Shown: positions 1 through 64,000 of the stretch, in pieces
Numbering within the stretch: the stretch's first letter is position 1
How the letters are laid out: each line of letters starts with the position of its first letter
Source of the DNA: Actinobaculum suis
Lineage (GTDB): Bacteria > Actinomycetota > Actinomycetes > Actinomycetales > Actinomycetaceae
Assembly: GCF_900102025.1 (NCBI RefSeq)
Contig: NZ_FNAU01000012.1
Location: 1 to 64,000 of the forward strand
DNA: 64,000 bases
Reading direction: 5' to 3'
Program-made: the position numbers and the translations under genes
The notes under the pieces: model-generated
What the model saw: only the letters and a program-made list of their open reading frames with translations
Told to the model about the DNA's origin: nothing
Database searches by the model: none

Positions 1-66
1 TGCGCGGAATATGTTTTACGGGACATGGTAGAAGACTACCTTTCTCCGGCTGAACGCCGGGGCTAG
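1..66 (+). CDS. 3' end of an unidentified gene (partial)
   Basis: The frame starting at base 1 is open and reads CAEYVLRDMVEDYLSPAERR-G before a TAG stop at 64-66. Its composition (acidic and basic helix-like, no low complexity) resembles the C-terminus of a real protein. The 5' part lies outside the window, so no family can be assigned. The next gene starts about 350 bases downstream. It could be a chance open frame, because only 21 codons are visible. Confidence 0.35.
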   Translation, partial: CAEYVLRDMVEDYLSPAERRG

Positions 67-420
67 CCTATGTCCACCAACAGGGGGTCAGGTCCAACTT
101 ATTAACACGATGGTTAGCATTCCTACCAAAACCGAACGAATAAACCGAGTAGACATGCGCAAAACCTCCCATGTCGCACAAATAGGTAAAAATCGTTTCC
201 AGAAAGCACAAAGCGGCATTCATGTAAGTGAAATATTGTCTCAGCACTATATTCAGGGACAGAATGCGGGTCAAACAACATCTATTATTTACCCAGGCGA
301 AAACCATGCACAGACACAGCGCCAGAAAATGAGCACCTGCACATATGCAGACCCTTTTTCCTGGTCAATAGTTGCTAAACTTTTTCGGTGCTAAAGAATG
401 AGGAGAGCGAGAGGACTGCT
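67..420. other. Intergenic stretch, no gene supported
   Basis: This 354-base gap is visibly more AT-rich than its surroundings. An open frame of 94 codons exists on the plus strand, but its product is unlike any family I know, it has no ribosome binding site and it runs into the next gene in another frame. I read this as the upstream regulatory region of the following membrane-protein gene. No convincing -35/-10 pair was found. Confidence 0.5.
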
Positions 421-2664
421 GTGGTTACGTTAACTGGACCTTCGGGACGATCTGCGGCGCTGCAAGCACCATCACTTCTGAGCCGGTCTCAGAAGCCGAA
501 GCAGCCAGCATCTTCTAGCACCTCTTCTTGGCGTAACTCCGAGTGGACCATTCCTCCTGCCCCGCGCTGGCACTGGCGTTTGACGGTTGTAGTTATCGCG
601 GTTTATATACTTTTGTCTGTTTTTGCGGTAACTACTTCTTCGCTCGGCAACCAATTTAGAAACGGACCGGACTCGGTAACAATCGGTCCACCCCAGCCAA
701 TGAGATCTGATGAGTTCATGGCTGGAACCCCAATGGAACTTTCCATGATGGAAACCGGCGACATGCCCACCACCGGCCCGCTTTCCGAAGAATCTTCCAT
801 TGTGCAACGAATCCCTATCGGGCCTATCCAACACTTGGTTTTCTGGGATACCACGCTCCTCAAGGTTTTTAATTTCCTTCCGGATGCACAGCACTTTGCC
901 GCAAACTGGTGGCTTTCTACATTAGTTTTGTTGCTGGCTTTGCCCTACTGGATAGTTCTCATGGGTGGGAGGTGGAACCTAGGTTGGGCAGCGGCTTTTC
1001 TTGCTGTTTTCTCACCCGCGAATTGGTGGTGGACTCACCAGATTTCCGACCAAGTGGGCTTCACTGTGCTTGGTTGCGTGTGCCTACTTCTCGCAGCGCG
1101 CTACGCGGAGCGGCGTAGTTGGAAACCTGCCGGCTTACTTGGAGTATTGGCGGCTATCTTGCTAGCTGGAATCGCGAGCCGTTACCTTGTGTGGTCTCTG
1201 ATTCTGGGTGGGGGCATACTGCTAGCCACCGGTGTTAAGGTCCTCACACGCTGGGATCGGCGGTCCCTCACACTTTTAGGTAGTACTGCCGTTGGCACAA
1301 TAATGTTGGTAGCAGGAATCATGTGGGAAGGTCGAAAAGGTCTTGCCGCTCTTTCTAGCGCGGTATATCCGGGGCAACGCCTCTCCACCGGAGAGGCCCT
1401 AGATATGGGCTGGATTTTTTCTGCCAACTTCCTCTTTGGCTTGAACCGGACGCACGTCAAACCGGTGCCGATGCCCGGCTCCTATGCCGGTAACATTAGT
1501 GAGCTAGCAACATCATGGAATTTCCTGCTTATCATTATTCCATTCGTCTTAGTGCTGGTTTATCAGCGGCAAAAACTCATTGACCGACTTCCTGAAATCG
1601 CGCTCGGCATTTGGTGTCTCATCTGGTTCAGCTGGTCCTTCGTGGGAACGGGCGGATTCGGCGTAAAAATTCCACTTCTCAATTCGGTGCCGGTGGCTCG
1701 CACCGTTGAAGTGGTAGGTACGCTCATAGCCGTTTGGCTCATGCTTTCATTGAGCAAGATCCGGGAAGGCCAGCTGGGCACGGCATTAGCTGCTTCCGCC
1801 GTCGTCGCCTTGCTACTGATGCATTCCGGGTCTGAACTCTTGGTTCGTTATTTACCCCGGTTCTCCTATAAAGATGTCATTTTCTGGGCCTTTATTGGCA
1901 CCGCGGTAACCTTCATTTTCGTGTATCGGCCACGCCGGACTATCACTACAGCGGTCGCCGCGGCACTTGGAATTTCCAGTATTGCCGCAACTCCACCAAT
2001 TCAGCTCGGACTGGGCTCTTTCCGCGGTACAGACGCCTCTAATATGTTGCGTGAAGCAGGAAAGGAAGCGCGTGCTAACGACGAATTATGGGTAGCCGAT
2101 TCGATGGCCGGAAATGCACTACTTATCGCAAACGGAGTGCCCACACTCTCGGGGCTTCTACGTTCCGGTCCGGTAGATTCCGAATGGCAAAAACTAGATC
2201 CGGATAATAGCCATAAGAAGTACTGGAGTCGTGGTGGCGGGTATATCTTCTTTGATTGGTCTCGTTATTCGACGCCGATCTTCAGCAACCCGAATTACGA
2301 TGTGGTGCAAGTACTGCTCAGCCCATGCGAATTAGCGCAACGATTCCCAAATCTGACGACTATTGTTTCCACCCGCGACCTTTCTGACGGATACTTGGGC
2401 ACACGCGGGTTTAAGTGCCTGGAACCCGCGGGGACGTTCACAATTGAACGTTGGGCAGAACACAACACCCCGGCCGAGTATTTCGAACCAGAAGAACCAG
2501 AAGCTACGGCGCGTACGATTGCTCCGGCAGAAGGCGCCGCGCCTACCCCGACGCCCACGGTTAAATCCGGCACACCAACGCGTACCCTTCTCGAAGAGGC
2601 AAACGTAAAGGAGCGGGCGCGAAAGAATCAGCAATACATTTACAAGATTGTGCGCGAGCAGTAA
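421..2664 (+). CDS. DUF7657-like polytopic membrane protein, probable GT-C-type glycosyltransferase
   Basis: A 747-residue protein with a cytoplasmic N-terminus, a first membrane helix near residues 52-75 and about a dozen hydrophobic helices up to roughly residue 530, followed by a soluble C-terminal part. An exported segment after helix 1 carries the motif RSDEFMAGTP, which resembles the RSDEW..TP signature I associate with DUF7657 proteins of actinobacterial polysaccharide loci. The family is suspected of transferring sugars from polyprenyl-phosphate donors outside the membrane, but I know of no assigned reaction. GTG at 421 is chosen as start because GAGAGGA lies 5 nt upstream. A GTG at 388 is in frame but has no binding site. 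The last 60 residues are Pro/Thr/Ala-rich. A strong terminator follows. Confidence 0.75.
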   Translation: MVTLTGPSGRSAALQAPSLLSRSQKPKQPASSSTSSWRNSEWTIPPAPRWHWRLTVVVIAVYILLSVFAVTTSSLGNQFRNGPDSVTIGPPQPMRSDEFMAGTPMELSMMETGDMPTTGPLSEESSIVQRIPIGPIQHLVFWDTTLLKVFNFLPDAQHFAANWWLSTLVLLLALPYWIVLMGGRWNLGWAAAFLAVFSPANWWWTHQISDQVGFTVLGCVCLLLAARYAERRSWKPAGLLGVLAAILLAGIASRYLVWSLILGGGILLATGVKVLTRWDRRSLTLLGSTAVGTIMLVAGIMWEGRKGLAALSSAVYPGQRLSTGEALDMGWIFSANFLFGLNRTHVKPVPMPGSYAGNISELATSWNFLLIIIPFVLVLVYQRQKLIDRLPEIALGIWCLIWFSWSFVGTGGFGVKIPLLNSVPVARTVEVVGTLIAVWLMLSLSKIREGQLGTALAASAVVALLLMHSGSELLVRYLPRFSYKDVIFWAFIGTAVTFIFVYRPRRTITTAVAAALGISSIAATPPIQLGLGSFRGTDASNMLREAGKEARANDELWVADSMAGNALLIANGVPTLSGLLRSGPVDSEWQKLDPDNSHKKYWSRGGGYIFFDWSRYSTPIFSNPNYDVVQVLLSPCELAQRFPNLTTIVSTRDLSDGYLGTRGFKCLEPAGTFTIERWAEHNTPAEYFEPEEPEATARTIAPAEGAAPTPTPTVKSGTPTRTLLEEANVKERARKNQQYIYKIVREQ

Positions 2665-2687
2665 TTCGTGACTCACCAACGGAGAAA

Positions 2688-2728
2688 GCGGCCGCCCCGG
2701 CAAAAACCTTGCCGGGGCGGCCGCTTTT
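2688..2728 (+). terminator. Intrinsic terminator between convergent genes
   Basis: A GC-rich perfect hairpin: left arm begins GCGGCCGCCCCGGC at 2688, with a short A-rich loop and right arm ending CGGCCGC at 2724, followed by TTTT. On the reverse strand the hairpin is followed by only three T residues. It probably serves both the upstream membrane-protein gene and the converging gene at 2739-3740. Confidence 0.85.
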
Positions 2729-2738
2729 ATCCGCTTAT

Positions 2739-3740
2739 CTACTGCGCTTTTTGCGGCCCGGTATCGGCTGTTCCGGTTTGGCCGGGCGTTAGCGGCGCGT
2801 GCTTGTCTTTACGCATGAGCATCGAAGCGGTGATCCCCAAAAGCAGGTCTGCACAGGTAGTAAAAACGCGGGAAAGGAGCACCACCACCACAATTTCACC
2901 GTAGCCAACCGCGGTGGAAAGCACTGCGGCAAGGGCAACTTCCCGCACGCCAATGCCGGCGGGTACAAAGAAGACCAGGAAGCCAGCGATCCACCCGAGG
3001 GCGTAGCCGCCCACCAGGAGAATATAAGTTTCCATGCTGGTGGCCATGCCTAATTCGATGAGCATAAGCCACAGTTGCAGGCCAATAATCAGCCAAGAAG
3101 CACAAGCCCAACCGGCTGCATGAAGAGTACCACTGGCAGATAATGGGCGTTCTAGAGGTTCGCGGCCCAGGATCCGCAAAGCAATATTGACCAGGTGGTT
3201 AAGTACCCACGGGGTGAGGCAAATCAGTGCTATCGGGAGCAAATAAGGCACCCATATATGTTCGCGCATTATCTCTGCCGGCCCATAAATAACCGCGAGA
3301 AGAGCGAAAACTAGGCCGGTTCCCACTGATATTGCCATCGATATCAGGAGTGCGAAGAAGGAACGGCGGCCAGAAATTTTATAGTCCCGCCCGATTTCCG
3401 CGGCGGCCACGAAATTCCATACCCCACCGGGCAAGTATTTTGCTACCTGGGAGGAAAAGAAAATTCGGCGGGCCACCCGCGGCGGCACCGGTTCCCCAAT
3501 ATCGTTGATAACCGCCCGCCACGAAAGCATGGTGGCGGGAACGTAGAGCACCGCCATTAGGAAGGCCGAAACAAGGGTGATCGGAGTGAGTTGGCTGGCG
3601 GCCGCTACCACTTCTTCCCAATTAGCAACCACTGCCCAGATAGCCGCGACCACCGCCAAAACCATAAAACCCGTCCGGAAGATTGGGCCGCGCAGGAATG
3701 CCACTATTTTCCGGCCCGCGGTTTTTATTGCATTACCCAC
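2739..3740 (-). CDS. LPG-synthase transmembrane-domain (YbhN/UPF0104-like) membrane protein
   Basis: A 333-residue polytopic protein with about eight hydrophobic segments and no soluble catalytic domain. It matches the flippase-like part of lysylphosphatidylglycerol synthases (features include the KYLPGGVWN and FVPAGIGVRE motifs typical of this family). Stand-alone members occur often in polysaccharide and lipid-carrier loci, and some may move lipids or lipid-linked sugars. The exact substrate here is unknown. Start GTG at 3740 is chosen because AAAGGAG lies 5 nt upstream. An in-frame start 34 codons earlier would add repeat-derived low-complexity sequence. The tail is polar (TPGQTGTADTG). 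Confidence 0.8.
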   Translation of the reverse strand: MGNAIKTAGRKIVAFLRGPIFRTGFMVLAVVAAIWAVVANWEEVVAAASQLTPITLVSAFLMAVLYVPATMLSWRAVINDIGEPVPPRVARRIFFSSQVAKYLPGGVWNFVAAAEIGRDYKISGRRSFFALLISMAISVGTGLVFALLAVIYGPAEIMREHIWVPYLLPIALICLTPWVLNHLVNIALRILGREPLERPLSASGTLHAAGWACASWLIIGLQLWLMLIELGMATSMETYILLVGGYALGWIAGFLVFFVPAGIGVREVALAAVLSTAVGYGEIVVVVLLSRVFTTCADLLLGITASMLMRKDKHAPLTPGQTGTADTGPQKAQ

Positions 3741-3779
3741 GCTTACTCCTTTTCTGCCGCGCTTAGGCACGCCCCTCGT

Positions 3780-3897
3780 GGCTTGTGCAGCTAGCGTTAC
3801 TTGCATAGCTAGAGCTACTTGCACGGTTAGCGCCGCTTGCACTACTTGCCAGCTCGCGCTAGTTGCCAGCTCGCGCGGCTTGCGCAGCTAGCGTTGT
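3780..3897. repeat. Degenerate short tandem repeats upstream of the YbhN-like gene
   Basis: Several imperfect copies of a unit built on CTTGC plus AGCTAGCG (for example GCTTGTGCAGCTAGCG, GCTTGCGCAGCTAGCG) occupy the gap between the GT4 gene and the membrane-protein gene. No gene or terminator is visible here. Confidence 0.6.
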
Positions 3898-4003
3898 TTA
3901 CTCCGATAACGCCACTGCCGTGTGCACGGGGTGCTGTGTCCTCTTATGATGCCGTGTTCACTTGGCATCTACCATTGGGCCCGTTTACCGGCCCTTTACA
4001 AAC

Positions 4004-5131
4004 CTACCTGGTTAAACCGAGCCGGCGTGCCAAAGGCGTGGCCACATTTGCCGGATGGAATGTCTTATCGGCAAGCTGGCTCGCCGCAAGCTGCATATCC
4101 TGTAAAACTTGCGGACTATCCAAAAGTTCCGCAAGCGCTTCTGCGATAGCTTCCGAATTACCCGGCTGGGCATACAGGCACGCCTCCCCGAGTATTTCCC
4201 GCTGCGGAACCGTATCCGAGGTAACGGTGGCGAGGCCGGCCGCCATTCCTTGATAAACCTTATTTGGCACTACTCGCAAAGCCTTCGCCGAAGTGCCAAA
4301 AATACCCAGGTTGATATCGTGGCGGGCAATAACCGCCGGCAGTTCTGCGGCATCCACCCAGTTTTCCCAGGTTACGCGCACATCTCCCACGCCCGCGCCC
4401 AAAATACTTTCTGTCTCGCCGCGTTCCTGGCCATCCCCGATCATGGTTACTTCGGCCTTGTATCCGGCCTCACCCAAAAGTGCCAAAGCCCGCGCAATAT
4501 GCGGCGCGCCCTGTAGCGGCGTATACAAACCATAAAAAACAATTCGTGGTGGCCGGGCAGCTATGTCCGCACTAGTTCGCCGTTGCTGGCGAGCCGCGAA
4601 ATATTCTTCGGGAGCACCTACTGGTACTACCACTGCGCGCTCCCGCAACTCGGTGGGAACCATCTCCCGATGCTGCGGGGTATCAAGCACGATAATATCG
4701 GCACTGCGTAAAGCCGCCGTATCGAGCGCTCCCAGAGCCGTATTTTTCAGGCCCCCATCAAGTTGCCGGTCCGCCGCGGTATCCCGGGCAAATATGAGAT
4801 GATCCAGCACGATCGTCGAATGCGGGAATAAACGCCGCGCCAAGAGCACGTCAAAGTGGCCCAGGTAACCAACCACTACGGCGTCGGGCCGCCAGGCACC
4901 GCGAAAACGCCGTGCCTGGCGGGCAAGGCGCCCCCAGCAGGAGGCGAGCCGGCCCCCGAAACGCGCCGCAGCGAGTGGATTACGTAGGGCATCCACCCGC
5001 CCGGCGGTACCAATACCGAGTGGTACGTTGAGTTCCCGCACCGTTGCCCCATGTTCGGCCAGGCCGCGGAGGATAATACCAACCCGCGGGTGGGAAGAAA
5101 CATCGTAGGTACCAAAGCCGAGAACCCTCAT
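4004..5131 (-). CDS. GT4-family glycosyltransferase
   Basis: A 375-residue GT-B-fold glycosyltransferase of family 4. The C-terminal Rossmann half is clear: RIVFYGLYTPLQGAP opens the donor-binding domain, followed by VTMIGDGQE and a GIFGTSAKALRVVPNKVYQ segment, equivalent to the donor-sugar EX7E region although the first glutamate is replaced. There are no membrane helices, so it should act at the cytoplasmic face on a lipid-linked acceptor. ATG at 5131 has CGGAG 5 nt upstream, and the alternative GTG at 5137 is too close to it. It lies 10 nt after rmlD and is probably co-transcribed with it, which suggests a role in rhamnose-polymer assembly. The sugar is not predictable. Confidence 0.85.
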   Translation of the reverse strand: MRVLGFGTYDVSSHPRVGIILRGLAEHGATVRELNVPLGIGTAGRVDALRNPLAAARFGGRLASCWGRLARQARRFRGAWRPDAVVVGYLGHFDVLLARRLFPHSTIVLDHLIFARDTAADRQLDGGLKNTALGALDTAALRSADIIVLDTPQHREMVPTELRERAVVVPVGAPEEYFAARQQRRTSADIAARPPRIVFYGLYTPLQGAPHIARALALLGEAGYKAEVTMIGDGQERGETESILGAGVGDVRVTWENWVDAAELPAVIARHDINLGIFGTSAKALRVVPNKVYQGMAAGLATVTSDTVPQREILGEACLYAQPGNSEAIAEALAELLDSPQVLQDMQLAASQLADKTFHPANVATPLARRLGLTR

Positions 5132-5141
5132 ACACACTCCG

Positions 5142-6023
5142 TTACTTGTCCGTTTCTGATACCGGTGCCGGCGTTACATCCGCGAGTACTTCCGGAGCGG
5201 CTACTCGCCAACGTTCTAACCAGTTACCGATCGGTTCCACTCCGGCCCGTTCCAAAGCGTCGTGGCCGAGCACCGAGAAATGCGGGCGCGGAGCGGCACG
5301 GTTGAAAGCGGCAGCCGTGGTCTGCTTGACGATTTCTGGGTCTTTCCCGATCGAGGTCATGATTTCCCGAGTGAAATTCCACCAGTTGGTTTTTCCAGAA
5401 GCCGTGCCGTGATAGATCCCGGAAGGCGCCTGGGCAGCAACCAGCCGCACAATCAGATCCGCCAGATCGCAAGTCCAGGTAGGTTGGCCAACTTCATCGG
5501 TAACCACGGTGAGTTCATCGTGGGTTTGGGAGAGCCGGATCATCGTCTTCGGGAAGCAGTTGCCATGCGCGCCATACAGCCAGGCAGTGCGAATAATGTA
5601 GTAGTCATCAGTGTTTGTACGTACCGCCCACTCTCCGGCAGCCTTTGTGCGGCCATATGCGCTACGCGGGGCGAGAAGACCATCTTCTTCATAAGGGTCT
5701 ACGGCGTCACCCGAAAAAACATAGTCCGTGGAAATATGCACGAGCTTCGCCCCGATTTCGGCAGCCCGGCGAGCGAGGATTTCGGGCCCGGTAGCATTCG
5801 TGGTGAAAGCTGCCGCTTCCTCTTCTTCCGCCTTATCGACGGCGGTGTATGCGGCAACGTTAACGATCACATCCGCATCTTTAATTACCTGCCGTACGCT
5901 TGCCGGATCGGTAATATCAATCTCGTTGCGATCTAGCGCAACCACATCATGTTCCTCGCGTAGCACTCGCTGCACGAGGTCTTGACCGAGCATTCCCTTC
6001 GCTCCGGTAATGATCCAACGCAT
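5142..6023 (-). CDS. rmlD: dTDP-4-dehydrorhamnose reductase
   Basis: A 293-residue SDR-type enzyme that reduces dTDP-4-keto-L-rhamnose with NAD(P)H, the last step to dTDP-L-rhamnose. The N-terminal cofactor loop GAKGMLGQD is visible, as are HISTDYVFSG and the catalytic YxxxK (YGRTK). The length fits the family. ATG at 6023 follows AAAGGA. It is followed 10 nt later by a GT4 glycosyltransferase. The partner genes rmlC and rmlB lie at about 11.7 kb and 24.5 kb rather than in one operon. Confidence 0.95.
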   Translation of the reverse strand: MRWIITGAKGMLGQDLVQRVLREEHDVVALDRNEIDITDPASVRQVIKDADVIVNVAAYTAVDKAEEEEAAAFTTNATGPEILARRAAEIGAKLVHISTDYVFSGDAVDPYEEDGLLAPRSAYGRTKAAGEWAVRTNTDDYYIIRTAWLYGAHGNCFPKTMIRLSQTHDELTVVTDEVGQPTWTCDLADLIVRLVAAQAPSGIYHGTASGKTNWWNFTREIMTSIGKDPEIVKQTTAAAFNRAAPRPHFSVLGHDALERAGVEPIGNWLERWRVAAPEVLADVTPAPVSETDK

Positions 6024-6094
6024 TCAACATGTCCTTTGATCGAGGGTGCGCAGCGTTATACCTGCACAATTCCTGAAAGTTTAGCGCTGATTAT

Positions 6095-6141
6095 TGCCCC
6101 GCGCGCCATGCCACCGATTATGTGGCCGAACGCGCGGGGCA
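6095..6141 (-). terminator. Two-tier hairpin between the RgpF/WbsX gene and rmlD
   Basis: An 11-bp outer stem (TGCCCCGCGCG at 6095-6105 with its complement at 6131-6141) encloses an inner GCCAC/GTGGC stem (6110-6114 with 6122-6126). No T tract follows on the minus strand. The position at the end of the 11506-to-6208 gene series suggests a transcription end or RNA-stabilising structure, not a classical terminator. Confidence 0.5.
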
Positions 6142-6207
6142 TACCTAGCAACTAAATAAAAGATAACCAATGGCTAATTGCCAGGGTACTCCTACTGGCT
6201 CTTACCT

Positions 6208-8307
6208 CTAGGAGTAGATCGCATCGCGAAGAGCGAGCAAGTAAGTCCTCCCGAATCGGGTGGTGGGTTCCAGTACGGCGCCTTCCGCCCATTCGTTCCA
6301 GGCGTTGATGAAGAGCATCCGATCTGCTGGTTCGCGCGCGGCCAAGGTATCCATTAAGGCACCCACCCAGCGGCGGAAGGAGTAGGGATTAGATCCGTAC
6401 CAAGTATCTGCCCGCCACTGGCGCCGCGCAGTGTTATCAAAAGTGACCATAGCTCCCGGATAATCGTGATCCTCCAGCTCCGGTGCCTGCGCAATGGACG
6501 CTTCCAGAGAACCCTGATAGCTCATAAAGTTTCCACGCCAACGCGAATCCAATCCCACTTCCGCAGCCGGGCCAGCTACCCACGGCAGGTTATGGGGTGG
6601 GAATTGTAGCGTGCCATCCAGCCCGTTTTCTTCCACGGTGCCTTCCAGAGAATCGAAATCCTTCGCTACTGCTACGGCCAGCACATACAGTTCTCCCACG
6701 CCCGCGGCCCGCGCCCGGCGGCGCCATTCGGCTACTACTTCCGGGAAATTATGCATCTGCCCGGGCCGATATACCGCGATAATTGGCTTGTCTTTGTAAC
6801 GCATATAGCGCGGGTCCGCCAGAAATTCCATAATGTCATCAATGAAATCTTCCGCGGGAACGCGATCATAATCCTGCCCGATGAGGACGTCTTGCGAACG
6901 CCCGTCCCACCGCCGCGTCCAGTTTTCGTTCGCCCACATAATGCAATATGGGGTTTGAATATCCGAAGCGTGCAGCTTTTCAATCGGCAGGTTCAAAAGC
7001 CTTTCTCCGGAGAACCAATAGTAGTAGTACATGAAACCGGCGATGCCGTGCGCGCTGGCAAGTTCTTGCTGTGCCTGGCGCACCGAATCGCGTGCTAGAT
7101 CATAAAAACCGAGTTCTGTGGGGATTTTCGGCTGGTAGTGCCCGCCATAGGCAGGCACCGCCGAAGTTACGTTAGTCCACTCCGTAAAGCCTTTCCCCCA
7201 CCAGCGGTTGTTATGCGGAGAATCATGGAACTGTGGCAAATAGAAAGGAATAACCCGCGCCCGTGCCTGCCGGCTAGCATCGCGCGCATAACGTTGCCAG
7301 CCATTATCCGCGGGGGTAGCGGCATGGTCTGTTTCCTTTCCGGTTTCGGTATCGGTCGCAGATACCTCCAAAAGCTGCGGGGTTTCTGCCAGCGTGAGGC
7401 CCGCCTCCTCGGTCACAATCCCGAGTATGCGTTCGACGGCGTGCGCCGTCGTTCCATCAATTTGCCCGGCTTCCTCATCAAAATCTAGACGCTGCAGATT
7501 AAAGGCACGCAAACCTTGCAATATGAAACCGCGCGTCCAATACATAGATCCCGAAGCGAAACGCAACTTATCCGGATCAATTCGTAGCTCAATACGGCAC
7601 AGCAGCTGTTCCACCAACCGCTGGTCACCACCCCAATATTCGCTACCCACAATGGAATCGCGAGCGGTAACGGTACCTAGGGAAGTATCTGCGGCAAAAG
7701 CATTTAGAATGCCACGAACGGTTTCTTCAGAACCCACAAGATCGGTAAGGAACTGATCTTTCCACACCTGCCCGCTGCCTTCCAAGGTGGCATGTGTTTC
7801 CCGCCAAGCACTCTTCTTCGTATGCATTTTCAAAACTAGTTCATACGGGTTGAGAACTCCTGAATTGACGAGCTGTACCAGCGGGTAAATATCCCGCCCG
7901 TGATTTTCCACTTCGACCACGAGGGTATGGCAATGCTGCTGGCTAATTTGAGCCGGAATATCCAGTTCCTGCCCGCTGGCATTGGTAATGAACAGGTCGA
8001 ATTCCACCGGAATGTGCACTAGGTGGGCGAATAGTTCCGGAAGCAAATCGGGGTAGTAACAATGCAAAACCACTGCCACCCGCGCTGGGTTAGCTATCTC
8101 AAACTGCGGGTCTAGCCGCCACTGTTCCGGGAAACCAGGATTTTGCCGCCCGCCCTGCCGGGCCACGTATTCCACAAAATCGGCCGGGTGCTCCGTCCGC
8201 AAACCATGAATACTTCCCCAGCGGAGTAGGTTTGCTCCCGCGTTCCGGGCACGGGCCACCGTGTAGGAAAGGCGGCGTTCAATAGCGTTCTTGCGTCGGT
8301 CCTTCAT
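6208..8307 (-). CDS. Two-domain RgpF-like / WbsX (GH99-like) glycosyltransferase
   Basis: A 699-residue protein with two modules. Residues of about 75-330 resemble rhamnan synthesis protein F (AVVLHCYYPDLL, then a CHTLVVEVENHGRDIYPLVQ-type segment). From about residue 350 a WbsX/GH99-like module begins with VIPFYLPQFHDSP and continues through WWGKGFTEW, YYYYWFSG, MWANENWTRRWDG and FINAWNEWAEG, all hallmarks of the WbsX family in O-antigen and capsule loci. It likely builds or extends a rhamnose-containing polymer on the cytoplasmic side. ATG at 8307 overlaps the previous stop by one base and has CGGAG 5 nt upstream, so the two genes are translationally coupled. Confidence 0.85.
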   Translation of the reverse strand: MKDRRKNAIERRLSYTVARARNAGANLLRWGSIHGLRTEHPADFVEYVARQGGRQNPGFPEQWRLDPQFEIANPARVAVVLHCYYPDLLPELFAHLVHIPVEFDLFITNASGQELDIPAQISQQHCHTLVVEVENHGRDIYPLVQLVNSGVLNPYELVLKMHTKKSAWRETHATLEGSGQVWKDQFLTDLVGSEETVRGILNAFAADTSLGTVTARDSIVGSEYWGGDQRLVEQLLCRIELRIDPDKLRFASGSMYWTRGFILQGLRAFNLQRLDFDEEAGQIDGTTAHAVERILGIVTEEAGLTLAETPQLLEVSATDTETGKETDHAATPADNGWQRYARDASRQARARVIPFYLPQFHDSPHNNRWWGKGFTEWTNVTSAVPAYGGHYQPKIPTELGFYDLARDSVRQAQQELASAHGIAGFMYYYYWFSGERLLNLPIEKLHASDIQTPYCIMWANENWTRRWDGRSQDVLIGQDYDRVPAEDFIDDIMEFLADPRYMRYKDKPIIAVYRPGQMHNFPEVVAEWRRRARAAGVGELYVLAVAVAKDFDSLEGTVEENGLDGTLQFPPHNLPWVAGPAAEVGLDSRWRGNFMSYQGSLEASIAQAPELEDHDYPGAMVTFDNTARRQWRADTWYGSNPYSFRRWVGALMDTLAAREPADRMLFINAWNEWAEGAVLEPTTRFGRTYLLALRDAIYS

Positions 8308-9140
8308 TACCACTCCGAAATATTCTCGCCGAATTTCCGCGCGATATAGGCACGCGCTTCAGCACCTTCTTGTTCTGTAGCCGGATGCGTCATGATCGTA
8401 CGCTTGAGCATGGGCACGCCCCAATCCAGCATTTTCTTCCACCCATCAATAGTGGGGTTACCGTAGGGCACTCCTAAATCCGGGCCCGCCACGAACTCCT
8501 CTGTGGAGTATCCTTCCGCGAAAGCCAGGCGAGACACCCCGAGTTCGTATTGGAGCACCACATCGTCTTTGCCGGGTTGTACCCGAATGGAGTTGAAAAA
8601 TTCCACCCACGGGTCATCGGCAAGAATGCCACCTCGGAAACACAGGAAATAGCTTTGCAGATGCCGCGCAAATTGATATGAACTGGTTAGTGCACGAATA
8701 TCTGGAATGCCGGGTTGCGCCGCCCAACTCAAGATTTCTGCGAGCGGGGCGAAGGGGCCGAGCATGGAATCATTCGTCAGGAGTACCACGGATTTTTCCC
8801 GTACCCGTGGCAAAACGCCGAGGGCGGTAGCCCAGGAACCGAAATCGTAGCCAATGTTCGGCCGGCGCATAATAATCGTCTGTTCCGGTAAACCATGTGG
8901 GAACTCTAATTTCCCAGTGCATGGTGCCACCGAAATTACAACCGGCAGGAAATCATTGCGCGCAAGTTCTTCCAAATACCGGGAAAGGGAACGCGGTTGG
9001 GCTTCACCAACCGAGTATTGGGCGATCAAGGCTACCCGCTCCGAATATTCGAGAGCATCAATATCTCCGCGTTCTATGCGTACTTGCCCGCGCGATGCTT
9101 CGGAGACGAGCTCGCCGTTTTTCCAGTGGAATACCCTCAT
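8307..9140 (-). CDS. Rhamnan synthesis protein F-like glycosyltransferase
   Basis: A 277-residue RgpF-family protein. The segment NIGYDFGSWATALG followed by VLLTNDSMLGPF is the most recognisable part of the family, and the C-terminal half carries the EFVAGPDLGVPYGNPT-like acceptor region. RgpF proteins take part in making rhamnose-rich wall polysaccharides. The start overlaps the stop of the preceding small coiled-coil gene by 4 bases (ATGA), and its stop overlaps the next start by one base. It therefore sits inside a tightly coupled operon: wzm, wzt, coiled coil, this gene, then the two-domain enzyme. Confidence 0.85.
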   Translation of the reverse strand: MRVFHWKNGELVSEASRGQVRIERGDIDALEYSERVALIAQYSVGEAQPRSLSRYLEELARNDFLPVVISVAPCTGKLEFPHGLPEQTIIMRRPNIGYDFGSWATALGVLPRVREKSVVLLTNDSMLGPFAPLAEILSWAAQPGIPDIRALTSSYQFARHLQSYFLCFRGGILADDPWVEFFNSIRVQPGKDDVVLQYELGVSRLAFAEGYSTEEFVAGPDLGVPYGNPTIDGWKKMLDWGVPMLKRTIMTHPATEQEGAEARAYIARKFGENISEW

Positions 9141-9385
9141 CGCAAGTGCGCTCCGAACCTGCGCTTAGCCAAGCGCAGCGGTGCAGTTGCGCGCCAGGAA
9201 TCAGAATTGCGCAAGGTTGCCAACTGTTCCCACGCATTGTCAAGTAGTCGCTCGGACCGGCGCAGACGCGCTTCCACTTCCTCCCGGGCCAACCGCTCCT
9301 GGGCTAATTGACCTTGCGTAGCTCTCAGCGCGGCGCGTAACTGCCTTAGCTCTTCGCTAGCGTTTTGTGCGTCCTTATCGGTCAC
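9137..9385 (-). CDS. Small coiled-coil protein coupled to the polysaccharide export operon
   Basis: An 82-residue protein, nearly all predicted coiled coil (about residues 8-55: EELRQLRAAL, LAQERLAREEVEARL), ending with NSDSWRATAPLRLAKRR. That SWR.TAPLR ending is commonly seen at the C-terminal edge of coiled coils attached to glycosyltransferases, here as a free-standing small protein. GTG at 9385 has AAAGGAG 5 nt upstream. A GTG at 9391 would touch the binding site. It overlaps wzt by 11 bases and the RgpF-like gene by 4. A scaffold or chain-length role is an inference only. Confidence 0.7.
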   Translation of the reverse strand: MTDKDAQNASEELRQLRAALRATQGQLAQERLAREEVEARLRRSERLLDNAWEQLATLRNSDSWRATAPLRLAKRRFGAHLR

Positions 9386-10673
9386 AGTCACTCCTTTGCG
9401 TAGATATTTCTATCGGGGACCCTGCTGCACTACTCCATTGCCCTGGTGGCATCAGTATCACACCGGGCTGTTCAGATACCGAATCCGCGCGGACGGTGAG
9501 CTGAATTTGCCTATCTGAATAGTCAAAAATATGCCCATCTCGCACCAGGGATACCGTTAGCCAAAGAACCCCGGGTTCATAAATTACGTGATCCATACGA
9601 TAGTCTACGAAGGTTTCGCCAACTTCGAAATCATACAAATTACCCGCCACGCGCGAATTGGGCCCCGCAATTGTTACTCCATTCGCAACCGCAAAACCCA
9701 GGCCAACTTCCACACGGTACCGGGTTTCTACAGCACGCACATGGATTCGCAACGTTGCCGGCTCGCCCGATTTCAAGAAAGGCATGGGATTACCGGCATC
9801 ATCAATAATTTCCACACCAGTTACGCGAAGTTCCCCACTTCCCTGGTTCATCTTGAACTCATCATCACCGATTTCCTGGTTCTGCCGAATGCGTGCCTCT
9901 GCCTCCTTCGCGTTAACAGCAGAGACATAGGCGGAAATGGTCTCATCAGCAGATCCGATTTTTCGGACTTTTCCGTGTTCGAGCCAAACTACTTCGTCGC
10001 ACATTTCTTTCGCTAAAGAAAGCGAATGCGTAACCAAGGCGATAGTGGTGCCTGCTTCCCGCAATTCCCGCATATGTTCAAAACATTTGCGCTGGAATTC
10101 TTCATCACCCACGGCAATGATCTCATCCACCGCCAAAATTGTGGGCTGTATAGCTACTGCTACCGCAAAACCCAACCGGACCGTCATGCCGGAGGAATAC
10201 ACCTTTACGGGTTCATCGATAAATCGTCCGATATCAGCAAAATCGATGATCCAGTCCATTGTGTCTTCGATTTGCTTTTTGCTGCGGCCCAGGATTGCCC
10301 CGTTGAGATAAATATTCTCCCGCCCGGTAAGTTCACCGTGGAATCCAGCGCCTAGCTCCAAGAGACCGTCCACTTTGTCTTCCACAAGAACTTTTCCCGA
10401 GGTAGGCCGATAAACTCCCGCCAAAATTTTTAGCATGGTGGATTTACCGGAGCCATTGTGGCCAATGAGCCCAAAAGTGGTGCCCTTCTTAATCTTGAAG
10501 GAAACGTCATCTAGCGCGCGGAATTCGTGGACGTGCTTGGAGCGCCCCTTCACGAAACGTTCTTTGAACGTATCGCGGCGATCCGATTGCATGCGGAAAC
10601 TTTTCGTCACGTTTTCGACGACGATCGCATATTCCGAATCGTGCTCGGAACCTTGGTTTCCCTGTGTTTGCAT
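9375..10673 (-). CDS. wzt: Polysaccharide ABC exporter ATPase, Wzt-type
   Basis: A 432-residue ATPase energising export of an undecaprenyl-linked polysaccharide. The nucleotide-binding domain (about 15-255) has Walker A GHNGSGKST at 71-79, the signature YSSGMTVRLGF typical of the TagH/Wzt branch, and Walker B ILAVDEIIAVGDEEF. Residues of about 300-415 form the extra C-terminal beta domain that binds the terminated glycan in Wzt proteins (for example ELRVTGVEIIDDAG). The ATG at 10673 lies 2 nt after the permease stop. An upstream in-frame extension of 32 codons would overlap the permease and lacks support. Confidence 0.92.
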   Translation of the reverse strand: MQTQGNQGSEHDSEYAIVVENVTKSFRMQSDRRDTFKERFVKGRSKHVHEFRALDDVSFKIKKGTTFGLIGHNGSGKSTMLKILAGVYRPTSGKVLVEDKVDGLLELGAGFHGELTGRENIYLNGAILGRSKKQIEDTMDWIIDFADIGRFIDEPVKVYSSGMTVRLGFAVAVAIQPTILAVDEIIAVGDEEFQRKCFEHMRELREAGTTIALVTHSLSLAKEMCDEVVWLEHGKVRKIGSADETISAYVSAVNAKEAEARIRQNQEIGDDEFKMNQGSGELRVTGVEIIDDAGNPMPFLKSGEPATLRIHVRAVETRYRVEVGLGFAVANGVTIAGPNSRVAGNLYDFEVGETFVDYRMDHVIYEPGVLWLTVSLVRDGHIFDYSDRQIQLTVRADSVSEQPGVILMPPGQWSSAAGSPIEISTQRSDCDR

Positions 10674-10675
10674 CT

Positions 10676-11506
10676 TTAGATCCGTTCTCCCAAGTCCGCT
10701 CCCCATTTCCTGTATACCCAGGCGCCAAGGAGCGCCGCGAGTGCGGTCCAAGCCAGGCAGGCTAACCATTCTTCCCAGGTGCCGGCTCGCAGATCATAGG
10801 TAAGGGCCCGGAAGAGATTGATAAATTCAGCCATTGGGGAAGATTCGATGATCCAGCGCAACGGAATACCGTGCCAACTCTCCGGGACAATCGTGGAGGT
10901 ATAAATAATCGGTGTGGCATAGAAAGCCAGTTGCAGGAACACTCCAACCAGATGGGCTAGATCGCGCACGTAAATATTCCAAATAGCGATGGCGGTAGCC
11001 ACTCCCCAGGTGAAGATCACTAGTAACCCGAGCGCGAAAGGAATGAGGAGCCAAGTCCACGAAATGTTGCCTAGCAGCAACATAACTGCCAGGTAGATAC
11101 CCACTTCAATAAGGGACTGTACGCCGATAGCAAAGCCGGCACCGAGCACCGGCGCGTAAGCGGGGAAGTACACCTTTTGCAGGAGACCTCCAGAGGAAAG
11201 GAGGCCGTTAATGCCAGCGTTCACAGAGTTTTGGAAAAATCCCCATACGGTAAGCCCGGCAAAAAGCCAGACCGCGAAGATCCCAATGCCTTCGTGCCGG
11301 GAAGCTATCCCGGGCGGAACCATGCGGAAAAGCCCGCCGAAGATAAGGGTGTAGATCGCTAGGGTGGCCATGGGCACCACGAGCGACCAAATCCAGCCCA
11401 ATGCGGTACCGCTGAATTTTGCTTTCAGATCACGCTGCCCGAATGCAGTTATTAGCGTCCGGATCTGAGACAATGATCGATTTTGCCGGACGTTGGTTTT
11501 GGCCAA
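10676..11506 (-). CDS. wzm: Polysaccharide ABC exporter permease, Wzm/TagG-type
   Basis: A 276-residue ABC-2 permease with six hydrophobic segments. The amphipathic N-terminus RDLKAKFSGTALGWIWSLV is characteristic of the Wzm/TagG family, and the helix FYATPIIYTSTIVP is the typical fourth or fifth helix. It pairs with the ATPase directly downstream to move a finished polysaccharide across the membrane. The start is TTG at 11506, preceded by GGGAGGT 7-8 nt upstream. It is the first gene of the minus-strand operon reaching 6208 and is transcribed divergently from rmlC. Confidence 0.92.
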   Translation of the reverse strand: MAKTNVRQNRSLSQIRTLITAFGQRDLKAKFSGTALGWIWSLVVPMATLAIYTLIFGGLFRMVPPGIASRHEGIGIFAVWLFAGLTVWGFFQNSVNAGINGLLSSGGLLQKVYFPAYAPVLGAGFAIGVQSLIEVGIYLAVMLLLGNISWTWLLIPFALGLLVIFTWGVATAIAIWNIYVRDLAHLVGVFLQLAFYATPIIYTSTIVPESWHGIPLRWIIESSPMAEFINLFRALTYDLRAGTWEEWLACLAWTALAALLGAWVYRKWGADLGERI

Positions 11507-11709
11507 ATTCCGGACCTCCCGCCTACGTCACATGAGTGAACCTGGCTTCTCCGGGTCCACTTTTTCCTCACTCAATCTAAGCGGAAAGTCTACTCTATGC
11601 ATCTCTTTTGTACCGGGTGACGTACCATATGCTTCGAGATCATAGATTGCTGATACTTGCTCGGCTTGCGTGGCCGGGGCGGTATCGCATATAGAAAGGC
11701 GTGCTCAAC
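11507..11709. promoter_or_regulatory. Divergent promoter region wzm / rmlC
   Basis: This 203-base gap must hold promoters for both the leftward wzm-wzt operon and the rightward rmlC-glycosyltransferase pair. AT-rich blocks are present near 11580-11660, but I could not define a -35/-10 pair with confidence. GAAAGG at 11694-11699 is the ribosome binding site for rmlC. Confidence 0.45.
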
Positions 11710-12327
11710 ATGGAAATCCAGGAACTTAAAATCGAGGGTGCGTGGGAAATTACTACCAAGCATTTCCCCGATGAACGTGGAATCTTCTTCGAAGCTTATA
11801 AGTCGAGCCTTTTTGCGGAAAAGGTGGGCCATAAGCTCGATCTGCGCCAGGCGAATATTTCAGTTTCTAAGGCGGGAACCGTGCGCGGTATCCATTTTGC
11901 GGAGATCCCGCCTTCGCAGGCCAAATATGTAGTGTGCCCGCGCGGCGCCGTGCTGGATTTTGTGGTGGATATCCGAGTGGGCTCCCCCACCTTCGGGCAG
12001 TGGGATTCGGTGCTTTTGGATGATGAGAGCCGGAAGGCGATCTACATTTCCGAAGGTTTGGGCCATTGCTTCGTGGCGCTCGAAGATAATTCCACGGTGC
12101 TTTACATGTGTTCGGCCGAATACGCGCCCGGCCGCGAACACGGCATCAACCCGCGGTGCCAAGAAATTGGTTTGGAATACCCCGAGACCGGCCGCAACGG
12201 CGAGAAACTCGAGCTGCTGCTTTCGGAGAAAGACACCGCCGCCCCCGGCCTTAGTGAAGCCCAGGCACAAGGTCTTCTCCCCACCTACGCCGATTACCAA
12301 AAGTTCCAGGCAGGTTTGCGCGCCTAG
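11710..12327 (+). CDS. rmlC: dTDP-4-dehydrorhamnose 3,5-epimerase
   Basis: A 205-residue cupin enzyme that epimerises dTDP-4-keto-6-deoxyglucose at C3 and C5. FPDERGIFFEAY, QANISVSKAGTVRGIHF (catalytic histidine within RGIH) and AKYVVCPRGAVLDFVVDIR are family hallmarks, as is the late GLGHCFVALED block. ATG at 11710 is preceded by GAAAGG (11694-11699). The in-frame GTG at 11701 is too close to it. The next gene, a glycosyltransferase, starts on the last base of the stop codon, which indicates an operon. Confidence 0.93.
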   Translation: MEIQELKIEGAWEITTKHFPDERGIFFEAYKSSLFAEKVGHKLDLRQANISVSKAGTVRGIHFAEIPPSQAKYVVCPRGAVLDFVVDIRVGSPTFGQWDSVLLDDESRKAIYISEGLGHCFVALEDNSTVLYMCSAEYAPGREHGINPRCQEIGLEYPETGRNGEKLELLLSEKDTAAPGLSEAQAQGLLPTYADYQKFQAGLRA

Positions 12328-13316
12328 TGGGAACACAGTTTGCAGATCGGGAAGTTACCCACCCGGAAGCCGCAGGGCAGGAAGTTACAGACCAAGACGT
12401 CGCAGGGCGGGAAACGCCGCGGGTGGTAGCAGTAGTCGTTACGTACAACCCGCCGGCGCTTTCTGCCTTATTGGAAGCGCTGAGCGCACAGGTAGCGGCC
12501 GTCGTCGTGGTCGATAACGGCTCTGCTAGTGCCACTGTGCGCGAACTTTCGGCACTCTGCGCGCGCGCCGGCGCTGATTTTCTGGCCACCGGTACCAATC
12601 TGGGGATAGCAGCCGCACAGAACTTAGGTATTTCCCGGGCCCGCGAGCTCGAAGCCACCCATATTTTGCTTTCCGATCACGATTCTGTGCCGGCGCCCGA
12701 TATGGTTTCGCTTTTATTGGCCGGCTTGGAGACCGATCCGCGGATCGGGGCAGCCGGCCCGCTTCCCGCAGAAGATCGCGCGGGGGCCGACCAGTTGGTA
12801 TATGTAGCGCGCCGCTGGGCGCCTAAGCGCGCCTACCCGGAAGAGCTGGCGCAAGAGATTTTAGACGTGGCATTTCTGGTTGCTTCCGGATGCCTTATCC
12901 GCGTGGAGTGTTTAGACGACGTCGGTGATATGAACACCGCGATGTTTATCGACCATGTGGACCTGGAATGGGGTTTGCGGGCCCATGCCCGCAAATGGCG
13001 ATTGATCTGCGTGCCGGCCGCGCATTTGCACCACTCCCTTGGCGATGAAGTGGTGATGCTTCCCGGCCGGGCACAACCCGTACACGTGCACTCCCCCATG
13101 CGCAATTACTACATTGTGCGTAACACTCTTGATTTGGTGCGGCACGGCCGGGCCCTAATGCCCACCCGGTGGCGGATTCGTTACACCTGGTGGGCAGGCA
13201 AATATGTGGCCTTCAATGGTTTCCTCATTGATCGGGGCTCGGAAAGGCGCCGTGAACTATTCGCCGGTATCCGCGACGCCGTGCGCGGGCGGCGTGGCCG
13301 ACGCGGTATCAGTTAG
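12327..13316 (+). CDS. GT2 rhamnosyltransferase-like enzyme
   Basis: A 329-residue GT-A glycosyltransferase. VVAVVVTYNPP opens the nucleotide-binding half, VVVVDNGS follows, and ILLSDHDSVPAPDM sits where RfbF/WbbL-type rhamnosyltransferases have their aspartate motif (usually DQDS). FIDHVDLEWGLRAHARKW is the typical acceptor-side block. The N-terminus contains an imperfect 30-base tandem repeat (REVTHPEAAG / QEVTDQDVAG). The start GTG overlaps the rmlC TAG by one base. The last 60 bases overlap the converging gene at 13257-14357. A rhamnosyl donor is inferred from its coupling to rmlC. Confidence 0.85.
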   Translation: MGTQFADREVTHPEAAGQEVTDQDVAGRETPRVVAVVVTYNPPALSALLEALSAQVAAVVVVDNGSASATVRELSALCARAGADFLATGTNLGIAAAQNLGISRARELEATHILLSDHDSVPAPDMVSLLLAGLETDPRIGAAGPLPAEDRAGADQLVYVARRWAPKRAYPEELAQEILDVAFLVASGCLIRVECLDDVGDMNTAMFIDHVDLEWGLRAHARKWRLICVPAAHLHHSLGDEVVMLPGRAQPVHVHSPMRNYYIVRNTLDLVRHGRALMPTRWRIRYTWWAGKYVAFNGFLIDRGSERRRELFAGIRDAVRGRRGRRGIS

Positions 13317-14357
13317 CGCCGGCTCGCTGCGTTTTTGCGGTGCCGGCTCGCTGCCTTGTTGGGGTGCCGGCTCGCTGCGTTTTTGCGGTGCCGGCTCGTG
13401 GCGTTGTTGGGGTGCCGGCGGGCCGTACAGCAGCTCCTTGGTTCGTTCCAAGTTGTCTTCTATGAGAGTGCGGTTGGTTTTCTGCAGATCCGCAACGATC
13501 AGAATCGTTACCGAAATGATCGAGGCCACGAGCATCGCCGAGCCGAAAATTAGAGATTGGATATGCCCCGCGCCATAACCCATCAAGTAGAAAACCAGGA
13601 AGCGGATGAAGGGAATGAGCCCAATGATTCCCGTTAGTATGGCAGTAAGTCCCAAGGGCACATGGGGTTTAAACATCAGGTAGGAACGAATAATCGCCCA
13701 CCCGGATTTAAACATGTGTTGCCAAATGTTTTTGAAGAGACGCGATTCGCGCGTCTTCGGGTTTGTGGTAATCGGGATGGAAGCAATTCGCAGCTGCTTA
13801 TTTCCTGCTTGGATAATTGTTTCCATGCAGTAGGAGAATTGCGTGATCACGTTCAGACGGTAGAGAGCAAGCCGCGAATACGCCCGGAAGCCCGAGGCGG
13901 CATCCGGTAGCTTCGTGCCGGCGGCGCGGTTTACTACGGCAGATCCAAAGGCCTGCATCTTCCGTTTGAACCAGGAGAATTCTTTGATCGTGGCGGTCTG
14001 CCTATCCCCGATCGCAATATCGGCTTCTCCACGCACCAGTGGTTCCACGAGGCGAATGATCTCTGATTGTGGATACTGGTTATCGCCGTCGGTATTCACC
14101 ACGATATCGGCACCGTGTGCTAAAGCGTAATCGGTACCGTCCCGGAAAGAACGTGCTAACCCTTGGTTGCCGGCGTGGTGCACAAAATGTTTCACCCCGT
14201 GTGCTTTGGCTACCTCGACCGTGCGGTCGGTGGAGCCGTCGTTGATAACCAAGATTTCTACTTCGGAAACACCAGGGATTTCCCGCGGGATTGAATCAAT
14301 CACCGTCCCGAGGGTCGCTTCTTCGTTCAGGCACGGGATCTGCACGAATACCTTCAC
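13257..14357 (-). CDS. Polyprenyl-phosphate glycosyltransferase, GtrB/CsbB-like
   Basis: A 366-residue GT2 enzyme. IPCLNEEATLGTVI, ILVINDGSTDRT, NTDGDNQYP (DXD region) and a C-terminal pair of membrane helices (about 233-300) match DPMS/GtrB/CsbB proteins, which load a sugar onto polyprenyl phosphate. The tail consists of four 8-residue units (PAPQQRHE, PAPQKRSE, PAPQQGSE, PAPQKRSE) encoded by 24-base tandem repeats, then 20 residues overlapping the opposite glycosyltransferase gene. Its GTG start overlaps the stop of the YfhO-like gene by 4 bases, so the pair is translationally coupled. The coupling suggests that the YfhO-like protein uses its product. Confidence 0.88.
   Translation of the reverse strand: MKVFVQIPCLNEEATLGTVIDSIPREIPGVSEVEILVINDGSTDRTVEVAKAHGVKHFVHHAGNQGLARSFRDGTDYALAHGADIVVNTDGDNQYPQSEIIRLVEPLVRGEADIAIGDRQTATIKEFSWFKRKMQAFGSAVVNRAAGTKLPDAASGFRAYSRLALYRLNVITQFSYCMETIIQAGNKQLRIASIPITTNPKTRESRLFKNIWQHMFKSGWAIIRSYLMFKPHVPLGLTAILTGIIGLIPFIRFLVFYLMGYGAGHIQSLIFGSAMLVASIISVTILIVADLQKTNRTLIEDNLERTKELLYGPPAPQQRHEPAPQKRSEPAPQQGSEPAPQKRSEPALTDTASATPPAHGVADTGE
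13317..13432. repeat. 24-bp tandem repeat inside the GtrB-like gene
   Basis: On the plus strand GTGCCGGCTCGCTGCGTTTT and close variants recur every 24 bases, four to five times. The period is a multiple of three, so the reading frame of the GtrB-like C-terminus is kept. Confidence 0.8.
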
Positions 14358-17260
14358 TTATTTTTACCTTTCCGCTTACTGATCGCCGCTCCGCCAAGGA
14401 TACCGAGGGTTCCGAGGAGGCAAAGCAGGGAAACCCACTTGCCCTTTTCGAAGTATGGATTCCGATATTTCAAAGTAATAACGTGTTCGCCCGCATCTGG
14501 AACAAAAACTGCTCCCGCGAAATACTCTGCCGGCACAATTTCTGTGCTCTGCCCATCAAGGCTAGCCTGCCACCCCTTGTGCCGCAGATTTTCAGCTACT
14601 ACTACCCAGCCCGGGCCATCGGAGCGCACCGTAATATAGGTATCATCCGGGTTCGGTGTATCAATATTAGTAATTTCCCCGGTACCTAAAGGTTCCGCAC
14701 GTACGACATCGGGAGATTCCAAAATCACCGCTTCTCCGGGCGTTTCCGGATCGTCCATAATGTCTAACCGCTCCTGCGGATCTGTGGCTACGATTTGCTC
14801 ATCTGCCCAGCGGATGCGATGGAGTACCCCCGGCCGCTCAAAAATAAACGTGCCGTCATAGAAAGCAAGTTCCATCCCCAGCTCTTCCATGAAGCTAAGC
14901 GGCTTGCTGACGAGATTTCCTGTCTCATTTACGCCCACGGTAGCCTGCGCATCGGTATCTTCAAGACTGAGCTGAGCTTGCCACATTTGATCTTCCGGGA
15001 TCGCAGTTCCATCAATCGGTAACACCATCGGATCGATCATGCCGTCCAAGGGAATGCGGCTTTCTGCTAGGAGGTTGCCCTCCAAGTCTGTAATCTGCAG
15101 GTGCGAAATACCGTTATTTTGCCTCAATCCTTCATCGCCAAAGGAACGAATTAGTAGGGCATCCAACGGCCCTTGCTGAATTTCGCTCGTAACAGTATCA
15201 CCACCGGAGCTGAGTGCATACGATACCACTGGCTCCATATCCTCTACTGCATCGGAAACGCTCAACGATAGGTCTTCCGGGCCCGTCACAAAGTAGCGTG
15301 CGGCCAATCTGTCGTAGATTCCATGCTCCGCAGCCCCGCGCAGTCCCTTCCAGCTCGTCATCGAATAAGTAGCTGAGAGTCTTCCATCTGGATCAATTCT
15401 TTCCAGCATTTCCACATATCTCGGATCCGTAAACTTGTGCCCATTCATGCTTCGTAGGTTGTATGCATCTTGCGATCCTGTAAGCATTGCTATAGATACG
15501 GGCGCAAATCGATCCTGCCCCAAATTAGCTGCCAGAAAGTCGTGTGTTGCGGTAGGAGGGTAGAAACTTTCCGTACTGGACTGCGGCCACCACGTGCGGG
15601 CGGTCGCGGTAGCCGGGCCGGCAACTAGCCCGCCGCAAGCTGCAAGGGCCAGCGCCCGGGTGCGTTCTTCTTTGGAGGTCACGCACAACGCAATAATTAC
15701 CAGCACCGCCAGTAAAGTACCTACCACATACCCCATGGTCACTCCGTGCTGAATGACTTGGGAGGGGTAGTCTTCTGCAAGCTTTTCCAGCGCCAGATTC
15801 TCACTATCGCGCAACTGGTAGCCGCAATATACGATCACCGCTCCGGCGAAAATCGTGCGGATCCTCGGGTACCAACGCTGTTGCAAGCGGTCGCGCGCCT
15901 CATTCCAGCGAGGCGCGCCTCCATAGAGCGTGTGCGCACCTATCGCGGCCAGCACAACGAATGCCAGGTCCATGACTACCCGTACGCGGCCCAGGAAAGA
16001 GCTAGCCAAGAAAGGCATCTTGAGAAGCCAATGAGTCACGATGTCCTCACCGTATAGTCCGGTAAGGAGAAGAACCGCTACTATCGCAAAATAGCTTGCG
16101 ATACCGCGCTTTGCCGTATATGCAAATAAAACTCCGATTGCGGCTAAAACCAAGGTTGTGGCACCTATGTAAGACAGGCCTTCCACCCAATGTGTAGGCC
16201 ATTTAGCCAAATCAAAATCAACTCCGAAGATAGACGGATCCAGGGCGGTAGCTAAATCCTCTTTCGGCAATGGGCCGCTGCCTCGCTGCCGTGTTTCAAA
16301 ATCAACGTAGGTTCTCGAGAAATCTAGGAACGGGAGCATTTGTATAGCGGAAAGGCCCAGGCCTAGCATGCCCCCGAGGAGGCCGCGGGCAAGCGTACGG
16401 AGAGCTTCGCGTATCCCCTGCCATTCGGTAACAAAACGTAGAAGGAAAAACCCGCCGGCAAGGTATAACCCGTAAATCGCCACCGCGGGGAACCCGCCCA
16501 GCAGTAGCGAAGCTAGCACCAGCCCGAACCAGGCACTAGTTGTCCACTTTCTGCGGCTCACCAGCGCTTCTGCGCTCCATAGCAAGAGGGGCAGCATGGC
16601 CGCTACCCGGGTTTGCGGCCACCCCGTCCAAGCGAGCATGAATCCCGAGCTCATGTACATGAGGGTGGCCAATGGTACCGTGAAATTAGCGAATTTCCAT
16701 CGGCGCCGGAGCAACAGGAAGAATCCGAGCGCTACCGCTATCGTTTCGCATATTTTTACGCCTGCCGGAGCGTAGGCGGCGGGCATAATCCACCAGGGTA
16801 AGGAGAGTGGGGAAAGAAGCGCCACATTGGGCACCGCGCCACCTTCGGTACCTCCAACTTGGTTGGGATTCCACTGCGGATAGTGCCCAGCGCGCGCGGA
16901 CTCAGTAATGAAAATGGATTCAGGAAGAACACTATCGTATACATCCCATTGCCCGCTATTTGGGATCTGATCCTTTTCAGATTCGAGCGTCCACCGCCAC
17001 GGGTCTGCCATTTGCAGGAGGCCCGTTGGCCCAAAAACCTTGCTAGAAGTCATCCCCGGCAAAACCGTGACCGCCAAAAATCCGAAAAGGAAGAGCCAGA
17101 GCACCGTGCTGGCAATACCATCTGCGGATCGGAAAAAATCGCAAATCCGGCCCCAGCGCGTGCGCGTAGGAGTGCCTACCGGTACTTCGAAAGCAACCGG
17201 GGTCCCCGCGTTCAATACTTCCTCCTGCGGAAGGTTCCCGGCAGTGTCTACGCGCGGCAT
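14354..17260 (-). CDS. YfhO-family polytopic membrane glycosyltransferase-like protein
   Basis: A 968-residue protein with about a dozen membrane helices in the first two-thirds, a large exported domain after roughly residue 540 and a final helix near the C-terminus (LLCLLGTLGILGGAAISKRKGKNK in two parts). Early features GLLQMADPWRW and HYPQWNPNQVGGTEG match YfhO family sequences. In Bacillus and Listeria, YfhO/GtlB proteins transfer sugars from a polyprenyl-phosphate donor to lipoteichoic acid outside the cell. Here the acceptor is unknown. ATG at 17260 follows AAAGGAGTGAGGGA. The gene overlaps the GtrB-like gene by 4 bases, which supports a donor-transferase pair. Confidence 0.85.
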   Translation of the reverse strand: MPRVDTAGNLPQEEVLNAGTPVAFEVPVGTPTRTRWGRICDFFRSADGIASTVLWLFLFGFLAVTVLPGMTSSKVFGPTGLLQMADPWRWTLESEKDQIPNSGQWDVYDSVLPESIFITESARAGHYPQWNPNQVGGTEGGAVPNVALLSPLSLPWWIMPAAYAPAGVKICETIAVALGFFLLLRRRWKFANFTVPLATLMYMSSGFMLAWTGWPQTRVAAMLPLLLWSAEALVSRRKWTTSAWFGLVLASLLLGGFPAVAIYGLYLAGGFFLLRFVTEWQGIREALRTLARGLLGGMLGLGLSAIQMLPFLDFSRTYVDFETRQRGSGPLPKEDLATALDPSIFGVDFDLAKWPTHWVEGLSYIGATTLVLAAIGVLFAYTAKRGIASYFAIVAVLLLTGLYGEDIVTHWLLKMPFLASSFLGRVRVVMDLAFVVLAAIGAHTLYGGAPRWNEARDRLQQRWYPRIRTIFAGAVIVYCGYQLRDSENLALEKLAEDYPSQVIQHGVTMGYVVGTLLAVLVIIALCVTSKEERTRALALAACGGLVAGPATATARTWWPQSSTESFYPPTATHDFLAANLGQDRFAPVSIAMLTGSQDAYNLRSMNGHKFTDPRYVEMLERIDPDGRLSATYSMTSWKGLRGAAEHGIYDRLAARYFVTGPEDLSLSVSDAVEDMEPVVSYALSSGGDTVTSEIQQGPLDALLIRSFGDEGLRQNNGISHLQITDLEGNLLAESRIPLDGMIDPMVLPIDGTAIPEDQMWQAQLSLEDTDAQATVGVNETGNLVSKPLSFMEELGMELAFYDGTFIFERPGVLHRIRWADEQIVATDPQERLDIMDDPETPGEAVILESPDVVRAEPLGTGEITNIDTPNPDDTYITVRSDGPGWVVVAENLRHKGWQASLDGQSTEIVPAEYFAGAVFVPDAGEHVITLKYRNPYFEKGKWVSLLCLLGTLGILGGAAISKRKGKNK

Positions 17261-17706
17261 ACGCTTCCCTCACTCCTTTTCTCGTGTTACTCGCACCACC
17301 GGCCCACAGTACGAAACTTGGGCGGCATTTGGCGCAATGAGCACGCCGGCAGAAATTCCGGCTTTCTAAATCGCGCGGTTGAATCAGCAGTGGATAGCTT
17401 TCGAGTAGAACCCCACAGCCTTACTATCCTCCACGTGATACACCCATTCCCAGTACAGTACTCGGTGCGCAAAGGCCCTGCACTAGGCAGCTTTCCGGTG
17501 CCTTTCCGGTGCCTTTCCGGTGCCCGCCTCCACACCTCATTGCGCGGCGTGAATGTATGCGTGTTTTGGTTTTCAGTTTCGTTAGGATTTTGCAGACTCT
17601 ACGAATCGTCTGGATTTCACAGAGCCTCCGGAGTGCTCCCGCCTCCGAATTATTGCCTTCGGAACACTTTAGCTTCTCCTCGCTAGTTTTGCAGTACGCA
17701 TTCGCT
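17261..17706. other. 446-base gap with promoter region of the YfhO-GtrB operon and an 11-bp triplet
   Basis: No gene is supported here. CCTTTCCGGTG is repeated three times in tandem (17490-17522). Short open frames on both strands lack binding sites and recognisable sequence. The right half near 17640-17706 lies just downstream of the DUF2142 gene, with no clear hairpin. Confidence 0.55.
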
Positions 17707-19416
17707 TTATGGTGCCAAACACGGGTTTCCGCGCGTACTTTTTCCTCTCTCAGTGTCCAAGTTCCTTTCCCAGTGGCCGATGAGCCAGAACCAACAAAAC
17801 ACTGCCACAGCCGCGAACAGCCAGGCCGCTATTACCATCCCAGGTAACAAGCTCGGATTCATACGCGCGGTGCCAAGCCACATGCGTTGCGGGAAATTCC
17901 ACAAGAACCCGATCCAGAGCACCAAACACATGCCAATCCAGATGCCGCGGAAAACATTCTCGACGCCGTTAGCGCCATTTGTTCGTACCTCGCTATTTGT
18001 CCGTACCTCGCTGTTTGTTCTAACCGCGCTGTTGCGGGCTCCCGCGGTATTGTTTTTCTTCTCTGCGATGCCGCCATTTCTTTGCGTGGCAGGTTCTTGG
18101 TTTCTGCTCGCTGCGGCATAGCAAGCAAGCATGAGAATGGGCATAAGGAGAGCGTAGCTATAGCGCAGTTGCCACATGTATCCGGCTTCGGCATAAACCT
18201 GCCCGTTCACGACCAAGATAGTAAGCGGGAAGAATACTATTCCGGCCGCGAGCGCGATTTTTTCCCGTCTGTTACCTCGCCAAATACCAATAATGAGGGT
18301 GCCGATAAGAAGTGCTTCGGCTAGATAGCGCAAATAACTGGGAACCGGAACCGATACCCAGGCCAGCACGGAAGAAAGATGCAGCTGCAGCTTGCTGAAC
18401 ACCTGTAACAGTAGTTCGCCGTAGTCCACGTTCCCCGCTACCGGTACGGTTGCTGCGCTCAGGTAGCGCCACCATAGCCATACCAGGCAGGCGGCGAAAG
18501 CGCTTGCCGCAGCGATCCATAATTCCCGGCGGCGCAAAAGCGCGAGGCAGGTGCGCCAGCCCAGCGCCAGGGCGAAAACAACCACTACTACGGCTACCCA
18601 AAAGGGGCCCACCGGCCGGGCCAGAATCCAGAGCACCAAAATTGGTGCCATTGCCAGCAAGATACGCCCTCTGGGTATTGCCGCAATCGCAGACGCGGAG
18701 CGCGAACCAGATTGCGCGTAATCTGCTCGGGAAGAATCCTTCCCGGGAGAATTCGTTACCGCCGGTGCCGCAGCGCTGCCCAACAAACGTATACAGAGGC
18801 CGGCAAAAGCAATCGCGCATCCTAGTTCCAGGGCCTGCGGATTGAGCATGCTCCCAACAGCTAGGCAGGTGGGGAACAAAAGCGCCGCAAATATTGGCAG
18901 CGCCGCCCGGCCACGCCAGCCGGCCCTTGCCAGCTGCGAAAGTCCGCAGCTGGTGAGCACAGAAAATACCGCGGCGGAAAGGAAACGCACCGCGATAAGT
19001 GCTAGTGGCCCCTGGGTGAACAGCAAAGGCCAACACGTGAGCAAATAGTGCAAGGGCGGGTAATTAGCCGCCGTCGTTGGCACCCGAATTTCTGTATTTC
19101 CTGCGTGCAAATTAGCGGCAGGGCAGGTGCGCACGTCTTCTGGATGATCATTCCAACATTGCATATCTGCCGCGGCCAGGTAGCGCGGAACAAGTACCGT
19201 ATCGGATTCCAGTGGTGCTTGCCCGGTCACCACCGCGTAGCCGTAGCGGAAATGTGCCTGTTCATCAGGCCCGGCAAAAGGCGCCGTCAATAAAGACAGT
19301 CCGAAAACCACGGCGAAAAGGGCCGCGAAACAACGCGGGAAAAACCACCGGTGCTGGCCTGAGGCCCGGCCTTTACTGCGCGCCGCACCAGCATGTTTAG
19401 CCCGAGTTTTTTCCAT
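17707..19416 (-). CDS. DUF2142-family membrane protein (probable GT-C type)
   Basis: A 569-residue polytopic protein. The family signature begins after helix 1: APFAGPDEQAHFRYGYAVVTGQAP, followed by YPPLHYLLTCWPLLF and LNPQALELG. DUF2142 proteins occur in actinobacterial glycan loci and look like GT-C transferases that use polyprenyl-linked sugars. No reaction is established to my knowledge. A loop near residues 475-505 carries a short VRTNSE repeat (18-base period). ATG at 19416 follows AAAGGGA. A paralogue with the same opening motif lies at 25797-27575. The gene is divergent from a polyprenyl-phosphate-type GT2 gene. Confidence 0.82.
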   Translation of the reverse strand: MEKTRAKHAGAARSKGRASGQHRWFFPRCFAALFAVVFGLSLLTAPFAGPDEQAHFRYGYAVVTGQAPLESDTVLVPRYLAAADMQCWNDHPEDVRTCPAANLHAGNTEIRVPTTAANYPPLHYLLTCWPLLFTQGPLALIAVRFLSAAVFSVLTSCGLSQLARAGWRGRAALPIFAALLFPTCLAVGSMLNPQALELGCAIAFAGLCIRLLGSAAAPAVTNSPGKDSSRADYAQSGSRSASAIAAIPRGRILLAMAPILVLWILARPVGPFWVAVVVVVFALALGWRTCLALLRRRELWIAAASAFAACLVWLWWRYLSAATVPVAGNVDYGELLLQVFSKLQLHLSSVLAWVSVPVPSYLRYLAEALLIGTLIIGIWRGNRREKIALAAGIVFFPLTILVVNGQVYAEAGYMWQLRYSYALLMPILMLACYAAASRNQEPATQRNGGIAEKKNNTAGARNSAVRTNSEVRTNSEVRTNGANGVENVFRGIWIGMCLVLWIGFLWNFPQRMWLGTARMNPSLLPGMVIAAWLFAAVAVFCWFWLIGHWERNLDTERGKSTRGNPCLAP

Positions 19417-19544
19417 GCTTTCCCTTTCCTTTTCAGGCAGCTGCGTTTTACGTAGATGTTACGGTTTCTTCCCGGTGTAATTCTGCCACTCTACCGGCGT
19501 GCACCGGCGCGCGGCGCCTACCTGTAAGCAGTGCGGTTAGCAGT

Positions 19545-19550
19545 TAGAGT
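19545..19550 (+). promoter_or_regulatory. Putative leaderless -10 box (TAGAGT)
   Basis: TAGAGT lies exactly 7 nt before GTG at 19558, and no Shine-Dalgarno sequence is present. The arrangement matches seven other genes in this window. Confidence 0.5.
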
Positions 19551-19557
19551 TATAGGC

Positions 19558-20316
19558 GTGGCAAGTTGCAGTTTTGATGGCACCGGGCTGGCGATCCTCA
19601 TTCCGGCGTGGAATGAAGAGGAAGCTTTGCCAGCGGTCCTGGCGGAGATTCACGAATATGTGCCGCAAGCACACGTCGTCGTGATTGACGATGGTTCTCG
19701 CGATAGCACCTCGCAAGTGGCGCGAGCACACGGAGCCACTGCCCTAACGCTCCCCCTCAACCTCGGGGTGGGTGGCGCGATGCGCGCCGGCTACCGGTAC
19801 GCCTGGCGGGCCGGCTACGAGATGGCTATTCAGGTAGATGCGGATGGGCAGCATCGGCCTGCTGATATTGCCAAACTCGTACAAACCATGCAGGAAACCG
19901 GGGCTGACCTCGTGATCGGCGCCCGTTTTGCGGGGGTGGGTAACTACGAGGTGCGCGGCCCGCGCGCCTGGGCGATGTCTTTGCTTTCCGGGATCCTTTC
20001 CCGGATTTGCAAGGTGAAACTCACGGACACCACTTCCGGTTTCAAACTCGCAAACCGGCGAACCATTGGAGTGCTGGCCGAGGAAATGCCGGCCGAATAT
20101 CTGGGCGATACGATCGAAGCTTTGGTGATCGCAGCTAAACACAATCTGCGCGTGGCACAGGTGGGCGTAGAAATGCGCGAACGCATCGCCGGCCAGCCAT
20201 CGCATAATGTGTGGAAATCCGCAAAGTTTTTGCTGCGCGGGTTGATTTCGATGGCGGTGGCTGCCACTCGCCCACGCGAAAAAGAGCTCAACAAGAAAGA
20301 AGAGGGACGCCAATGA
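19558..20316 (+). CDS. GT2 polyprenyl-phosphate (dolichyl-phosphate mannosyltransferase-like) glycosyltransferase
   Basis: A 252-residue GT2 enzyme of the DPM1/GtrB type without C-terminal membrane helices. LAILIPAWNEEEALPAVL, VVVIDDGSRDST, MAIQVDADGQHRP (metal-binding DADGQ) and TDTTSGFKLANRR are typical. It should transfer a nucleotide-linked sugar to polyprenyl phosphate at the cytoplasmic face. GTG at 19558 is preferred: it lacks a Shine-Dalgarno site but has TAGAGT 7 nt upstream, suggesting a leaderless transcript. GTG at 19531 is in frame and unsupported. The downstream DUF2304 gene overlaps by 4 bases, a pairing seen repeatedly for this family. Confidence 0.88.
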   Translation: MASCSFDGTGLAILIPAWNEEEALPAVLAEIHEYVPQAHVVVIDDGSRDSTSQVARAHGATALTLPLNLGVGGAMRAGYRYAWRAGYEMAIQVDADGQHRPADIAKLVQTMQETGADLVIGARFAGVGNYEVRGPRAWAMSLLSGILSRICKVKLTDTTSGFKLANRRTIGVLAEEMPAEYLGDTIEALVIAAKHNLRVAQVGVEMRERIAGQPSHNVWKSAKFLLRGLISMAVAATRPREKELNKKEEGRQ

Positions 20317-20720
20317 GCGCCTGGATGGTACGTCTACTGCCGGTGATTGCGGCACTGTGCTTTTTGCTTTACCTGTGGTGGCTCTTGCGTTCGCGGCGCC
20401 TGAAGCAAACCTACGTGTATATCTGGTTCATTATCGGCATCGGCTTGCTCGTGATCGCGATCTGGCCGCCCTTGCTGTTCTGGGTTTCTGATCTGCTCGG
20501 TTTCCAGCGTGCCTCCAATATGATTTTGGTAGCCGCCGCTTTTATCCTCCTGGTTATTTCGATCCAACTTTCGGCGGCAGTTTCTGCCCTGCAAGAGGAT
20601 CGCCGCCGACTCACCGAAGAAGTAGCAATCTTGGAAGCACGCTTGGGGCGCGTGGAATCTTCCCTCCCGGCTAGCGAAATCGATCCTTCTGCGCCCGCCG
20701 CTCACCGCGCAGAAAACTAA
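20313..20720 (+). CDS. DUF2304 membrane protein
   Basis: A 135-residue protein with three hydrophobic helices (about 5-25, 35-55 and 65-90) followed by a charged coiled-coil tail (LQEDRRRLTEEVAILEARLG). Size, layout and position directly after a DPM1-like GT2 match DUF2304, whose members seem to accompany polyprenyl-phosphate glycosyltransferases, perhaps as membrane anchors. ATG at 20313 overlaps the GT2 stop as ATGA, with GAGGGA upstream. The final codons plus stop (AGAAAACTAAC) are duplicated immediately downstream with an 11-base period. Confidence 0.82.
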   Translation: MSAWMVRLLPVIAALCFLLYLWWLLRSRRLKQTYVYIWFIIGIGLLVIAIWPPLLFWVSDLLGFQRASNMILVAAAFILLVISIQLSAAVSALQEDRRRLTEEVAILEARLGRVESSLPASEIDPSAPAAHRAEN

Positions 20721-20732
20721 CAGAAAACTAAC
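20711..20732 (+). repeat. 11-bp tandem duplication spanning a stop codon
   Basis: AGAAAACTAAC occurs at 20711-20721 and 20722-20732. The first copy contains the TAA stop of the DUF2304 gene. Confidence 0.9.
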
Positions 20733-20814
20733 CACCAGAGATTGCCCGCGCGCCAACTTGTGCGCGGCCCCGTAGCGTTCGCGGGTCCCTTTCCACATCG
20801 TTGGCGGGCCACTT

Positions 20815-20880
20815 TCCGCGCGCAGATTTTCCGCGTGCGCGCCACTTCCCGCGCGCCACTTCCCGCGCGTCAACGTGTGC
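20815..20880. repeat. 14-bp repeats in the DUF2304 / GT2 gap
   Basis: GCCACTTCCCGCGC and variants are repeated between the converging genes. No gene or T-tailed terminator is visible in this gap. Confidence 0.6.
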
Positions 20881-20884
20881 GCGC

Positions 20885-21775
20885 CTACAAGCGGCCAAAT
20901 GCGTGCCGCACCAAAGTTTTCGCACCGTTTTTATTGCGGTGTTTTATGGCTTGCGGCAGTAGCGCTAAAGCGTGCGCCCGGGAAGTTAGATAGGTGTTTG
21001 CGGCCCGCGCGCTTTTCTTCCACCCGCGTGCTTGCGCTGCTTGCCGCGCCTGGGCGAAGTAGCTTCGTTCCTCCGCGAACCGTGAACCGTCCAGGAGTTT
21101 GACGGAAGAAACTGATTCGTCGTGGCGCCGGTACCGGAAAGTTACTTCCGGAAGGAGCAATAGCTTTCCGCCGCCCATGAGGATATCGATCACGACGCCG
21201 AGGTCCAGTACCACTTCATACCCTTCCCGGAAAGGCGTAGCGGCGATGGTCTCGCGCCGGAAGGTGAGCGAAGGCCAGTACAGCCAATCCCCCACCAAAA
21301 GCCGCGAAGCGGCGTTATCTCCGGTCAGAATTTGCGGTCCGGCAGAAGTATTAGGCCGGAGTTTGTACTTAATCCGATCGGCCAGGTTCCACCGGATTTT
21401 CCCGGCCGAATCAATAGTTTCCACACCCGGCTGGATAATATCGACCTGCGGATTAGTAGCGATTGCCCGCTGCATGGTGGAAACGTAGTTCGGTAAGAGC
21501 ACATCATCGCAACCCATCACCATGAGGTAATCCGAAGTGGCCAGTTCAATAGAACGGCGGAAATTACCTGCCACGCCCAGGTTTTCATCGTTTTCTAGGT
21601 AGGTAATACGCGGATCGTCAAGGGCCGCTAAATACTGCGGTACTTGTGGATCACCGTACCGGTCATCAATCACGGTGAGATGCCAATCCTCACTATCTTG
21701 TGCCAGAACGGATTCCACGGCTTCAAAAAGATATTTCGGCTCTCCCCAGAAGGGCAACATAATGTCAAAACTCAC
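20885..21775 (-). CDS. GT2 glycosyltransferase
   Basis: A 296-residue GT-A enzyme. FDIMLPFWGEPKYLFEAVES, LTVIDDRYGD and YLMVMGCDDVLLPNYV (DXD-like CDD) give the family 2 fold, and the C-terminal part has YRRHDESVSS. It is soluble and probably adds one sugar to a lipid-linked chain in the cytoplasm. GTG at 21775 is preceded by AAGGAG at 6 nt. The gene stands alone between repeat-filled gaps on both sides, so it probably has its own promoter. Donor and acceptor are unknown. Confidence 0.85.
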   Translation of the reverse strand: MSFDIMLPFWGEPKYLFEAVESVLAQDSEDWHLTVIDDRYGDPQVPQYLAALDDPRITYLENDENLGVAGNFRRSIELATSDYLMVMGCDDVLLPNYVSTMQRAIATNPQVDIIQPGVETIDSAGKIRWNLADRIKYKLRPNTSAGPQILTGDNAASRLLVGDWLYWPSLTFRRETIAATPFREGYEVVLDLGVVIDILMGGGKLLLLPEVTFRYRRHDESVSSVKLLDGSRFAEERSYFAQARQAAQARGWKKSARAANTYLTSRAHALALLPQAIKHRNKNGAKTLVRHAFGRL

Positions 21776-21906
21776 GGGCTACTCCTTATTATCGAATTCT
21801 TGCTAAAGAAAATTTCCCAGTTCTCCGCGGAGAAAATTACCCACTTCTCCCTAAGAAAGACGGCGGGCTATCTCAAAGAACCCAGCTGTTTCGAAAGTTC
21901 GCAGGA

Positions 21907-22064
21907 TGTGCCTGCGTTAACAGCGTTTGCGGGTGTGCTTGTGTTAGCACGGCTTGCGGGTGTGGTTGCGCTAGCACGGTTTGCGGGTGTGCCTGCGCTA
22001 GCAGCACTGTTTACTAGTCACGGCCCGGTGCTAGCTACGGCCCGGTACTAGTTACGGCCCGGCC
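21907..22064. repeat. Two adjacent tandem arrays (27-bp x4, then 17-bp x3) reaching into a coding end
   Basis: Units opening TGTGCCTGCGTTAACAGCG recur at 21907, 21934, 21961 and 21988. From 22015 a 17-bp unit follows (TAGTCACGGCCCGGTGC, TAGCTACGGCCCGGTAC, then a third copy). The second/third unit boundary lies at 22048-22049, so the junction contains the stop codon of the glycosyltransferase gene ending at 22048. There are no spacers of equal length and no cas genes, so this is not CRISPR. Confidence 0.85.
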
Positions 22065-22908
22065 GGCTCTGGCTTTGCCGCCGGCGAATTTCCCGCAAGC
22101 AGCGCAACAACATGGCCCGCGAGTGCAGGGCCGCTCCCACTCCGCGCGGTTTGGAGGGAGAAGCATTAGCCGCGTGGAAACGGCGCAATACCGTGCGTTC
22201 CTCCCGATGTTGCATTACTTGGTGCACATTGCCCCACAGTGCAATCCACAGATCGTGCGATTCGGAAAGGAAAGCCGGGAACGGCAAGAGGCCCGCATCC
22301 CGCGCAGTCGCGGTGATTCCCATGGCGCATCCGTAATAAGGCATATTTCCTGCCAAAATACCGGCAATATTACGCGCGCCTCGATTCGAATCGGCTTCCC
22401 GCAAATGCCAATCGGCTTGCCCGTATGGTCCACGCAAAGCTTGCGGCCCACCTAAAGTACCCAAATTGGTAGCGGCTACACGCACCGGAACCACTTCCTG
22501 GGAAACCATGTTCGCGGTTTTCCCGTTCGGCACCTCCACGCCAGGCTGTTCCGCGTTCGGCGCCTGGATAGTTTCTTCCTGTGCTCCGAGCGCCTGCAGC
22601 AGCACCTCTACGTGGTCGGTAGTCCACACATCATCTTGATCAGAAAGGAGTAGATACTGACCGCGAGCTTCACGCAGGGCCTGTTCGAAAGTACGTACGT
22701 ACCCGAAGTTCACGCGCCGGGCAATCACCCGTACGCGTTTATCTTGCTGCGCGTATTCCTCTAAGATTTCAGGCGTGGCATCGGTAGAACAGTCATCGAC
22801 CACCACGATTTCGTCATCCGCATCCAGCTGGCTAAGTATCGAATCCAGCTGTTCGCGCAAAAACTCCGCCCCGTTGTAGGTGGCCATACACACGCTCGTT
22901 CTTGCCAT
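22048..22908 (-). CDS. GT2 glycosyltransferase
   Basis: A 286-residue family 2 enzyme: TSVCMATYNGAEFLREQL, IVVVDDCSTDAT and QYLLLSDQDDVW are the three N-terminal hallmarks, with DQDD as the metal-binding motif. This subtype (rhamnosyl or related transferase of surface glycans) often also shows HDLWIAL, present near the C-terminus. ATG at 22908 is preferred because translation from there begins at the fold. The 45 extra codons upstream would overlap the divergent flippase promoter. The stop codon is part of a 17-bp tandem repeat extending downstream. Middle residues of about 110-150 form an unusual Gln/Ala/Val-rich insertion. Confidence 0.85.
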   Translation of the reverse strand: MARTSVCMATYNGAEFLREQLDSILSQLDADDEIVVVDDCSTDATPEILEEYAQQDKRVRVIARRVNFGYVRTFEQALREARGQYLLLSDQDDVWTTDHVEVLLQALGAQEETIQAPNAEQPGVEVPNGKTANMVSQEVVPVRVAATNLGTLGGPQALRGPYGQADWHLREADSNRGARNIAGILAGNMPYYGCAMGITATARDAGLLPFPAFLSESHDLWIALWGNVHQVMQHREERTVLRRFHAANASPSKPRGVGAALHSRAMLLRCLREIRRRQSQSRPGRN

Positions 22909-23001
22909 ACTGCCCCGATCTTGCGCTCCCTGGCGCGTAAGGTTACTTTCGTCAACATCCAACTCTATACGGGCTTTGCCCATGATTCTCGAAAGGCTCT
23001 C
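22909..23001. promoter_or_regulatory. Divergent promoter region GT2 / flippase
   Basis: The 93-base gap separates two divergent genes. CTCTATACGG near 22970 could hold a rightward -10, but the -35 is unclear. GAAAGG at 22991-22996 is the binding site for the flippase start. Confidence 0.4.
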
Positions 23002-24342
23002 GTGAGTACAGCCTCCCCTTCTCGCCCGCCGGCCACCCCGCACGCTTCCGCTGCTGCGAATACTTCAAATGTGGTGGCGGTTGCGGCCAGTGCGATCGTT
23101 TCTGGTCTCGCTGGTTTCTTCCTCACCGTGGTCTCCGCGCGCGTGCTTAGCTTGCAAGATAACGCGAGTTTTTTGGTTTTTTGGTCGGCGTTTTCCGCTA
23201 TCACCGCGGTGCTTTCCGGGATCCAAAATGAGACGACGCGCGCCGTGCGAGCCGCTCGCCATACCGGCAATGACAGTGTGCCCGCAGGTACGGACCATAC
23301 TGCGCCACACTCGGCGCCAGCTAACGCGGATAGGAAAACCACGCGGGTGTTTGCGGCTATCGGATTGATAGCGGTGCTGGCTGCCTTGGTGGTGGCCGCG
23401 CTGTGGCCTGCCTGGCGCGCAATTTTCGGTGCCCAAGCTCCACTAGAACTCATGGTGCCAACTTTGATGCTCGTCGCTTTCGCTTACCCGGGCCAGCTCG
23501 GGACCGTGGGCGCTTTGGCCGGGCAGAACAATTGGAACCTCTTTGCGGTTCTTTCCGCTGCTGAACCAACGGTGCGGCTGGTGCTGGCCGGAGTGGCCGG
23601 GCTGGCCGGTACCGGACTGGCAGGCCTGTATGTAGGAGTTACCCTGGCCACGCTCACCTGGGCTGGGTTCGGTTGCCTGCAGCCGGTACGCCGAGCTTGG
23701 CGGGCTGAAGCTAGCCTCGATTTCCGCCAATTGCTTTCCCGTATGGCGCAGGCCATGGCCGCTACGGCTTTCTCCGCGGTGCTTATTAACGGCTTCCCGA
23801 TGCTTATGAGCCTGACTAGTGACGCGGCGGTTTATAGCGCGGCCGCTCCCCTAGTTACCGCAGTTTCGGTAACTAGGGCGCCGTTGCTCATGCCGCTCGT
23901 AGCTTTCCAGTCCATGGTGATCGCCGCTTTTGTAGACCGGCCGGAAAAGGTCGGAAGTGCCTTGGTGAAACTACTCGCCGGGATTGCCGGTGTGGCCGCG
24001 ATGGGCGGCGTGGCCGCTTATTTCTTGGGCCCGTGGTTGATGCGTTTCATTTACGGACCGGACTATGTGGTCCCGGGCTTAGTGTTGGGGCTATTGGTAG
24101 CCGCAGCGGCCTGTTTGGCCTTGCTCATGCTGGGCGGGGCAATTGCGCTGGCTTTAGATCTACATCGCTGGAATATGGCCGGCTGGGCCCTCGCCGTCGT
24201 TATTTCTGTAACGCTGATGTTTATGCCAGCCGCTTTAGAGATTCGCACTATTTCTGCGCTCATGATCGGACCTCTGTGCGGTTCTGCCGTGCATCTCTCG
24301 GCGATTTACCGCGCACTACAGGCCCGCGCTCGTGTACGTTAG
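23002..24342 (+). CDS. Wzx-like polysaccharide flippase
   Basis: A 446-residue protein with 12 or more hydrophobic segments in the pattern of the polysaccharide-transporter branch of the MOP superfamily. SGLAGFFLTVVSARVLS at the first helix and a repeating Ala/Val/Leu-rich topology fit Wzx/RfbX proteins, which flip undecaprenyl-diphosphate-linked oligosaccharides outward. Start GTG at 23002 has GAAAGG 5 nt upstream. A 27-codon upstream extension is unsupported. The locus therefore has both an ABC exporter and a flippase, suggesting at least two exported glycans or intermediates. Confidence 0.8.
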   Translation: MSTASPSRPPATPHASAAANTSNVVAVAASAIVSGLAGFFLTVVSARVLSLQDNASFLVFWSAFSAITAVLSGIQNETTRAVRAARHTGNDSVPAGTDHTAPHSAPANADRKTTRVFAAIGLIAVLAALVVAALWPAWRAIFGAQAPLELMVPTLMLVAFAYPGQLGTVGALAGQNNWNLFAVLSAAEPTVRLVLAGVAGLAGTGLAGLYVGVTLATLTWAGFGCLQPVRRAWRAEASLDFRQLLSRMAQAMAATAFSAVLINGFPMLMSLTSDAAVYSAAAPLVTAVSVTRAPLLMPLVAFQSMVIAAFVDRPEKVGSALVKLLAGIAGVAAMGGVAAYFLGPWLMRFIYGPDYVVPGLVLGLLVAAAACLALLMLGGAIALALDLHRWNMAGWALAVVISVTLMFMPAALEIRTISALMIGPLCGSAVHLSAIYRALQARARVR

Positions 24343-24417
24343 AACGTGGTGAAACTTCACGCGACCCGCACTTGCATGCTCGCTCGGCTCAGCCAGGCTT
24401 GGTAGCGTGAAGTATAA

Positions 24418-25494
<1,077 letters not shown>

Positions 25495-25546
25495 AACTTC
25501 CTAGCCTGGCTTCACGGAGGCTAACACGGAGCCGTAAGGCTCTAGC

Positions 25547-25595
25547 AAACTAATGGCCGCGCGAAACACTCAGGGTTTCGCGCGGCCATTAGTTT
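25547..25595. terminator. Bidirectional terminator after rmlB
   Basis: A perfect 21-bp stem (25547-25567 with 25575-25595, core ATGGCCGCGCGAAAC) with a 7-base loop, flanked by AAA on one side and TTT on the other. It lies between rmlB and the converging DUF2142 gene and can serve both. Confidence 0.85.
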
Positions 25596-25796
25596 AACTA
25601 TTCTCTCTCGAACCAAGCATTTAGCGGCTAGCTATCCTCATTTGGTAGCCAGCTACCCAACAGTTCACTATTTCGAGGCAATTTCAGAGCAATTTCGCTG
25701 TAGTTAGCGCTAACTGTCGTGCCGGGAACTTTGTGTTTATCCCCGCGCCTACCGCGTATTTTCTGTTCCTGTTAACTTCGATTCTGCTGAGGTACC
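25596..25796. other. Gap after rmlB with a 14-bp palindrome
   Basis: No gene is seen. AGTTAGCGCTAACT at 25702-25715 is a perfect palindrome of a size typical for a regulator site, but it lies at the 3' side of both neighbouring genes. Confidence 0.5.
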
Positions 25797-27575
25797 TTAC
25801 GGCTCTGCTGGAGTTTCTTGCGGATCTCGCGCGCCAACTCCTACTTCTTGTGTATCAGCTGCTTGCGTACCAGGTTCTTGCGTATCAGCTGCTTGTGTAT
25901 CAGGTTCGCTTTTTGGCAATGTTTCGGCGTCACTTGTAGATGGCGCAAACTCGCCACGAGACTTCCGCATGAGGTAGAAACACAGCACTAGGCCAGCAAC
26001 GAGCGCTGCCACCGCAAGTGTTATTCCCAGGCGGGCTGACCACGGCATTGAATACAAGAAACTGAGTACGTCAAGGCTCCAACTAGCGCCCTGCCAGAAC
26101 CGCGCGGCAGATTCACGCAGGAAGAACAGCCAACACACAACTGCAACAACGCCGGCAAAGCGCGCGGCCACGGCGTCGAGCCGTTGCCAAGAAAGCGCGG
26201 GAACGGTGTTGGAACCTACACCCGCTACAGTAACGCTTCCACGCGCAGAATTTCCGGTGGCTGCACCGGTAGCTTCGCTACCTACCAGTTCACTGCCTAC
26301 CAGCGCACTTTTATCGGATATTGCCCCGGATACCTTGGAACTATCCGGGCGATACGTACCAGATGGTGCCAGGCGGATACGGCCATAGATTTTACTTGCC
26401 AAAGCGGCAACGTACAGGCTAACGGGCATAATGAGCGGCATTGCGTAGCGCGTCTGCCACATCGGGCCGGTACGCGGCCACAAGGTAATCACGATTACCA
26501 GGCAAAGCGCACCAGCACATAGTATTCCGAGAATCGGCACCAGCCTTTGCCGCCATTTGCCATGCACCAGCACGCACCAAAGCAGGCCGAGAGGGATCAG
26601 CAAGTATAGGTAGACGAAAGGCTGCGGCATGCGCGCGGTATGTGCACCACCCATTACACCCACGTATTGGGTTACCCATTCCGGAAGGAGATTTCCCATG
26701 AAATGCACGATGGGGCCTACCCCGCCGATCGATTGGGGCTCCGGCTCCTGTAGCGGTTGTGGGAACAACAAACCCCACGCTAAAACAGCTACGCAGGCTA
26801 GTGCACATACCCCGGCATATGTCCACAGCCCGCGGCGGGCAAGCTCCTGGCGCAACCGCGGCCACGGCATCGCAACCAGAAATACAAGGCTCAGCGCTAT
26901 CGCCCACAACATGCCTACACTGCGTGAAAGGATCATCAAAACCGCCGCGAAGGTAAGAGCGGGCCAAGGTATCCTATTTTGCCCGCGATAAAGCACCCAA
27001 TTCCATGCATAACCGGCAAAGAGGATGCTCGCTCCAATTTCAAGGGCCTGTGGGTTAACCCCCGCTACGATTGCAAATACCGAGGGCGTGGTGACGGCAA
27101 GTGTAAGCAGCAAGGTTGGGAAATCGCGCCCTTCTCGCGAAAGCTTCCAAATACCAGTGCCGGCCAGCAAACTAAACAGCAATACGCTGAGGATACGCAC
27201 GCCTAATAAAGCCGGCCATCCGCTGAGGAAGAGTAACGGCCACCCGACTATCGCATAGTAAAGCGGAGGATAGTTCGCGGCGGCGGAACGCGCCTCCACC
27301 ATGGTTGTGGAATCACGCCCCTCGATTTGCCGCGCGCATAGTGCGGATGTAACCTCGGAATCACGCCAGCAGTCCGATTCGTCGGTTTTTACGTAGGTCG
27401 GGACTTCTACCGTGCCTTTTGCGTCCATGGGTGCTTGCCCAGAAACGACGGCGTAGGCATAGACCTGGTGTGCCATCTCATCTGGCCCACCATCAGCCGG
27501 AACAATCAATCCGATACCCGTGCCCAACAGTAAAAACCAAGCAACGATGAGGCCCCAACGCCCGCGCTTACCCAT
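25797..27575 (-). CDS. DUF2142-family membrane protein (second copy)
   Basis: A 592-residue polytopic protein, paralogous to the one at 17707-19416: after helix 1 it has PADGGPDEMAHQVYAYAVVSGQAP, then YPPLYYAIVGWPLLFL and GVNPQALEIG. It is a probable GT-C-type transferase of a surface glycan. A loop near 405-445 carries SELVGSE-type repeats, and the C-terminal 30 residues repeat TQAADTQE with a 30-base period. These are further cases of in-frame tandem duplication. ATG at 27575 is preceded by AAGGAAGG. It is divergent from the FG-GAP/GGCT gene. Confidence 0.82.
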   Translation of the reverse strand: MGKRGRWGLIVAWFLLLGTGIGLIVPADGGPDEMAHQVYAYAVVSGQAPMDAKGTVEVPTYVKTDESDCWRDSEVTSALCARQIEGRDSTTMVEARSAAANYPPLYYAIVGWPLLFLSGWPALLGVRILSVLLFSLLAGTGIWKLSREGRDFPTLLLTLAVTTPSVFAIVAGVNPQALEIGASILFAGYAWNWVLYRGQNRIPWPALTFAAVLMILSRSVGMLWAIALSLVFLVAMPWPRLRQELARRGLWTYAGVCALACVAVLAWGLLFPQPLQEPEPQSIGGVGPIVHFMGNLLPEWVTQYVGVMGGAHTARMPQPFVYLYLLIPLGLLWCVLVHGKWRQRLVPILGILCAGALCLVIVITLWPRTGPMWQTRYAMPLIMPVSLYVAALASKIYGRIRLAPSGTYRPDSSKVSGAISDKSALVGSELVGSEATGAATGNSARGSVTVAGVGSNTVPALSWQRLDAVAARFAGVVAVVCWLFFLRESAARFWQGASWSLDVLSFLYSMPWSARLGITLAVAALVAGLVLCFYLMRKSRGEFAPSTSDAETLPKSEPDTQAADTQEPGTQAADTQEVGVGARDPQETPAEP

Positions 27576-27756
27576 ATCGGTCTACCTTCCTTTTGGCCGT
27601 ACTTGTTTTGGTGATATGCAAGGCAAGCTTACCGGGTGTAAAAGAGCTCAGTGCACAACCGATTTCGCAAGGGCAACTTTCCCTTCTAAAACGCTGCTTT
27701 TCATCTACTATTGCACTAACGCCACTCACCGCCGAGCAGATCGGATTGCGATAGCC

Positions 27757-29154
27757 ATGGAAACTCAGATTGCAATACCCCTCAGAACAGCCACGAGAGC
27801 AGCTGCGCGAACAACTACGAGAAGAACGCGCAGAAGGCGCAGAATCGGCGCCGGATTCACCGCGCTACTTTTGGGAGCATCTACTTTTGGCGCTATGCCT
27901 GCCGCTTCTGCCACCAACCAAGTTGGAACAGTGGCGGCAACTTCTTCCGCCACCCAGGTTGCCTATCCTGCCGCTAGTGCATCGGCCACCGGGCGATCAG
28001 CTCCGGCACTTTTGCCCAATTTGCCGCTCGCGCCTGCGGTGCGGGCTACCAACCAGTATTTTTTCAAAAACTCTTTGACCAGCGGGGTGGCCGACTTTTC
28101 GATCTATTACGGCAACCCGGGCGATACCGTCCTGGTAGGTGATTGGAACGGAGACGGCCGCGATACGCTGGCGGTGCGCCGCGCCAACCAATACTACGTC
28201 AAAAACTCCCTGGCAAGCGGCATAGCAGATCACGAGTTTACTTACGGTAACCCAAACGACTCTGTGCTGGTAGGCGATTGGGACGGCGACGGCGTCGATA
28301 CGCTAGCGGTGCGCCGCGGTAACCAATACTTCGTGAAAAACGACCTCAAAACCGGTGTGGCGGACCAAGTTTTCGTCTACGGTAACCCGGGCGATACCGT
28401 CCTGGTAGGTGATTGGAACGGAGACGGCCGCGATACGCTGGCGGTGCGCCGCGCCAACAAGTACTACGTAAAGAACAACCTAGAAACCGGAATCGCCGAC
28501 CACGAGTTTACTTACGGTAACCCAAACGACTCTGTGCTGGTAGGCGATTGGGACGGCGACGGCGTCGATACGCTAGCGGTGCGCCGCGGTAACCAATATT
28601 TCGTGAAAAACGACCTCAAAACCGGTATAGCGGAAACGGTTTTCGCTTACGGAATCAATATCGACGCCGTTTACGCCGGCGATTGGAACGGGGACGGCCG
28701 CGATACGCTCATGGTGCGGCGGATGGAAGCAGAACCGGAATCGGCAGGTATACCGGTGATGGTCTACGGCACTTTGCGTACCGGGCAGGAAGCAGATTTC
28801 GTGGTGAATGGTACCTATACCTCGAAGCGAGTTGCCCGGGCACCGTGGGCGGAACTGTGGGTGACCAACGGTAATCCGTTGCGCGGGGTGTGGCCGTGGG
28901 CAGTACCTGGAAATCACGGGCTGGTTGGAGAAGTGCTCACCTTCGGGCCCGCGAACTACAACCAGATGATCCGCAAACTGGACCGTTGGGAAGGTTTTGT
29001 ACCGGGGCGTTCCCTCAACCGGATGAATTACACGCGCGAAATCGTGGATACGAATCTGGGGCCCGCCTATGTTTACGTGGCCACGCCTTGGCGGCAGGCA
29101 CAGGCCCGCGCCCACGGCGTGCTCCTCCCCGATGGAGATTTCACCCGTTACTAA
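27757..29154 (+). CDS. Secreted FG-GAP-like repeat protein with C-terminal gamma-glutamylcyclotransferase domain
   Basis: A 465-residue protein. Residues 1-52 form a long arginine-rich N-region and hydrophobic core ending MPAASA, a plausible signal peptide with cleavage near 52. Residues 99-322 are five 45-residue repeats, each with GDW(N/D)GDG.DTL.VRR, resembling calcium-binding FG-GAP/VCBS blades. Residues of about 333-465 match the gamma-glutamylcyclotransferase/AIG2 fold: substrate loop VYGTLRTGQ (Y337) and LDRWEGF, whose E412 aligns with the catalytic glutamate of the family. The enzyme family releases 5-oxoproline from gamma-glutamyl amines or peptides. An extracellular version suggests a wall or peptide substrate. 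The start is uncertain (no clear binding site). Upstream in-frame codons overlap the divergent gene. Confidence 0.75.
   Translation: METQIAIPLRTATRAAARTTTRRTRRRRRIGAGFTALLLGASTFGAMPAASATNQVGTVAATSSATQVAYPAASASATGRSAPALLPNLPLAPAVRATNQYFFKNSLTSGVADFSIYYGNPGDTVLVGDWNGDGRDTLAVRRANQYYVKNSLASGIADHEFTYGNPNDSVLVGDWDGDGVDTLAVRRGNQYFVKNDLKTGVADQVFVYGNPGDTVLVGDWNGDGRDTLAVRRANKYYVKNNLETGIADHEFTYGNPNDSVLVGDWDGDGVDTLAVRRGNQYFVKNDLKTGIAETVFAYGINIDAVYAGDWNGDGRDTLMVRRMEAEPESAGIPVMVYGTLRTGQEADFVVNGTYTSKRVARAPWAELWVTNGNPLRGVWPWAVPGNHGLVGEVLTFGPANYNQMIRKLDRWEGFVPGRSLNRMNYTREIVDTNLGPAYVYVATPWRQAQARAHGVLLPDGDFTRY
28111..28650 (+). repeat. 270-bp higher-order tandem repeat (two 135-bp blades)
   Basis: Long stretches at 28111 onward recur almost identically at 28381 onward, and those at 28231 onward recur at 28501 onward. 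The offset is 270 bases, or two 45-residue blades. Near-identity at the DNA level points to recent duplication or gene conversion. Confidence 0.9.
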
Positions 29155-29173
29155 AAGAAAACAGAACCAGGCA

Positions 29174-29266
29174 ATGCAGGCAAAGCAGCCCGCTAAAGCC
29201 AACAAGAACAAAGCAGCGGCCCCACAGAACTTGGCAGGCCCTAAGGGACGGCGTAGCACCCAGTAA
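29174..29266 (+). CDS. Possible 30-residue basic peptide
   Basis: An ATG-started frame (MQAKQPAKANKNKAAAPQNL, then AGPKGRRSTQ) lies in the 170-base gap between the FG-GAP/GGCT gene and the lipoprotein gene. It is Lys/Ala-rich without hydrophobic residues. The ribosome binding site is poor. The last codons and stop belong to a 30-base direct repeat. It may be translated or may be spacer sequence. Confidence 0.2.
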   Translation: MQAKQPAKANKNKAAAPQNLAGPKGRRSTQ

Positions 29267-29303
29267 AGCTGAGCAGGCCCTAAGGGACGGCAGTAGCACC
29301 CAG
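29234..29303 (+). repeat. 30-bp direct repeat before the lipoprotein gene
   Basis: GCAGGCCCTAAGGGACGGC plus GTAGCACCCAG occurs at 29234-29263 and, with one inserted A, at 29273-29303. Confidence 0.9.
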
Positions 29304-29322
29304 CAAGAGAGGCACAGAAGCA

Positions 29323-30189
29323 ATGACACACGCACCCACAGCTAGCAATAACTCGCAAGGCACCCGGCAACGCGGCCTCGCCCCGCACCGCACTACATTG
29401 TTTTGGAAACCTTCCTTCCAGAACCCTTCCTCACGGAAACCTTCCTCACGGAAACCTTCCTTCCGCAAAGCTTTCCGCCACGCGTTCTTCCAAAAAGCTG
29501 TGGCAGCAGGCGCGGCCTTCGGTTTAGCTACCTTTGGGCTGTGCGGGCTGAGTGGCTGTAGCAAGAGCGCCCAGGCCGCAGATCCATATCCTGATCCGGT
29601 ACCGGTAGCGAGCGCCGCACCTGGTCGCGAGGCCGTACCCGGTGCCGACGCCGCCCCCGCAGCTTCCACGCAAGCTTCCGCTTCTCCTGCTTCCGCGGGG
29701 GAAGAACCGAGCACGGTACCAACTTCTCCGGAAGGGGATGTGGAGGCTACCGTGGGCACTCCGATCGGACTTGCCGCAGACAGTGGGAATACCTCGGTGT
29801 TTGAGCTGACTGTCAACAGTATTACGCAGCAGACCACTTGCCCTTCGAAACTAGACGGCAGCGCGGTACATCCCAGTAAAGATAATTTCCTCGTAATTGA
29901 TCTGAGCGCACAGATGAGCCCCGAATACGCGGCGAAAGATCCCAAGTATCCCTTCCTCACTTTGGACCGTGACGTTTGGTACATTACGAATCCGGCCGGG
30001 GTGATCGAGGAGGGCACGCTGAGCGTGAAGAGCTACGAATGCTTCGGCGATGCGGAAGCAATCCAGCCCTTCGTAAATCCCGGCGAAGCGGTTGCGGGAA
30101 AGCTTGCCCTCGATACCGATACGGAACACGGCTATCTTCACTACAATCCATTCGGAGTGCCCGGTTCGGGATGGCGCTGGGCGTTCTAG
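29323..30189 (+). CDS. Lipoprotein with DUF4352-like domain
   Basis: A 288-residue protein. The lipobox LSGC ends at Cys79, preceded by a hydrophobic stretch (about 58-75) and an unusually long basic cytoplasmic N-region containing KPSSR/KPSFR repeats (15-base period). After Cys79 comes a Pro/Ala/Ser-rich linker to about 145, then a domain with VFELTVNSITQQ and DNFLVIDLSAQM resembling the immunoprotective-extracellular/DUF4352 fold. Two cysteines (TTCPS and SYECF) may form a disulphide. The function is unknown. It is probably anchored to the outer face of the membrane. GAGAGG lies 10 nt before the ATG. The stop lies in an 18-bp imperfect duplication. Confidence 0.72.
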   Translation: MTHAPTASNNSQGTRQRGLAPHRTTLFWKPSFQNPSSRKPSSRKPSFRKAFRHAFFQKAVAAGAAFGLATFGLCGLSGCSKSAQAADPYPDPVPVASAAPGREAVPGADAAPAASTQASASPASAGEEPSTVPTSPEGDVEATVGTPIGLAADSGNTSVFELTVNSITQQTTCPSKLDGSAVHPSKDNFLVIDLSAQMSPEYAAKDPKYPFLTLDRDVWYITNPAGVIEEGTLSVKSYECFGDAEAIQPFVNPGEAVAGKLALDTDTEHGYLHYNPFGVPGSGWRWAF

Positions 30190-30221
30190 CTAGTGGCCCG
30201 TTGCTAACTAGTGACCGACCG
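30186..30221 (+). repeat. 18-bp imperfect duplication spanning the lipoprotein stop
   Basis: CTAGCTAGTGGCCCGTTG is followed directly by CTAACTAGTGACCGACCG. The TAG stop at 30187-30189 lies in the first copy. Confidence 0.6.
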
Positions 30222-30469
30222 CCTTAGAGCTCTCTTGGCATCGCAACGCTACTGGGCGGCGGAACGCCACCGTGTGGGACTGCTGGCGAAACGTCGTCAT
30301 GTGCCGGCATAGCGGCTGTTTAAACCACCCCGTGCCCACAAAACACTTTTTTGGGCAAGAGCGCTGATAGTATCCGAAAACGAGCAGCGGCTGCACTAGG
30401 AATCACAGTTTTGCGGTTCTTTTCGCCCTAGACTCGGAAAATACCGGACGAGTGAGGATTTTAAGAGAA

Positions 30470-31636
30470 ATGAAGATAGCGGTAATTGGTCTCGGTTACG
30501 TCGGGCTTGCCAACGCAGTACTTTTGGCACAGCGGCACGAAGTTATTGGTGCGGACTTAAACGAAGCACGGGTTACCCAACTCAACGCCGGGATTTCCCC
30601 AATTAAGGATGCCGAAATTTCCGAGTACCTGCGCGAAAAGGAACTCGATTTCCGGGCCACCACCGATAACATCGAAGCAATCACCGGGGCCGATTACGTT
30701 ATTATCGCTACCCCTACCAATTACGACGAAGAACGCAACGAATTCGACACCGGTTCGGTAGACGCCACGATCATGCAGGTGATGGAACATAACCCGCAGG
30801 CCGTGATCGTTATCAAATCGACCATCCCCATCGGCTATACCGCTTCCCAGCAATCCCGCCACCCGGCAGCGAAACTAGTGTTCAGCCCCGAATTTTTGCG
30901 GGAAGGCAAAGCCCTTTACGATAATCTCAACCCGTCCCGGATCGTAGTTTCCGGATATCAGGAAGGCGCTACCGAGTTCGGTAACTTCTTGGCGGAAGGG
31001 GCACTTCAACCGGACGTTCAAATTCTCCACGTAGATACGAACGAAGCCGAGTGCATCAAGCTTTTCTCTAATACTTACCTGGCGATGCGGGTGGCTTTCT
31101 TCAACGAGTTGGATTCTTTCGCGCTCACGCACGGTTTCGATACCAAGCAGATTATCGACGGCGTGGGGCTCGATCCGCGTATCGGCTCCCATTACAACAA
31201 TCCGAGCTTTGGCTACGGCGGCTACTGCCTACCCAAGGATACGAAGGAACTGCGCGCCGATTTTGAAGGCGTGCCCCAAAACCTGATTTCGGCGATCGTG
31301 GATTCGAATGAAACGCGGATTACCTACCTGGCAGATCGGGTAGCGAAAGCCGGCTACAAGACCATTGGTATTTACAAGGTAGCCATGAAATCGGGCTCCG
31401 ATAACCATCGAGCTTCGGCGACCGTAAAACTGGCCCAGAAAATCGCTGCTCGGGGCGTCCAAGTTTATATTTACGATCCCGCCCTCACCGGTCCCGAATT
31501 GTACGGCTTACCAGTACTCGAGGATTGGGAAGAATTCACCGGCAAGGTGGAAGCCATAATCACCAACCGGCGCGATCCAAACATGCCAGCCACGGAAAAA
31601 CCCGTCCTCACGCGCGACGTCTTCGCCCGCGACTAA
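30470..31636 (+). CDS. ugd: UDP-glucose/GDP-mannose dehydrogenase family (UDP-glucose 6-dehydrogenase)
   Basis: A 388-residue enzyme oxidising UDP-glucose to UDP-glucuronate with two NAD. The Rossmann loop GLGYVGLANA, ATPTNYDEERNEFDT, SPEFLREGKALYDNL and the active-site GYGGYCLPKDT (nucleophilic cysteine) are all present. The length matches the compact UGD type. The start is probably ATG at 30470. An upstream in-frame GTG at 30452 lacks support, and GAGG at about 12 nt is a weak binding site. It would supply uronic acid for one of the locus polymers. Its 3' end and that of the converging GT gene share a 17-bp duplication. Confidence 0.92.
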   Translation: MKIAVIGLGYVGLANAVLLAQRHEVIGADLNEARVTQLNAGISPIKDAEISEYLREKELDFRATTDNIEAITGADYVIIATPTNYDEERNEFDTGSVDATIMQVMEHNPQAVIVIKSTIPIGYTASQQSRHPAAKLVFSPEFLREGKALYDNLNPSRIVVSGYQEGATEFGNFLAEGALQPDVQILHVDTNEAECIKLFSNTYLAMRVAFFNELDSFALTHGFDTKQIIDGVGLDPRIGSHYNNPSFGYGGYCLPKDTKELRADFEGVPQNLISAIVDSNETRITYLADRVAKAGYKTIGIYKVAMKSGSDNHRASATVKLAQKIAARGVQVYIYDPALTGPELYGLPVLEDWEEFTGKVEAIITNRRDPNMPATEKPVLTRDVFARD

Positions 31637-31640
31637 ACCG

Positions 31641-31671
31641 CCCTATGCTTTCCCCTGCCCTATGCTTTCCC
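31641..31671. repeat. 17-bp duplication spanning a glycosyltransferase stop
   Basis: CCCTATGCTTTCCC occurs at 31641 and 31658. On the minus strand the second position contains the terminal codons and TAG stop of the glycosyltransferase ending at 31660. Confidence 0.85.
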
Positions 31672-32496
31672 GCGAGTGAGAATACTTGCCCGGGCGCGCA
31701 AACCCGTGTGCAAAGCGGCGCGCAACGGAGCATAGAGCGGGCCGCGGTAAACCTCATCGAGGTAGTGCGCGGCGGAACGGTGATGTTCGCGGATCATGCG
31801 CGCGGGGCGTTCCCGCCAAGAAGTGCCTTGCTCATGGGAGATATGTGCCTGCGGCAAGAACACTGACTGCCAGCCGGCCCGGGCGAGTGCTTCCCCCAGT
31901 GCGACGTCTTCAAAGAACATGAAATAGGCGTCGTCAAAACCACCGATCTGGGCGAAAGCTTCCCGGCGAAGCAAGAGGCAGGCACCGCTCAACCAGTCCA
32001 CGGTATGGGCATGGCGGGTGTCCGCATTTTCTCGGTAGGCACGGCTCCACGGGTTATTAGGCCACACGTCTGCAAAAAGGGCGTGCCCGATGCCCGAACC
32101 TAGGCGTGGGAAGCGCCGGGCGGAAGGATAAATCTCGCCTTCTGGAGTTTCGATGCGCGGGCCGAAAGCGCCACCTTTGGGCCACAAGCGCGCCCCGGAA
32201 ATCATGGCGTCCCCACTTCCGGGGGCAAATACTACGTCTGGGTTTACTACGAACAGCCACCGGCCGGTAAACCCGGCAGCCCCCAGATTCGCGGCTCGCC
32301 CATAGCCGAGGTTATCGCCCGGGCAAATGTATTGCCCGCCATGGCGCCGCGCCAGCGCGAAAGCGTCCTCATTGAACCCGGAGTTATCCACAATCACCAG
32401 TTCGTAGGGCGTGCTAAAAGCACCGGGGAGCGATTCCACAAAGTCTGCAAGTTGTGTACCAGAGTTATAGGCCACGGTTACCACTCGTATATCCAC
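31660..32496 (-). CDS. GT2 rhamnosyltransferase, WbbL-like
   Basis: A 278-residue GT-A enzyme: VVTVAYNSGTQLADFVES, ELVIVDNSG, NLGYGRAANLG and WLFVVNPDVVF (NPD motif) followed by VDWLSGACLLLRREAF and FFEDVALGEALARAGW. This pattern is typical of WbbL-like rhamnosyltransferases, which in mycobacteria make the linkage unit between peptidoglycan and wall polysaccharide. A linkage role here would fit the adjacent LCP genes but is inference. GTG at 32496 has no Shine-Dalgarno site. TAGGCT lies 6 nt upstream. Confidence 0.87.
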   Translation of the reverse strand: MDIRVVTVAYNSGTQLADFVESLPGAFSTPYELVIVDNSGFNEDAFALARRHGGQYICPGDNLGYGRAANLGAAGFTGRWLFVVNPDVVFAPGSGDAMISGARLWPKGGAFGPRIETPEGEIYPSARRFPRLGSGIGHALFADVWPNNPWSRAYRENADTRHAHTVDWLSGACLLLRREAFAQIGGFDDAYFMFFEDVALGEALARAGWQSVFLPQAHISHEQGTSWRERPARMIREHHRSAAHYLDEVYRGPLYAPLRAALHTGLRARASILTRGKA

Positions 32497-32502
32497 GCGC
32501 CT

Positions 32503-32508
32503 AGCCTA
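32503..32508 (-). promoter_or_regulatory. Putative leaderless -10 box (TAGGCT) of WbbL-like gene
   Basis: On the minus strand TAGGCT lies 6 nt before the GTG start at 32496, with no ribosome binding site. Confidence 0.45.
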
Positions 32509-32605
32509 CTTGGAAATATCCGTGTGCGGTCAAGATCACCGTGGCCCTCCTCTAAAATCGCTTTGCAGACTGCCCTTCTTCCGCCGTTTTCTGGTTCCAG
32601 GCCTT

Positions 32606-32611
32606 TATGAT
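32606..32611 (+). promoter_or_regulatory. Putative leaderless -10 box (TATGAT) of LCP gene 1
   Basis: TATGAT lies 6 nt before GTG at 32618. There is no Shine-Dalgarno sequence between them. Confidence 0.5.
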
Positions 32612-32617
32612 GGACGC

Positions 32618-34063
32618 GTGGCGAATAGTAACCGGGCCCCAGTACATCTCCTCGGCAAGCGGCGAGGCCCTCGCATCATGCGTATTTTCGGCCTGATTAT
32701 TCTCGCTCTCCTGTTAGCTTTTGGGAGCGCCGCTGGCTACCTGTGGTCGCGCGTGCAAGGCAATATCGATAGCGCGGATATTACGAAACTCTTACCTGAA
32801 ACTAAGGAGAACGAACTCCAAGACATTGCCGCGGGCCAGCCCCTCACTTTCCTGGTGCTCGGCTCGGATGCACGATCCGGGGCTTCGGATGTTGATGGGT
32901 CGGGGGCGGCCGGCGAAGTAGAAGGCATGCGTTCCGATACCACCATGATCGTCCATATTGCGGCTGATCGTAGCCGCGTTGACGTGGTATCCATTCCCCG
33001 CGACACCGCGGTGGATGTGCCGTCTTGCACGATCCGGAAAGGCCCGGATAGCGAAGAAACCACCACTACGAAAGCTATGACGGATGTGCGTTTCAATGCC
33101 GCTTTTGCGGCCGGCGGGCAAACCGGTGATGTTGCTTCTGCGGCGGCTTGTACCATGCGAACTTTGCAGGAAGAAACCGGGCTGCGTTTCAACGGCTACG
33201 TGGTAGTAGATTTCGCTTCCTTCATTACCAGCGTGGACGCAATTAACGGCGTGCCCATGTATTTCGAAGAACCTATGCACGACGAAAAAGCTGGTCTTGA
33301 TATTGAGGCCGGTTGCCGGTTGTTGGACGGTCAGCAGGCTCTAGCATTGGCCCGTGCCCGCTACCAGATCGGGGACGGTTCCGATATTTCGCGGATCGGC
33401 CGCCAACAAGAACTGGTGATGGCCGTGGCCAACGAGGTGCTCAGCTCAAACTTGCTGGCAGATGCGCCGCAGCTTTTGCGCGTGGTAGACGCCGTTTCCC
33501 AATCCGTGAGTGTTTCTTCCGGGCTGGGCCAAATCTCCACAATCGCCGGCCTAGCTAATTCGGTGCGCGGAATAGACCCGAAAAATATCCATTTTGCTAC
33601 CATGCCTTTCCAGTATTCGGGCAACCGGGTGGTAATAGATAAGTCCGCGAAATACGTGTGGTGGGCAATTAACAATGACGTCCCCTTCGAAATGTATGAG
33701 GAAGCCAACGAACCGCGTGCCTACGAACCGGCAGGTTATAACAACGGGGAACCGCTTCCTGCCGGTGGCGGGTACGACGCCGCTAACCCCGCCACGGATA
33801 ATTCCGGCGCGGGAGCTGAGGCAGGCAACCCGGCATCCGGACCGGCTGCCAATTCTTCCACTCCGGGCGGGCACGAAGGCGGCCTGCAACCCGGCACGAA
33901 CGAAGGTACAACCGGCGCCGGAACTGACGCGGGAGCCGGCGAGGCGGGTTCCGGTGGTGCGGGAGCCGGTGGTGCGGGAGCCGGCGAGGCGGGCCAAACT
34001 GAGCCGCAGCCTTCCCCCACTACTCCGGTATGCACACGGGAAAACGCTATCCCCAGAAAATAG
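32618..34063 (+). CDS. LytR-CpsA-Psr (LCP) family glycopolymer ligase 1
   Basis: A 481-residue protein with one N-terminal membrane helix (about 21-42) and an external LCP domain (about 70-350): FLVLGSDARSG, RSDTTMIVHI, VVSIPRDTAVDVP, ALALARARY and DISRIGRQQELV are the conserved blocks, including arginines that bind the polyprenyl pyrophosphate. LCP proteins attach wall glycopolymers to peptidoglycan with release of the lipid carrier. The C-terminal 110 residues are Gly/Ala/Pro/Ser-rich low complexity ending PVCTRENAIPRK. GTG at 32618 follows a TATGAT box, suggesting a leaderless transcript. It is divergent from the WbbL-like gene. Confidence 0.9.
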   Translation: MANSNRAPVHLLGKRRGPRIMRIFGLIILALLLAFGSAAGYLWSRVQGNIDSADITKLLPETKENELQDIAAGQPLTFLVLGSDARSGASDVDGSGAAGEVEGMRSDTTMIVHIAADRSRVDVVSIPRDTAVDVPSCTIRKGPDSEETTTTKAMTDVRFNAAFAAGGQTGDVASAAACTMRTLQEETGLRFNGYVVVDFASFITSVDAINGVPMYFEEPMHDEKAGLDIEAGCRLLDGQQALALARARYQIGDGSDISRIGRQQELVMAVANEVLSSNLLADAPQLLRVVDAVSQSVSVSSGLGQISTIAGLANSVRGIDPKNIHFATMPFQYSGNRVVIDKSAKYVWWAINNDVPFEMYEEANEPRAYEPAGYNNGEPLPAGGGYDAANPATDNSGAGAEAGNPASGPAANSSTPGGHEGGLQPGTNEGTTGAGTDAGAGEAGSGGAGAGGAGAGEAGQTEPQPSPTTPVCTRENAIPRK

Positions 34064-34368
34064 GTAACCGCCGCCGCGGGTTTGCGGCGCTGGCGGATTT
34101 GCTGCTCCTGCGGAATTGGGGCGGCGGCGGATTTGCAAGGTGGCAGAATTGCAAGGCGAGCGAATTTCCGGCGCAAACGGATTTCTGGCCCGGCAAGTTT
34201 CCGGCGCGGGCAGGTTTGCAAGGCGGCAGAATTGCGGCAAGGTTAAAGAGAGAATATTACTGCCATATACGGTATAAACGTAGGAAGAGATCCCCGCGCA
34301 TCGCGAGATCGCCACACTATCCTTAACCACAACTGTAGAAACAATTAGCAAACTAGCAGGTGTCCCTC
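34064..34368. other. 305-base gap between the LCP genes, filled with degenerate repeats
   Basis: No gene is supported. Variants of GGCGGATTTGC and GGCAGAATTGC recur between about 34080 and 34230, followed by an AT-rich section (34230-34350) that probably contains the promoter of the second LCP gene. Confidence 0.55.
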
Positions 34369-36120
34369 ATGAATCAACAACCGCCCTCGTTTGAACCTAA
34401 GCGGCGCCGCCCGCGCCCTAACCAGGCGGGCGCCCAACGGGTCGCGCGCGGCGGGGCAGCTGCTAATTCTGGCGCTGCGAATGCTGGCGGCAACCCTGGC
34501 GCTTCACGGGCCGCCCGGCGCGAAGAACTGCGCCGCCGGCAAGAAAAACTAGCACGCGAACAGCTTCCCGATCCGCGCTGGCAACAGGCCCCCAGCCCAC
34601 GGGCAGAATGGCGGCCGAGCGCGCAAATGGAAGAAAATCTCACGGCAGCCGGGCAGCGGGCCGGCGCCCCGCGCCGGCCCGCTGGTCAGGTGCGGCGCAC
34701 TTCCATTATGGGGAGCGAAAACAACGCGAACGCCACGCCCGGGAATATCTACGGCGATCCGGAATTCTTCGGCGATGCTTATGCGCCTTCCCGGCGCGGC
34801 AGTGCACAGCCGGGCGAAGACGCATCGGCTGGACTGTCCCAGGCTGATGCGCGCGCTGCGGGCAAACGCTATGCCGGCTCGCAACCACCGGCTTTCCTCC
34901 CGGGCGGCCAGGCGGCCCGGCGCGCAGACGATGCTGCCGCGCAGCGGGCAGGTGGCCCGGGTGAACACGGGTGGCCCGGCGCTGGCCCCGGCGCGAGTTT
35001 CAGCTCCCACCCGCGGGCGAGCCAAAACGCCGGCGTAGGTGCCAATTCCGCCGGGCGTTACGGCGGAGGCTATGGCGCGGGCTACAGCGGCGGGCCGAGC
35101 GCAGGTAGTGGCGCGGGCTCCAGCGTCGGCACCCCTGGGGCAGCGGCAGCTCGCCGCCGGCCGCATTGGGGGCGGCGCGTTTTGCTGGTCTTTTTGCTGG
35201 TAATCGCGCTCGTGGTGGCTTGGGTTGCATATTTGTACGTTTATGGTTCGGGAAAAATGAACCATGTGGCCGCGCTTAGCAATTCCGGCAACACTCCCGG
35301 CACCACGTACCTAATTGTGGGTTCGGACGCGCGGGAAGGCGATTCGGATGTAGATGGTGCCGGCGCGGTTGGGGCGATTAGCGGCCACCGTGCCGATACG
35401 ATCATGATCTTGCACGTCCCCGCCTCCGGCACCACTTCCCTAATTTCTTTGCCGCGTGATTCGTATGTGGAAATCCCCGGCCACGGGCATGGCAAACTCA
35501 ATTCTTCTTTCGCGCTGGGTGAGGAACCACTTCTCGTGGCCACGGTCGAAAACCTTACGGGCCTGAATATTGATCACTACATTCAGGTTTCGATGGGCGG
35601 AGTAGCGAACCTGGTAGATGCGGTAGGCGGCGTCAACCTGTGTTACGACGCCGATGTTTCGGATGTTGATTCCGGGATGGAATGGACGGCCGGCTGCCAT
35701 GATGTGGATGGTTCCACCGCCCTCGCATTTTCCCGTATGCGTAAATCTGATCCGCTGGGCGATATCGGGCGGACCAACCGGCAACGCCAAGTCATTTCGA
35801 AGCTGATTTCCAAGGCCGCTTCCGCTTCTACCCTCGTAAATCCCCAGCGGCAACGTGACCTCGTAGGTGCGGCGGCCAGTGCGCTAACCACCGATGAAGA
35901 TAGCTCCCTGCTAGACCTTGGCCGCGCGGGCCTGTCCTTGCGTTCCGTGCTCGGCGAATCCGGGGTTTCCGGAGTGCCACCCATCGCGGATCTCAACTAC
36001 CGTGCCAACGGGCAATCCAATGTGTTGCTCGACCCGCAGCGCACTCCCGAATTCTTCGAAAAGGTACGCCAAGGTACGATCACCCAGGCCGAAGCCATAG
36101 GTATCGATATCCAGCCCTAA
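34369..36120 (+). CDS. LCP family glycopolymer ligase 2
   Basis: A 583-residue protein. Residues 1-265 are a very long, disordered, Gly/Ala/Arg-rich cytoplasmic segment. A membrane helix lies at about 270-292. The external LCP domain follows with YLIVGSDAREGDSDVDG, HRADTIMILHV, LISLPRDSYVEIP, LAFSRMRKSDPLGDIGR and RQRQVISKL. It should attach a glycopolymer to peptidoglycan like its neighbour, perhaps with different polymer preference. ATG at 34369 is preceded by AGGTG at 6 nt. The long basic tail could bind membrane or cell-division partners, which is speculation. Confidence 0.9.
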   Translation: MNQQPPSFEPKRRRPRPNQAGAQRVARGGAAANSGAANAGGNPGASRAARREELRRRQEKLAREQLPDPRWQQAPSPRAEWRPSAQMEENLTAAGQRAGAPRRPAGQVRRTSIMGSENNANATPGNIYGDPEFFGDAYAPSRRGSAQPGEDASAGLSQADARAAGKRYAGSQPPAFLPGGQAARRADDAAAQRAGGPGEHGWPGAGPGASFSSHPRASQNAGVGANSAGRYGGGYGAGYSGGPSAGSGAGSSVGTPGAAAARRRPHWGRRVLLVFLLVIALVVAWVAYLYVYGSGKMNHVAALSNSGNTPGTTYLIVGSDAREGDSDVDGAGAVGAISGHRADTIMILHVPASGTTSLISLPRDSYVEIPGHGHGKLNSSFALGEEPLLVATVENLTGLNIDHYIQVSMGGVANLVDAVGGVNLCYDADVSDVDSGMEWTAGCHDVDGSTALAFSRMRKSDPLGDIGRTNRQRQVISKLISKAASASTLVNPQRQRDLVGAAASALTTDEDSSLLDLGRAGLSLRSVLGESGVSGVPPIADLNYRANGQSNVLLDPQRTPEFFEKVRQGTITQAEAIGIDIQP

Positions 36121-36135
36121 CCTCTCCGGCTCGCT

Positions 36136-36141
36136 TACACT
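36136..36141 (+). promoter_or_regulatory. Putative leaderless -10 box (TACACT) of gtrA
   Basis: TACACT lies 7 nt before GTG at 36149. The 28-base gap to the upstream LCP gene has no usable ribosome binding site except a weak GAGAG. Confidence 0.5.
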
Positions 36142-36148
36142 GAGAGCC

Positions 36149-36646
36149 GTGGCAGTTAGCGCAGGTCTCCAGAAACTGGTCGATAAGTTCCTTAAAGGCC
36201 AGTCTTTTCGTGAGTGGTTCATCGAGTTTTTGCAGTTTTGCACGGTTGGGCTCGCTTCCTACGTGGTAGATGTAGGGCTCTTCAACCTGCTCGCGCACGC
36301 CGGTATCGTGCAGCTTCCCGGTGATCCGTCCATGACGGCGAAAACTATTTCCGTCAGCGTTTCCGTAATTTTTTCTTGGGTGGCCAACCGTTTGTGGACT
36401 TTCCGGAAGGTGCGCACTAACAATAAACCACGCGAGTTCACCCAATTTGCGCTCGTGAATATTGGCGGGATGCTGATTGCCTTGGTTTGCCTGGCATTTT
36501 CGCGTTACGTGCTGGGCTTACGTTCTGCCCTGGCCGATAATATTTCCGCCAATATCGTTGGCCTGGTGCTTGGCACTGCCTTCCGGTACGTCATGTATAA
36601 AACCGTGGTCTTCGCGGCGCCGGCCACGCCCGCCACAGATAAATAA
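36149..36646 (+). CDS. gtrA: GtrA-family membrane protein
   Basis: A 165-residue protein with four hydrophobic helices. QFCTVGLASYVVDVGLFNLL, SWVANRLWTFR and RYVMYKTVVF are the characteristic GtrA/GtcA blocks. GtrA proteins are thought to flip polyprenyl-phosphate-linked monosaccharides to the outside, completing the three-part system formed with a GtrB-like loader and a GT-C transferase, both present upstream. The start is GTG at 36149, possibly leaderless. The last codons plus TAA (GCCACAGATAAATAACGCC) are duplicated directly downstream with a 27-base period. Confidence 0.9.
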   Translation: MAVSAGLQKLVDKFLKGQSFREWFIEFLQFCTVGLASYVVDVGLFNLLAHAGIVQLPGDPSMTAKTISVSVSVIFSWVANRLWTFRKVRTNNKPREFTQFALVNIGGMLIALVCLAFSRYVLGLRSALADNISANIVGLVLGTAFRYVMYKTVVFAAPATPATDK

Positions 36647-36688
36647 CGCCCCGCACCTGCCACAGATCAGTACCGCCCCTCAGTACCG
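36632..36688 (+). repeat. 27-bp duplication spanning the gtrA stop
   Basis: GCCACAGATAAATAACGCCC at 36632 recurs in diverged form as GCCACAGATCAGTACCGCCC at 36659. The first copy contains the TAA stop. Confidence 0.8.
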
Positions 36689-36749
36689 ACCGGCCACACC
36701 GTCCAGGGGTTCCGCACCACCCGCCACGCTGTCCAGGCTGTCCAGGCGT

Positions 36750-37814
36750 TCAGTAGCGTCGCCGCCGCGCGCCCACAGAAATTACGCCTCCGCTGGGCAT
36801 TACTCGCCGCGGATCTAGTTCTTCGGGCAGGGCACGGAGCGAGAGCGTGAAAATCGGGGGCTGTTTTTGTGTTAGTTCCAGCCGCCCGCCAAAGCTTTCG
36901 GCCATATCGCGAGCCAGCGGTAGGCCTATCCCGGTAGAGCCGCCGGTAGAAAAACCTTTCGTGAAAACCGCTTCGGCAATTTCTGGGGCCACCCCTTCCC
37001 CTTCGTCAGCCACGCTGATTACGGCACCTTGGCCCACATTTTTCGAACTCACCGTGGTGGTTCCCGCTCCGTATTTGAGGGAGTTTTCTACCAGGGTGGC
37101 AATAATTTGGGAAAGCCCGGAGGGGCTGGCTAAAACCGGGCCGTGGCTGGCCGCCACGAATTCCACTTTCCGGCCCGCGGCTGCAAAAGCCTGTTCCCAT
37201 TCCGCTTTTTGTTGCGCGAAAACCGGTTCTAGCGCCACCGCTTCCGTGCCCGCGCTTTCCTGCCGGGAACGGGCCAGCAAATCGTCAATAACCTGCGTGA
37301 GCCGTTCTATTTGTTCCAGGCATTGGGTAGCTTCCTGGCTTACCGCGGCGTCGTCGGAAAGATACTGAATTTCTTCTAACCGCATGGAAAGCGAAGCGAG
37401 GGGCGTGCGCAACTGGTGCGAAGCGTCTGCCGAAAACTGGCGTTCGGCGGAAAGACGCCCCGCGAAACGGTCGGCGGCACGCTGAATTTCCTGGTACACA
37501 AGATCTATTTCTTCAATCCGGGAAGGTTTCATGCGCGGGCGGGTTTGCCCGGCACCGAGCTGTTCCGCGGCGGCTGCCAAATAGATCAGATGGGCGCTTA
37601 GTTTGCGCGATTCGCGGCGTGCCACGACGACGCCGAACAGCCCGCCCACCACCAGACTCACCAGAAAAATACCGATGGCCAGGCCGATCACGGCGGTGGG
37701 CCGGTCCCAACCGGTACGCGAATAGTGGTCAAGAAGCAGCAGGAGCGGTATACCTGTACACGCTCCCGCTACGCCCGCTACCGTGACGCAGAGTAATACT
37801 GCGCGTAACCGCAT
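36750..37814 (-). CDS. Sensor histidine kinase
   Basis: A 354-residue kinase with two membrane helices (about 5-28 and 41-64) and a loop of only about a dozen residues between them, so it has no external sensor domain and probably senses within or near the membrane. A HAMP-like region (about 65-118) leads to the H-box DASHQLRTPLASL with His133, then the N-box TLVENSLKYG, G1 DEGEGV and G2 GGSTGIGLPLARD. It is coupled to the response regulator upstream: its ATG shares one base with that gene's TAA. The C-terminal RVMPSGGVISVGARRRRY is an extra tail. Confidence 0.9.
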   Translation of the reverse strand: MRLRAVLLCVTVAGVAGACTGIPLLLLLDHYSRTGWDRPTAVIGLAIGIFLVSLVVGGLFGVVVARRESRKLSAHLIYLAAAAEQLGAGQTRPRMKPSRIEEIDLVYQEIQRAADRFAGRLSAERQFSADASHQLRTPLASLSMRLEEIQYLSDDAAVSQEATQCLEQIERLTQVIDDLLARSRQESAGTEAVALEPVFAQQKAEWEQAFAAAGRKVEFVAASHGPVLASPSGLSQIIATLVENSLKYGAGTTTVSSKNVGQGAVISVADEGEGVAPEIAEAVFTKGFSTGGSTGIGLPLARDMAESFGGRLELTQKQPPIFTLSLRALPEELDPRRVMPSGGVISVGARRRRY

Positions 37815-38494
37815 TAGCGGTCCTCAAACCGGAAACCCACTCCCCGCACGGTCGAAATATAGCGCGGGTGGTCCACGTCGTCTCCGAGTTTGCGCCGCAA
37901 CCAGGAAATATGCATATCGAGCTTCTTCGTGGATTCGGCGTTTTCCGGGCCCCAAACTTCTTGCAAGAGTTCCTCACGGGAAACCGCATTGCCCGCGTTA
38001 CGAATAAGTACCGAAAGCAGGTGGAATTCTTTGCTGGTGAGCGGAAGTTCTTTCCCGTTTTGGGTAACCCGGTAAGCGGCCGTATCAATCACAATGTCTT
38101 GAGCAGCTAATTCGTGCGGCGCCGTTTCGGGAGGATCAGTGCGGCGCAAGAGTGCCCGCACGCGAGCCAGAAGTTCGGCGAGCCGGAAGGGTTTGGTCAC
38201 GTAATCATCGGCTCCGGCATCCAAGCCCACCACCATATCGACTTCTTCGCTACGGGCCGTCAAAATCAAAATGGGGAAAGTGAAACCATTTTGGCGAGCA
38301 TACCGGGCCACTTCCAAGCCGTCCATATCCGGCAGGCCCAAATCGAGCACCATCAAATCCGTACTTTTCCCCATGGCTTCCACGGCTTCTTTGCCAGTTG
38401 CGGCCAGGCGAACGGTATATCCTTCGCGCGATAAAGCGCGAGAAAGCGGCTCCGAGATAGCCGCGTCATCTTCCACTAACAAGAGGTTCGTCAC
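37814..38494 (-). CDS. OmpR/PhoB-family response regulator
   Basis: A 226-residue regulator. The receiver domain (1-120) has the acidic pair E8-D9, phospho-acceptor D51 in LMVLDLGLPDMDG and the switch lysine in YVTKPF. The winged-helix DNA-binding domain (about 130-226) ends with TVRGVGFRFED. GTG at 38494 is chosen. It has no Shine-Dalgarno site, but TAGAAT lies 7 nt upstream and coincides with the cyclase stop codon. An 18-codon upstream extension would overlap the cyclase. Targets are unknown. Confidence 0.9.
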   Translation of the reverse strand: MTNLLLVEDDAAISEPLSRALSREGYTVRLAATGKEAVEAMGKSTDLMVLDLGLPDMDGLEVARYARQNGFTFPILILTARSEEVDMVVGLDAGADDYVTKPFRLAELLARVRALLRRTDPPETAPHELAAQDIVIDTAAYRVTQNGKELPLTSKEFHLLSVLIRNAGNAVSREELLQEVWGPENAESTKKLDMHISWLRRKLGDDVDHPRYISTVRGVGFRFEDR

Positions 38495-38501
38495 ATGGTC
38501 A

Positions 38502-38507
38502 ATTCTA
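38502..38507 (-). promoter_or_regulatory. Putative -10 box (TAGAAT) formed by the cyclase stop codon
   Basis: On the minus strand TAG (cyclase stop) plus AAT forms TAGAAT, 7 nt before the response regulator GTG. It may give a leaderless internal transcript of the two-component genes. Confidence 0.45.
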
Positions 38508-40007
38508 AGGCAGATGCGGCTGAAAATCAGTATCCGCAAAGTCTTCATCAGCCGCGGCCACGCGCCGCAACTCCACTACTGCCACTTCCCCCAAGCCTTG
38601 CAACTCCGGCGAACCCACACCGATAGCCATAAATTGCCCCTCGGCCACCATCTGCAAAATCTGGGCCACTTGCTTGGAAGTCAGGATCGTGCCCGGGCTG
38701 GCCACGTCCGCCAAACGAGAAGCCAGGTTCACCGGCGCGCCAAAAACATCACCGAAGCGGGCCAATACCGGCCCCCAGGTGAGCGAGGCACGCACGGCCG
38801 GCATTTCGGGTATCGCCCCCAAGGCGTCTACCACGTCACAAACCACGTTCGCACCGGTAACGACGTCGTCGGCAATAAACAGGAAGGCATCGCCGAGGGT
38901 TTTCACCACGCGCCCTCCGCCGCTGACGATAACGTCTCGGCAGGTGTAGTCGAAGGCCTCAATCAGGTCCATAAACTCGCCTGGGTTGAGCCTTTCGGTA
39001 CGGCTCGTAAAGGACACCAGGTCAATAAAGCCGACGGCGCGGTTCAGCTCCAGGGAATCCACATTGGCCGTTTCCAGTTGGGAAAGTTCGGCTTCGGAGC
39101 GGCGCAGCAAGCCCGCTAGCTGGCGGCGCCATGAATAAGTGAGGATTTCTTGGAGCAGGCGCTCGTAGTCCATGAAATGGTCGAGCACCCAACTGCGGGC
39201 CTCTACCGGCGTGAACCCGTATTCGCGGCCGGCCAGTTCCACCAAAGTTTCTTGCTGCCACTGCAACAGCCGGTCTGAAGTGTGGGAGCTGGCCCGCAAA
39301 AGTGCATTCACCGCCACCTGGTTGAGGGAACCTTCCTCGATAACCTCCGCGCAGCGAGCCAGTTCCATAATGTCCAAATTGGTGAAAACCCGCTCGTTTT
39401 CGTCAGCAATCGTGGGGAAACCCAGAGACAGCCACATGCGGCGCACGGCTTCCGCACCCATACCCGTGATTTCGCCAGCTTCCCGCAAAGTATAAGTAGG
39501 TTCGCCGCCTTCCAATTGACGCACGTGCCGGCGCACCCGTTCCGAACGCGGCCCGCCGTGTTTTTCATCGAGCACACCACCATCTTCAAAAGCTTCAACT
39601 TGGCTTTTAGCAATCCGTGCTGATTCATCAACATCGGTGGTGTGCAAACGGCCGGGCCGGGTAGCGCGGCGGCGCTCCTTTTCCGCAAAACGTGCAAAAT
39701 GTTCCGTTTTCCCCGCATTTTTGAGCGCCTCTGCACCGTTCGCGGGGCCCGGGCCCATCACTTCGTCAATCAAACGTTGCGGGGAAACCAATTTGGGGCT
39801 TGCCGGCGCCTGCGCACCCGTAGTAGTGCTTGCGGAGGGTGCCGTAGGCGCTGCTTGTGCGGCGGCAGCTGGCTGCGCGGTGTTAGCTGGCTGCGCGGTG
39901 TTAGCTGGCTGCGCGGTGGGCGCCGGATGCTCTGAAGGTGTATGCCCTGTATGCGTTGCTGCGGCTGGCGTGGCTATACCTTGCGGCAACGCGAATTGTT
40001 CCGGCAA
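38505..40007 (-). CDS. Class III adenylate cyclase with N-terminal regulatory domain (Rv1264-like)
   Basis: A 500-residue soluble cyclase making cAMP. Residues of about 1-70 are Ala/Pro/Thr-rich with an exact 18-base repeat (AQPANT). Residues of about 150-310 resemble the autoinhibitory domain of Rv1264-type cyclases, with a TLREAGEITGMGAEAVRRMW helix-turn-helix-like start. The catalytic domain (about 320-485) has metal-binding VGFIDLVSFTS, then RVVKTLGDAFLF (substrate lysine and second metal Asp) and FGAPVNLASRLAD (transition-state Asn and Arg). TTG at 40007 has GGGAGGAG just upstream. GTG at 40028 has none. In Rv1264 this domain layout senses pH, and the same here is inference. Confidence 0.85.
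   Translation of the reverse strand: MPEQFALPQGIATPAAATHTGHTPSEHPAPTAQPANTAQPANTAQPAAAAQAAPTAPSASTTTGAQAPASPKLVSPQRLIDEVMGPGPANGAEALKNAGKTEHFARFAEKERRRATRPGRLHTTDVDESARIAKSQVEAFEDGGVLDEKHGGPRSERVRRHVRQLEGGEPTYTLREAGEITGMGAEAVRRMWLSLGFPTIADENERVFTNLDIMELARCAEVIEEGSLNQVAVNALLRASSHTSDRLLQWQQETLVELAGREYGFTPVEARSWVLDHFMDYERLLQEILTYSWRRQLAGLLRRSEAELSQLETANVDSLELNRAVGFIDLVSFTSRTERLNPGEFMDLIEAFDYTCRDVIVSGGGRVVKTLGDAFLFIADDVVTGANVVCDVVDALGAIPEMPAVRASLTWGPVLARFGDVFGAPVNLASRLADVASPGTILTSKQVAQILQMVAEGQFMAIGVGSPELQGLGEVAVVELRRVAAADEDFADTDFQPHLP
39871..39920. repeat. 18-bp exact repeat inside the cyclase gene
   Basis: GGCTGCGCGGTGTTAGCT occurs at 39871, 39889 and partly at 39907, encoding the repeated AQPANT hexapeptide. 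Confidence 0.9.
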
Positions 40008-40120
40008 AGCACTCCTCCCTTCAAACACGTTGGTCTTCAGAATGTTTACTGCTGAGTTCTACTAGAAAAGCCTAGCACGCCGTGGTACTCATCACACACT
40101 ACTTTAGCGGTTCATATTTT

Positions 40121-40190
40121 TCCTGCAAGCCCTACCTGCAAGCCCACCCGCTAAGCCCTACCTGCAAGCCCCACAAGCCAAAGCGAAGCG
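40121..40190. repeat. Short repeats upstream of the DUF885 gene
   Basis: TGCAAGCC(C)TACC and related words recur several times in this divergent promoter gap. No gene is visible. Confidence 0.6.
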
Positions 40191-40209
40191 GAACGACTAT
40201 TGTAAAGGA

Positions 40210-41919
40210 GTGCAGACAGAACGTGAATTTACCGCAATTGATGCGCTTGCGGAACGCTATTATCAGCAAAAGCTGGATACTTCGCCAGAAACCGTAACGT
40301 ATACGGGCATTGCTGGCGCTCCGGAAACCCAGCTGGATGATGTTTCGCCAGACGGAATCGCTGCCCAGGTTGACCTGGCCCGCGCCACCTTGCGCGAGCT
40401 TGCTACTTTACCGGAAGCGGACGCTACCGACCGCGTGACGGCGGCGGGACTGCGCGAACGGCTGGGCTTGGAAATTGAATTGTTCGAAGCTGGCGAATCG
40501 GTGGGCGAGCTGAACAATTTGGCTTCTCCCGTGCAGGGTATTTCCGAAGTTTTCGATGTGATGGCCCGGGAAACGCGGGAGGATTGGAAAACTATCGCGC
40601 AGCGTTTGCAGGCCGTGCCCGGGGCGCTAGCTGGATATCAGACCTCGCTTAGCCTCCGCCTAGAAAAAGGCCCGGTTTTCCCCTTACGGCAGGTAACGCG
40701 CTGTATTGAACAGGCCGAACAGGCAGCGAGCCCCACGGGTTCCTTCGCGAAATTACGCGAGGCGGGCATGGCGGCCCAGCCGGATACCGCCCGTGCTTTG
40801 CAGGCCGGGGAGGAAGCGGCGCGGCGCGCTTACGGGGAGCTTGCCCAGTTCTTACGGGAACGGATCGCCCCGCACGCAGTTACGTACGACGCCGTCGGCC
40901 GCGACCGTTACGCCCTCCACTCTCGCGAATTCTTAGGCGCTACGGTGGATCTGGATGCCGCCTACGAATGGGGCTTGCACGAATTGCGCCGCATCGACCG
41001 GGCGCAACGCAAGATCGCCAAAGATTTGTATGGCGATGGGGTGAGCGTGCGAGAGGCTATGCACCGCCTCGACCAAGAAGAGCGCTACACCCTCAACTCG
41101 GTGGCAGAACTGCAGGCGTGGATGCAAAAAACCGCGGACGAAGCAATGGAAGCGGTACAAAAGTATTTCGATATCCCCGAACCGATGCGGACGATTGAGT
41201 GCATGATCGCCCCTTCGGATTCCGGCGCAATCTATTACACGGGACCTTCCGATGATTTCTCCCGGCCTGGCCGCATGTGGTGGTCAGTGCCTACCGGGGT
41301 TACCAAGTTCTCCACGTGGCAGGAGAAGACGACGGTGTTCCACGAAGGCGTGCCCGGCCACCATTTGCAATTGGGCTTGGCGGTCTATTTGAAGGGCATG
41401 CTCAATACGTGGCGGCGGCAAGCCTACTGGGTTTCTGGGCATGGCGAAGGTTGGGCTTTGTATGCCGAACAGCTCATGGCCGAACTTGGGTTCCAATCTG
41501 ATCTGGGCGACCGCATGGGCGTTTTGGATTCGGAACGGCTGCGGGCGGCCCGGATTATCGTTGATATGGGCGTGCATCTGGGTAAAGACAGCGGGGATTG
41601 GGCCAAGTTCGCGGTCCAACCGGCCGGTTCTGCCTACGAGCCCGCCCGTACCGGCAAGCCCTGGGATCATGCCAGTGCTTGGGAATTCTTGCGCGAAAAC
41701 GTGGCGATGGAAGAATCCTTCCTTGCTTACGAGTTGGATCGTTACCTGGGTTGGCCCGGCCAAGCTTCCAGCTACAAGATCGGCCAGCGGATTTGGAATG
41801 AGCTGCGCGATCATGCCCGCGAAGAAAAAGGAAGCGCCTTCAATCTTAAGGATTGGCATATGCAAGCACTGTCTTTGGGCGGTGTGGGCCTCGACGTTTT
41901 GCGGCAGGAGCTCGCATGA
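40210..41919 (+). CDS. DUF885 family putative metallopeptidase
   Basis: A 569-residue soluble protein typical of DUF885 in length. The zinc-site motif HEGVPGHH lies at residues 378-385, followed downstream by GWALYAEQLMAELGF with a conserved glutamate, and near the C-terminus by YKIGQRIWNELRDHA. The family resembles HExxH-type peptidases, with the motif altered to HEGxPGHH. The substrate is unknown. The start is uncertain: GTG at 40210 overlaps the only binding site (AAAGGAG), so the true start may be a few codons further on. It overlaps the Maf-NUDIX gene by 4 bases, suggesting joint expression. Confidence 0.85.
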   Translation: MQTEREFTAIDALAERYYQQKLDTSPETVTYTGIAGAPETQLDDVSPDGIAAQVDLARATLRELATLPEADATDRVTAAGLRERLGLEIELFEAGESVGELNNLASPVQGISEVFDVMARETREDWKTIAQRLQAVPGALAGYQTSLSLRLEKGPVFPLRQVTRCIEQAEQAASPTGSFAKLREAGMAAQPDTARALQAGEEAARRAYGELAQFLRERIAPHAVTYDAVGRDRYALHSREFLGATVDLDAAYEWGLHELRRIDRAQRKIAKDLYGDGVSVREAMHRLDQEERYTLNSVAELQAWMQKTADEAMEAVQKYFDIPEPMRTIECMIAPSDSGAIYYTGPSDDFSRPGRMWWSVPTGVTKFSTWQEKTTVFHEGVPGHHLQLGLAVYLKGMLNTWRRQAYWVSGHGEGWALYAEQLMAELGFQSDLGDRMGVLDSERLRAARIIVDMGVHLGKDSGDWAKFAVQPAGSAYEPARTGKPWDHASAWEFLRENVAMEESFLAYELDRYLGWPGQASSYKIGQRIWNELRDHAREEKGSAFNLKDWHMQALSLGGVGLDVLRQELA

Positions 41920-43196
41920 GCGAGGAAGAAAAAGCACCCGAAACTACTCCCCCGCGCCCACCTAAAGACCGGGCAAATGTTTTCCCCGGGGTGGGCCCGG
42001 CCGGGCCCGGCCCTGCGGACGGCCCGGTATTGCCGCGTTTGCAGTTGCTTTTAGCCAGCCAGTCCCCGGCCCGCCTCGCTACTTTGCAGGCCGCGGGCGT
42101 GGAACCGCTGGTACAGGTATCACATGTGGATGAGGAGGCCTTGCTGGCGCGTTTGGAACGCGGCGGGGCCTCCCCGGCCCAAAAAGTACTCGCCCTAGCT
42201 TCCGCTAAAGCGCGTGCTGTAGCTGGCGCTTTGCCGGCAGCGGCGCAGCCGGCCGCCGATTTTGTGCTGGGTTGCGATTCTATGTTTGAATTTGCGGGCG
42301 AAGTGCACGGCAAACCCCATTCTCCTGCGGTGGCGCGAGAACGGTTGCGGCAAATGCGTGGCAAGTCTGGGGTTTTACATACCGGGCACTGTTTGGTGCA
42401 TGCCGGAACTTTGCGTTCTTTGGGTGCTGTTTCCCATGCCCGTGTGCATTTTGCTCCGCTCTCCGATTCGGAAATCGACGCTTATATTGCCACCGGGGAA
42501 CCGCTCGAAGTGGCCGGCTCTTTTACTACCGATGGCCGGGGCGGGCCTTATATTGAAAAGATCGACGGCGATTATCACGGCGTCGTCGGTCTCTCTTTGC
42601 CGCTACTGCGCCGCATGGCCGCTGAATATGGGCTCTCTTTCACCCAGTTTTGGGCGGCGCCGGCAACCCCGGCACGCGGGGTTCTTCCCGCGTGGACGGC
42701 GCAACTTTTGGCTTCCACGCGGAAGGGCCGCTACAGCCACGGCGCGGACGGGTTTATGCTCAGCCAGGACGGCACGCGGCATTGGGGTATGAAAGGCGCG
42801 GCTGGAGTGGCGGCGTTCCGGCGCACCGCGGCCGGCCGGTTAGAACTTTTAATGCAGCACCGTTCGCAGTGGTCGCACGGCGGCGGAACCTGGGCGGTAG
42901 CTGGCGGTGCCATTGAATGGGATGAGACGCCGCGCGAGGGCGCTCTGCGCGAGTTCGGGGAAGAAACTGGGATCCCAGCTAGTGCGCTCTCTATTTGCGC
43001 CAAGCACGTGGCAGATCGCGGTGATTGGCAATACACCACTTTCGTGGCACGTATAGACGGTGAGGTGAGCCCGGTACCCGACGCTGAATCCATTGCTTTG
43101 CAGTGGGTGGATATCGACGCCGTCGAATCGCTGCCCCTGCTACCGTCCTTTGCGGCCTCCTGGCACCAGGTACGCGCCCTCGCGGCCAAAATCTAG
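41916..43196 (+). CDS. Maf nucleotide pyrophosphatase - NUDIX hydrolase fusion
   Basis: A 426-residue two-domain protein. Residues of about 45-255 are Maf: LLASQSPARLATLQ, DFVLGCDSMFEF and GRGGPYIEKIDGDYHGVVG. Maf enzymes hydrolyse non-canonical NTPs. Residues of about 285-420 are NUDIX, with a complete box at about 330-352 (G-x5-E-x7-RE-F-G-EE-T-G-I) and the preceding HGGGTWAVAGG. Together they suggest a double nucleotide-sanitising enzyme. ATG at 41916 overlaps the DUF885 stop (ATGA), with AGGAG 5 nt upstream. The first 40 residues are Pro/Gly-rich. A hairpin follows at 43230-43260. Confidence 0.9.
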   Translation: MSEEEKAPETTPPRPPKDRANVFPGVGPAGPGPADGPVLPRLQLLLASQSPARLATLQAAGVEPLVQVSHVDEEALLARLERGGASPAQKVLALASAKARAVAGALPAAAQPAADFVLGCDSMFEFAGEVHGKPHSPAVARERLRQMRGKSGVLHTGHCLVHAGTLRSLGAVSHARVHFAPLSDSEIDAYIATGEPLEVAGSFTTDGRGGPYIEKIDGDYHGVVGLSLPLLRRMAAEYGLSFTQFWAAPATPARGVLPAWTAQLLASTRKGRYSHGADGFMLSQDGTRHWGMKGAAGVAAFRRTAAGRLELLMQHRSQWSHGGGTWAVAGGAIEWDETPREGALREFGEETGIPASALSICAKHVADRGDWQYTTFVARIDGEVSPVPDAESIALQWVDIDAVESLPLLPSFAASWHQVRALAAKI

Positions 43197-43229
43197 CCCG
43201 GCTAGTGGTGTGTGAACCCCGTAGGAACC

Positions 43230-43260
43230 CCGTAGCCGCCGGTTGATTGGGCGGCTACGG
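43230..43260 (+). terminator. Hairpin after the Maf-NUDIX gene
   Basis: A perfect 11-bp stem (CCGTAGCCGCC at 43230-43240, complement at 43250-43260) with a 9-base loop and no T tract. It is a possible Rho-independent end of low efficiency or a 3' stabiliser. Confidence 0.55.
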
Positions 43261-43330
43261 CCGGCTACGGCGCAGTGCACGCCTACCGGGCAATGCACGC
43301 ATACCTGGCAATGCACGCCTACCGGGCGGG
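43261..43330. repeat. Short tandem repeats between the Maf-NUDIX and ferredoxin genes
   Basis: GCAATGCACGCCTACCGG and variants recur with a period of 17-18 bases. Confidence 0.7.
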
Positions 43331-43356
43331 CGCAAAAGAAAGCCGGCGACATGGGT

Positions 43357-43435
43357 GCTCTAGCCCGCCGGCATTGTGGACGCTATAGCCCGCCGGCGTC
43401 GCGTGAGCGTTATAGCTCGCCGGCGTCGTGGGCGC
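43357..43435. repeat. 25-27 bp tandem repeat containing the ferredoxin stop
   Basis: Units GCTCTAGCCCGCCGGCATTG, GCTATAGCCCGCCGGCGTCG and GTTATAGCTCGCCGGCGTCG start at 43357, 43382 and 43409. The last contains the final codons and the stop (complement at 43410-43412) of the minus-strand ferredoxin gene. Confidence 0.85.
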
Positions 43436-43766
43436 GGACCATTTCCGCGTTCGCGTCTGCCGGCAGGTTGGCAATATAGGGCGGGTCGAAATCTTGCGGC
43501 CCGACTTCTTGAGCCCCACCCGGGCTGCCCAAATCAGTGAAGAATTCGGCGCTGAGCTCTGCAAATACATTCCACTCTGCGGGGAGGTCATCTTCGTAAT
43601 AGATTGCCTCCGTGGGGCACACAGGTTCGCACGCCCCGCAATCCACGCATTCTTCCGGATTAATATAGAGCATTCGGTTACCTTCGTAGATGCAATCCAC
43701 CGGGCACTCATCGACGCATGCTTTGTCTTTGACGTCGAGGCACGGCATCGCAATTACATAAGCCAC
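43410..43766 (-). CDS. fdxA: 7Fe ferredoxin, FdxA type
   Basis: A 118-residue electron carrier with one 3Fe-4S and one 4Fe-4S cluster. Cysteines 9, 17, 21, 25, 40, 43, 46 and 50 are in the spacing of actinobacterial FdxA (ACVDECPVDCIYEG, ECVDCGACEPVCP). The length is slightly above the usual 105-110 because of the AHDAGEL tail. GTG at 43766 is preceded by AAGGGA at about 9 nt. It stands alone. The C-terminal codons plus stop are duplicated twice downstream, each later copy carrying its own stop-like TAG. Confidence 0.95.
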   Translation of the reverse strand: MAYVIAMPCLDVKDKACVDECPVDCIYEGNRMLYINPEECVDCGACEPVCPTEAIYYEDDLPAEWNVFAELSAEFFTDLGSPGGAQEVGPQDFDPPYIANLPADANAEMVRAHDAGEL

Positions 43767-44103
43767 CGGTCCACTTCCCTTCTCGCTACTTTTTCACTCA
43801 CTACTAAGGCTAGTTCTTCTACTACGGCTAGCTCACCGCGCGGATACTTGTGTTTCTCGGCAGTGCCGTCTGCAAGCAACTTGGCCGTGCCGTCTGCAAG
43901 CAACGCGGCTGCCTACGTTTTCTGCGAGCAGCATTGCTGCTCGTGTTTCCTGCAAGCAGCATTGCTGCTCGCGTTTCTTGCAAACACCGCAGCTGTCCCA
44001 GTATTCCTGCGCTTGGTACCAAACGCGAAGTAGGTTTCCGTGCAAGTCACACGGCTGTCCGCGTTAGCCTAGCTGATTTCGCGGGCTCGGCACACCCCTC
44101 ACC
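43767..44103. other. 337-base gap with palindromic doublet
   Basis: No gene is seen. GTGCCGTCTGCAAGCAAC is repeated near 43860-43905. Then a self-complementary word AGCAGCATTGCTGCT occurs twice (about 43926-43942 and 43957-43973), separated by CGTGTTTCCTGCA. Confidence 0.6.
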
Positions 44104-46662
44104 TTAGTCGCAGGTGCGCCCGTTGACGGGCTGGTAGGTCCAGTTGTACGAAGAATCCTCAACCACTGTCCCTTCCGGGTCGGTAACGGTCCGCGCCACC
44201 GTGACGGTGAAACCAGGCCCGCCCCGGCCCTGCGGTTCGCAACCCGGCCCAGAATCTTGCACCATCGTGGGTTGGGTGTAGTTACGCGGCGCCGAAGTCG
44301 AAGTCTTCACGTCAAAATACTTGGTGGACCAAAGCTTAGTAACCACTTGGCCGTTCGCGATATAGCTGTCAATCACCGCGCCATAGGGCGTGCGATTGCC
44401 CCACACCATATCGATCGAACCTTCCCACAAAGTGGCTTCCCGGCCCATCGGATAGCGCTCAAAATACTTCGAATGCGGCTTGTGCTGAATATCTTCCATA
44501 CCAGCCAAATAACCAATATTGAAAGTATTCGTAGACAGCTGGGACAGCCCGCCGCCCAGCGCTGTGTCATTGAAACCGTTGGCCACCACGCCCGAATCCA
44601 CAAAACCATTCGCGTGCGTAATCGGCCCCAAAGTTTGCAAGAGCGAGAACTTTTCGCCCGGCTTGACAAGCGTGCCCGCTACCTTCTGGCAACCGACCCG
44701 CAAATTCGTGGTACGTACCGAATCGCTAGTGAGCGGCGTCGAAATTTCTGCCACCACTTCCTTGATCCCCATCTTTTCGGCATCTTCCGTGGTGAACGAC
44801 GCCGGACTTGCTTCCACTTTCGGTGTAGCTTCCCGTTCCGCCGCTACCGTTTTGATTCCCACTTGGGAAACCTGCGCTGCCAGATCCGCATCATCAATCG
44901 TCTGCCCGTCCACGGAAGGAATAATCGTGGGAGTGGTGTGGTCCACGATCTCGATGCGCGCGTCTTCACCCGGCTTCAAAGCATCCGGCAGTTGCTTGCG
45001 CACTTCATCTCCCAAGATTTTGCCGTCAAGTTGGAGTTGCAGGCCCGCCTCACCGGGAGCAAAGCTTGCCGCCTGGGCGAGGGTGGCAGGTTGGAGCACG
45101 GCTTGGGCTTCTCCCACCTTGACCCGTACATCTCCGGAAACCAGCGGTGTGGCTAATTCGTTTTGCGCTTGGGTGGCCAGGGCATCCGTAATTTGCGGTT
45201 CGCTCCGCTGGGCCACCAGCTCCACATTTTCCTGACCCTGTAGCGGGCCATCCAAGAGCGCCTGCCGGGCAACATCTGCCGGCACGGCCGCCCCCGACTG
45301 GCTGGGCGTGATCACCGGCGCAATCCCCTCGTATTGCAAGGTGGCATTTACAGCCGGGGTGCCGGTGCTCGCCATGAGTTCTTCGGTGTGCGCGGCAAGT
45401 TGAGCTTCGTCAAAAGTGTATACGGGCGCAAGTTCATGTTCGCTTACAAAGTGAGCCCACACTTGGCGCGGATCCAAAGAGAATTCAGTCAAGCCCCGCA
45501 AAGTCTGCGGCACGTCTACTTGTAAGCCGTAGCTTGCCGGATTGGCCGTATAAACCTGGCCATCTACCAGGTAGGTAACGTCCCGATTGAGCCGTTCTGT
45601 AAACGCGCTGGTGAGGGTAGCTTGCGCCGCCTCGGGATCGAGGCCACCAATTTCAATACCGGCAACTTTCGTATTCTGACTCACCCGGCCCGAAGCATAA
45701 TATGCCAGGCCCGTATAGGCCGCGGCCAACAGGATAATTAGCGTGAGCACTACCCACGGCCAGCGCAAACGTCGCGCAGGCGCATTTGCTACCGCAGGTG
45801 CCGGCGCGGGCGCGGATCCCGGAGCGGGTGCCGGAGCAGGTGCGGACGAGAGGCCGGGCGCGGATGCCGAAGCGGATGCAGGAACTGGGCGAGCGCCGCC
45901 TCCCGGAGCTGCGTTCCCTTGCAATCCTGGTGCTGGGTAGCCACCATTCGCATAAGCGGCATTCGGGTAAGCCACAGTTGGGGCTCCCGCGCTGCCCGTT
46001 GCGGAAACCGGATAGGCCGCGGCCGGATAAGCGGCAGTTGGCGCGGTGCCCGCGCCGCCGGCCCCAGGGGTAATACCGGCAACAGGTAAAGCTTGCGTGG
46101 CCTCGCTATTGGCCTGCGCGCGAATTTCGCTACTCAGGCTAGCGTAGGGAGAAACCACCGGCAGTTTTTGTGTTGCTGCCTCTGGCTTTGCCGCCGCTTG
46201 CGTGGCTACCTCAGGCATTGCCGCCGCTTGCATGGCCGCCTCTGGCTTTGCCGCCGGCCCGGTCTCTGGTGCGGCAGCTGGTTGCGGCTCCGGAAGGAGC
46301 ATCGTTTCCGCAGCAGGTGTTTCAACAGCCGATGTTTCAACAACAGCAGGCGTTTCCGCAGCCGGTGTTTCAGCAGCCGACTTTTGCGTTGCGGCATTTT
46401 CCGTTTCGGAGGTGCGCCCTGCTTCGGGGGCTCGCTGTGTTTCAGAAGTACGCTCTACTTCGGGGGTTGGCCGTGCTTCGGGCAGGCTCTCGGTTTGCGC
46501 AGTAGCACCCTCCCCAGCTTCCGGGGTCGGCTTTTGCGCAGCGGCTCCTGCTGGTACAGCTATATGCCCTTGTGCGGCGGAACCCCTCGTTTCAGCGGCT
46601 GCTTCCGGCCGGTTTTCGGGCACCGAGTGCGGAAGGTTTCCGTCTTTTTCAAAATCTGCCAC
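44104..46662 (-). CDS. VanW-domain membrane protein with peptidoglycan-binding-like repeats
   Basis: An 852-residue protein. Residues 1-295 are a disordered Pro/Ala/Glu/Thr-rich cytoplasmic part with many short repeats. A membrane helix lies at about 297-322 (WPWVVLTLIILLAAAYTGLAY). About 330-620 holds two modules like putative peptidoglycan-binding domain 4 (VAGIEIGGLDPEAAQATL opens the first). The VanW domain runs from about 655, with GEKFSLLQTLGP, ANGFNDTALGGGLSQLSTN and WEGSIDMVWGNRTPYG. VanW proteins are linked to cell-wall function, but the reaction is unknown. GTG at 46662 has AGAGGGAG upstream. It is probably extracellular and wall-facing. Confidence 0.88.
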   Translation of the reverse strand: MADFEKDGNLPHSVPENRPEAAAETRGSAAQGHIAVPAGAAAQKPTPEAGEGATAQTESLPEARPTPEVERTSETQRAPEAGRTSETENAATQKSAAETPAAETPAVVETSAVETPAAETMLLPEPQPAAAPETGPAAKPEAAMQAAAMPEVATQAAAKPEAATQKLPVVSPYASLSSEIRAQANSEATQALPVAGITPGAGGAGTAPTAAYPAAAYPVSATGSAGAPTVAYPNAAYANGGYPAPGLQGNAAPGGGARPVPASASASAPGLSSAPAPAPAPGSAPAPAPAVANAPARRLRWPWVVLTLIILLAAAYTGLAYYASGRVSQNTKVAGIEIGGLDPEAAQATLTSAFTERLNRDVTYLVDGQVYTANPASYGLQVDVPQTLRGLTEFSLDPRQVWAHFVSEHELAPVYTFDEAQLAAHTEELMASTGTPAVNATLQYEGIAPVITPSQSGAAVPADVARQALLDGPLQGQENVELVAQRSEPQITDALATQAQNELATPLVSGDVRVKVGEAQAVLQPATLAQAASFAPGEAGLQLQLDGKILGDEVRKQLPDALKPGEDARIEIVDHTTPTIIPSVDGQTIDDADLAAQVSQVGIKTVAAEREATPKVEASPASFTTEDAEKMGIKEVVAEISTPLTSDSVRTTNLRVGCQKVAGTLVKPGEKFSLLQTLGPITHANGFVDSGVVANGFNDTALGGGLSQLSTNTFNIGYLAGMEDIQHKPHSKYFERYPMGREATLWEGSIDMVWGNRTPYGAVIDSYIANGQVVTKLWSTKYFDVKTSTSAPRNYTQPTMVQDSGPGCEPQGRGGPGFTVTVARTVTDPEGTVVEDSSYNWTYQPVNGRTCD

Positions 46663-46803
46663 TTCAACTCCCTCTGCTACGCGCCAGATTCTACCTTTTT
46701 ACGCCGCGGTTCCCCCGTTCCCACGCACCTGGATCTCGCGGCGCGCAGGGGCGGGCGCGGCGCACCTTGCAGACGCCACCGCGCACTCGCGTGCTGCTTC
46801 TTA

Positions 46804-47511
46804 TTAGCCCTGTTTTGCCATATTCGCGCCGGAGTTTTCCTGCTGCCGGTAAAGCTCGCGCTGCTCTCGCCGAAGATTGCGGCGGCGCCGCACGGCATAT
46901 ACCACCAGCGGTGCCACCCCCGCGATGGGCGCAAGCACAAGCCAAATATTTGCCAGCGTTGCGTTCACCAAGACGACGTCGTTCGCGGGCGCCCGCCACA
47001 TAAAAGCAAAGGTGAGTGCTTCGGCCACCACGTAATAACTCAACCAGCCCACATTCTTGCAGGTATCGAGCGTATACCAGGCGCCCGTGGCGAGCACCGC
47101 GAAAGCAATGATGGGGCCTACCCACATCATATTGAGAGTCAATCCGGGTAGGCCGGCCATTCCGCCATGCGTCACCACACCCAAAATGCCCGCAAAGGCA
47201 CCCAAAATTGCGCCCATAAGAGCCCGCAACCACACCGGCTGGGATTTACTCCGCGCGTATGGATCTTCCGGCAGGGCCGGATTAGCTGCCGGCACGGCGG
47301 AGCCTGCTGGGAACCCCGGTTCTACCGGTACACCGGCGCCCACCGGCACGCCGGCCGGCAGGTTCGGGTTTCTGGCCGGCGGATTTCCCGCTTGCGGGCC
47401 CCCGCTCTGCCAATTTTCAAGATGCGAGGCCCCGGCAGGCAGGTTTCCAGCAGGCAGGTTTCTGGCCGGCGAGTCTCCGGCAGGCGGTTGTGTATGCGCA
47501 CCAAAGGTCAT
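46804..47511 (-). CDS. Uncharacterised small membrane protein
   Basis: A 235-residue protein. The first 90 residues are Pro/Ala/Gly-rich with LPAGNLPAG repeats, then about four hydrophobic helices (roughly 98-120, 127-147, 155-178 and 183-205) and a basic tail RRRRNLRREQRELYRQQ. I do not recognise the family. ATG at 47511 is chosen because TAGGCT sits 7 nt upstream (leaderless arrangement). A TTG at 47529 lies in frame but has no spaced binding site. The gene starts 21 nt after the typA stop, so it may also be read through from typA. Confidence 0.65.
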   Translation of the reverse strand: MTFGAHTQPPAGDSPARNLPAGNLPAGASHLENWQSGGPQAGNPPARNPNLPAGVPVGAGVPVEPGFPAGSAVPAANPALPEDPYARSKSQPVWLRALMGAILGAFAGILGVVTHGGMAGLPGLTLNMMWVGPIIAFAVLATGAWYTLDTCKNVGWLSYYVVAEALTFAFMWRAPANDVVLVNATLANIWLVLAPIAGVAPLVVYAVRRRRNLRREQRELYRQQENSGANMAKQG

Positions 47512-47518
47512 AGGTCTC

Positions 47519-47524
47519 AGCCTA
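47519..47524 (-). promoter_or_regulatory. Putative leaderless -10 box (TAGGCT)
   Basis: On the minus strand TAGGCT lies 7 nt before ATG at 47511. Confidence 0.4.
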
Positions 47525-47532
47525 GCCAATCC

Positions 47533-49551
47533 CTACTTCTTCGCGGCACGCTTGCGCCGGCCAGCCAGCTTGCCGCGTTCCACCGCGGATAGTTCGACCT
47601 TGCGGATGCGGATCTTCTCCGGAGTTACCTCAATGCATTCGTCATTGGAAGCGAACTCAATGGATTCTTCGAGGGTCATTTGCCGGGGTGCCTGCAAGAC
47701 TTCCATCACGTCCGCCGTCGCCGAACGCATATTCGTCATTTCCTTGGCCCGCACCACGTTCACGTCCATATCCTCATCGCGCGGGTTTTCGCCCACCACT
47801 TGGCCTTCATACACTTCATCGCCCGGGGAAACGAAGAAAGTACCGCGATCCTCCAACCGCAACAGAGCATAAGACGTAACTTGACCGGCTCGGTCGGCCA
47901 CCAAAGAACCGGTGGCGCGCGATTCGATCTCCCCCATCCACGGCGCATACCCATCAGAAATGGAAGCCGCAATACCGGTACCGCGAGTTTGGGTGAGGAA
48001 CTGGGAACGGAAACCGATCATGCCGCGCGCCGGAACCACGAATTCCATCCGCACCCAGCCGCTCCCATGATTCGCCATGGTTTCCATGCGTCCCTTGCGA
48101 GCCGCCATCAACTGGGTAACGGTACCCAGGAATTCTTCGGGTACATCAATCGTGGTCCGCTCCATCGGCTCATGGAGTTTACCGTCGATCATGCGAGTCA
48201 CCACTTGCGGTTTACCCACGGTCAGCTCGAAATTCTCCCGCCGCATCTGTTCCACCAAAATCGCCAGCGCGAGTTCGCCGCGGTCTTGCACTTCCCACAC
48301 GTCCGGCCGGTCGGTAGGCAAAACCCGAATCGAAACATTACCCACGGTTTCTTGCTCCAGGCGGGCCTTTACTTGCCCAGCGGTGAGCTTGTGGCCCTTC
48401 CCGCCCTGGCCAGCCAGAGGCGAAGTATTAATACCAATGGTCATGGAAATTGCGGGCGGATCCACGTGGATGGGCGGGAGCGGGCGCGGATCTTCCAGAT
48501 CCACCAAAGAATCGCCGATCGTAATCTCATCAATACCAGCCACGGCCACAATATCGCCCGCATAAGCGCTCTGTGCCGGGCGACGCTCCAACCCTTCGGT
48601 TACCAATAGCTCAGAAATCCGCACGGAAGAAATCTGCGGGGCGGTACCGTTGGTGCCGGCTGCCGCAGCTTTACTTTCCGCGTGGTGTTCTTCCGCGCTA
48701 GTTTGTTCTTCAATACCGTCCACAATTGCCTGCGGGTGGCGTACCCACCCCACCGTGGTGCCCTTTTCCAGCCGCCCGGAGTAGATACGCAACAATGCGA
48801 GCCGGCCCAAGAAGGGCGAGGCGTCCAGATTGGTTACCTGCGCGGCAAAAGGCGCGTTTTCGTCAAATTCGGGAGCCGGAATGTATTCCAAAATCGCCTT
48901 GAACAGCGGTTCGAGATCGGGGTTATCGGGAAGTTCGCCATCTGCCGGCCGCTGCAGCGACGCATAACCCGCCTTCGCCGAAGCATAAATCACGGGAACG
49001 TCCAAAAGTTTTTCCAGGGCTTCTTCATCCGGATTGTCCAAATCCGTAGCCAGCTGTAAAAGCAGGTCTGCCGTTTCCTCTTCCACTGCCGCAATCCGCG
49101 CGTCCGGCCGATCCACCTTGTTGATCACCGTCACCACCGGCAAGTGCGCTTCCAAGGCCTTGCGGAGTACAAACCGCGTTTGTGGAAGCGGCCCTTCCGA
49201 AGCATCCACCAGGAGTACAACGCCGTCGACCATCGACAAACCGCGTTCCACTTCTCCAGAAAAATCCGCGTGCCCGGGCGTATCGACCACGTTAATCGTT
49301 ACCCCGTCCGGTGCCCCAAATTCGCTAGCGGAAGGCCCTCGGTAATGGATCGCCGTGTTTTTAGCCAGAATCGTAATTCCTTTTTCACGTTCCAGCTCCC
49401 CGGAATCCATAACGCGCGTACCGGTTTTTTCCGGGTTCGCGCGATCCCCCAGAGCCCCGCCCTGCCACAGCATGGCGTCCACTAGGGTGGTCTTACCGTG
49501 GTCAACATGCGCCACGATCGCGACATTACGAAGATCTTTACGAGTGCTCAA
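47533..49551 (-). CDS. typA: Ribosome-binding translational GTPase TypA/BipA
   Basis: A 672-residue elongation-factor-like GTPase. G1 AHVDHGKTT (14-22), G3 DTPGHADF, G4 NKVD and G5 SAKAG are intact, followed by EF-G-like domains III and V and the TypA-specific C-terminal domain ([20 protein letters not shown]). It acts in ribosome assembly and stress adaptation. TTG at 49551 is the start: [17 protein letters not shown] fits the family and AAAGG lies 7 nt upstream. The longer open frame upstream is repeat-derived. An Ala/Glu-rich insertion of about 30 residues (around [13 protein letters not shown]) lies in domain II, making it longer than usual. Confidence 0.96.
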
Positions 49552-49904
49552 AAATGTGCCTTTCTTGCTTCCTCTAGCTTCCACTAGAAGCGGCGCGGTG
49601 CCGAAGGGAAGCGCCCAGGCCATGTTACTCGTATGCGGCAAGCCCCGGGCGGCGAGTGTTAGCAGTGTTACTGCCATACGCGTTACGCAGTTACAGCCGT
49701 ACGCGTTACGCAACCTGATTTTCCGCTCCCGGCACGTAAAAATCCCGTACACGAAAGCTCGGTACGTAAAAGTAGCGGGCGCGGGATACGGTTCCGGGCA
49801 GGCGCGCAAGATGCGGCGGTTCCGGGCAGGCGCGCTATATGCGGTGGTTCCGGGCGGGCGCGCTAGCCGCAGGTACGACGCCGTACCGCGCGCCGGTAGC
49901 ACTT
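49552..49904. repeat. 353-base gap upstream of typA with two repeat families
   Basis: TACGCGTTACGCA is duplicated near 49677-49710. A 28-bp unit built on GGTTCCGGGCAGGCGCGC occurs three times between about 49791 and 49875. No gene is supported, although frames here stay open on the minus strand. The typA promoter must lie here. Confidence 0.7.
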
Positions 49905-50513
49905 TTACAGCGGTAGTGCCTGCAGGGAAAGGGCGCTAGTCCACCAGATTCCGAAACCCGCGATGGCCAGGCCGGCAAGGATGCCGGCAATGCGGTCCCA
50001 GGCCGGGCTGCTGGTAATGCGCTGGCCGGCAGAATTACGCGTAAGTTCGTGGAAGGTATCGCGCAGATCTTCGATGAGGTTGAATGCCGACCGGGTGGAG
50101 GTAGTGATATCGATGTGGCCAGAGGCGGTGACGGGAACGTCTTCTCCGGTGGCTTTGAAACGCGCCCCCACGCCAGTGGCGCCGAAGCAGCGCGAGCGGA
50201 AAGACCTCCCGCGCACATCCGTTACGGTGAGGCCAAAACGAGAATCGACGCTGCTGATTTGGGAAAAAGGTATCCGTACCGTGCGGAAAGTATTCCGGAA
50301 ACTCACCGCTTGGTTGTCTATCGTCACTGCTGGCAACCAAAATCCGGCCCAGCCCAAAACGGCCATGCCGATACCGAAAATAGCGGTAGAAGGCACGTAT
50401 TTCCAGCCCGAACCGGAAAAGATCTGTGCCACCACGGCCAAGATTCCCACCGCGATGAAACCAATAGCGGCCGCTTTTTGCGTTGCTGAGCGAAGACGAT
50501 AGGTGGAGGACAT
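49905..50513 (-). CDS. Membrane protein with bacterial PH-like domain
   Basis: A 202-residue protein with two N-terminal helices (about 13-33 and 41-61), a beta-rich middle (VTIDNQAVSFRNTFRTVRIPFSQISSVDS) typical of small bacterial PH/YdbT-like domains, and a C-terminal helix (about 178-198). The function is unknown. ATG at 50513 has GAAGGA 8 nt upstream. It lies downstream of the opp locus on the same strand but behind a strong hairpin, so it is probably expressed separately. Confidence 0.7.
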   Translation of the reverse strand: MSSTYRLRSATQKAAAIGFIAVGILAVVAQIFSGSGWKYVPSTAIFGIGMAVLGWAGFWLPAVTIDNQAVSFRNTFRTVRIPFSQISSVDSRFGLTVTDVRGRSFRSRCFGATGVGARFKATGEDVPVTASGHIDITTSTRSAFNLIEDLRDTFHELTRNSAGQRITSSPAWDRIAGILAGLAIAGFGIWWTSALSLQALPL

Positions 50514-50591
50514 GCCCGTAATCCTTCCACAGCCGGCCCGCCGCTGACTACCACTACATGCCGAAGGCCACCACCTTCTTTCCCACAGGCG

Positions 50592-50643
50592 AGTGCCCCG
50601 GCGGGTCGTGATCTTTTGGTCACTGCCCGCCGGGGCACTCGTT
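50592..50643 (-). terminator. Two-tier hairpin downstream of oppA1
   Basis: A perfect 16-bp outer stem (CGAGTGCCCCGGCGGG at 50592-50607, complement at 50628-50643) encloses an inner GTGA/TCAC arm. No T tract follows. A closely similar structure lies downstream of oppA2 at 52901-52950. Confidence 0.65.
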
Positions 50644-50680
50644 CAGGTTATTAGATTCGCGTTTCTAAGAGCGCTCTAGG

Positions 50681-50744
50681 CTTTACTTGCGCAAGGCGTT
50701 ACTTCCGCAAGGCTTTACTTGCGCAAGGTGTTACTTGCCTTGCT
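50681..50744. repeat. 16-bp x4 tandem repeat containing the oppA1 stop
   Basis: GGCTTTACTTGCGCAA and variants occupy 50681, 50697, 50713 and 50729. The copy at 50729 contains the end of the oppA1 coding sequence and its TAA (complement at 50731-50733). Confidence 0.9.
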
Positions 50745-52476
50745 TCGAGCCGTCCCATTCGGGAGCGTTCTCTACGAAACCAATCTTTTCCTTGAAATTA
50801 GTACGGAAGGAACCGGTGGAGTAGTTCGCCAGTTCCCGCTTCATGGCCGACTGCGAAGGGCCATTCAGTACCGGAATGAGGCCGTACTCCTTGAAAGCTT
50901 CCTTTTCGAGCTCATTAGCCTGCTTGATCTGTTCGTCCGGATCAGAGACCTTCGCCAATGCGTCGATCTTGGCATCCAGTTCCGGCGTACCGGTACCAGA
51001 GGTGTTAAGGCCGGAGAAGAGCGGAGCATCCGGCGAGTAGTACATCTGGCCGAAGTAAGCCACACCGAAGGGATCGCTCGAACGGAACCCGGAGAAGTTC
51101 ATATCGAAGTCCTTGTTCTTCAACGTGGACGAGAACTCCGAAGAAGCACGCGAATCGATCTGCAGATCAATACCCAGGTCCTTCATCTGCTGCTGGATCA
51201 CCGCGGCCATAGCCTTGGTGGTCTGGTTATCACCGAAGATAACGTAACGGGCCGAAAGGGGCTTGCCATCCTTTTCAAAGACGCCGTTAGCATTCTTCGT
51301 GTAGCCAGCCTCCTCGAGGACCTTCTTCGCCCCTTCCGGATCGTGCTTCACAACCGCGCTGAAGTTATCTTCGTAACCGGGCTGATTTGAGTAATACACC
51401 AAGGAGCCCGGCAGTTCTTCCGTGTAGCCCGTGCCCTGGAAGCGGACGTCCGCAATCGCGGAACGATCCACTGCCATAGATACGGCCTCCCGCACCTTCG
51501 GATCCTTGAAAGCATCCGATTCCGAGTTCATGAAGAGCATGAAATTCGCCGGCGTCATCGAGGTGTAGATATTGATGCCGCTCATCGGTTCCACCGCGGC
51601 CAGGTTTTCAGCGGTAGACACACCAGCTACTTCGATTTCCGAATTGGTGAAGGCGTTGATAGTGGCCTGGGATTCCATGGCCCGGAAAACTACCTTTTCA
51701 AGCTTGGGCTTTTCACCCCACCACTTCTCATTCGGTACGAAGGAGATCGTACCGTTCTGGAAGCTGTACTCTTCCACCTTGTACGGGCCCGCGCCCCACT
51801 CCGGCTTGATTTCGTTCTTGTAAGCGTTATTGAAAACTTCCGGGCTATCTACTGCGGGGTGCAGGATATCGTTGAACAGACCTTCCCACCACGGGTAGGC
51901 ACCATCGAAGGTAACGACGACGTCTTTATCCGTATCACCCTTTTCCACGGACTTGATCTGCGAATAGCCATCCGTGCCATTGACGATGTATTCCTTGTTG
52001 GAGCCGTTATTCGACTTCCAAGTGGTCTGGAAAGCCTTGTAATCGATCGGCGTATCGTCGTTAAACTTCGCCTTCTCGTTGATCTTGTACTTCACAACCG
52101 TGTTTCCATCAACGACTTCCGAAGTAGCAGATTCCAGATAATTCGGGTTTGGAGCAAAGTCACCATTTGCTTCAAAACCGCTGATCTGCGGGTTGTACCA
52201 TTGCCATACGTCACGCGTATCAGAGGTCATTTCCTGCTGGAAGACGTTCTGTTGCGAGGTCAGCTCACCCAGCGGGAGTCGCAGTACGCCACCCTCCTTG
52301 AGAGAGTCATAGTCGGCCTTGAGATACTGCACGCCATCAGCATTTACGATCTCAACGCCGCCGGTGCCTTTACCTGCACCTTCGGCGCCATTCGAGCTTC
52401 CCGATCCGCCTCCCGAGCAGGCGGTAAGGACCAGGGTTACCGCAGTCAGGGCCCCAATCAATCCTGTCTTTTTCAT
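50731..52476 (-). CDS. oppA: Oligopeptide ABC transporter substrate-binding lipoprotein 1
   Basis: A 581-residue family 5 solute-binding protein. Lipobox VLTAC places the lipidated cysteine at residue 20 (LTACSGGGSG), then a Ser/Gly linker and the binding protein from about residue 50. WGAGPYKVEEYSFQNGTISF and NEKWWGEKPKLEKVVFRA are typical of OppA/DppA. ATG at 52476 is chosen because AAGGGA lies 6 nt upstream. An ATG five codons earlier lacks a site. It has the same length as, and very high similarity to, its tandem neighbour oppA2, pointing to gene duplication. A 17-bp palindrome lies 176 bases upstream. Confidence 0.93.
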   Translation of the reverse strand: MKKTGLIGALTAVTLVLTACSGGGSGSSNGAEGAGKGTGGVEIVNADGVQYLKADYDSLKEGGVLRLPLGELTSQQNVFQQEMTSDTRDVWQWYNPQISGFEANGDFAPNPNYLESATSEVVDGNTVVKYKINEKAKFNDDTPIDYKAFQTTWKSNNGSNKEYIVNGTDGYSQIKSVEKGDTDKDVVVTFDGAYPWWEGLFNDILHPAVDSPEVFNNAYKNEIKPEWGAGPYKVEEYSFQNGTISFVPNEKWWGEKPKLEKVVFRAMESQATINAFTNSEIEVAGVSTAENLAAVEPMSGINIYTSMTPANFMLFMNSESDAFKDPKVREAVSMAVDRSAIADVRFQGTGYTEELPGSLVYYSNQPGYEDNFSAVVKHDPEGAKKVLEEAGYTKNANGVFEKDGKPLSARYVIFGDNQTTKAMAAVIQQQMKDLGIDLQIDSRASSEFSSTLKNKDFDMNFSGFRSSDPFGVAYFGQMYYSPDAPLFSGLNTSGTGTPELDAKIDALAKVSDPDEQIKQANELEKEAFKEYGLIPVLNGPSQSAMKRELANYSTGSFRTNFKEKIGFVENAPEWDGSKQGK

Positions 52477-52595
52477 TCCGATTCCCTTCATGAAAGTTTT
52501 GGGTCTCAGCCAATAACGCGGGTTTGCAGCGCGCTACCTGTGACTTGAGGGGAATATTCCCAGCCACTTAAATGTCCATTCAGTAAGTATTAGGT

Positions 52596-52604
52596 ATAGG
52601 TGAG
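52596..52604 (-). promoter_or_regulatory. Block shared by both oppA upstream regions (CTCACCTAT)
   Basis: CTCACCTAT on the minus strand recurs upstream of oppA2 at 54847-54855. The distance to the palindrome is nearly equal in both (48 and 49 bases). It could be part of the promoter or a second regulator site. Confidence 0.5.
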
Positions 52605-52651
52605 CCCCATTGAGGGAATACGTTACCTGTAGTTTACTTTCTCATCTCTTT

Positions 52652-52668
52652 TGTCCACATACTGGACA
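52652..52668 (-). promoter_or_regulatory. Operator-like palindrome upstream of oppA1
   Basis: TGTCCACATACTGGACA is a perfect inverted repeat with arms TGTCCA/TGGACA and a 5-base centre. A near-identical site lies at the same relative place upstream of oppA2. Confidence 0.65.
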
Positions 52669-52900
52669 CGTATCTTTAAGATTTCGGGGAAAATCGACAC
52701 CTACCTGCGGCTGCGGTACGGGAATGGCTACGGTATGAGGGAGCCTGCGGTTCGTGAGTAGTCACGTGTCCGAACAGCTACAGCGTGAAGGAACCTACGG
52801 TTCACGAGTGGCTACCGTATGGGAACCGGTCACGGTATGGGAACGAATATTATTCGTGGGCAGGTATTGCACGAGAGCAGCTTTTATTAGGCGGGTATGG

Positions 52901-52950
52901 CGGTGCCCCAGCGGTCGTGATAATTACGTATCACTACCGCCGGGGCACCG
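52901..52950 (-). terminator. Two-tier hairpin downstream of oppA2
   Basis: The outer 15-bp stem (CGGTGCCCCAGCGGT at 52901-52915 with 52936-52950, one mismatch) encloses the inner GTGATA/TATCAC stem. It shares GTGCCCC.GCGG and the GTGA/TCAC inner arm with the oppA1 hairpin. Confidence 0.65.
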
Positions 52951-52993
52951 GGGTTTTATTGCTTTATGGCTGCCTATAAGGCTTGCTTAGCAA

Positions 52994-54739
52994 TTACTTT
53001 TGCTGCGTGCCATTCCATTCCGGAGCGTTTTCCACATAGCCAACGTTCTCGACGAAATTGGTGCGGAAGGAACCGGTGGAGAAGTTCGCGAGATCGCGCT
53101 TCATTGCCGACTGCGCCGGGCCATTGAGAACCGGGAGCAGGCCGTACTGTGCCAAAGCTTCCTTTTCGAGCGCATTGCCCTGCTTGATCTGTTCATTCGG
53201 ATCAGAAATCTTGGCCAAAGCGTCGATCTTAGCGTCCAGTTCAGGTGTACCGGTGCCAGACTTGTTCAGACCAGAGAAGAGCGGAGCATCCGGCGAGTAG
53301 AAGATCTGGCCGAAGTAAGCCACACCGAAGGGATCGGTGGAGCTAAAGCCAGAGAACACCATGTCGAAGTCCTTGTTCTTCATCGTGGAAGAGAAGTCCG
53401 CAGAAGCGCGCGAATCGATCTGCAAATCGATGCCGAGATCCTTCATCTGCTGCTGAACCACTGTGGCCATAGCCTTGGTGGTCTGGTTATCACCGAAAAT
53501 AACGTAACGGGCGGAAAGAGGCTTGCCATCCTTCTCGAAGACGCCGTTAGCATTCTTCGTGTAGCCGGCTTCCTCGAGGACCTTCTTCGCCCCTTCCGGA
53601 TCGTGCTTTACCACAGCGCTGAAGTTATCCTCATAGCCCGGCTGGGTAGAGAACTGAATGAAGGAACCGGGAAGATCTTCCTTGTAGCCGGTGCCCTGGA
53701 AGCGTACGTCCGCAATCGCGGAACGGTCCACAGCCATAGATACGGCCTCCCGCACCTTCGGATCCTTGAAAGCATCCGAAGCCGAGTTCAGCGTAAGCAT
53801 GTAGTTAGCCGGAAGCATCGAGGTGTAGATATTGATGTCGCTCATCGGTTCCACTGCGGCCAAGTTTTCAGCGGTAGAAACCCCGGCCACGTCGATTTCC
53901 GAATTGGTGAAGGCGTTAATGGTGGCCTGGGAATCCATGGCCCGGAAAGTCACCTTGTCCAGCTTCGGCTTTTCGCCCCACCACTTCTCATTCGGTACGA
54001 AGGAGATCGTACCGTTCTGGAAGCTGTACTCTTCCACCTTGTACGGGCCCGCGCCCCACTCCGGCTTCACATTGTTCTTGTAAGCATTGTTGAATACATC
54101 GGGCGTATTCACGGCCGGGTGCAAAACCCTGTTGAACAGACCCTGCCACCACGGATAAGCCCCATCGAAGGTAACGACGACGTCTTGATCCGTATCGCCC
54201 TTTTCCACGGACTTAATCTGCGAGTAACCATCGGTACCGTTCACGATGAAGCCTTCATCGGTACCGTTATTGTCCTTCCAGGTGGTCTGGAATGCCTGAT
54301 AATCGATCGGTGTATCGTCGTTGAACTTCGCCTTCGGGTTGAGCTTGTACTTCACAACCGTGTTTCCGTCAACAACTTCCGAAGTAGCAGATTCGAGATA
54401 GTTCGGGTTCGGAGCAAATTCGCCATTTGCTTCAAAACCGCTAATCTGCGGGTTGTACCAATCCCATAGCGTATCGGTATCTGCCGTCATTTCCTGCTGG
54501 AAACGATTCTGTTGCGCGGTGAGTTCGCCGAGCGGGAGGCGTAGTGCGCCACCCTGCTTGAGGTCCGCGTAGTTCGCCTTGAGGTACTGCACCCCATCTG
54601 CGTTTACCACTTCAGCTGCGCCCTTGGCATCCTTATTTCCGCCATCGGCAGCCTTGGAGCTTCCCGATCCACCACCAGAGCAGGCGGCCAGGACCACGGA
54701 CACTGCGGCGAGCGCCCCAATGAATCCAGTTTTCTTCAT
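52994..54739 (-). CDS. oppA: Oligopeptide ABC transporter substrate-binding lipoprotein 2
   Basis: A 581-residue family 5 binding protein with lipobox VLAAC (Cys20). Long stretches are identical to oppA1 (for example ARYVIFGDNQTTKAMA and DLQIDSRAS), while differences cluster in the ligand-facing middle (EGFIVNGTDGYS versus KEYIVNGTDGYS; FIQFSTQPGYED versus LVYYSNQPGYED). This suggests a recent tandem duplication with diverging peptide preference. ATG at 54739 has AAGGGA 6 nt upstream; 19 further in-frame codons upstream are unsupported. It is the first gene after the permease/ATPase operon, separated by a hairpin and its own operator-like palindrome. Confidence 0.93.
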   Translation of the reverse strand: MKKTGFIGALAAVSVVLAACSGGGSGSSKAADGGNKDAKGAAEVVNADGVQYLKANYADLKQGGALRLPLGELTAQQNRFQQEMTADTDTLWDWYNPQISGFEANGEFAPNPNYLESATSEVVDGNTVVKYKLNPKAKFNDDTPIDYQAFQTTWKDNNGTDEGFIVNGTDGYSQIKSVEKGDTDQDVVVTFDGAYPWWQGLFNRVLHPAVNTPDVFNNAYKNNVKPEWGAGPYKVEEYSFQNGTISFVPNEKWWGEKPKLDKVTFRAMDSQATINAFTNSEIDVAGVSTAENLAAVEPMSDINIYTSMLPANYMLTLNSASDAFKDPKVREAVSMAVDRSAIADVRFQGTGYKEDLPGSFIQFSTQPGYEDNFSAVVKHDPEGAKKVLEEAGYTKNANGVFEKDGKPLSARYVIFGDNQTTKAMATVVQQQMKDLGIDLQIDSRASADFSSTMKNKDFDMVFSGFSSTDPFGVAYFGQIFYSPDAPLFSGLNKSGTGTPELDAKIDALAKISDPNEQIKQGNALEKEALAQYGLLPVLNGPAQSAMKRDLANFSTGSFRTNFVENVGYVENAPEWNGTQQK

Positions 54740-54846
54740 TCCGATTCCCTTCATAAGTGCCATGTACACCCCGCGGACCCACCCGCGGATTCCCATGGCC
54801 TAACGCTCGAACGATCGCCGGGCGTCAGAATGTTTAAACAATAAGC

Positions 54847-54855
54847 ATAGGTGAG
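54847..54855 (-). promoter_or_regulatory. Block shared by both oppA upstream regions (CTCACCTAT)
   Basis: The second copy of the conserved CTCACCTAT word, upstream of oppA2, in the same position relative to the palindrome as for oppA1. Confidence 0.5.
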
Positions 54856-54903
54856 TGCCCAGTGCGGGCCAGATCGCTTAAAGTTCATTTTCTCACTTTA
54901 AAA

Positions 54904-54920
54904 TGCCCATATATTGGACA
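54904..54920 (-). promoter_or_regulatory. Operator-like palindrome upstream of oppA2
   Basis: TGCCCATATATTGGACA has arms TGCCCA/TGGACA (one mismatch) and a 5-base centre. It abuts the hairpin at 54921-54960. Confidence 0.6.
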
Positions 54921-54960
54921 GCGGCTACGCGGACCTTCGAGAGATAATCCGCGTAGCCGC
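54921..54960 (-). terminator. Hairpin between oppDF and oppA2
   Basis: A perfect 13-bp stem (GCGGCTACGCGGA at 54921-54933, complement at 54948-54960). No T tract follows. It may end or attenuate the oppBCDF transcript before oppA2. Confidence 0.6.
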
Positions 54961-54964
54961 ATCT

Positions 54965-55058
54965 TTGCGAGCTTGCTAGTTTGTGAGCTTACTAGTTTGC
55001 CAGCTTGCTACTTTACGTAGCTTATTTACGTAGCTTACTACTTTGCGAGCCTGCTACT
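54965..55058. repeat. 16-bp tandem repeats running into the oppDF stop
   Basis: TTGCGAGCTTGCTAGT-type units start at 54965, 54981, 54997 and 55043, with two shorter or longer variants between. The last unit contains the oppDF stop (complement at 55054-55056). Confidence 0.85.
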
Positions 55059-57003
55059 TATTCGCTTTCGCCTTAGCTTCCAAGTAAGCCGAAGGCTCTT
55101 TTCCTTCGTCGTAGACCACGTTCGTGGTGTCCGATTCGAAGTGGATCCGCTTCCGATGCCGTTCGATCTTCGGATCTGGGATCGGCACCGCGGACAGCAA
55201 GGACTGCGTGTACGGGTGTTGCGGATTAGCGAATACTTGTTCGGTAGGTCCGGTTTCCACGAACTCACCTAAATACATAACAGCGACTTTATCGGCAATA
55301 TGGTGTACCACTGCCAAATCGTGGGAGACGAACACATAGGAAACCCCAAGTTCTACCTTGAGCTTTTCCAATAGGTTCAGCACGCCCGCTTGGATCGTCA
55401 CGTCAAGCGCGGAAACCGGTTCGTCAAGTACCAGAATTTCCGGCTCCGTAGCTAGGGCACGGGCGATAGCAATGCGCTGGCGTTGCCCACCGGAGAAAGC
55501 GGCCGGGAACCGGTCGATCATTTCCGGTTGCAGTTCCACCAGGTGCATCAGATCGGAAACACGCTTATCAATATCGCCTTCCCAACCCAGCGACTGCAGG
55601 GGCTCGGCAATAATGTCCTTGACGGTGAGGCGCGGATCGAGTGCGCCCATCGGATCTTGGAACACCATCTGGATGTGGCTGCGCAGCTTGCGCCGTTCCC
55701 GCCGGCTCAGCTTGGTCACATCCTTGCCGGCGATAATGATTTCGCCTTCCAGATCCTTACCCGCGCCCATATCCATGATTTCCAGGAGCGTGGTGGATTT
55801 ACCGGACCCGGATTCGCCCACGATCGCGATGGTTTCTCCGCGGTGCAGGTTGAAGGAAATATCATTCACCGCGTGTACCCACCCGATACGGCGCTTCATA
55901 AACGCACCTTTGAGGATTGGGAACTTCTTGGTGAGGTGATTGACTTCCAAAACCACCGGTTCCTGGGAGAAATCCTTGGGGCCGGTAGCTTCGGTTTCTT
56001 CGTCAAATTCACCGGCTTCCAGCCGGCGGCGGTATTCCACCGCTTCTTCTTCCGAAGTGACCAGCGGTTGGTTCGACTTGCGGTCAATACGCGGTACTGC
56101 CGAAAGCAGCTTGATGGTGTACGGATTTTGCGGGTGGTAGAAAATATCTTCCACCGTGCCCCGCTCCACCGGGTCGCCATTCTTCATCACGATGACGTCG
56201 TCGGCCACCCCGGCCACCACACCCATATCGTGGGTGATCATAATCAGGGCCGAACCGGTTTCTTCCTGCGCCTTAGCGATAATCTCGAGGATCTGCGCTT
56301 GAATGGTCACATCTAGCGCCGTCGTCGGCTCATCAGCAATAATCACGCGCGGATTGTTGGCAATCGCAATCGCGATTACCACGCGCTGGCGCATACCGCC
56401 CGAAAATTCATGCGGATAGGATTTCAAGCCGCGTTCCGGATTAGGGATACCCACCAGTTCCAGCAGTTCCCGGGCTCGCTCATTGGCGGCCCGGTCAGAA
56501 AGCTTGCGGTCGTGCGCCTGCAGAGCTTCACGCAACTGGTAACCGATGGAGAACACCGGGGTGAGCGCGGAAAGCGGATCCTGGAAGATCATGCCAATAT
56601 CGGCACCGCGATGCCGCGACATTTCCTTATCTGTCAGGCCGATAAGTTCCGCGTCGCCCAAACGCGCTGAACCTTCCACGGAGGCGTATTCGGGCAGCAG
56701 GCCCATAATCGCCAGCGAGGTCACGGACTTTCCAGAACCAGATTCGCCCACGATACCGAGGGAACGGCCCGGATACAGGTCGAAGTCCATCCCGTTGACG
56801 GCGTGCACAACGCCCGCTTCGGAGGGGAAACGCACCTTGAGGTCGCGTACCGAAAGCACCGGGTTGCCATACCGCGCAGCACTTTCCGGATCGAGAGGCG
56901 GGTGCGGGGTGTGCGGGGCGATACGCGCCGCGTGCCCGCGCAGTCCACTAGGAGCCGCCGCCTCGGCGGTTACTGCGGTTTGCGGATTTGTTTCAGTGCT
57001 CAC
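55054..57003 (-). CDS. Fused oligopeptide ABC transporter ATPase (OppD-OppF)
   Basis: A 649-residue protein with two ATPase domains. The first (about 48-310) has Walker A GESGSGKS at 86-93, signature FSGGMRQRV and Walker [13 protein letters not shown], with an OppD-like C-terminal extension ([23 protein letters not shown] in parts). The second (about 370-640) has [23 protein letters not shown] and [11 protein letters not shown]. Separate oppD and oppF genes are usual in many bacteria, and fusion is common in actinobacteria. GTG at 57003 overlaps the oppC stop by 4 bases and has GGAGGT upstream. It drives peptide import through OppB/OppC. Confidence 0.95.
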
Positions 57004-57953
57004 AAGCGACCTCCGGCCGAAGAATTCGGGTCTAGTGCATCGCGCAGGCCATCAGCGATGAGCTGCATAGACACCGTGAGAAGAACCAAAGTAATTGAGG
57101 GGAACCAGAACACCCAGCTGGCGGTACGGAAGGAGCCGGCGCCGTCGGCGAGTAGGTTACCGAGTGAAACATCGGGGAGCTTCACGCCCAAACCGAGGAA
57201 GGAAAGCGAGGTTTCGGACATTACGGCGGAAATCACGCCGAGCACCGCGTAAACGAGGAGGAGCGAACCGATATTCGGGATCATATGGCGGGTAAGGACC
57301 TTGAAGCCCGGCACACCCATGAAACGCGCGGCCTTAATATATTCGCGTTCACGCACGGATAGTGCCAGCGACCATATGACTCGGGCGTTATACATCCACC
57401 CGAAAAGTATGAGCACCACGGTGAGGATCTTCCAGTCACCACCGCGGTTAGCCACCACGAGGGCGGTAAGCAGGAAGCTCGGGATCACCAAGAGGAAGTG
57501 CAACACGGTCAAAATCGCCGATTCCCACCGGCCACCCAGGTAGGCAGCAGCCGTACCAACGATCGAGGCAATGATCGTGGTGCAAATAGCTACCGAAAGA
57601 CCGATTGCCATGGAACGGCCGAGCCCGTGAATGAGCTGCGCGTACAGATCATTGCCGGCCATGGTAGTGCCGAGCCAATGTTCCGCGCTGGGCGGCTTCG
57701 AGAACTGCCCGGTATCAACTTCGTAGTAGGTCCACTTGGTGGTGTATCGCCCGAAAATCGCGAACAGGGCCAAGAGCACGAAGATAATGACGCCCAATAC
57801 AGCCGGCTTATTGCGCATGAAACGACGCCGGTACAGGGTCGTCTTCTTCATGCTGGTAATTTCCACCATCGCCGATTCTTCATAGGAAGCGGCATCGGCC
57901 GGCCGCGAGGCGACGCCGGTAGACGTGCCTAAGTTTGGATCGATAGTGCTCAT
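57000..57953 (-). CDS. oppC: Oligopeptide ABC transporter permease OppC
   Basis: A 317-residue inner-membrane permease with six helices and an N-terminal cytoplasmic extension. HWLGTTMAGNDLYAQLIHGLGRSM is the OppC-type entry block. The EAA-like loop for ATPase contact reads YIKAARFMGVPGFKVLTRHM. ATG at 57953 directly follows the oppB stop and has GAGGGTGAG upstream. It overlaps oppDF by 4 bases. Confidence 0.95.
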   Translation of the reverse strand: MSTIDPNLGTSTGVASRPADAASYEESAMVEITSMKKTTLYRRRFMRNKPAVLGVIIFVLLALFAIFGRYTTKWTYYEVDTGQFSKPPSAEHWLGTTMAGNDLYAQLIHGLGRSMAIGLSVAICTTIIASIVGTAAAYLGGRWESAILTVLHFLLVIPSFLLTALVVANRGGDWKILTVVLILFGWMYNARVIWSLALSVREREYIKAARFMGVPGFKVLTRHMIPNIGSLLLVYAVLGVISAVMSETSLSFLGLGVKLPDVSLGNLLADGAGSFRTASWVFWFPSITLVLLTVSMQLIADGLRDALDPNSSAGGRL

Positions 57954-58925
57954 TTAGCTCACCCTCACTCGCGGATCGGCAATGACGATGAAGATATCCG
58001 AAAGGATGGCGCCTACAGCGGTAAGCACCGCACTGAAGGCGGCCGTAGCTACCGCGCCATGGATATCGTTCTTCGCGATCGTTTGCACCAGGTACTGGCC
58101 CATGCCACGCCAGGCATAAATAGATTCGGTCACAACTGCGCCGGTGAAGATACCCGGAATAGCGAAGGCAACCGAGGTGGCAATCGGGATGAGGGAAGTG
58201 CGGAAAGCGTGCTTGCGAATGGCCTGGTTACGGGTAAGGCCCTTCGCGCGCGCAGTACGCACATAATCTTGATCAATGTTATCGAGCAACAGCGAACGCT
58301 GGGTGATGTGGTAGCTCGCGTAGTTAATAATGACGAGCGAAAGCGTTGGTAGCGTGACTCGCTGCAAGAATTCGAGGAAGGACACATCTCCCCCGGCGGC
58401 CCCGGTGACATAGAAAACCGTGGTGCCAGTGGTCTTATTTAGCCACACGCCGAACATAACGATAACCACGGAAACCACTGCGGTGTGCAGGTTCATGCAA
58501 ACCACAGAGAAGCCCATAATCACGCGATCCACAAGCTTGTACTGGCGGGACGCGGTATATACGCCCAAAGCAACGCCCAGAGCCACCGCAATAATGGTGG
58601 CGCCCAGCAAGAGTTGCGCGGAGACTACGGCACGGTTAGCGATCTCCTCATTTACCACGCCGGTGCCGACGAAGCCTTCACCCCAATCCCACTTCGTGAG
58701 AATGGACGTGAGCCAGTGCCACCACTTGGTGAGAAGCGGCTGGTTATCGGAAAGGTACATCGGTTCCAAATAACGCTGGATTTGCTCCGGCGGAATCGGA
58801 GGACGCCTTTCCGAATAATTCGATGTTGGATCGAGGAAGGCGGATGCCATGAAGTACGTCATGTTCACTGCTAAGAACACGAGTACCAGCCAGGATCCGA
58901 CCTTCCGGATTATGTATCTAATCAC
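57954..58925 (-). CDS. oppB: Oligopeptide ABC transporter permease OppB
   Basis: A 323-residue permease, six helices, first gene of the oppBCDF operon. The EAA loop YVRTARAKGLTRNQAIRKHAF and the C-terminal TESIYAWRGMGQYLVQTI are typical of OppB/DppB. GTG at 58925 has AGGGGGAA upstream. The 264-base gap before it holds the operon promoter. The oppA-type palindrome is not seen there, so the permease genes may be controlled differently from the binding proteins. Confidence 0.95.
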   Translation of the reverse strand: MIRYIIRKVGSWLVLVFLAVNMTYFMASAFLDPTSNYSERRPPIPPEQIQRYLEPMYLSDNQPLLTKWWHWLTSILTKWDWGEGFVGTGVVNEEIANRAVVSAQLLLGATIIAVALGVALGVYTASRQYKLVDRVIMGFSVVCMNLHTAVVSVVIVMFGVWLNKTTGTTVFYVTGAAGGDVSFLEFLQRVTLPTLSLVIINYASYHITQRSLLLDNIDQDYVRTARAKGLTRNQAIRKHAFRTSLIPIATSVAFAIPGIFTGAVVTESIYAWRGMGQYLVQTIAKNDIHGAVATAAFSAVLTAVGAILSDIFIVIADPRVRVS

Positions 58926-59189
58926 TCGGTTTCCCCCTGTACTACGGGCCTGAGTCTTTCACGGGGTTAGTTCAAAGAACCGGGTGAGCTCAAAAGAACC
59001 AAGACCCGCAAAAGCCATGCATGGAAGATTACACCTACCGCGAAAATTTCGAAGCTTTGCGTGGCGCAGTGCATTGAATCTTCCTGGCAACCGTAAAGAT
59101 TACCTATAGGCTCGCGCACTTACTCAACTTCCGCTACGGGAGGTCAGGTTAATCACTTGCGCTTTCTCAGTGCTACTAGCTTCCACCAC
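58926..59189. promoter_or_regulatory. Upstream region of the oppBCDF operon
   Basis: 264 bases without a gene between the ligase-like gene and oppB. A TATAGG word occurs near 59103-59110, but a complete promoter could not be defined. No hairpin with T tract is visible. Confidence 0.4.
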
Positions 59190-61139
59190 TCATTCGGAAG
59201 GGTGACCCGAACGGAGCTTTAGCAAGTATTCGCGCGCGGCCTGGCGCGATGGCCTGCCTTTACTATCCCGTGGTAAGGAATCGACAACGGCCAAAATTCG
59301 CGGCAACTTGTGCCGCCCCAAGATCCTACCGGCAAAAGCCTGCATATCTTCCAAGGTAGGAATCTTAACCCCTTCTACCGGATGCGAGGCGGTTGCCAGG
59401 CTCGCAGGAGTGCCATTTTCCCCACATTCTTGCGGTTCTGCATAAATGTTCTGCCCTGCATCCTCGTGATATTCAGCGCGCAAACGCGGAATTCGCACCG
59501 GGCCGGTAGCAACACTTATGGAACCCGTGGCGATAGGTGCCGGGTACGTTCCGGTAGGCACCGGACGTTCCCCGGTTTGGGCTGGTATGCGGCCGGTTTG
59601 CGGGTATGCCGGGCGCTCCCCTCCCCCTGGGTAAACCGGGCGCTCCCCGGTTTGCACCGGGATCTGACCCGTATAAGCAGGTATCTGCCCGGTGGCGGGA
59701 TACTCCCCGGTATTCATTTTGACGGCGGCCGCTACCCGTTCACCCCACAGGGCATCGGGGACGCCACATACCACGGCCTCGGCTACGCCCGGATATTGCC
59801 GTAACACATCTTCCACTTCCTCCGGGTAAATGGTTTCTCCACCGGACTTAATCGTGGAAGTTACTCTCCCGTGCAGGGAAATAAAACCGTCGCGGTCAAT
59901 TACCGCTAGATCGCCGGAGCGGAACCAACCGTCGTGGAAAGATTTTTCCGTGTAAGCCTCGCCATGCCAATAACCGTCCGAAACTGCCGGGCCGCGAAAT
60001 TCCAGATGCCCGCATTCTCCCGGTGCTACTTCGTGGCCGTCTCGGCCGGTAATCCGCGCCTCTAGATAGGGCACCGCCCGGCCTACCGAACCGGGTTTTT
60101 CTGCCGAATAGCGCGAGGGCAGGAAAGCACCCGGGCCCGCGGTTTCCGCGCTCGCCCACACGTTGATGGCATGAATTCCAGCGGCGTCGAGCCGGCCCAG
60201 CAAAGCTGGTTGCACCGGCGTACCCCCGATTAGCGGGGTGTGTAAAGAACTTAGGTTGCGGCGGAGGAACGATTCGTGTTCCAACATGAGCATATAAACC
60301 GTAGGAACCGCGAAAAGACTGTTAACGCCATGCATTTCGATCGCATCGAGCAGCCCGCCCGGTTCAAAGTTCCGCGTAATAATCGTGTGCCCGCCGCGCG
60401 CGAAATGGAAAATCGTCCCTCCGTTCAGCCCGCCAATCGAACAGCAGGTAGAGGCGAGTAGGAGCACCGAGTCGACGCCGATGCCGAAGGATTCTTGGGC
60501 GTTACGATCCGCCCACCACAGGTTTTCGTAGGTGAGTTCAATCGCGCGTGGAGCTTCCGGCAGGGCCGGACGAAACATCATAACGGCCACCCCTTCCGGG
60601 TAACCATTCGTGTTCAGTGCCGACAGTCCGCGCTTACCATCAGAAAGGAAATCTGCCGAAAAGCCGGCAAACGATGCCGTCAGTGCGATGTACCCATTTT
60701 TGAGGGCGGGAGTGAACGGTGGGGCTTGGACGTCGTCGTCGATCACGAAGCTGAGCAAAGTACCCGGTGAAGAGAAGGGACCTGCGGCTCCCACTTCCGG
60801 TTCCACCACGATCACGCGCGGAGCACAAAAATCGACGAGGCGCTGCAACTCCACGTGCGTGAGGCGGAAAGAAACTGGGACGAATACAGCGCCGATCCGC
60901 GCGCACGCCACCGCCAGGAAGAAATGGTAGGGCGAATTGCGCGCCACCATCATCACCCGGTCGCCACGGGTAATGCCGGCCTGCACCAAAAGTTGGGCGA
61001 GCCGGCGCGAAGTATCCGCGGCTTCTCGCACCGTCCAGGTTTGCTCCCCGTAGGTGATCGAAGGTGCTTCCGGACGTACGAAAACCGCGCGGTCTAGCGA
61101 ATGCGCGAAATTATAGATCGGCGAGTATTCCATATCCAT
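59190..61139 (-). CDS. Divergent AMP-dependent ligase / acyl-CoA synthetase-like protein with degenerate P-loop
   Basis: A 649-residue member of the ANL superfamily by overall layout: early GITRGDRVMMVARNSPYHFF, later GSVGRAVPYLEARI, DGWFRSGDLAVIDRDGF (usual TGD as SGD), GRVTSTIKSGGETIYPEEVE and the catalytic-lysine block PRDSKGRPSR. However, the Ser/Thr/Gly-rich phosphate loop is replaced by VMMFRPALPEAPRAIELTYE (about 185-205), and the usual YG.TE is ASAETAG. A Pro/Thr/Gly-rich insertion of about 110 residues with TGQIPVQTGERP-like repeats splits the C-terminal domain (about 470-585). It may be inactive, or may use another mechanism. ATG at 61139 lies 2 nt after the M18 stop. ATG at 61133 is also possible. 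Confidence 0.75.
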   Translation of the reverse strand: MDMEYSPIYNFAHSLDRAVFVRPEAPSITYGEQTWTVREAADTSRRLAQLLVQAGITRGDRVMMVARNSPYHFFLAVACARIGAVFVPVSFRLTHVELQRLVDFCAPRVIVVEPEVGAAGPFSSPGTLLSFVIDDDVQAPPFTPALKNGYIALTASFAGFSADFLSDGKRGLSALNTNGYPEGVAVMMFRPALPEAPRAIELTYENLWWADRNAQESFGIGVDSVLLLASTCCSIGGLNGGTIFHFARGGHTIITRNFEPGGLLDAIEMHGVNSLFAVPTVYMLMLEHESFLRRNLSSLHTPLIGGTPVQPALLGRLDAAGIHAINVWASAETAGPGAFLPSRYSAEKPGSVGRAVPYLEARITGRDGHEVAPGECGHLEFRGPAVSDGYWHGEAYTEKSFHDGWFRSGDLAVIDRDGFISLHGRVTSTIKSGGETIYPEEVEDVLRQYPGVAEAVVCGVPDALWGERVAAAVKMNTGEYPATGQIPAYTGQIPVQTGERPVYPGGGERPAYPQTGRIPAQTGERPVPTGTYPAPIATGSISVATGPVRIPRLRAEYHEDAGQNIYAEPQECGENGTPASLATASHPVEGVKIPTLEDMQAFAGRILGRHKLPRILAVVDSLPRDSKGRPSRQAAREYLLKLRSGHPSE

Positions 61140-61141
61140 AG

Positions 61142-62767
61142 TTACTGGCCCTCCCCGGCCGGTGCGGGCGCAGATGTAGCTGCGACGGATGGGTCTGGCG
61201 TGCCAGCTGCTACCTCGGGTGCTGCCCCAGCAGCCGCACCCGCGGATACCTCAGCACCTGCTACTCCGGGTGCGTTAGTAGCCGCCGCGTTCTCGGGCAC
61301 CTCAGTAAGCGCCGCGGGTTCGCGAGCCGCCTCGCCCAGCCAGAAGCCTTCTATGAGCCGGCGCAACCAGTACGTATCTGCATTATGACTCAGTTCCCGG
61401 GCTGAATGCATGGAAAGCAAAGGAATTCCCACGTCTACCGTGGAAATTCCGAGCCGGGTGGCGGTGAGCGGGCCGATCGTGGTTCCGCAGGGCACCGAGT
61501 TATTGGAAACGAAGTTTTGTACCGGGGTGCCGGTGGCCCGGGCGGCCTGCAATACCGCGGTCACGGAAACAGCATCGGAAGCGTACCGTTGCTGGGCGTT
61601 GAATTTGAGCATCGGGCCGTGACCGGCTACCGGGTACTGATCGGGGTCATACTTTTCCGCGTAGTTCGGGTTCATCGAATGGCCAGAATCGGCGGAAATA
61701 CAAATGGAGCCGGCAAGCATTTGCGCGTACGTTTCGGGGCTGGCGCCCAACGAAATCGCACACCGTTGCAAAACAGTTTCCAAAATCGGGCCGGCGGCGC
61801 CGCTCGTAGTACCCGAACCAACTTCTTCATGGTCGAAGGCAGCAAACACGGCCACAAAATCCGCTTCCCGAGCTTGCGAACTAGCCGCATAGCGCAAGAA
61901 AGCGTGCAAAGAAGCGTGGACGGAAACCAGATTGTCTTGCCGGGGGCCGGAAAGGTAATCCCCATTCAGGGCCGGCGGTTCTACCGTGTAAGCATAAATA
62001 TCGTGCCAAGCAATATCGCCGGCCCGCACTGCCCCACCGCTCGCCGCGGCCAAGAGCGGGCGCAAAGGATACTGCGCCGCAGCCCGGCCAGTTTCACCGC
62101 CGGTAGCCGCGCCAGCGCCGGTGGCAGCGCCAACGCCGGTAGCCGCGCCGTTACCGTTGCCCGCGTTGTTACCGGTGGCCGTGGAGGTGCTCGCCGTATC
62201 CTCCGTGTTATCCGGGAGCGGCACCGTAAGGATGGGATGCAGGTGGCGTTGCGGATCTAGATCAAGTTTGGTGGAAGCCGAGCGGTCCAGGTGCGGGGCG
62301 ATCTGCGGGATCACCATGCACGGGCCGGTAGCTACGAGATGTGTTTGGCCCGCATAGTCGGTAACCCGGCCGGCCAATCCGAGATCGCGGTTTAGCCACG
62401 AACCAAGCAAGGGCCCGCCATAAACTTCCATATCCACCTGGGTAAAACCGAAATGTTGCGAGGCCTCATTCGGCTTTAGTTTGAGGCTGGGCGAATCCGT
62501 GTGCGAACCGACGATGCGGTAGCCACGCACCTTTTGTTCCGGAATCCACCAGGCCAACACGCCGCCCCCGCGCACAATAAAGTGCCCGCCAGGCGCGCCG
62601 CTCCAAGTTTCCGTTTCGGTTTCTTGCCGGAACCCGGCCGCGCGCAAAGCTTGCGCAATCTCCGCCGCCGCATGATACGAAGTGGGCGAAGCCGTAATAA
62701 AACGGGCCAAAGACGTTGCGTTTTCTTTCACAGCCACGCGGAAAGCTTCCGCTTTAGCATTCTCCAT
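61142..62767 (-). CDS. M18 family aminopeptidase
   Basis: A 541-residue zinc aminopeptidase that removes N-terminal, often acidic, residues from peptides. Metal and catalytic residues are visible in GSHTDSPSLKLKPN, GPRQDNLVS, AAFDHEEVGSGT, ICISADSGHSMNPN and LLSMHSARELS. An Ala/Gly/Thr/Asn-rich insertion (about 190-226) and an 80-residue Ala/Pro tail make it longer than the usual 420-460 residues. No signal peptide is seen, so it is probably cytoplasmic. The nearby oligopeptide importer gives a plausible substrate source. ATG at 62767 has TACACT 7 nt upstream and no binding site, suggesting leaderless expression. Confidence 0.93.
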   Translation of the reverse strand: MENAKAEAFRVAVKENATSLARFITASPTSYHAAAEIAQALRAAGFRQETETETWSGAPGGHFIVRGGGVLAWWIPEQKVRGYRIVGSHTDSPSLKLKPNEASQHFGFTQVDMEVYGGPLLGSWLNRDLGLAGRVTDYAGQTHLVATGPCMVIPQIAPHLDRSASTKLDLDPQRHLHPILTVPLPDNTEDTASTSTATGNNAGNGNGAATGVGAATGAGAATGGETGRAAAQYPLRPLLAAASGGAVRAGDIAWHDIYAYTVEPPALNGDYLSGPRQDNLVSVHASLHAFLRYAASSQAREADFVAVFAAFDHEEVGSGTTSGAAGPILETVLQRCAISLGASPETYAQMLAGSICISADSGHSMNPNYAEKYDPDQYPVAGHGPMLKFNAQQRYASDAVSVTAVLQAARATGTPVQNFVSNNSVPCGTTIGPLTATRLGISTVDVGIPLLSMHSARELSHNADTYWLRRLIEGFWLGEAAREPAALTEVPENAAATNAPGVAGAEVSAGAAAGAAPEVAAGTPDPSVAATSAPAPAGEGQ

Positions 62768-62774
62768 GGCCCAT

Positions 62775-62780
62775 AGTGTA
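62775..62780 (-). promoter_or_regulatory. Putative leaderless -10 box (TACACT) of the M18 gene
   Basis: TACACT lies 7 nt before ATG at 62767 on the minus strand, within a gap of only 39 bases to the divergent gene. Confidence 0.55.
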
Positions 62781-62793
62781 GCTGCCAGGGCTG

Positions 62794-62799
62794 TACGCT
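62794..62799 (+). promoter_or_regulatory. Putative leaderless -10 box (TACGCT) of the S33 gene
   Basis: TACGCT lies 7 nt before ATG at 62807. It mirrors the M18 -10 box, so the two promoters must overlap. Confidence 0.5.
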
Positions 62800-62806
62800 G
62801 GTATTC

Positions 62807-64000
62807 ATGACTAGAACTACGAAGCAGCTGGGAAACCTCAGCCTGGAAGAAATACGGCTCACCGTACCGCTCACCACCCAGAGCGCAGATAAGCGCACAA
62901 TCGAAATTTTTGCCCGGATAGTTACCCGGCCCGGCGGGGAAAACCTGCCCTATCTTTTCTTCTTGCAGGGCGGCCCGGGCAGTGAAGCGCCGCGCCCGGC
63001 AGGTAGCCCGCTAACGCCGTCGTGGTTGGAAACCGCACTCACTAAGTACCGCGTGGTAATGGTGGATCAGCGCGGTACCGGGCTTTCCACCCCGGTAAAC
63101 GACGCGATTTTGGAAACCGGCACCGCGGAGCAAGTAGCTGAATACATGAGCCATTTGCGGGCCGATGGGATCGTGCGGGATTGCGAGGCCCTGCGCACGG
63201 AACTCGGCGCGGAAAAGATTAATCTGCTGGGGCAGTCTTTTGGTGGCTTCACCACTTTGCATTATTTGACCGTGCATCCCGAATCAATTGACCAGGCATA
63301 TTTCACCGGTGGGCTTTCCGCGATCGACCACAGTGCCGACGACGTGTACTCCCTCACCTACGAAAAGATGCGGTGGCTTTCCGAGAGCTACTACCGCCGT
63401 TTCCCCGAACACCGGGCGAAAGTGCGCGACTTGGTAGCACGGGCCGGGCAGGGTGAAATTGTGCTCCCGGATGGCGAGGTGGTTTCTGAATCGCGGCTGC
63501 GTTCCATCGGGCATGTGCTGGGCATGAACGATGGCTGGCTTTCCCTGTACTACCTGCTCGAGAAAGATCCGCAGTCCAATGCTTTCCGCTATGACCTGGC
63601 GGCTATGTTGCCTTACGGTGGGCGCAACCCGATTTACTATGTAATGCACGAATCTTCTTATGCGGATGGGGTAGTCACCAATTGGAGTGCGGAGCGGTGC
63701 TTGCCGGAACAGTTCCGGGAAGATCCCACGCTACTTACCGGTGAGCACGTATTTTCGCAGTGGAGTGACACCGTGCCCGCTTTCCAACCGTGGAAGGAAG
63801 TAACGCAGTTGCTCGCCACCTGGCAGTGGCCAAAACTGTACGACGCCGCCGCTTTGCGGAACTCCGCGGCGCAGGGTGCGGCCGCCGTGTATTTCCACGA
63901 TGCCTACGTGCCCGTGGAATACTCCTTGGAAACGGCGGCACACTTGCCCGACGTGAAGCTATTCATTAGTTCCGAAAACGAGCACAATGGCCTGCGCACC
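62807..64000 (+). CDS. Alpha/beta hydrolase, prolyl aminopeptidase-like (S33), 3' truncated by window
   Basis: An open frame of 398 codons from ATG at 62807 to the window edge, with no stop. FFLQGGPGSEAPRP holds the oxyanion GGPG motif, VVMVDQRGTGLST follows, and LLGQSFGGFTTLHYL is the nucleophile elbow (GQSFGG). This is the arrangement of proline iminopeptidases of family S33, which free N-terminal proline. The acid and histidine of the triad would be near the end: SSENEHNGLRT may contain the histidine. The start has no Shine-Dalgarno site but has TACGCT at 7 nt. It is divergent from the M18 aminopeptidase, so two peptide-degrading enzymes share one intergenic region. Confidence 0.88.
   Translation, partial: MTRTTKQLGNLSLEEIRLTVPLTTQSADKRTIEIFARIVTRPGGENLPYLFFLQGGPGSEAPRPAGSPLTPSWLETALTKYRVVMVDQRGTGLSTPVNDAILETGTAEQVAEYMSHLRADGIVRDCEALRTELGAEKINLLGQSFGGFTTLHYLTVHPESIDQAYFTGGLSAIDHSADDVYSLTYEKMRWLSESYYRRFPEHRAKVRDLVARAGQGEIVLPDGEVVSESRLRSIGHVLGMNDGWLSLYYLLEKDPQSNAFRYDLAAMLPYGGRNPIYYVMHESSYADGVVTNWSAERCLPEQFREDPTLLTGEHVFSQWSDTVPAFQPWKEVTQLLATWQWPKLYDAAALRNSAAQGAAAVYFHDAYVPVEYSLETAAHLPDVKLFISSENEHNGLRT

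Follow-up and report, generated by a model that had tools for sequence, protein, structure and literature searches.

Tandem micro-duplications across stop codons in Actinobaculum suis: placement, frame and probable origin

At a series of gene ends in Actinobaculum suis the stop codon lies within a short tandem repeat that continues into the 3′ spacer. Are such stop codons marked by a signal that has been selected, or are they places where duplications are simply tolerated? We conclude that these are very probably ordinary short tandem duplications, generated by a genome-wide process and filtered by purifying selection, and that the arrays over stops do not appear to be a special signal.

Stop-covering arrays in the window

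The window, i.e. the whole stretch of 64,000 nucleotides that was analysed, is part of one contig of a 2.2-Mb Actinomycetaceae genome (38 contigs, 58% G+C). An earlier note on this DNA named eight genes ending in tandem repeats, and a repeat lies over the stop at all eight, six found by programs and two by eye. TRF (score at least 40, period 7 to 45) places five arrays of the window over stops. An exact 11-bp duplication (20710–20732, forward strand; also found by ungapped search) covers the stop of the DUF2304 gene (20343–20720, Pfam DUF2304). Three copies of a 17-bp unit (22012–22062, reverse strand; TRF and ungapped search) cover that of a GT2 gene (22048–22887, Pfam GT2). The ferredoxin gene (43410–43766, Pfam Fer4) ends in a 25-bp array with indels (43342–43435, reverse strand). 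Two further arrays on the reverse strand have 16-bp units, one of about four copies at oppA1 (50731–52491; array 50678–50738, found also by ungapped search), and one of about six copies with indels at oppDF (55054–57003; array 54963–55059). The sixth, a 17-bp duplication (31640–31671, reverse strand) over the stop of a WbbL-like glycosyltransferase gene (31660–32496, Pfam GT2-like), was found by the ungapped lag search. The two seen by eye are weak cases on the forward strand: an 18-bp duplication (30186–30221) at a putative lipoprotein gene (29500–30189), and a 27-bp duplication (36632–36679) at gtrA (36149–36646, Pfam GtrA). Each consists of two imperfect copies below the thresholds of the programs, and so carries no statistic. 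A Pfam scan of the 229-aa putative lipoprotein gave no match.

The neighbouring paralog of oppA1 (52994–54796), 84% identical to it, has a similar end, and no array was seen there. Two other repeats in the window were observed. Inside the gene at 27895–29154, TRF finds a 270-bp unit (28108–28709) present in two copies that match at 93%, with a 135-bp sub-period; both periods are multiples of three. Another gene stops at 13316, and a 24/48-bp array (13318–13419) begins directly behind it.

Placement and reading frame across the genome

The analysis was extended to 966 kb (44%) of the genome, taken as stretches of more than 3 kb. The discovery part, which includes the window, spans 588 kb and 425 called genes; a separate second part spans 378 kb and 245 called genes. 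The gene calls come from a purpose-written dicodon-usage caller rather than from a published annotation. An ungapped lag search at a strict threshold gave 191 arrays in the 588 kb against 5 in one block shuffle, and at a slightly looser threshold 363 in the 966 kb against 4 in shuffled sequence; the latter comparison indicates that the arrays are not due to chance. The ungapped search misses arrays bearing indels, such as those of oppDF and ferredoxin, and these are covered by TRF. Since arrays in coding sequence keep the reading frame and the copies have diverged, an assembly artefact is an unlikely source. A single dispersed motif was also rejected: the arrays of one sample show an enrichment of words like GCTTGC and CTTGCG, and those of the other do not.

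By TRF the stop lies inside an array in 74 of 670 called genes (46/425 in the discovery part and 28/245 in the second), compared with 11 of 395 in Actinobaculum massiliense FC3, the comparison species within the genus (one genome per species). The excess of arrays at stops over other intergenic positions, whose absence the earlier note had taken as refutation, is not seen in this 44% sample of the genome. TRF coverage in the 44% sample is about 16% at the stop (15.6% and 16.0% in the two separate parts) and 17–23% downstream to +100, falling to 2% at 20–40 bases inside the gene; start codons have about 2% in both parts. The ungapped search on the 280 stops with a spacer of at least 60 bp gave the same ordering, with 8.3% at the stop codon, 9.2–10.5% from +0 to +60 and 0.07% from −30 to −20. 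Coverage in that search was 0.9% at start codons and below 2% over the approximately 30 bp upstream of them. Restricting the analysis to genes with an A. massiliense reciprocal best hit leaves the shape of the profile as it is, and A. massiliense itself shows this shape with TRF coverage about one quarter as high. Thus stops are unprotected rather than enriched relative to the nearby spacer, while starts and the region just upstream are protected.

The reading frame gives a corresponding division. At the strict threshold, 125 of the 132 arrays in coding sequence have a period divisible by three, against 76 of the 192 in spacers and 11 of the 35 over stops, i.e. arrays inside genes keep the frame and those outside have no frame preference. 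The junctions are informative about how the duplications may arise: among 50 exact two-copy duplications, 19 are flanked by a partial third copy of at least 4 bp where 0.9 would be expected, a junction microhomology such as slippage between short repeats would give.

These observations are consistent with a process resembling replication slippage between short direct repeats, acting across the genome and producing duplications mostly of 9–25-bp units, upon which purifying selection would then act, so that those retained within genes keep the frame. Arrays are common in 3′ spacers, run over stops and end within about one unit inside the gene, and are rare at starts and for about 30 bp upstream. 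In 26 of 30 listed arrays, by manual count, the start lies at most one unit and one base ahead of the end of the stop. Duplication of a segment containing the stop would leave the first copy, and hence the protein, unchanged, and would therefore be tolerated like that of spacer DNA.

A borderline sign against the neutral reading comes from the placement. Because an array that includes the stop can start only within about one unit inside the gene, the observed numbers were compared with uniform placement over protein-neutral positions. This comparison was confined to gene ends with gaps of at least 60 bp, and to arrays that start no further than +150 and lie away from the next start. Stop-including arrays numbered 29 of 129 with the strict set (17.9 expected, P = 0.005) and 37 of 185 with the lenient set (25.4 expected, P = 0.012), an excess of 1.45–1.62-fold, with four strict subsets spanning 0.77 to 2.22-fold. 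A copy held by coding sequence would be expected to decay more slowly, and in a simple survival simulation in which the in-gene copy changes more slowly the detectable life was 1.2–1.4-fold longer. Slow decay of the coding copy would thus probably explain most of the small excess in stop arrays, leaving a small remainder.

Another point against it comes from G007, a 74% G+C Actinomycetaceae genome, in which the share of stop arrays is lower than the 35 against 192 spacer arrays of the window's genome. The dicodon caller is poor on G007 (0 stop and 43 spacer arrays), so a caller based on G+C by frame was written for it, and this gave 2 stop and 64 spacer arrays; the low share may reflect the small numbers.

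Selected functions and known repeats

The array might have come first in the spacer, with a stop-loss or frameshift mutation then extending the gene into it. As a general route this is contradicted by the ends of orthologous proteins, and we consider it very improbable. We used 257 reciprocal pairs with A. massiliense, dropping 40 below 45% identity. Among the 18 array genes with a reciprocal best hit at 45% identity or above, 12 have tails equal within one residue; two are longer than the ortholog by at least two residues, a class that includes 25.6% of 199 array-free genes, and four, a point against the neutral reading, are shorter by at least seven. In a protein 92.7% identical between the species both end in EVANQGK, so that the C-terminus encoded by the repeat is identical and there is no extension; in other array genes the repeat-encoded end is retained with one or two residue changes. 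In favour of capture, the GT2 protein (gene 22048–22887) extends 8 aa past its A. massiliense ortholog and one further protein is 2 aa longer. On account of these 8 aa the GT2 array may have captured the stop, and a minority of such cases is possible. The strict discovery set also has few array starts at +5 to +15, at 2 of 284 ends; the second set, with 4 of 176, does not share this shortage.

A second possibility, raised in the earlier note, is that the repeats are selected as backup termination, whereby additional downstream stops would halt ribosomes after readthrough or slippage. In the 30 nt behind the stop, further stops are indeed somewhat commoner in array genes, because the stop itself is repeated: their frequencies in frames 0, 1 and 2 are 0.43, 0.48 and 0.57 in 44 array genes, compared with 0.33, 0.35 and 0.34 in 384 genes without arrays. 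Readthrough requires frame 0, yet this is the frame that rises least, and within 60 nt its rise is close to that of frame 1 and smaller than that of frame 2. The periods of stop arrays have no in-frame preference, and coverage at stops does not exceed that of the spacer. Between copies, conservation is slightly higher for the stop word than for other words, although this is borderline (40 arrays, paired P = 0.05), and in a control on spacer arrays 31 of 400 draws reached the same value. Our arrays resemble fail-safe stops in that there are extra stops downstream of the primary one; they differ in lacking in-frame preference, and Ho and Hurst report no compelling evidence that additional stops are selected in eubacteria (PMC6764699). 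Backup termination is therefore unsupported and, like capture, very improbable.

The least probable of the three is the other function that had been suggested, a 3′ RNA feature, with the repeats serving as terminators or as hairpins that protect mRNA ends: small inverted repeats can be seen by eye in some units (e.g. CTTGCGCAAG at oppA1), but by inspection the units vary from gene to gene, the median folding z-score is −0.13 at the 43 ends with a stop array and −0.57 at 150 array-free ends sampled from 330 (P = 0.16), TTTTT occurs at 2% of stop-array ends against 6% of array-free ends, and Rfam gave no match at the gathering threshold in the 64-kb window.

The earlier note had left open whether the repeats are neutral or selected. 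The coverage profile, frame statistics, conserved C-termini and junction microhomology favour the neutral reading, while the selected one finds no in-frame, folding or T-run signal, and the tempting claim of backup stop signals falls away.

Short tandem repeats at gene borders have been seen in Actinomycetota, in the MIRU and other VNTR loci of mycobacteria. MIRUs are one dispersed family with longer units, whereas the units here look unrelated to one another by inspection. The earlier note knew of no description of stop-covering arrays. This holds for Actinobaculum, where a literature search with most subscription papers outside its reach found none; repeats over ORF ends are, however, described for Borg elements (PMC9879509) and Beggiatoaceae (PMC4679880). 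In the archaeal Borg elements the tandem repeats run over ORF ends and are plentiful in the element but almost missing from its host; unit lengths within ORFs are all multiples of three, compared with only 14–38% of intergenic ones (PMC9879509). The likeness extends to head-to-tail units of similar size with flanking partial repeats. By contrast, the Borg repeats are perfect and A-enriched (PMC9879509), while the copies in this 58% G+C bacterial chromosome are often diverged. The direct repeats of Beggiatoaceae likewise lie in spacers with some over stops, and 13 sets of the TAACTGA repeat overlap the stop of the upstream gene and are considered tolerated at ORF ends (PMC4679880). That repeat is one fixed heptamer mostly facing starts (PMC4679880), whereas here the units vary and starts are avoided.

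Array abundance and spacer length

Arrays are formed or retained in this lineage at several times the level of its sister species, and the spacers are longer. By ungapped search, arrays that fall mostly in non-coding DNA have densities of 1.16 and 0.93 per kb, compared with 0.10 for A. massiliense, a difference of approximately tenfold. TRF coverage at gene ends is four- to fivefold above that of A. massiliense, the TRF totals being 619 arrays in 966 kb and 122 in 520 kb respectively. Ungapped arrays whose period is not a multiple of three occur at 15.5 per 100 kb here and at 0 to 3.3 in eleven other samples; the exceptions are G007 (13.3 per 100 kb, from 60 kb) and G013 (10.0, from 40 kb). 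We note that G007, which is G+C-rich, is a second Actinomycetaceae genome in which short tandem arrays are abundant, though few lie over stops.

Taken together, 154 syntenic spacers amount to 25,011 bp here, 66% more than the 15,072 bp of A. massiliense (P = 2e-6), and those exceeding 60 bp in A. massiliense are longer here by a median of 71.5 bp (82 pairs). Arrays per kb of spacer number 2.27 between convergent genes, 1.27 between codirectional and 0.91 between divergent genes. Duplications that contain a stop are nearly free while those containing a start are not, so that 3′ spacers can grow by micro-duplication. We suggest tentatively that a raised rate of short duplication inflates the intergenic DNA of this lineage, mainly 3′ of genes and against the deletion pressure usual in bacteria, and that its source could be replication or flap processing altered at some point beyond the seven families checked.

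Those seven were searched in the window's genome and no lost repair or replication function was found among them: the PolA 5′ nuclease domain, NucS, SbcD, XseA, RNase HII, DnaE and RadA were each matched above cut-off. Their presence leaves altered expression, or other genes, as possibilities. NucS, which is present here, acts in mismatch repair, and a species with several-fold the array density of its sister would offer a natural case in which to study the control of short duplications in NucS-carrying bacteria. Among 423 columns that are otherwise invariant, DnaE1 departs from that of seven relatives at 5, the changes lying between residues 488 and 1017, and thus outside what we take to be the extent of the N-terminal PHP region.

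Follow-up and report, generated by a model that had tools for sequence, protein, structure and literature searches.

Within the window analysed here, the first 64,000 nucleotides of contig NZ_FNAU01000012.1 of Actinobaculum suis (assembly GCF_900102025.1; 57.3% G+C), we followed up a gene whose product joins a signal-peptide-like N-terminus, five repeats of the GDWNGDG type and a gamma-glutamylamine cyclotransferase (GGACT) domain (Table 1). This three-part architecture had been proposed in a sequence-only reading of the stretch, and it is borne out by the open reading frame, the repeat spacing and the assignment of the C-terminal domain to Pfam PF06094. A second gene, which follows on the same strand and encodes a putative lipoprotein, is a conserved partner of the first and was absent from that reading.

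Table 1. Features of the GGACT gene and its partner (window coordinates)
Feature	Position	Strand	Basis
Putatively exported five-repeat/GGACT fusion protein, 465 aa	27757..29154	+	ORF, Pfam, full-length orthologues
Signal-peptide-like segment with long Arg-rich n-region, ending at ASA, residues 1-51	27757..27909	+	Sequence; clean orthologue signals
Five 45-aa FG-GAP-like repeats forming one five-unit module, DxNGDGxD/DxDGDGxD loop in each	28057..28728	+	Sequence
GGACT (gamma-glutamylamine cyclotransferase/AIG2-like) domain, residues 334-462	28756..29142	+	PF06094, conservation, AF2, Foldseek
Partner, putative lipoprotein with lipobox-like LSGC; C-terminal telokin-like/DUF4352-type beta-sandwich (predicted) at 29734-30186	29323..30189	+	Adjacency, AF2, Foldseek

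The N-terminus of the fusion protein consists of a basic n-region, a short hydrophobic core at residues ca. 30-47 and an ASA cleavage-type site, and we infer that the protein is exported. In the window protein this signal reaches no more than moderate strength (maximum over Kyte-Doolittle 15-mers, 1.57); orthologues from A. massiliense (MKKSCFAQGLVGGIALALVGTQLGAPAQASA) and from another relative have clean signal peptides at the same place. An unusually long n-region is common to the two adjoining products, Arg-rich in the GGACT protein and basic in the partner, where a 15-bp in-frame tandem repeat of 3.8 copies (29405-29461) extends it. The repeat units of the GGACT protein span residues 101-324, with the motif GDW[ND]GDG occurring exactly five times (at 128, 173, 218, 263 and 308) at spacings of 45, 45, 45 and 45 residues. 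At the DNA level, the array is a 135-bp tandem repeat that contains a recent 270-bp duplication. The Pfam model FG-GAP_3 (PF13517) reaches 24.8 bits (E = 3.5e-5) against a cut-off of 26.9, and the repeats are FG-GAP-like rather than a clean member of that family. No relevant NCBIfam family was found for the protein, and a single-sequence search of the PDB with it returned no match.

The C-terminal domain aligns with positions 1-118 of the 120 in the GGACT family profile (E = 1.4e-8), its 35.8 bits exceeding the cut-off of 22.8, and its gene is the only one with PF06094 found in this genome. Retention of the YGTLR loop and of the glutamate in LDRWEGF had been noted before; these lie at residues 337-341 and 408-414, the glutamate being E412, and the full set of active-site-motif residues comprises Y337, G338, T339, L340, R341, D409, E412, Y425, R427, Y440, G460 and D461. 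A profile of ten exported domains matches E. coli YtfP, Pyrococcus PH0828 and human and mouse GGACT, and places the query Glu opposite residue 82 in the GGACT chain. The catalytic site of GGACT includes Tyr7, Gly8, Thr9, Leu10, Glu82 and Tyr88 (PMC2954230); their counterparts in the window protein are Y337, G338, T339, L340 and E412, and that of Tyr88 is probably Y425, the tyrosine of a Y-x-R motif. The AlphaFold2 model of the domain (pLDDT 93.3) was matched by Foldseek to 1v30, YkqA, human GGACT, human GGCT and ChaC2, and also to a domain of allophanate hydrolase. The matches to 1v30, 2qik and 3jub have a probability of 1.00 and confirm the GGCT fold as modelled. All catalytic residues are present in the domain.

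Putatively exported GGACT domains (hereafter, exported domains) occur at a minimum of 25 loci in several families of the Actinomycetales. Within the family of A. suis they were found in 24 of 213 genomes, representing nine genera, and three other families sampled in the order contributed five more genomes that carry them. In a tree with intracellular relatives, a single branch (93/90; recovered in 94% of bootstrap trees) has all the exported domains on one side. The repeat-GGACT fusion, for which the sequence-only reading had suggested an architecture search, recurs in orthologues of A. massiliense, Actinotignum and Georgenia, and is not a chance fusion. The exported domains diverge down to ca. 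28% identity. In the active-site motifs, the residues Y, G, L, G, D, E, Y and R are identical in all 26 exported and 19 intracellular-type domains compared, and among the 26 the YG[TS]L loop and the catalytic Glu are invariant save for the T/S exchange. The position after the loop does differ: many intracellular GGACTs read G-x-x-N and the exported ones G-x-x-[AG], such that the Asn-His of the mouse, human and many bacterial enzymes is replaced by Ala or Gly followed by an aromatic residue or His. The substrate preference of the exported domains may therefore differ.

The part that precedes the GGACT domain has been exchanged at least nine times within the exported branch. It can be the five-unit repeat, Pfam FG-GAP_3 repeats, SLH, SLH with fn3-like and FG-GAP_3 modules, bacterial SH3, a GWAIDPDT-type domain or WAxxGxPxP repeats, and Pfam identifies several of these clearly (SLH, E = 2.7e-36; SH3_3, E = 2.9e-25; FG-GAP_3 also present). 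The GGACT domain is the constant part of these proteins and the surface-binding module the swapped part. SLH and SH3 modules are wall-binding, and in one SLH carrier the GGACT gene is adjoined by a gene for polysaccharide pyruvyl transferase, the usual companion of SLH anchoring. In Actinotignum sanguinis (L012) and in genome G107 (contigs C1 and C59) the GGACT gene is interrupted towards its 3' end, not far from the end of a contig. The two G107 pieces are on separate contigs, and an assembly break or an insertion may be located within the gene.

Homologues of the partner adjoin the exported GGACT, or are fused to it, in 24 of 25 assessable loci, and only one locus (L171) has no partner nearby. 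They stand beside the GGACT gene in Actinotignum, in A. massiliense and with all module types, frequently as two tandem copies, and at one locus (L176) the order of the two genes is reversed. At four loci (L164 and L178-L180) a partner-homologous domain follows GGACT within one polypeptide; hhalign aligned this fused domain to the partner with a probability of 97.2 (E = 3e-11), using a partner alignment that contains one wrong residue, in row 13, and that also underlies the partner profile searches. In most loci the start of the partner falls within -20 to about +60 nt of the stop codon of the GGACT gene, often with an overlap, and the two genes are often translationally coupled; the gap in the window is 168 nt. 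Among the 213 family genomes, 19 have both genes, five have GGACT with a divergent fused partner, four have the partner alone and 185 have neither, a co-occurrence with a Fisher p of 5e-19 by genome and 2.6e-6 at the genus level, both inflated by shared ancestry.

No Pfam or NCBIfam family matched the partner above its cut-off; PF11611 stayed below, with a best E of 0.12 and matches in 2 of 16 members. The AlphaFold2 model of the partner (pLDDT 93.1), whose C-terminal domain comprises 151 residues, was matched by Foldseek to 5bxg and to YjhA (3cfu), the latter with a probability of 1.00, an E of 3.8e-4, a TM of 0.55-0.61 and a moderate rmsd. The partner is accordingly modelled as a telokin-like beta-sandwich. 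Orphan partner homologues, from genomes that lack an exported GGACT, form a more divergent branch (E of 1e-9 to 1e-27) and have no GGACT in their vicinity, and on these grounds we dropped them as a functional clue. Many Actinomycetales that lack an exported GGACT have more distant homologues (L201-L219), which form part of a broader unannotated DUF4352-like family.

The five-unit module was also traced in other proteins. Across relatives, 125 of 149 runs had exactly five units, in a set whose loci were found by similarity to a five-unit query and in which some loci were counted twice. Such a module, with five units of 45 residues, is probably a five-bladed propeller. Where the module is N-terminal, it precedes NlpC/P60, M23, VanY (two proteins), YkuD, polysaccharide deacetylase, C39 or CAP domains, largely peptidoglycan enzymes and mostly in actinobacteria, which supports wall targeting of the window protein. 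In the genome of A. suis itself, the module is C-terminal on sialidase-like, subtilase, 5'-nucleotidase, phosphatase and nuclease proteins. This diversity of enzymes indicates a module that serves the surface generally and is not peptidoglycan-specific. At least eight exported proteins of this genome (L150-L158) end in the five-unit module and mostly terminate in TPAVDRR; they are mostly large enzymes (subtilases, BNR/sialidase-like proteins, a 5'-nucleotidase, metallophosphatases and an LTD-nuclease), and the TPAVDRR-ending module is a possible alternative to LPXTG anchoring. In a Propionibacteriaceae MAG (L021), three neighbouring proteins combine the module with C39, YkuD and an SLT-like region (no Pfam match).

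Around the pair in the window lie glycosyltransferases, a dTDP-sugar-dehydratase-like gene, a UDP-sugar dehydrogenase and a LytR-CpsA-Psr protein. The same polysaccharide locus includes two DUF2142 membrane proteins (17707-19416 and 25797-27575, both on the minus strand), and a 473-aa open reading frame without a Pfam match (22921-24342, plus strand) has homologues, grouped as cluster F3, close to the corresponding locus in A. massiliense (L160) and in Actinotignum (L009 and L011). By neighbour clustering and Pfam, the neighbourhood of the pair is partly shared by A. massiliense and by Actinotignum, and to some extent by one other genus (L179/L180). The neighbours in other carriers are ABC/MFS transporters, UDPGP, 6PGD, aconitase or regulators, with no wall-polysaccharide locus, and the pair thus moves independently of wall-polysaccharide genes. 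The sequence-only reading had taken the locus to favour a wall target. As evidence on the substrate we have largely dropped it, because it is absent from other carriers and such a neighbourhood is not general; the link to the wall itself draws more on the swapping of modules (SLH, SH3 and the five-unit module that elsewhere carries wall enzymes) than on this neighbourhood.

We consider it fairly probable that the gene encodes an exported, wall-retained gamma-glutamyl cyclotransferase of the GGACT fold, of predicted activity, which works with the adjacent telokin-like surface lipoprotein. The signal peptide would lead to export of the enzyme, the five-unit FG-GAP-like module would hold it on the wall or a surface glycan, and the YGTLR loop of the C-terminal domain would take up a gamma-glutamyl group whose alpha-amine is free. 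With E412 as catalyst, this amine would attack the gamma-carbonyl, and 5-oxoproline would be set free together with the other product, an amine that is probably lysine or a further amine of the wall. At the interface of membrane and wall, the lipoprotein probably serves to tether, position or activate the enzyme, and tethering or positioning is the most likely of these roles because fusion in cis is tolerated.

The chemistry of the family bears directly on the substrate. In GGCT and GGACT enzymes, the free alpha-amine of the gamma-glutamyl group attacks its own gamma-carbonyl to form 5-oxoproline, with the conserved Glu as acid/base. The D-Glu of the stem peptide is acylated on its amine by L-Ala, so the intact stem peptide is an unlikely substrate. 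The sequence-only reading had proposed an extracellular cyclotransferase that might cut gamma-glutamyl bonds, those of D-Glu in peptidoglycan stems among them. Of this proposal, a putatively exported protein of the GGACT fold that has its active site intact and is probably tied to the wall is supported, and the stem D-Glu target is weakened, cleavage within intact stems being chemically unlikely with D-Glu N-acylated. The most likely class of substrate is instead a free-amine gamma-glutamyl end from wall metabolism, which could be a gamma-D-Glu end freed by an L-alanyl-D-glutamate peptidase or the D-Glu of an uncrosslinked dicarboxylic-acid bridge.

In its most specific version, which we put forward tentatively and regard as doubtful, this explanation has the enzyme strip D-Glu from uncrosslinked A5alpha L-Lys-L-Lys-D-Glu bridges and so lower cross-linking. 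It is rather improbable that such activity amounts to a lipoprotein-guided peptidoglycan-editing system, which would remove D-Glu as 5-oxo-D-proline from uncrosslinked bridges or exposed gamma-D-glutamyl ends to adjust the degree of cross-linking in actinobacteria whose bridges contain a dicarboxylic acid. Gamma-glutamyl-epsilon-lysine is a known type of GGACT substrate, and the D-Glu of an uncrosslinked bridge offers a free alpha-amine and may be joined to lysine through its gamma-carboxyl. The association of the modules with wall enzymes is consistent with editing, as is the A5alpha L-Lys-L-Lys-D-Glu peptidoglycan of Actinotignum schaalii (PMC5720513). However, the carboxyl, alpha or gamma, through which the bridge D-Glu is linked was not found in the literature searched, characterised enzymes take L-Glu, and the distribution of the gene within the family is patchy. 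The free amine that the chemistry requires is also present on glutathione and gamma-Glu-Lys isodipeptides, and Actinobaculum and Actinotignum are urogenital bacteria, so surface scavenging of free gamma-glutamyl peptides from host or environment is conceivable; we nonetheless think it unlikely. Scavenging does not need SLH and SH3 wall-binding modules, no transporter consistently adjoins the pair, and a Georgenia isolate and other genera carry the gene too, which also makes host glutathione, another target suggested from the sequence, a poor general one.

A C-terminal catalytic domain behind exchangeable N-terminal modules, with a partner immediately adjacent and often duplicated, recalls an exported toxin that harms competitors' walls while an immunity lipoprotein, here the telokin-like partner, protects the producer. 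Yet the putative toxin domain is constant and the delivery part variable, the reverse of polymorphic toxins; the partner can be fused into the same polypeptide (L164, L178-L180); PADLOC gave no match and no secretion-system context was seen. We therefore hold this reading to be highly improbable. It is also very unlikely that the domain is structural and non-catalytic, with the GGCT fold used at the surface to bind a ligand. Domains of this fold are not always enzymes and can also take other substrates, as exemplified by the occurrence of the fold within allophanate hydrolase, but the invariance of the catalytic residues across such divergent exported domains speaks for an enzyme.

Compared with known systems, the window protein shares with human and mouse GGACT (A2LD1; PDB 3jub, 3jud and 1vkb) the fold, the YGTL loop, the position of the catalytic Glu and a Tyr88-equivalent Tyr. 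Those enzymes are single-domain proteins with neither export signal nor partner and with Asn after the loop, whereas the window protein is putatively exported, has repeats in front of the enzyme domain and a lipoprotein as partner, and lacks an Asn at that position. The bacterial UPF0131 proteins YtfP, YkqA and PH0828 (PDB 1xhs, 2qik and 1v30) have the same fold and belong to the same family, YtfP being the best match by profile and PH0828 by structure, but they lack a signal peptide, wall modules and a telokin-like partner. Actinobacterial FG-GAP-like surface proteins, including carriers of wall hydrolases, have the same five-unit, 45-aa module; they carry a peptidase, transpeptidase, deacetylase, sialidase or nuclease, and the window protein a cyclotransferase. 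The partner has the predicted beta-sandwich fold of telokin-like/DUF4352 proteins (YjhA, PDB 3cfu; C. difficile 5bxg) and differs from them as a separate subfamily that is genetically bound to exported GGACT. Literature searches, which covered few subscription papers, returned no description of an exported GGACT, or of a GGACT with FG-GAP or SLH, in agreement with the sequence-only reading, which knew of no characterised enzyme with this combination; the main text of an A. massiliense proteome paper makes no mention of FG-GAP or cyclotransferase. Thus, the fold and chemistry are known, and the exported, wall-targeted, two-gene form appears to be new.

To our knowledge, the characterised cyclotransferases of the GGCT fold are intracellular and act in glutathione and isopeptide breakdown, and we know of no list of wall-modifying enzymes that includes cyclising release of terminal gamma-glutamyl groups. 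A conserved exported branch with wall-binding modules exchanged many times over and a dedicated partner would add this release to the wall-modifying chemistries, and two unannotated gene families would gain a common function that can be tested, also in the urinary pathogens Actinotignum and Actinobaculum.
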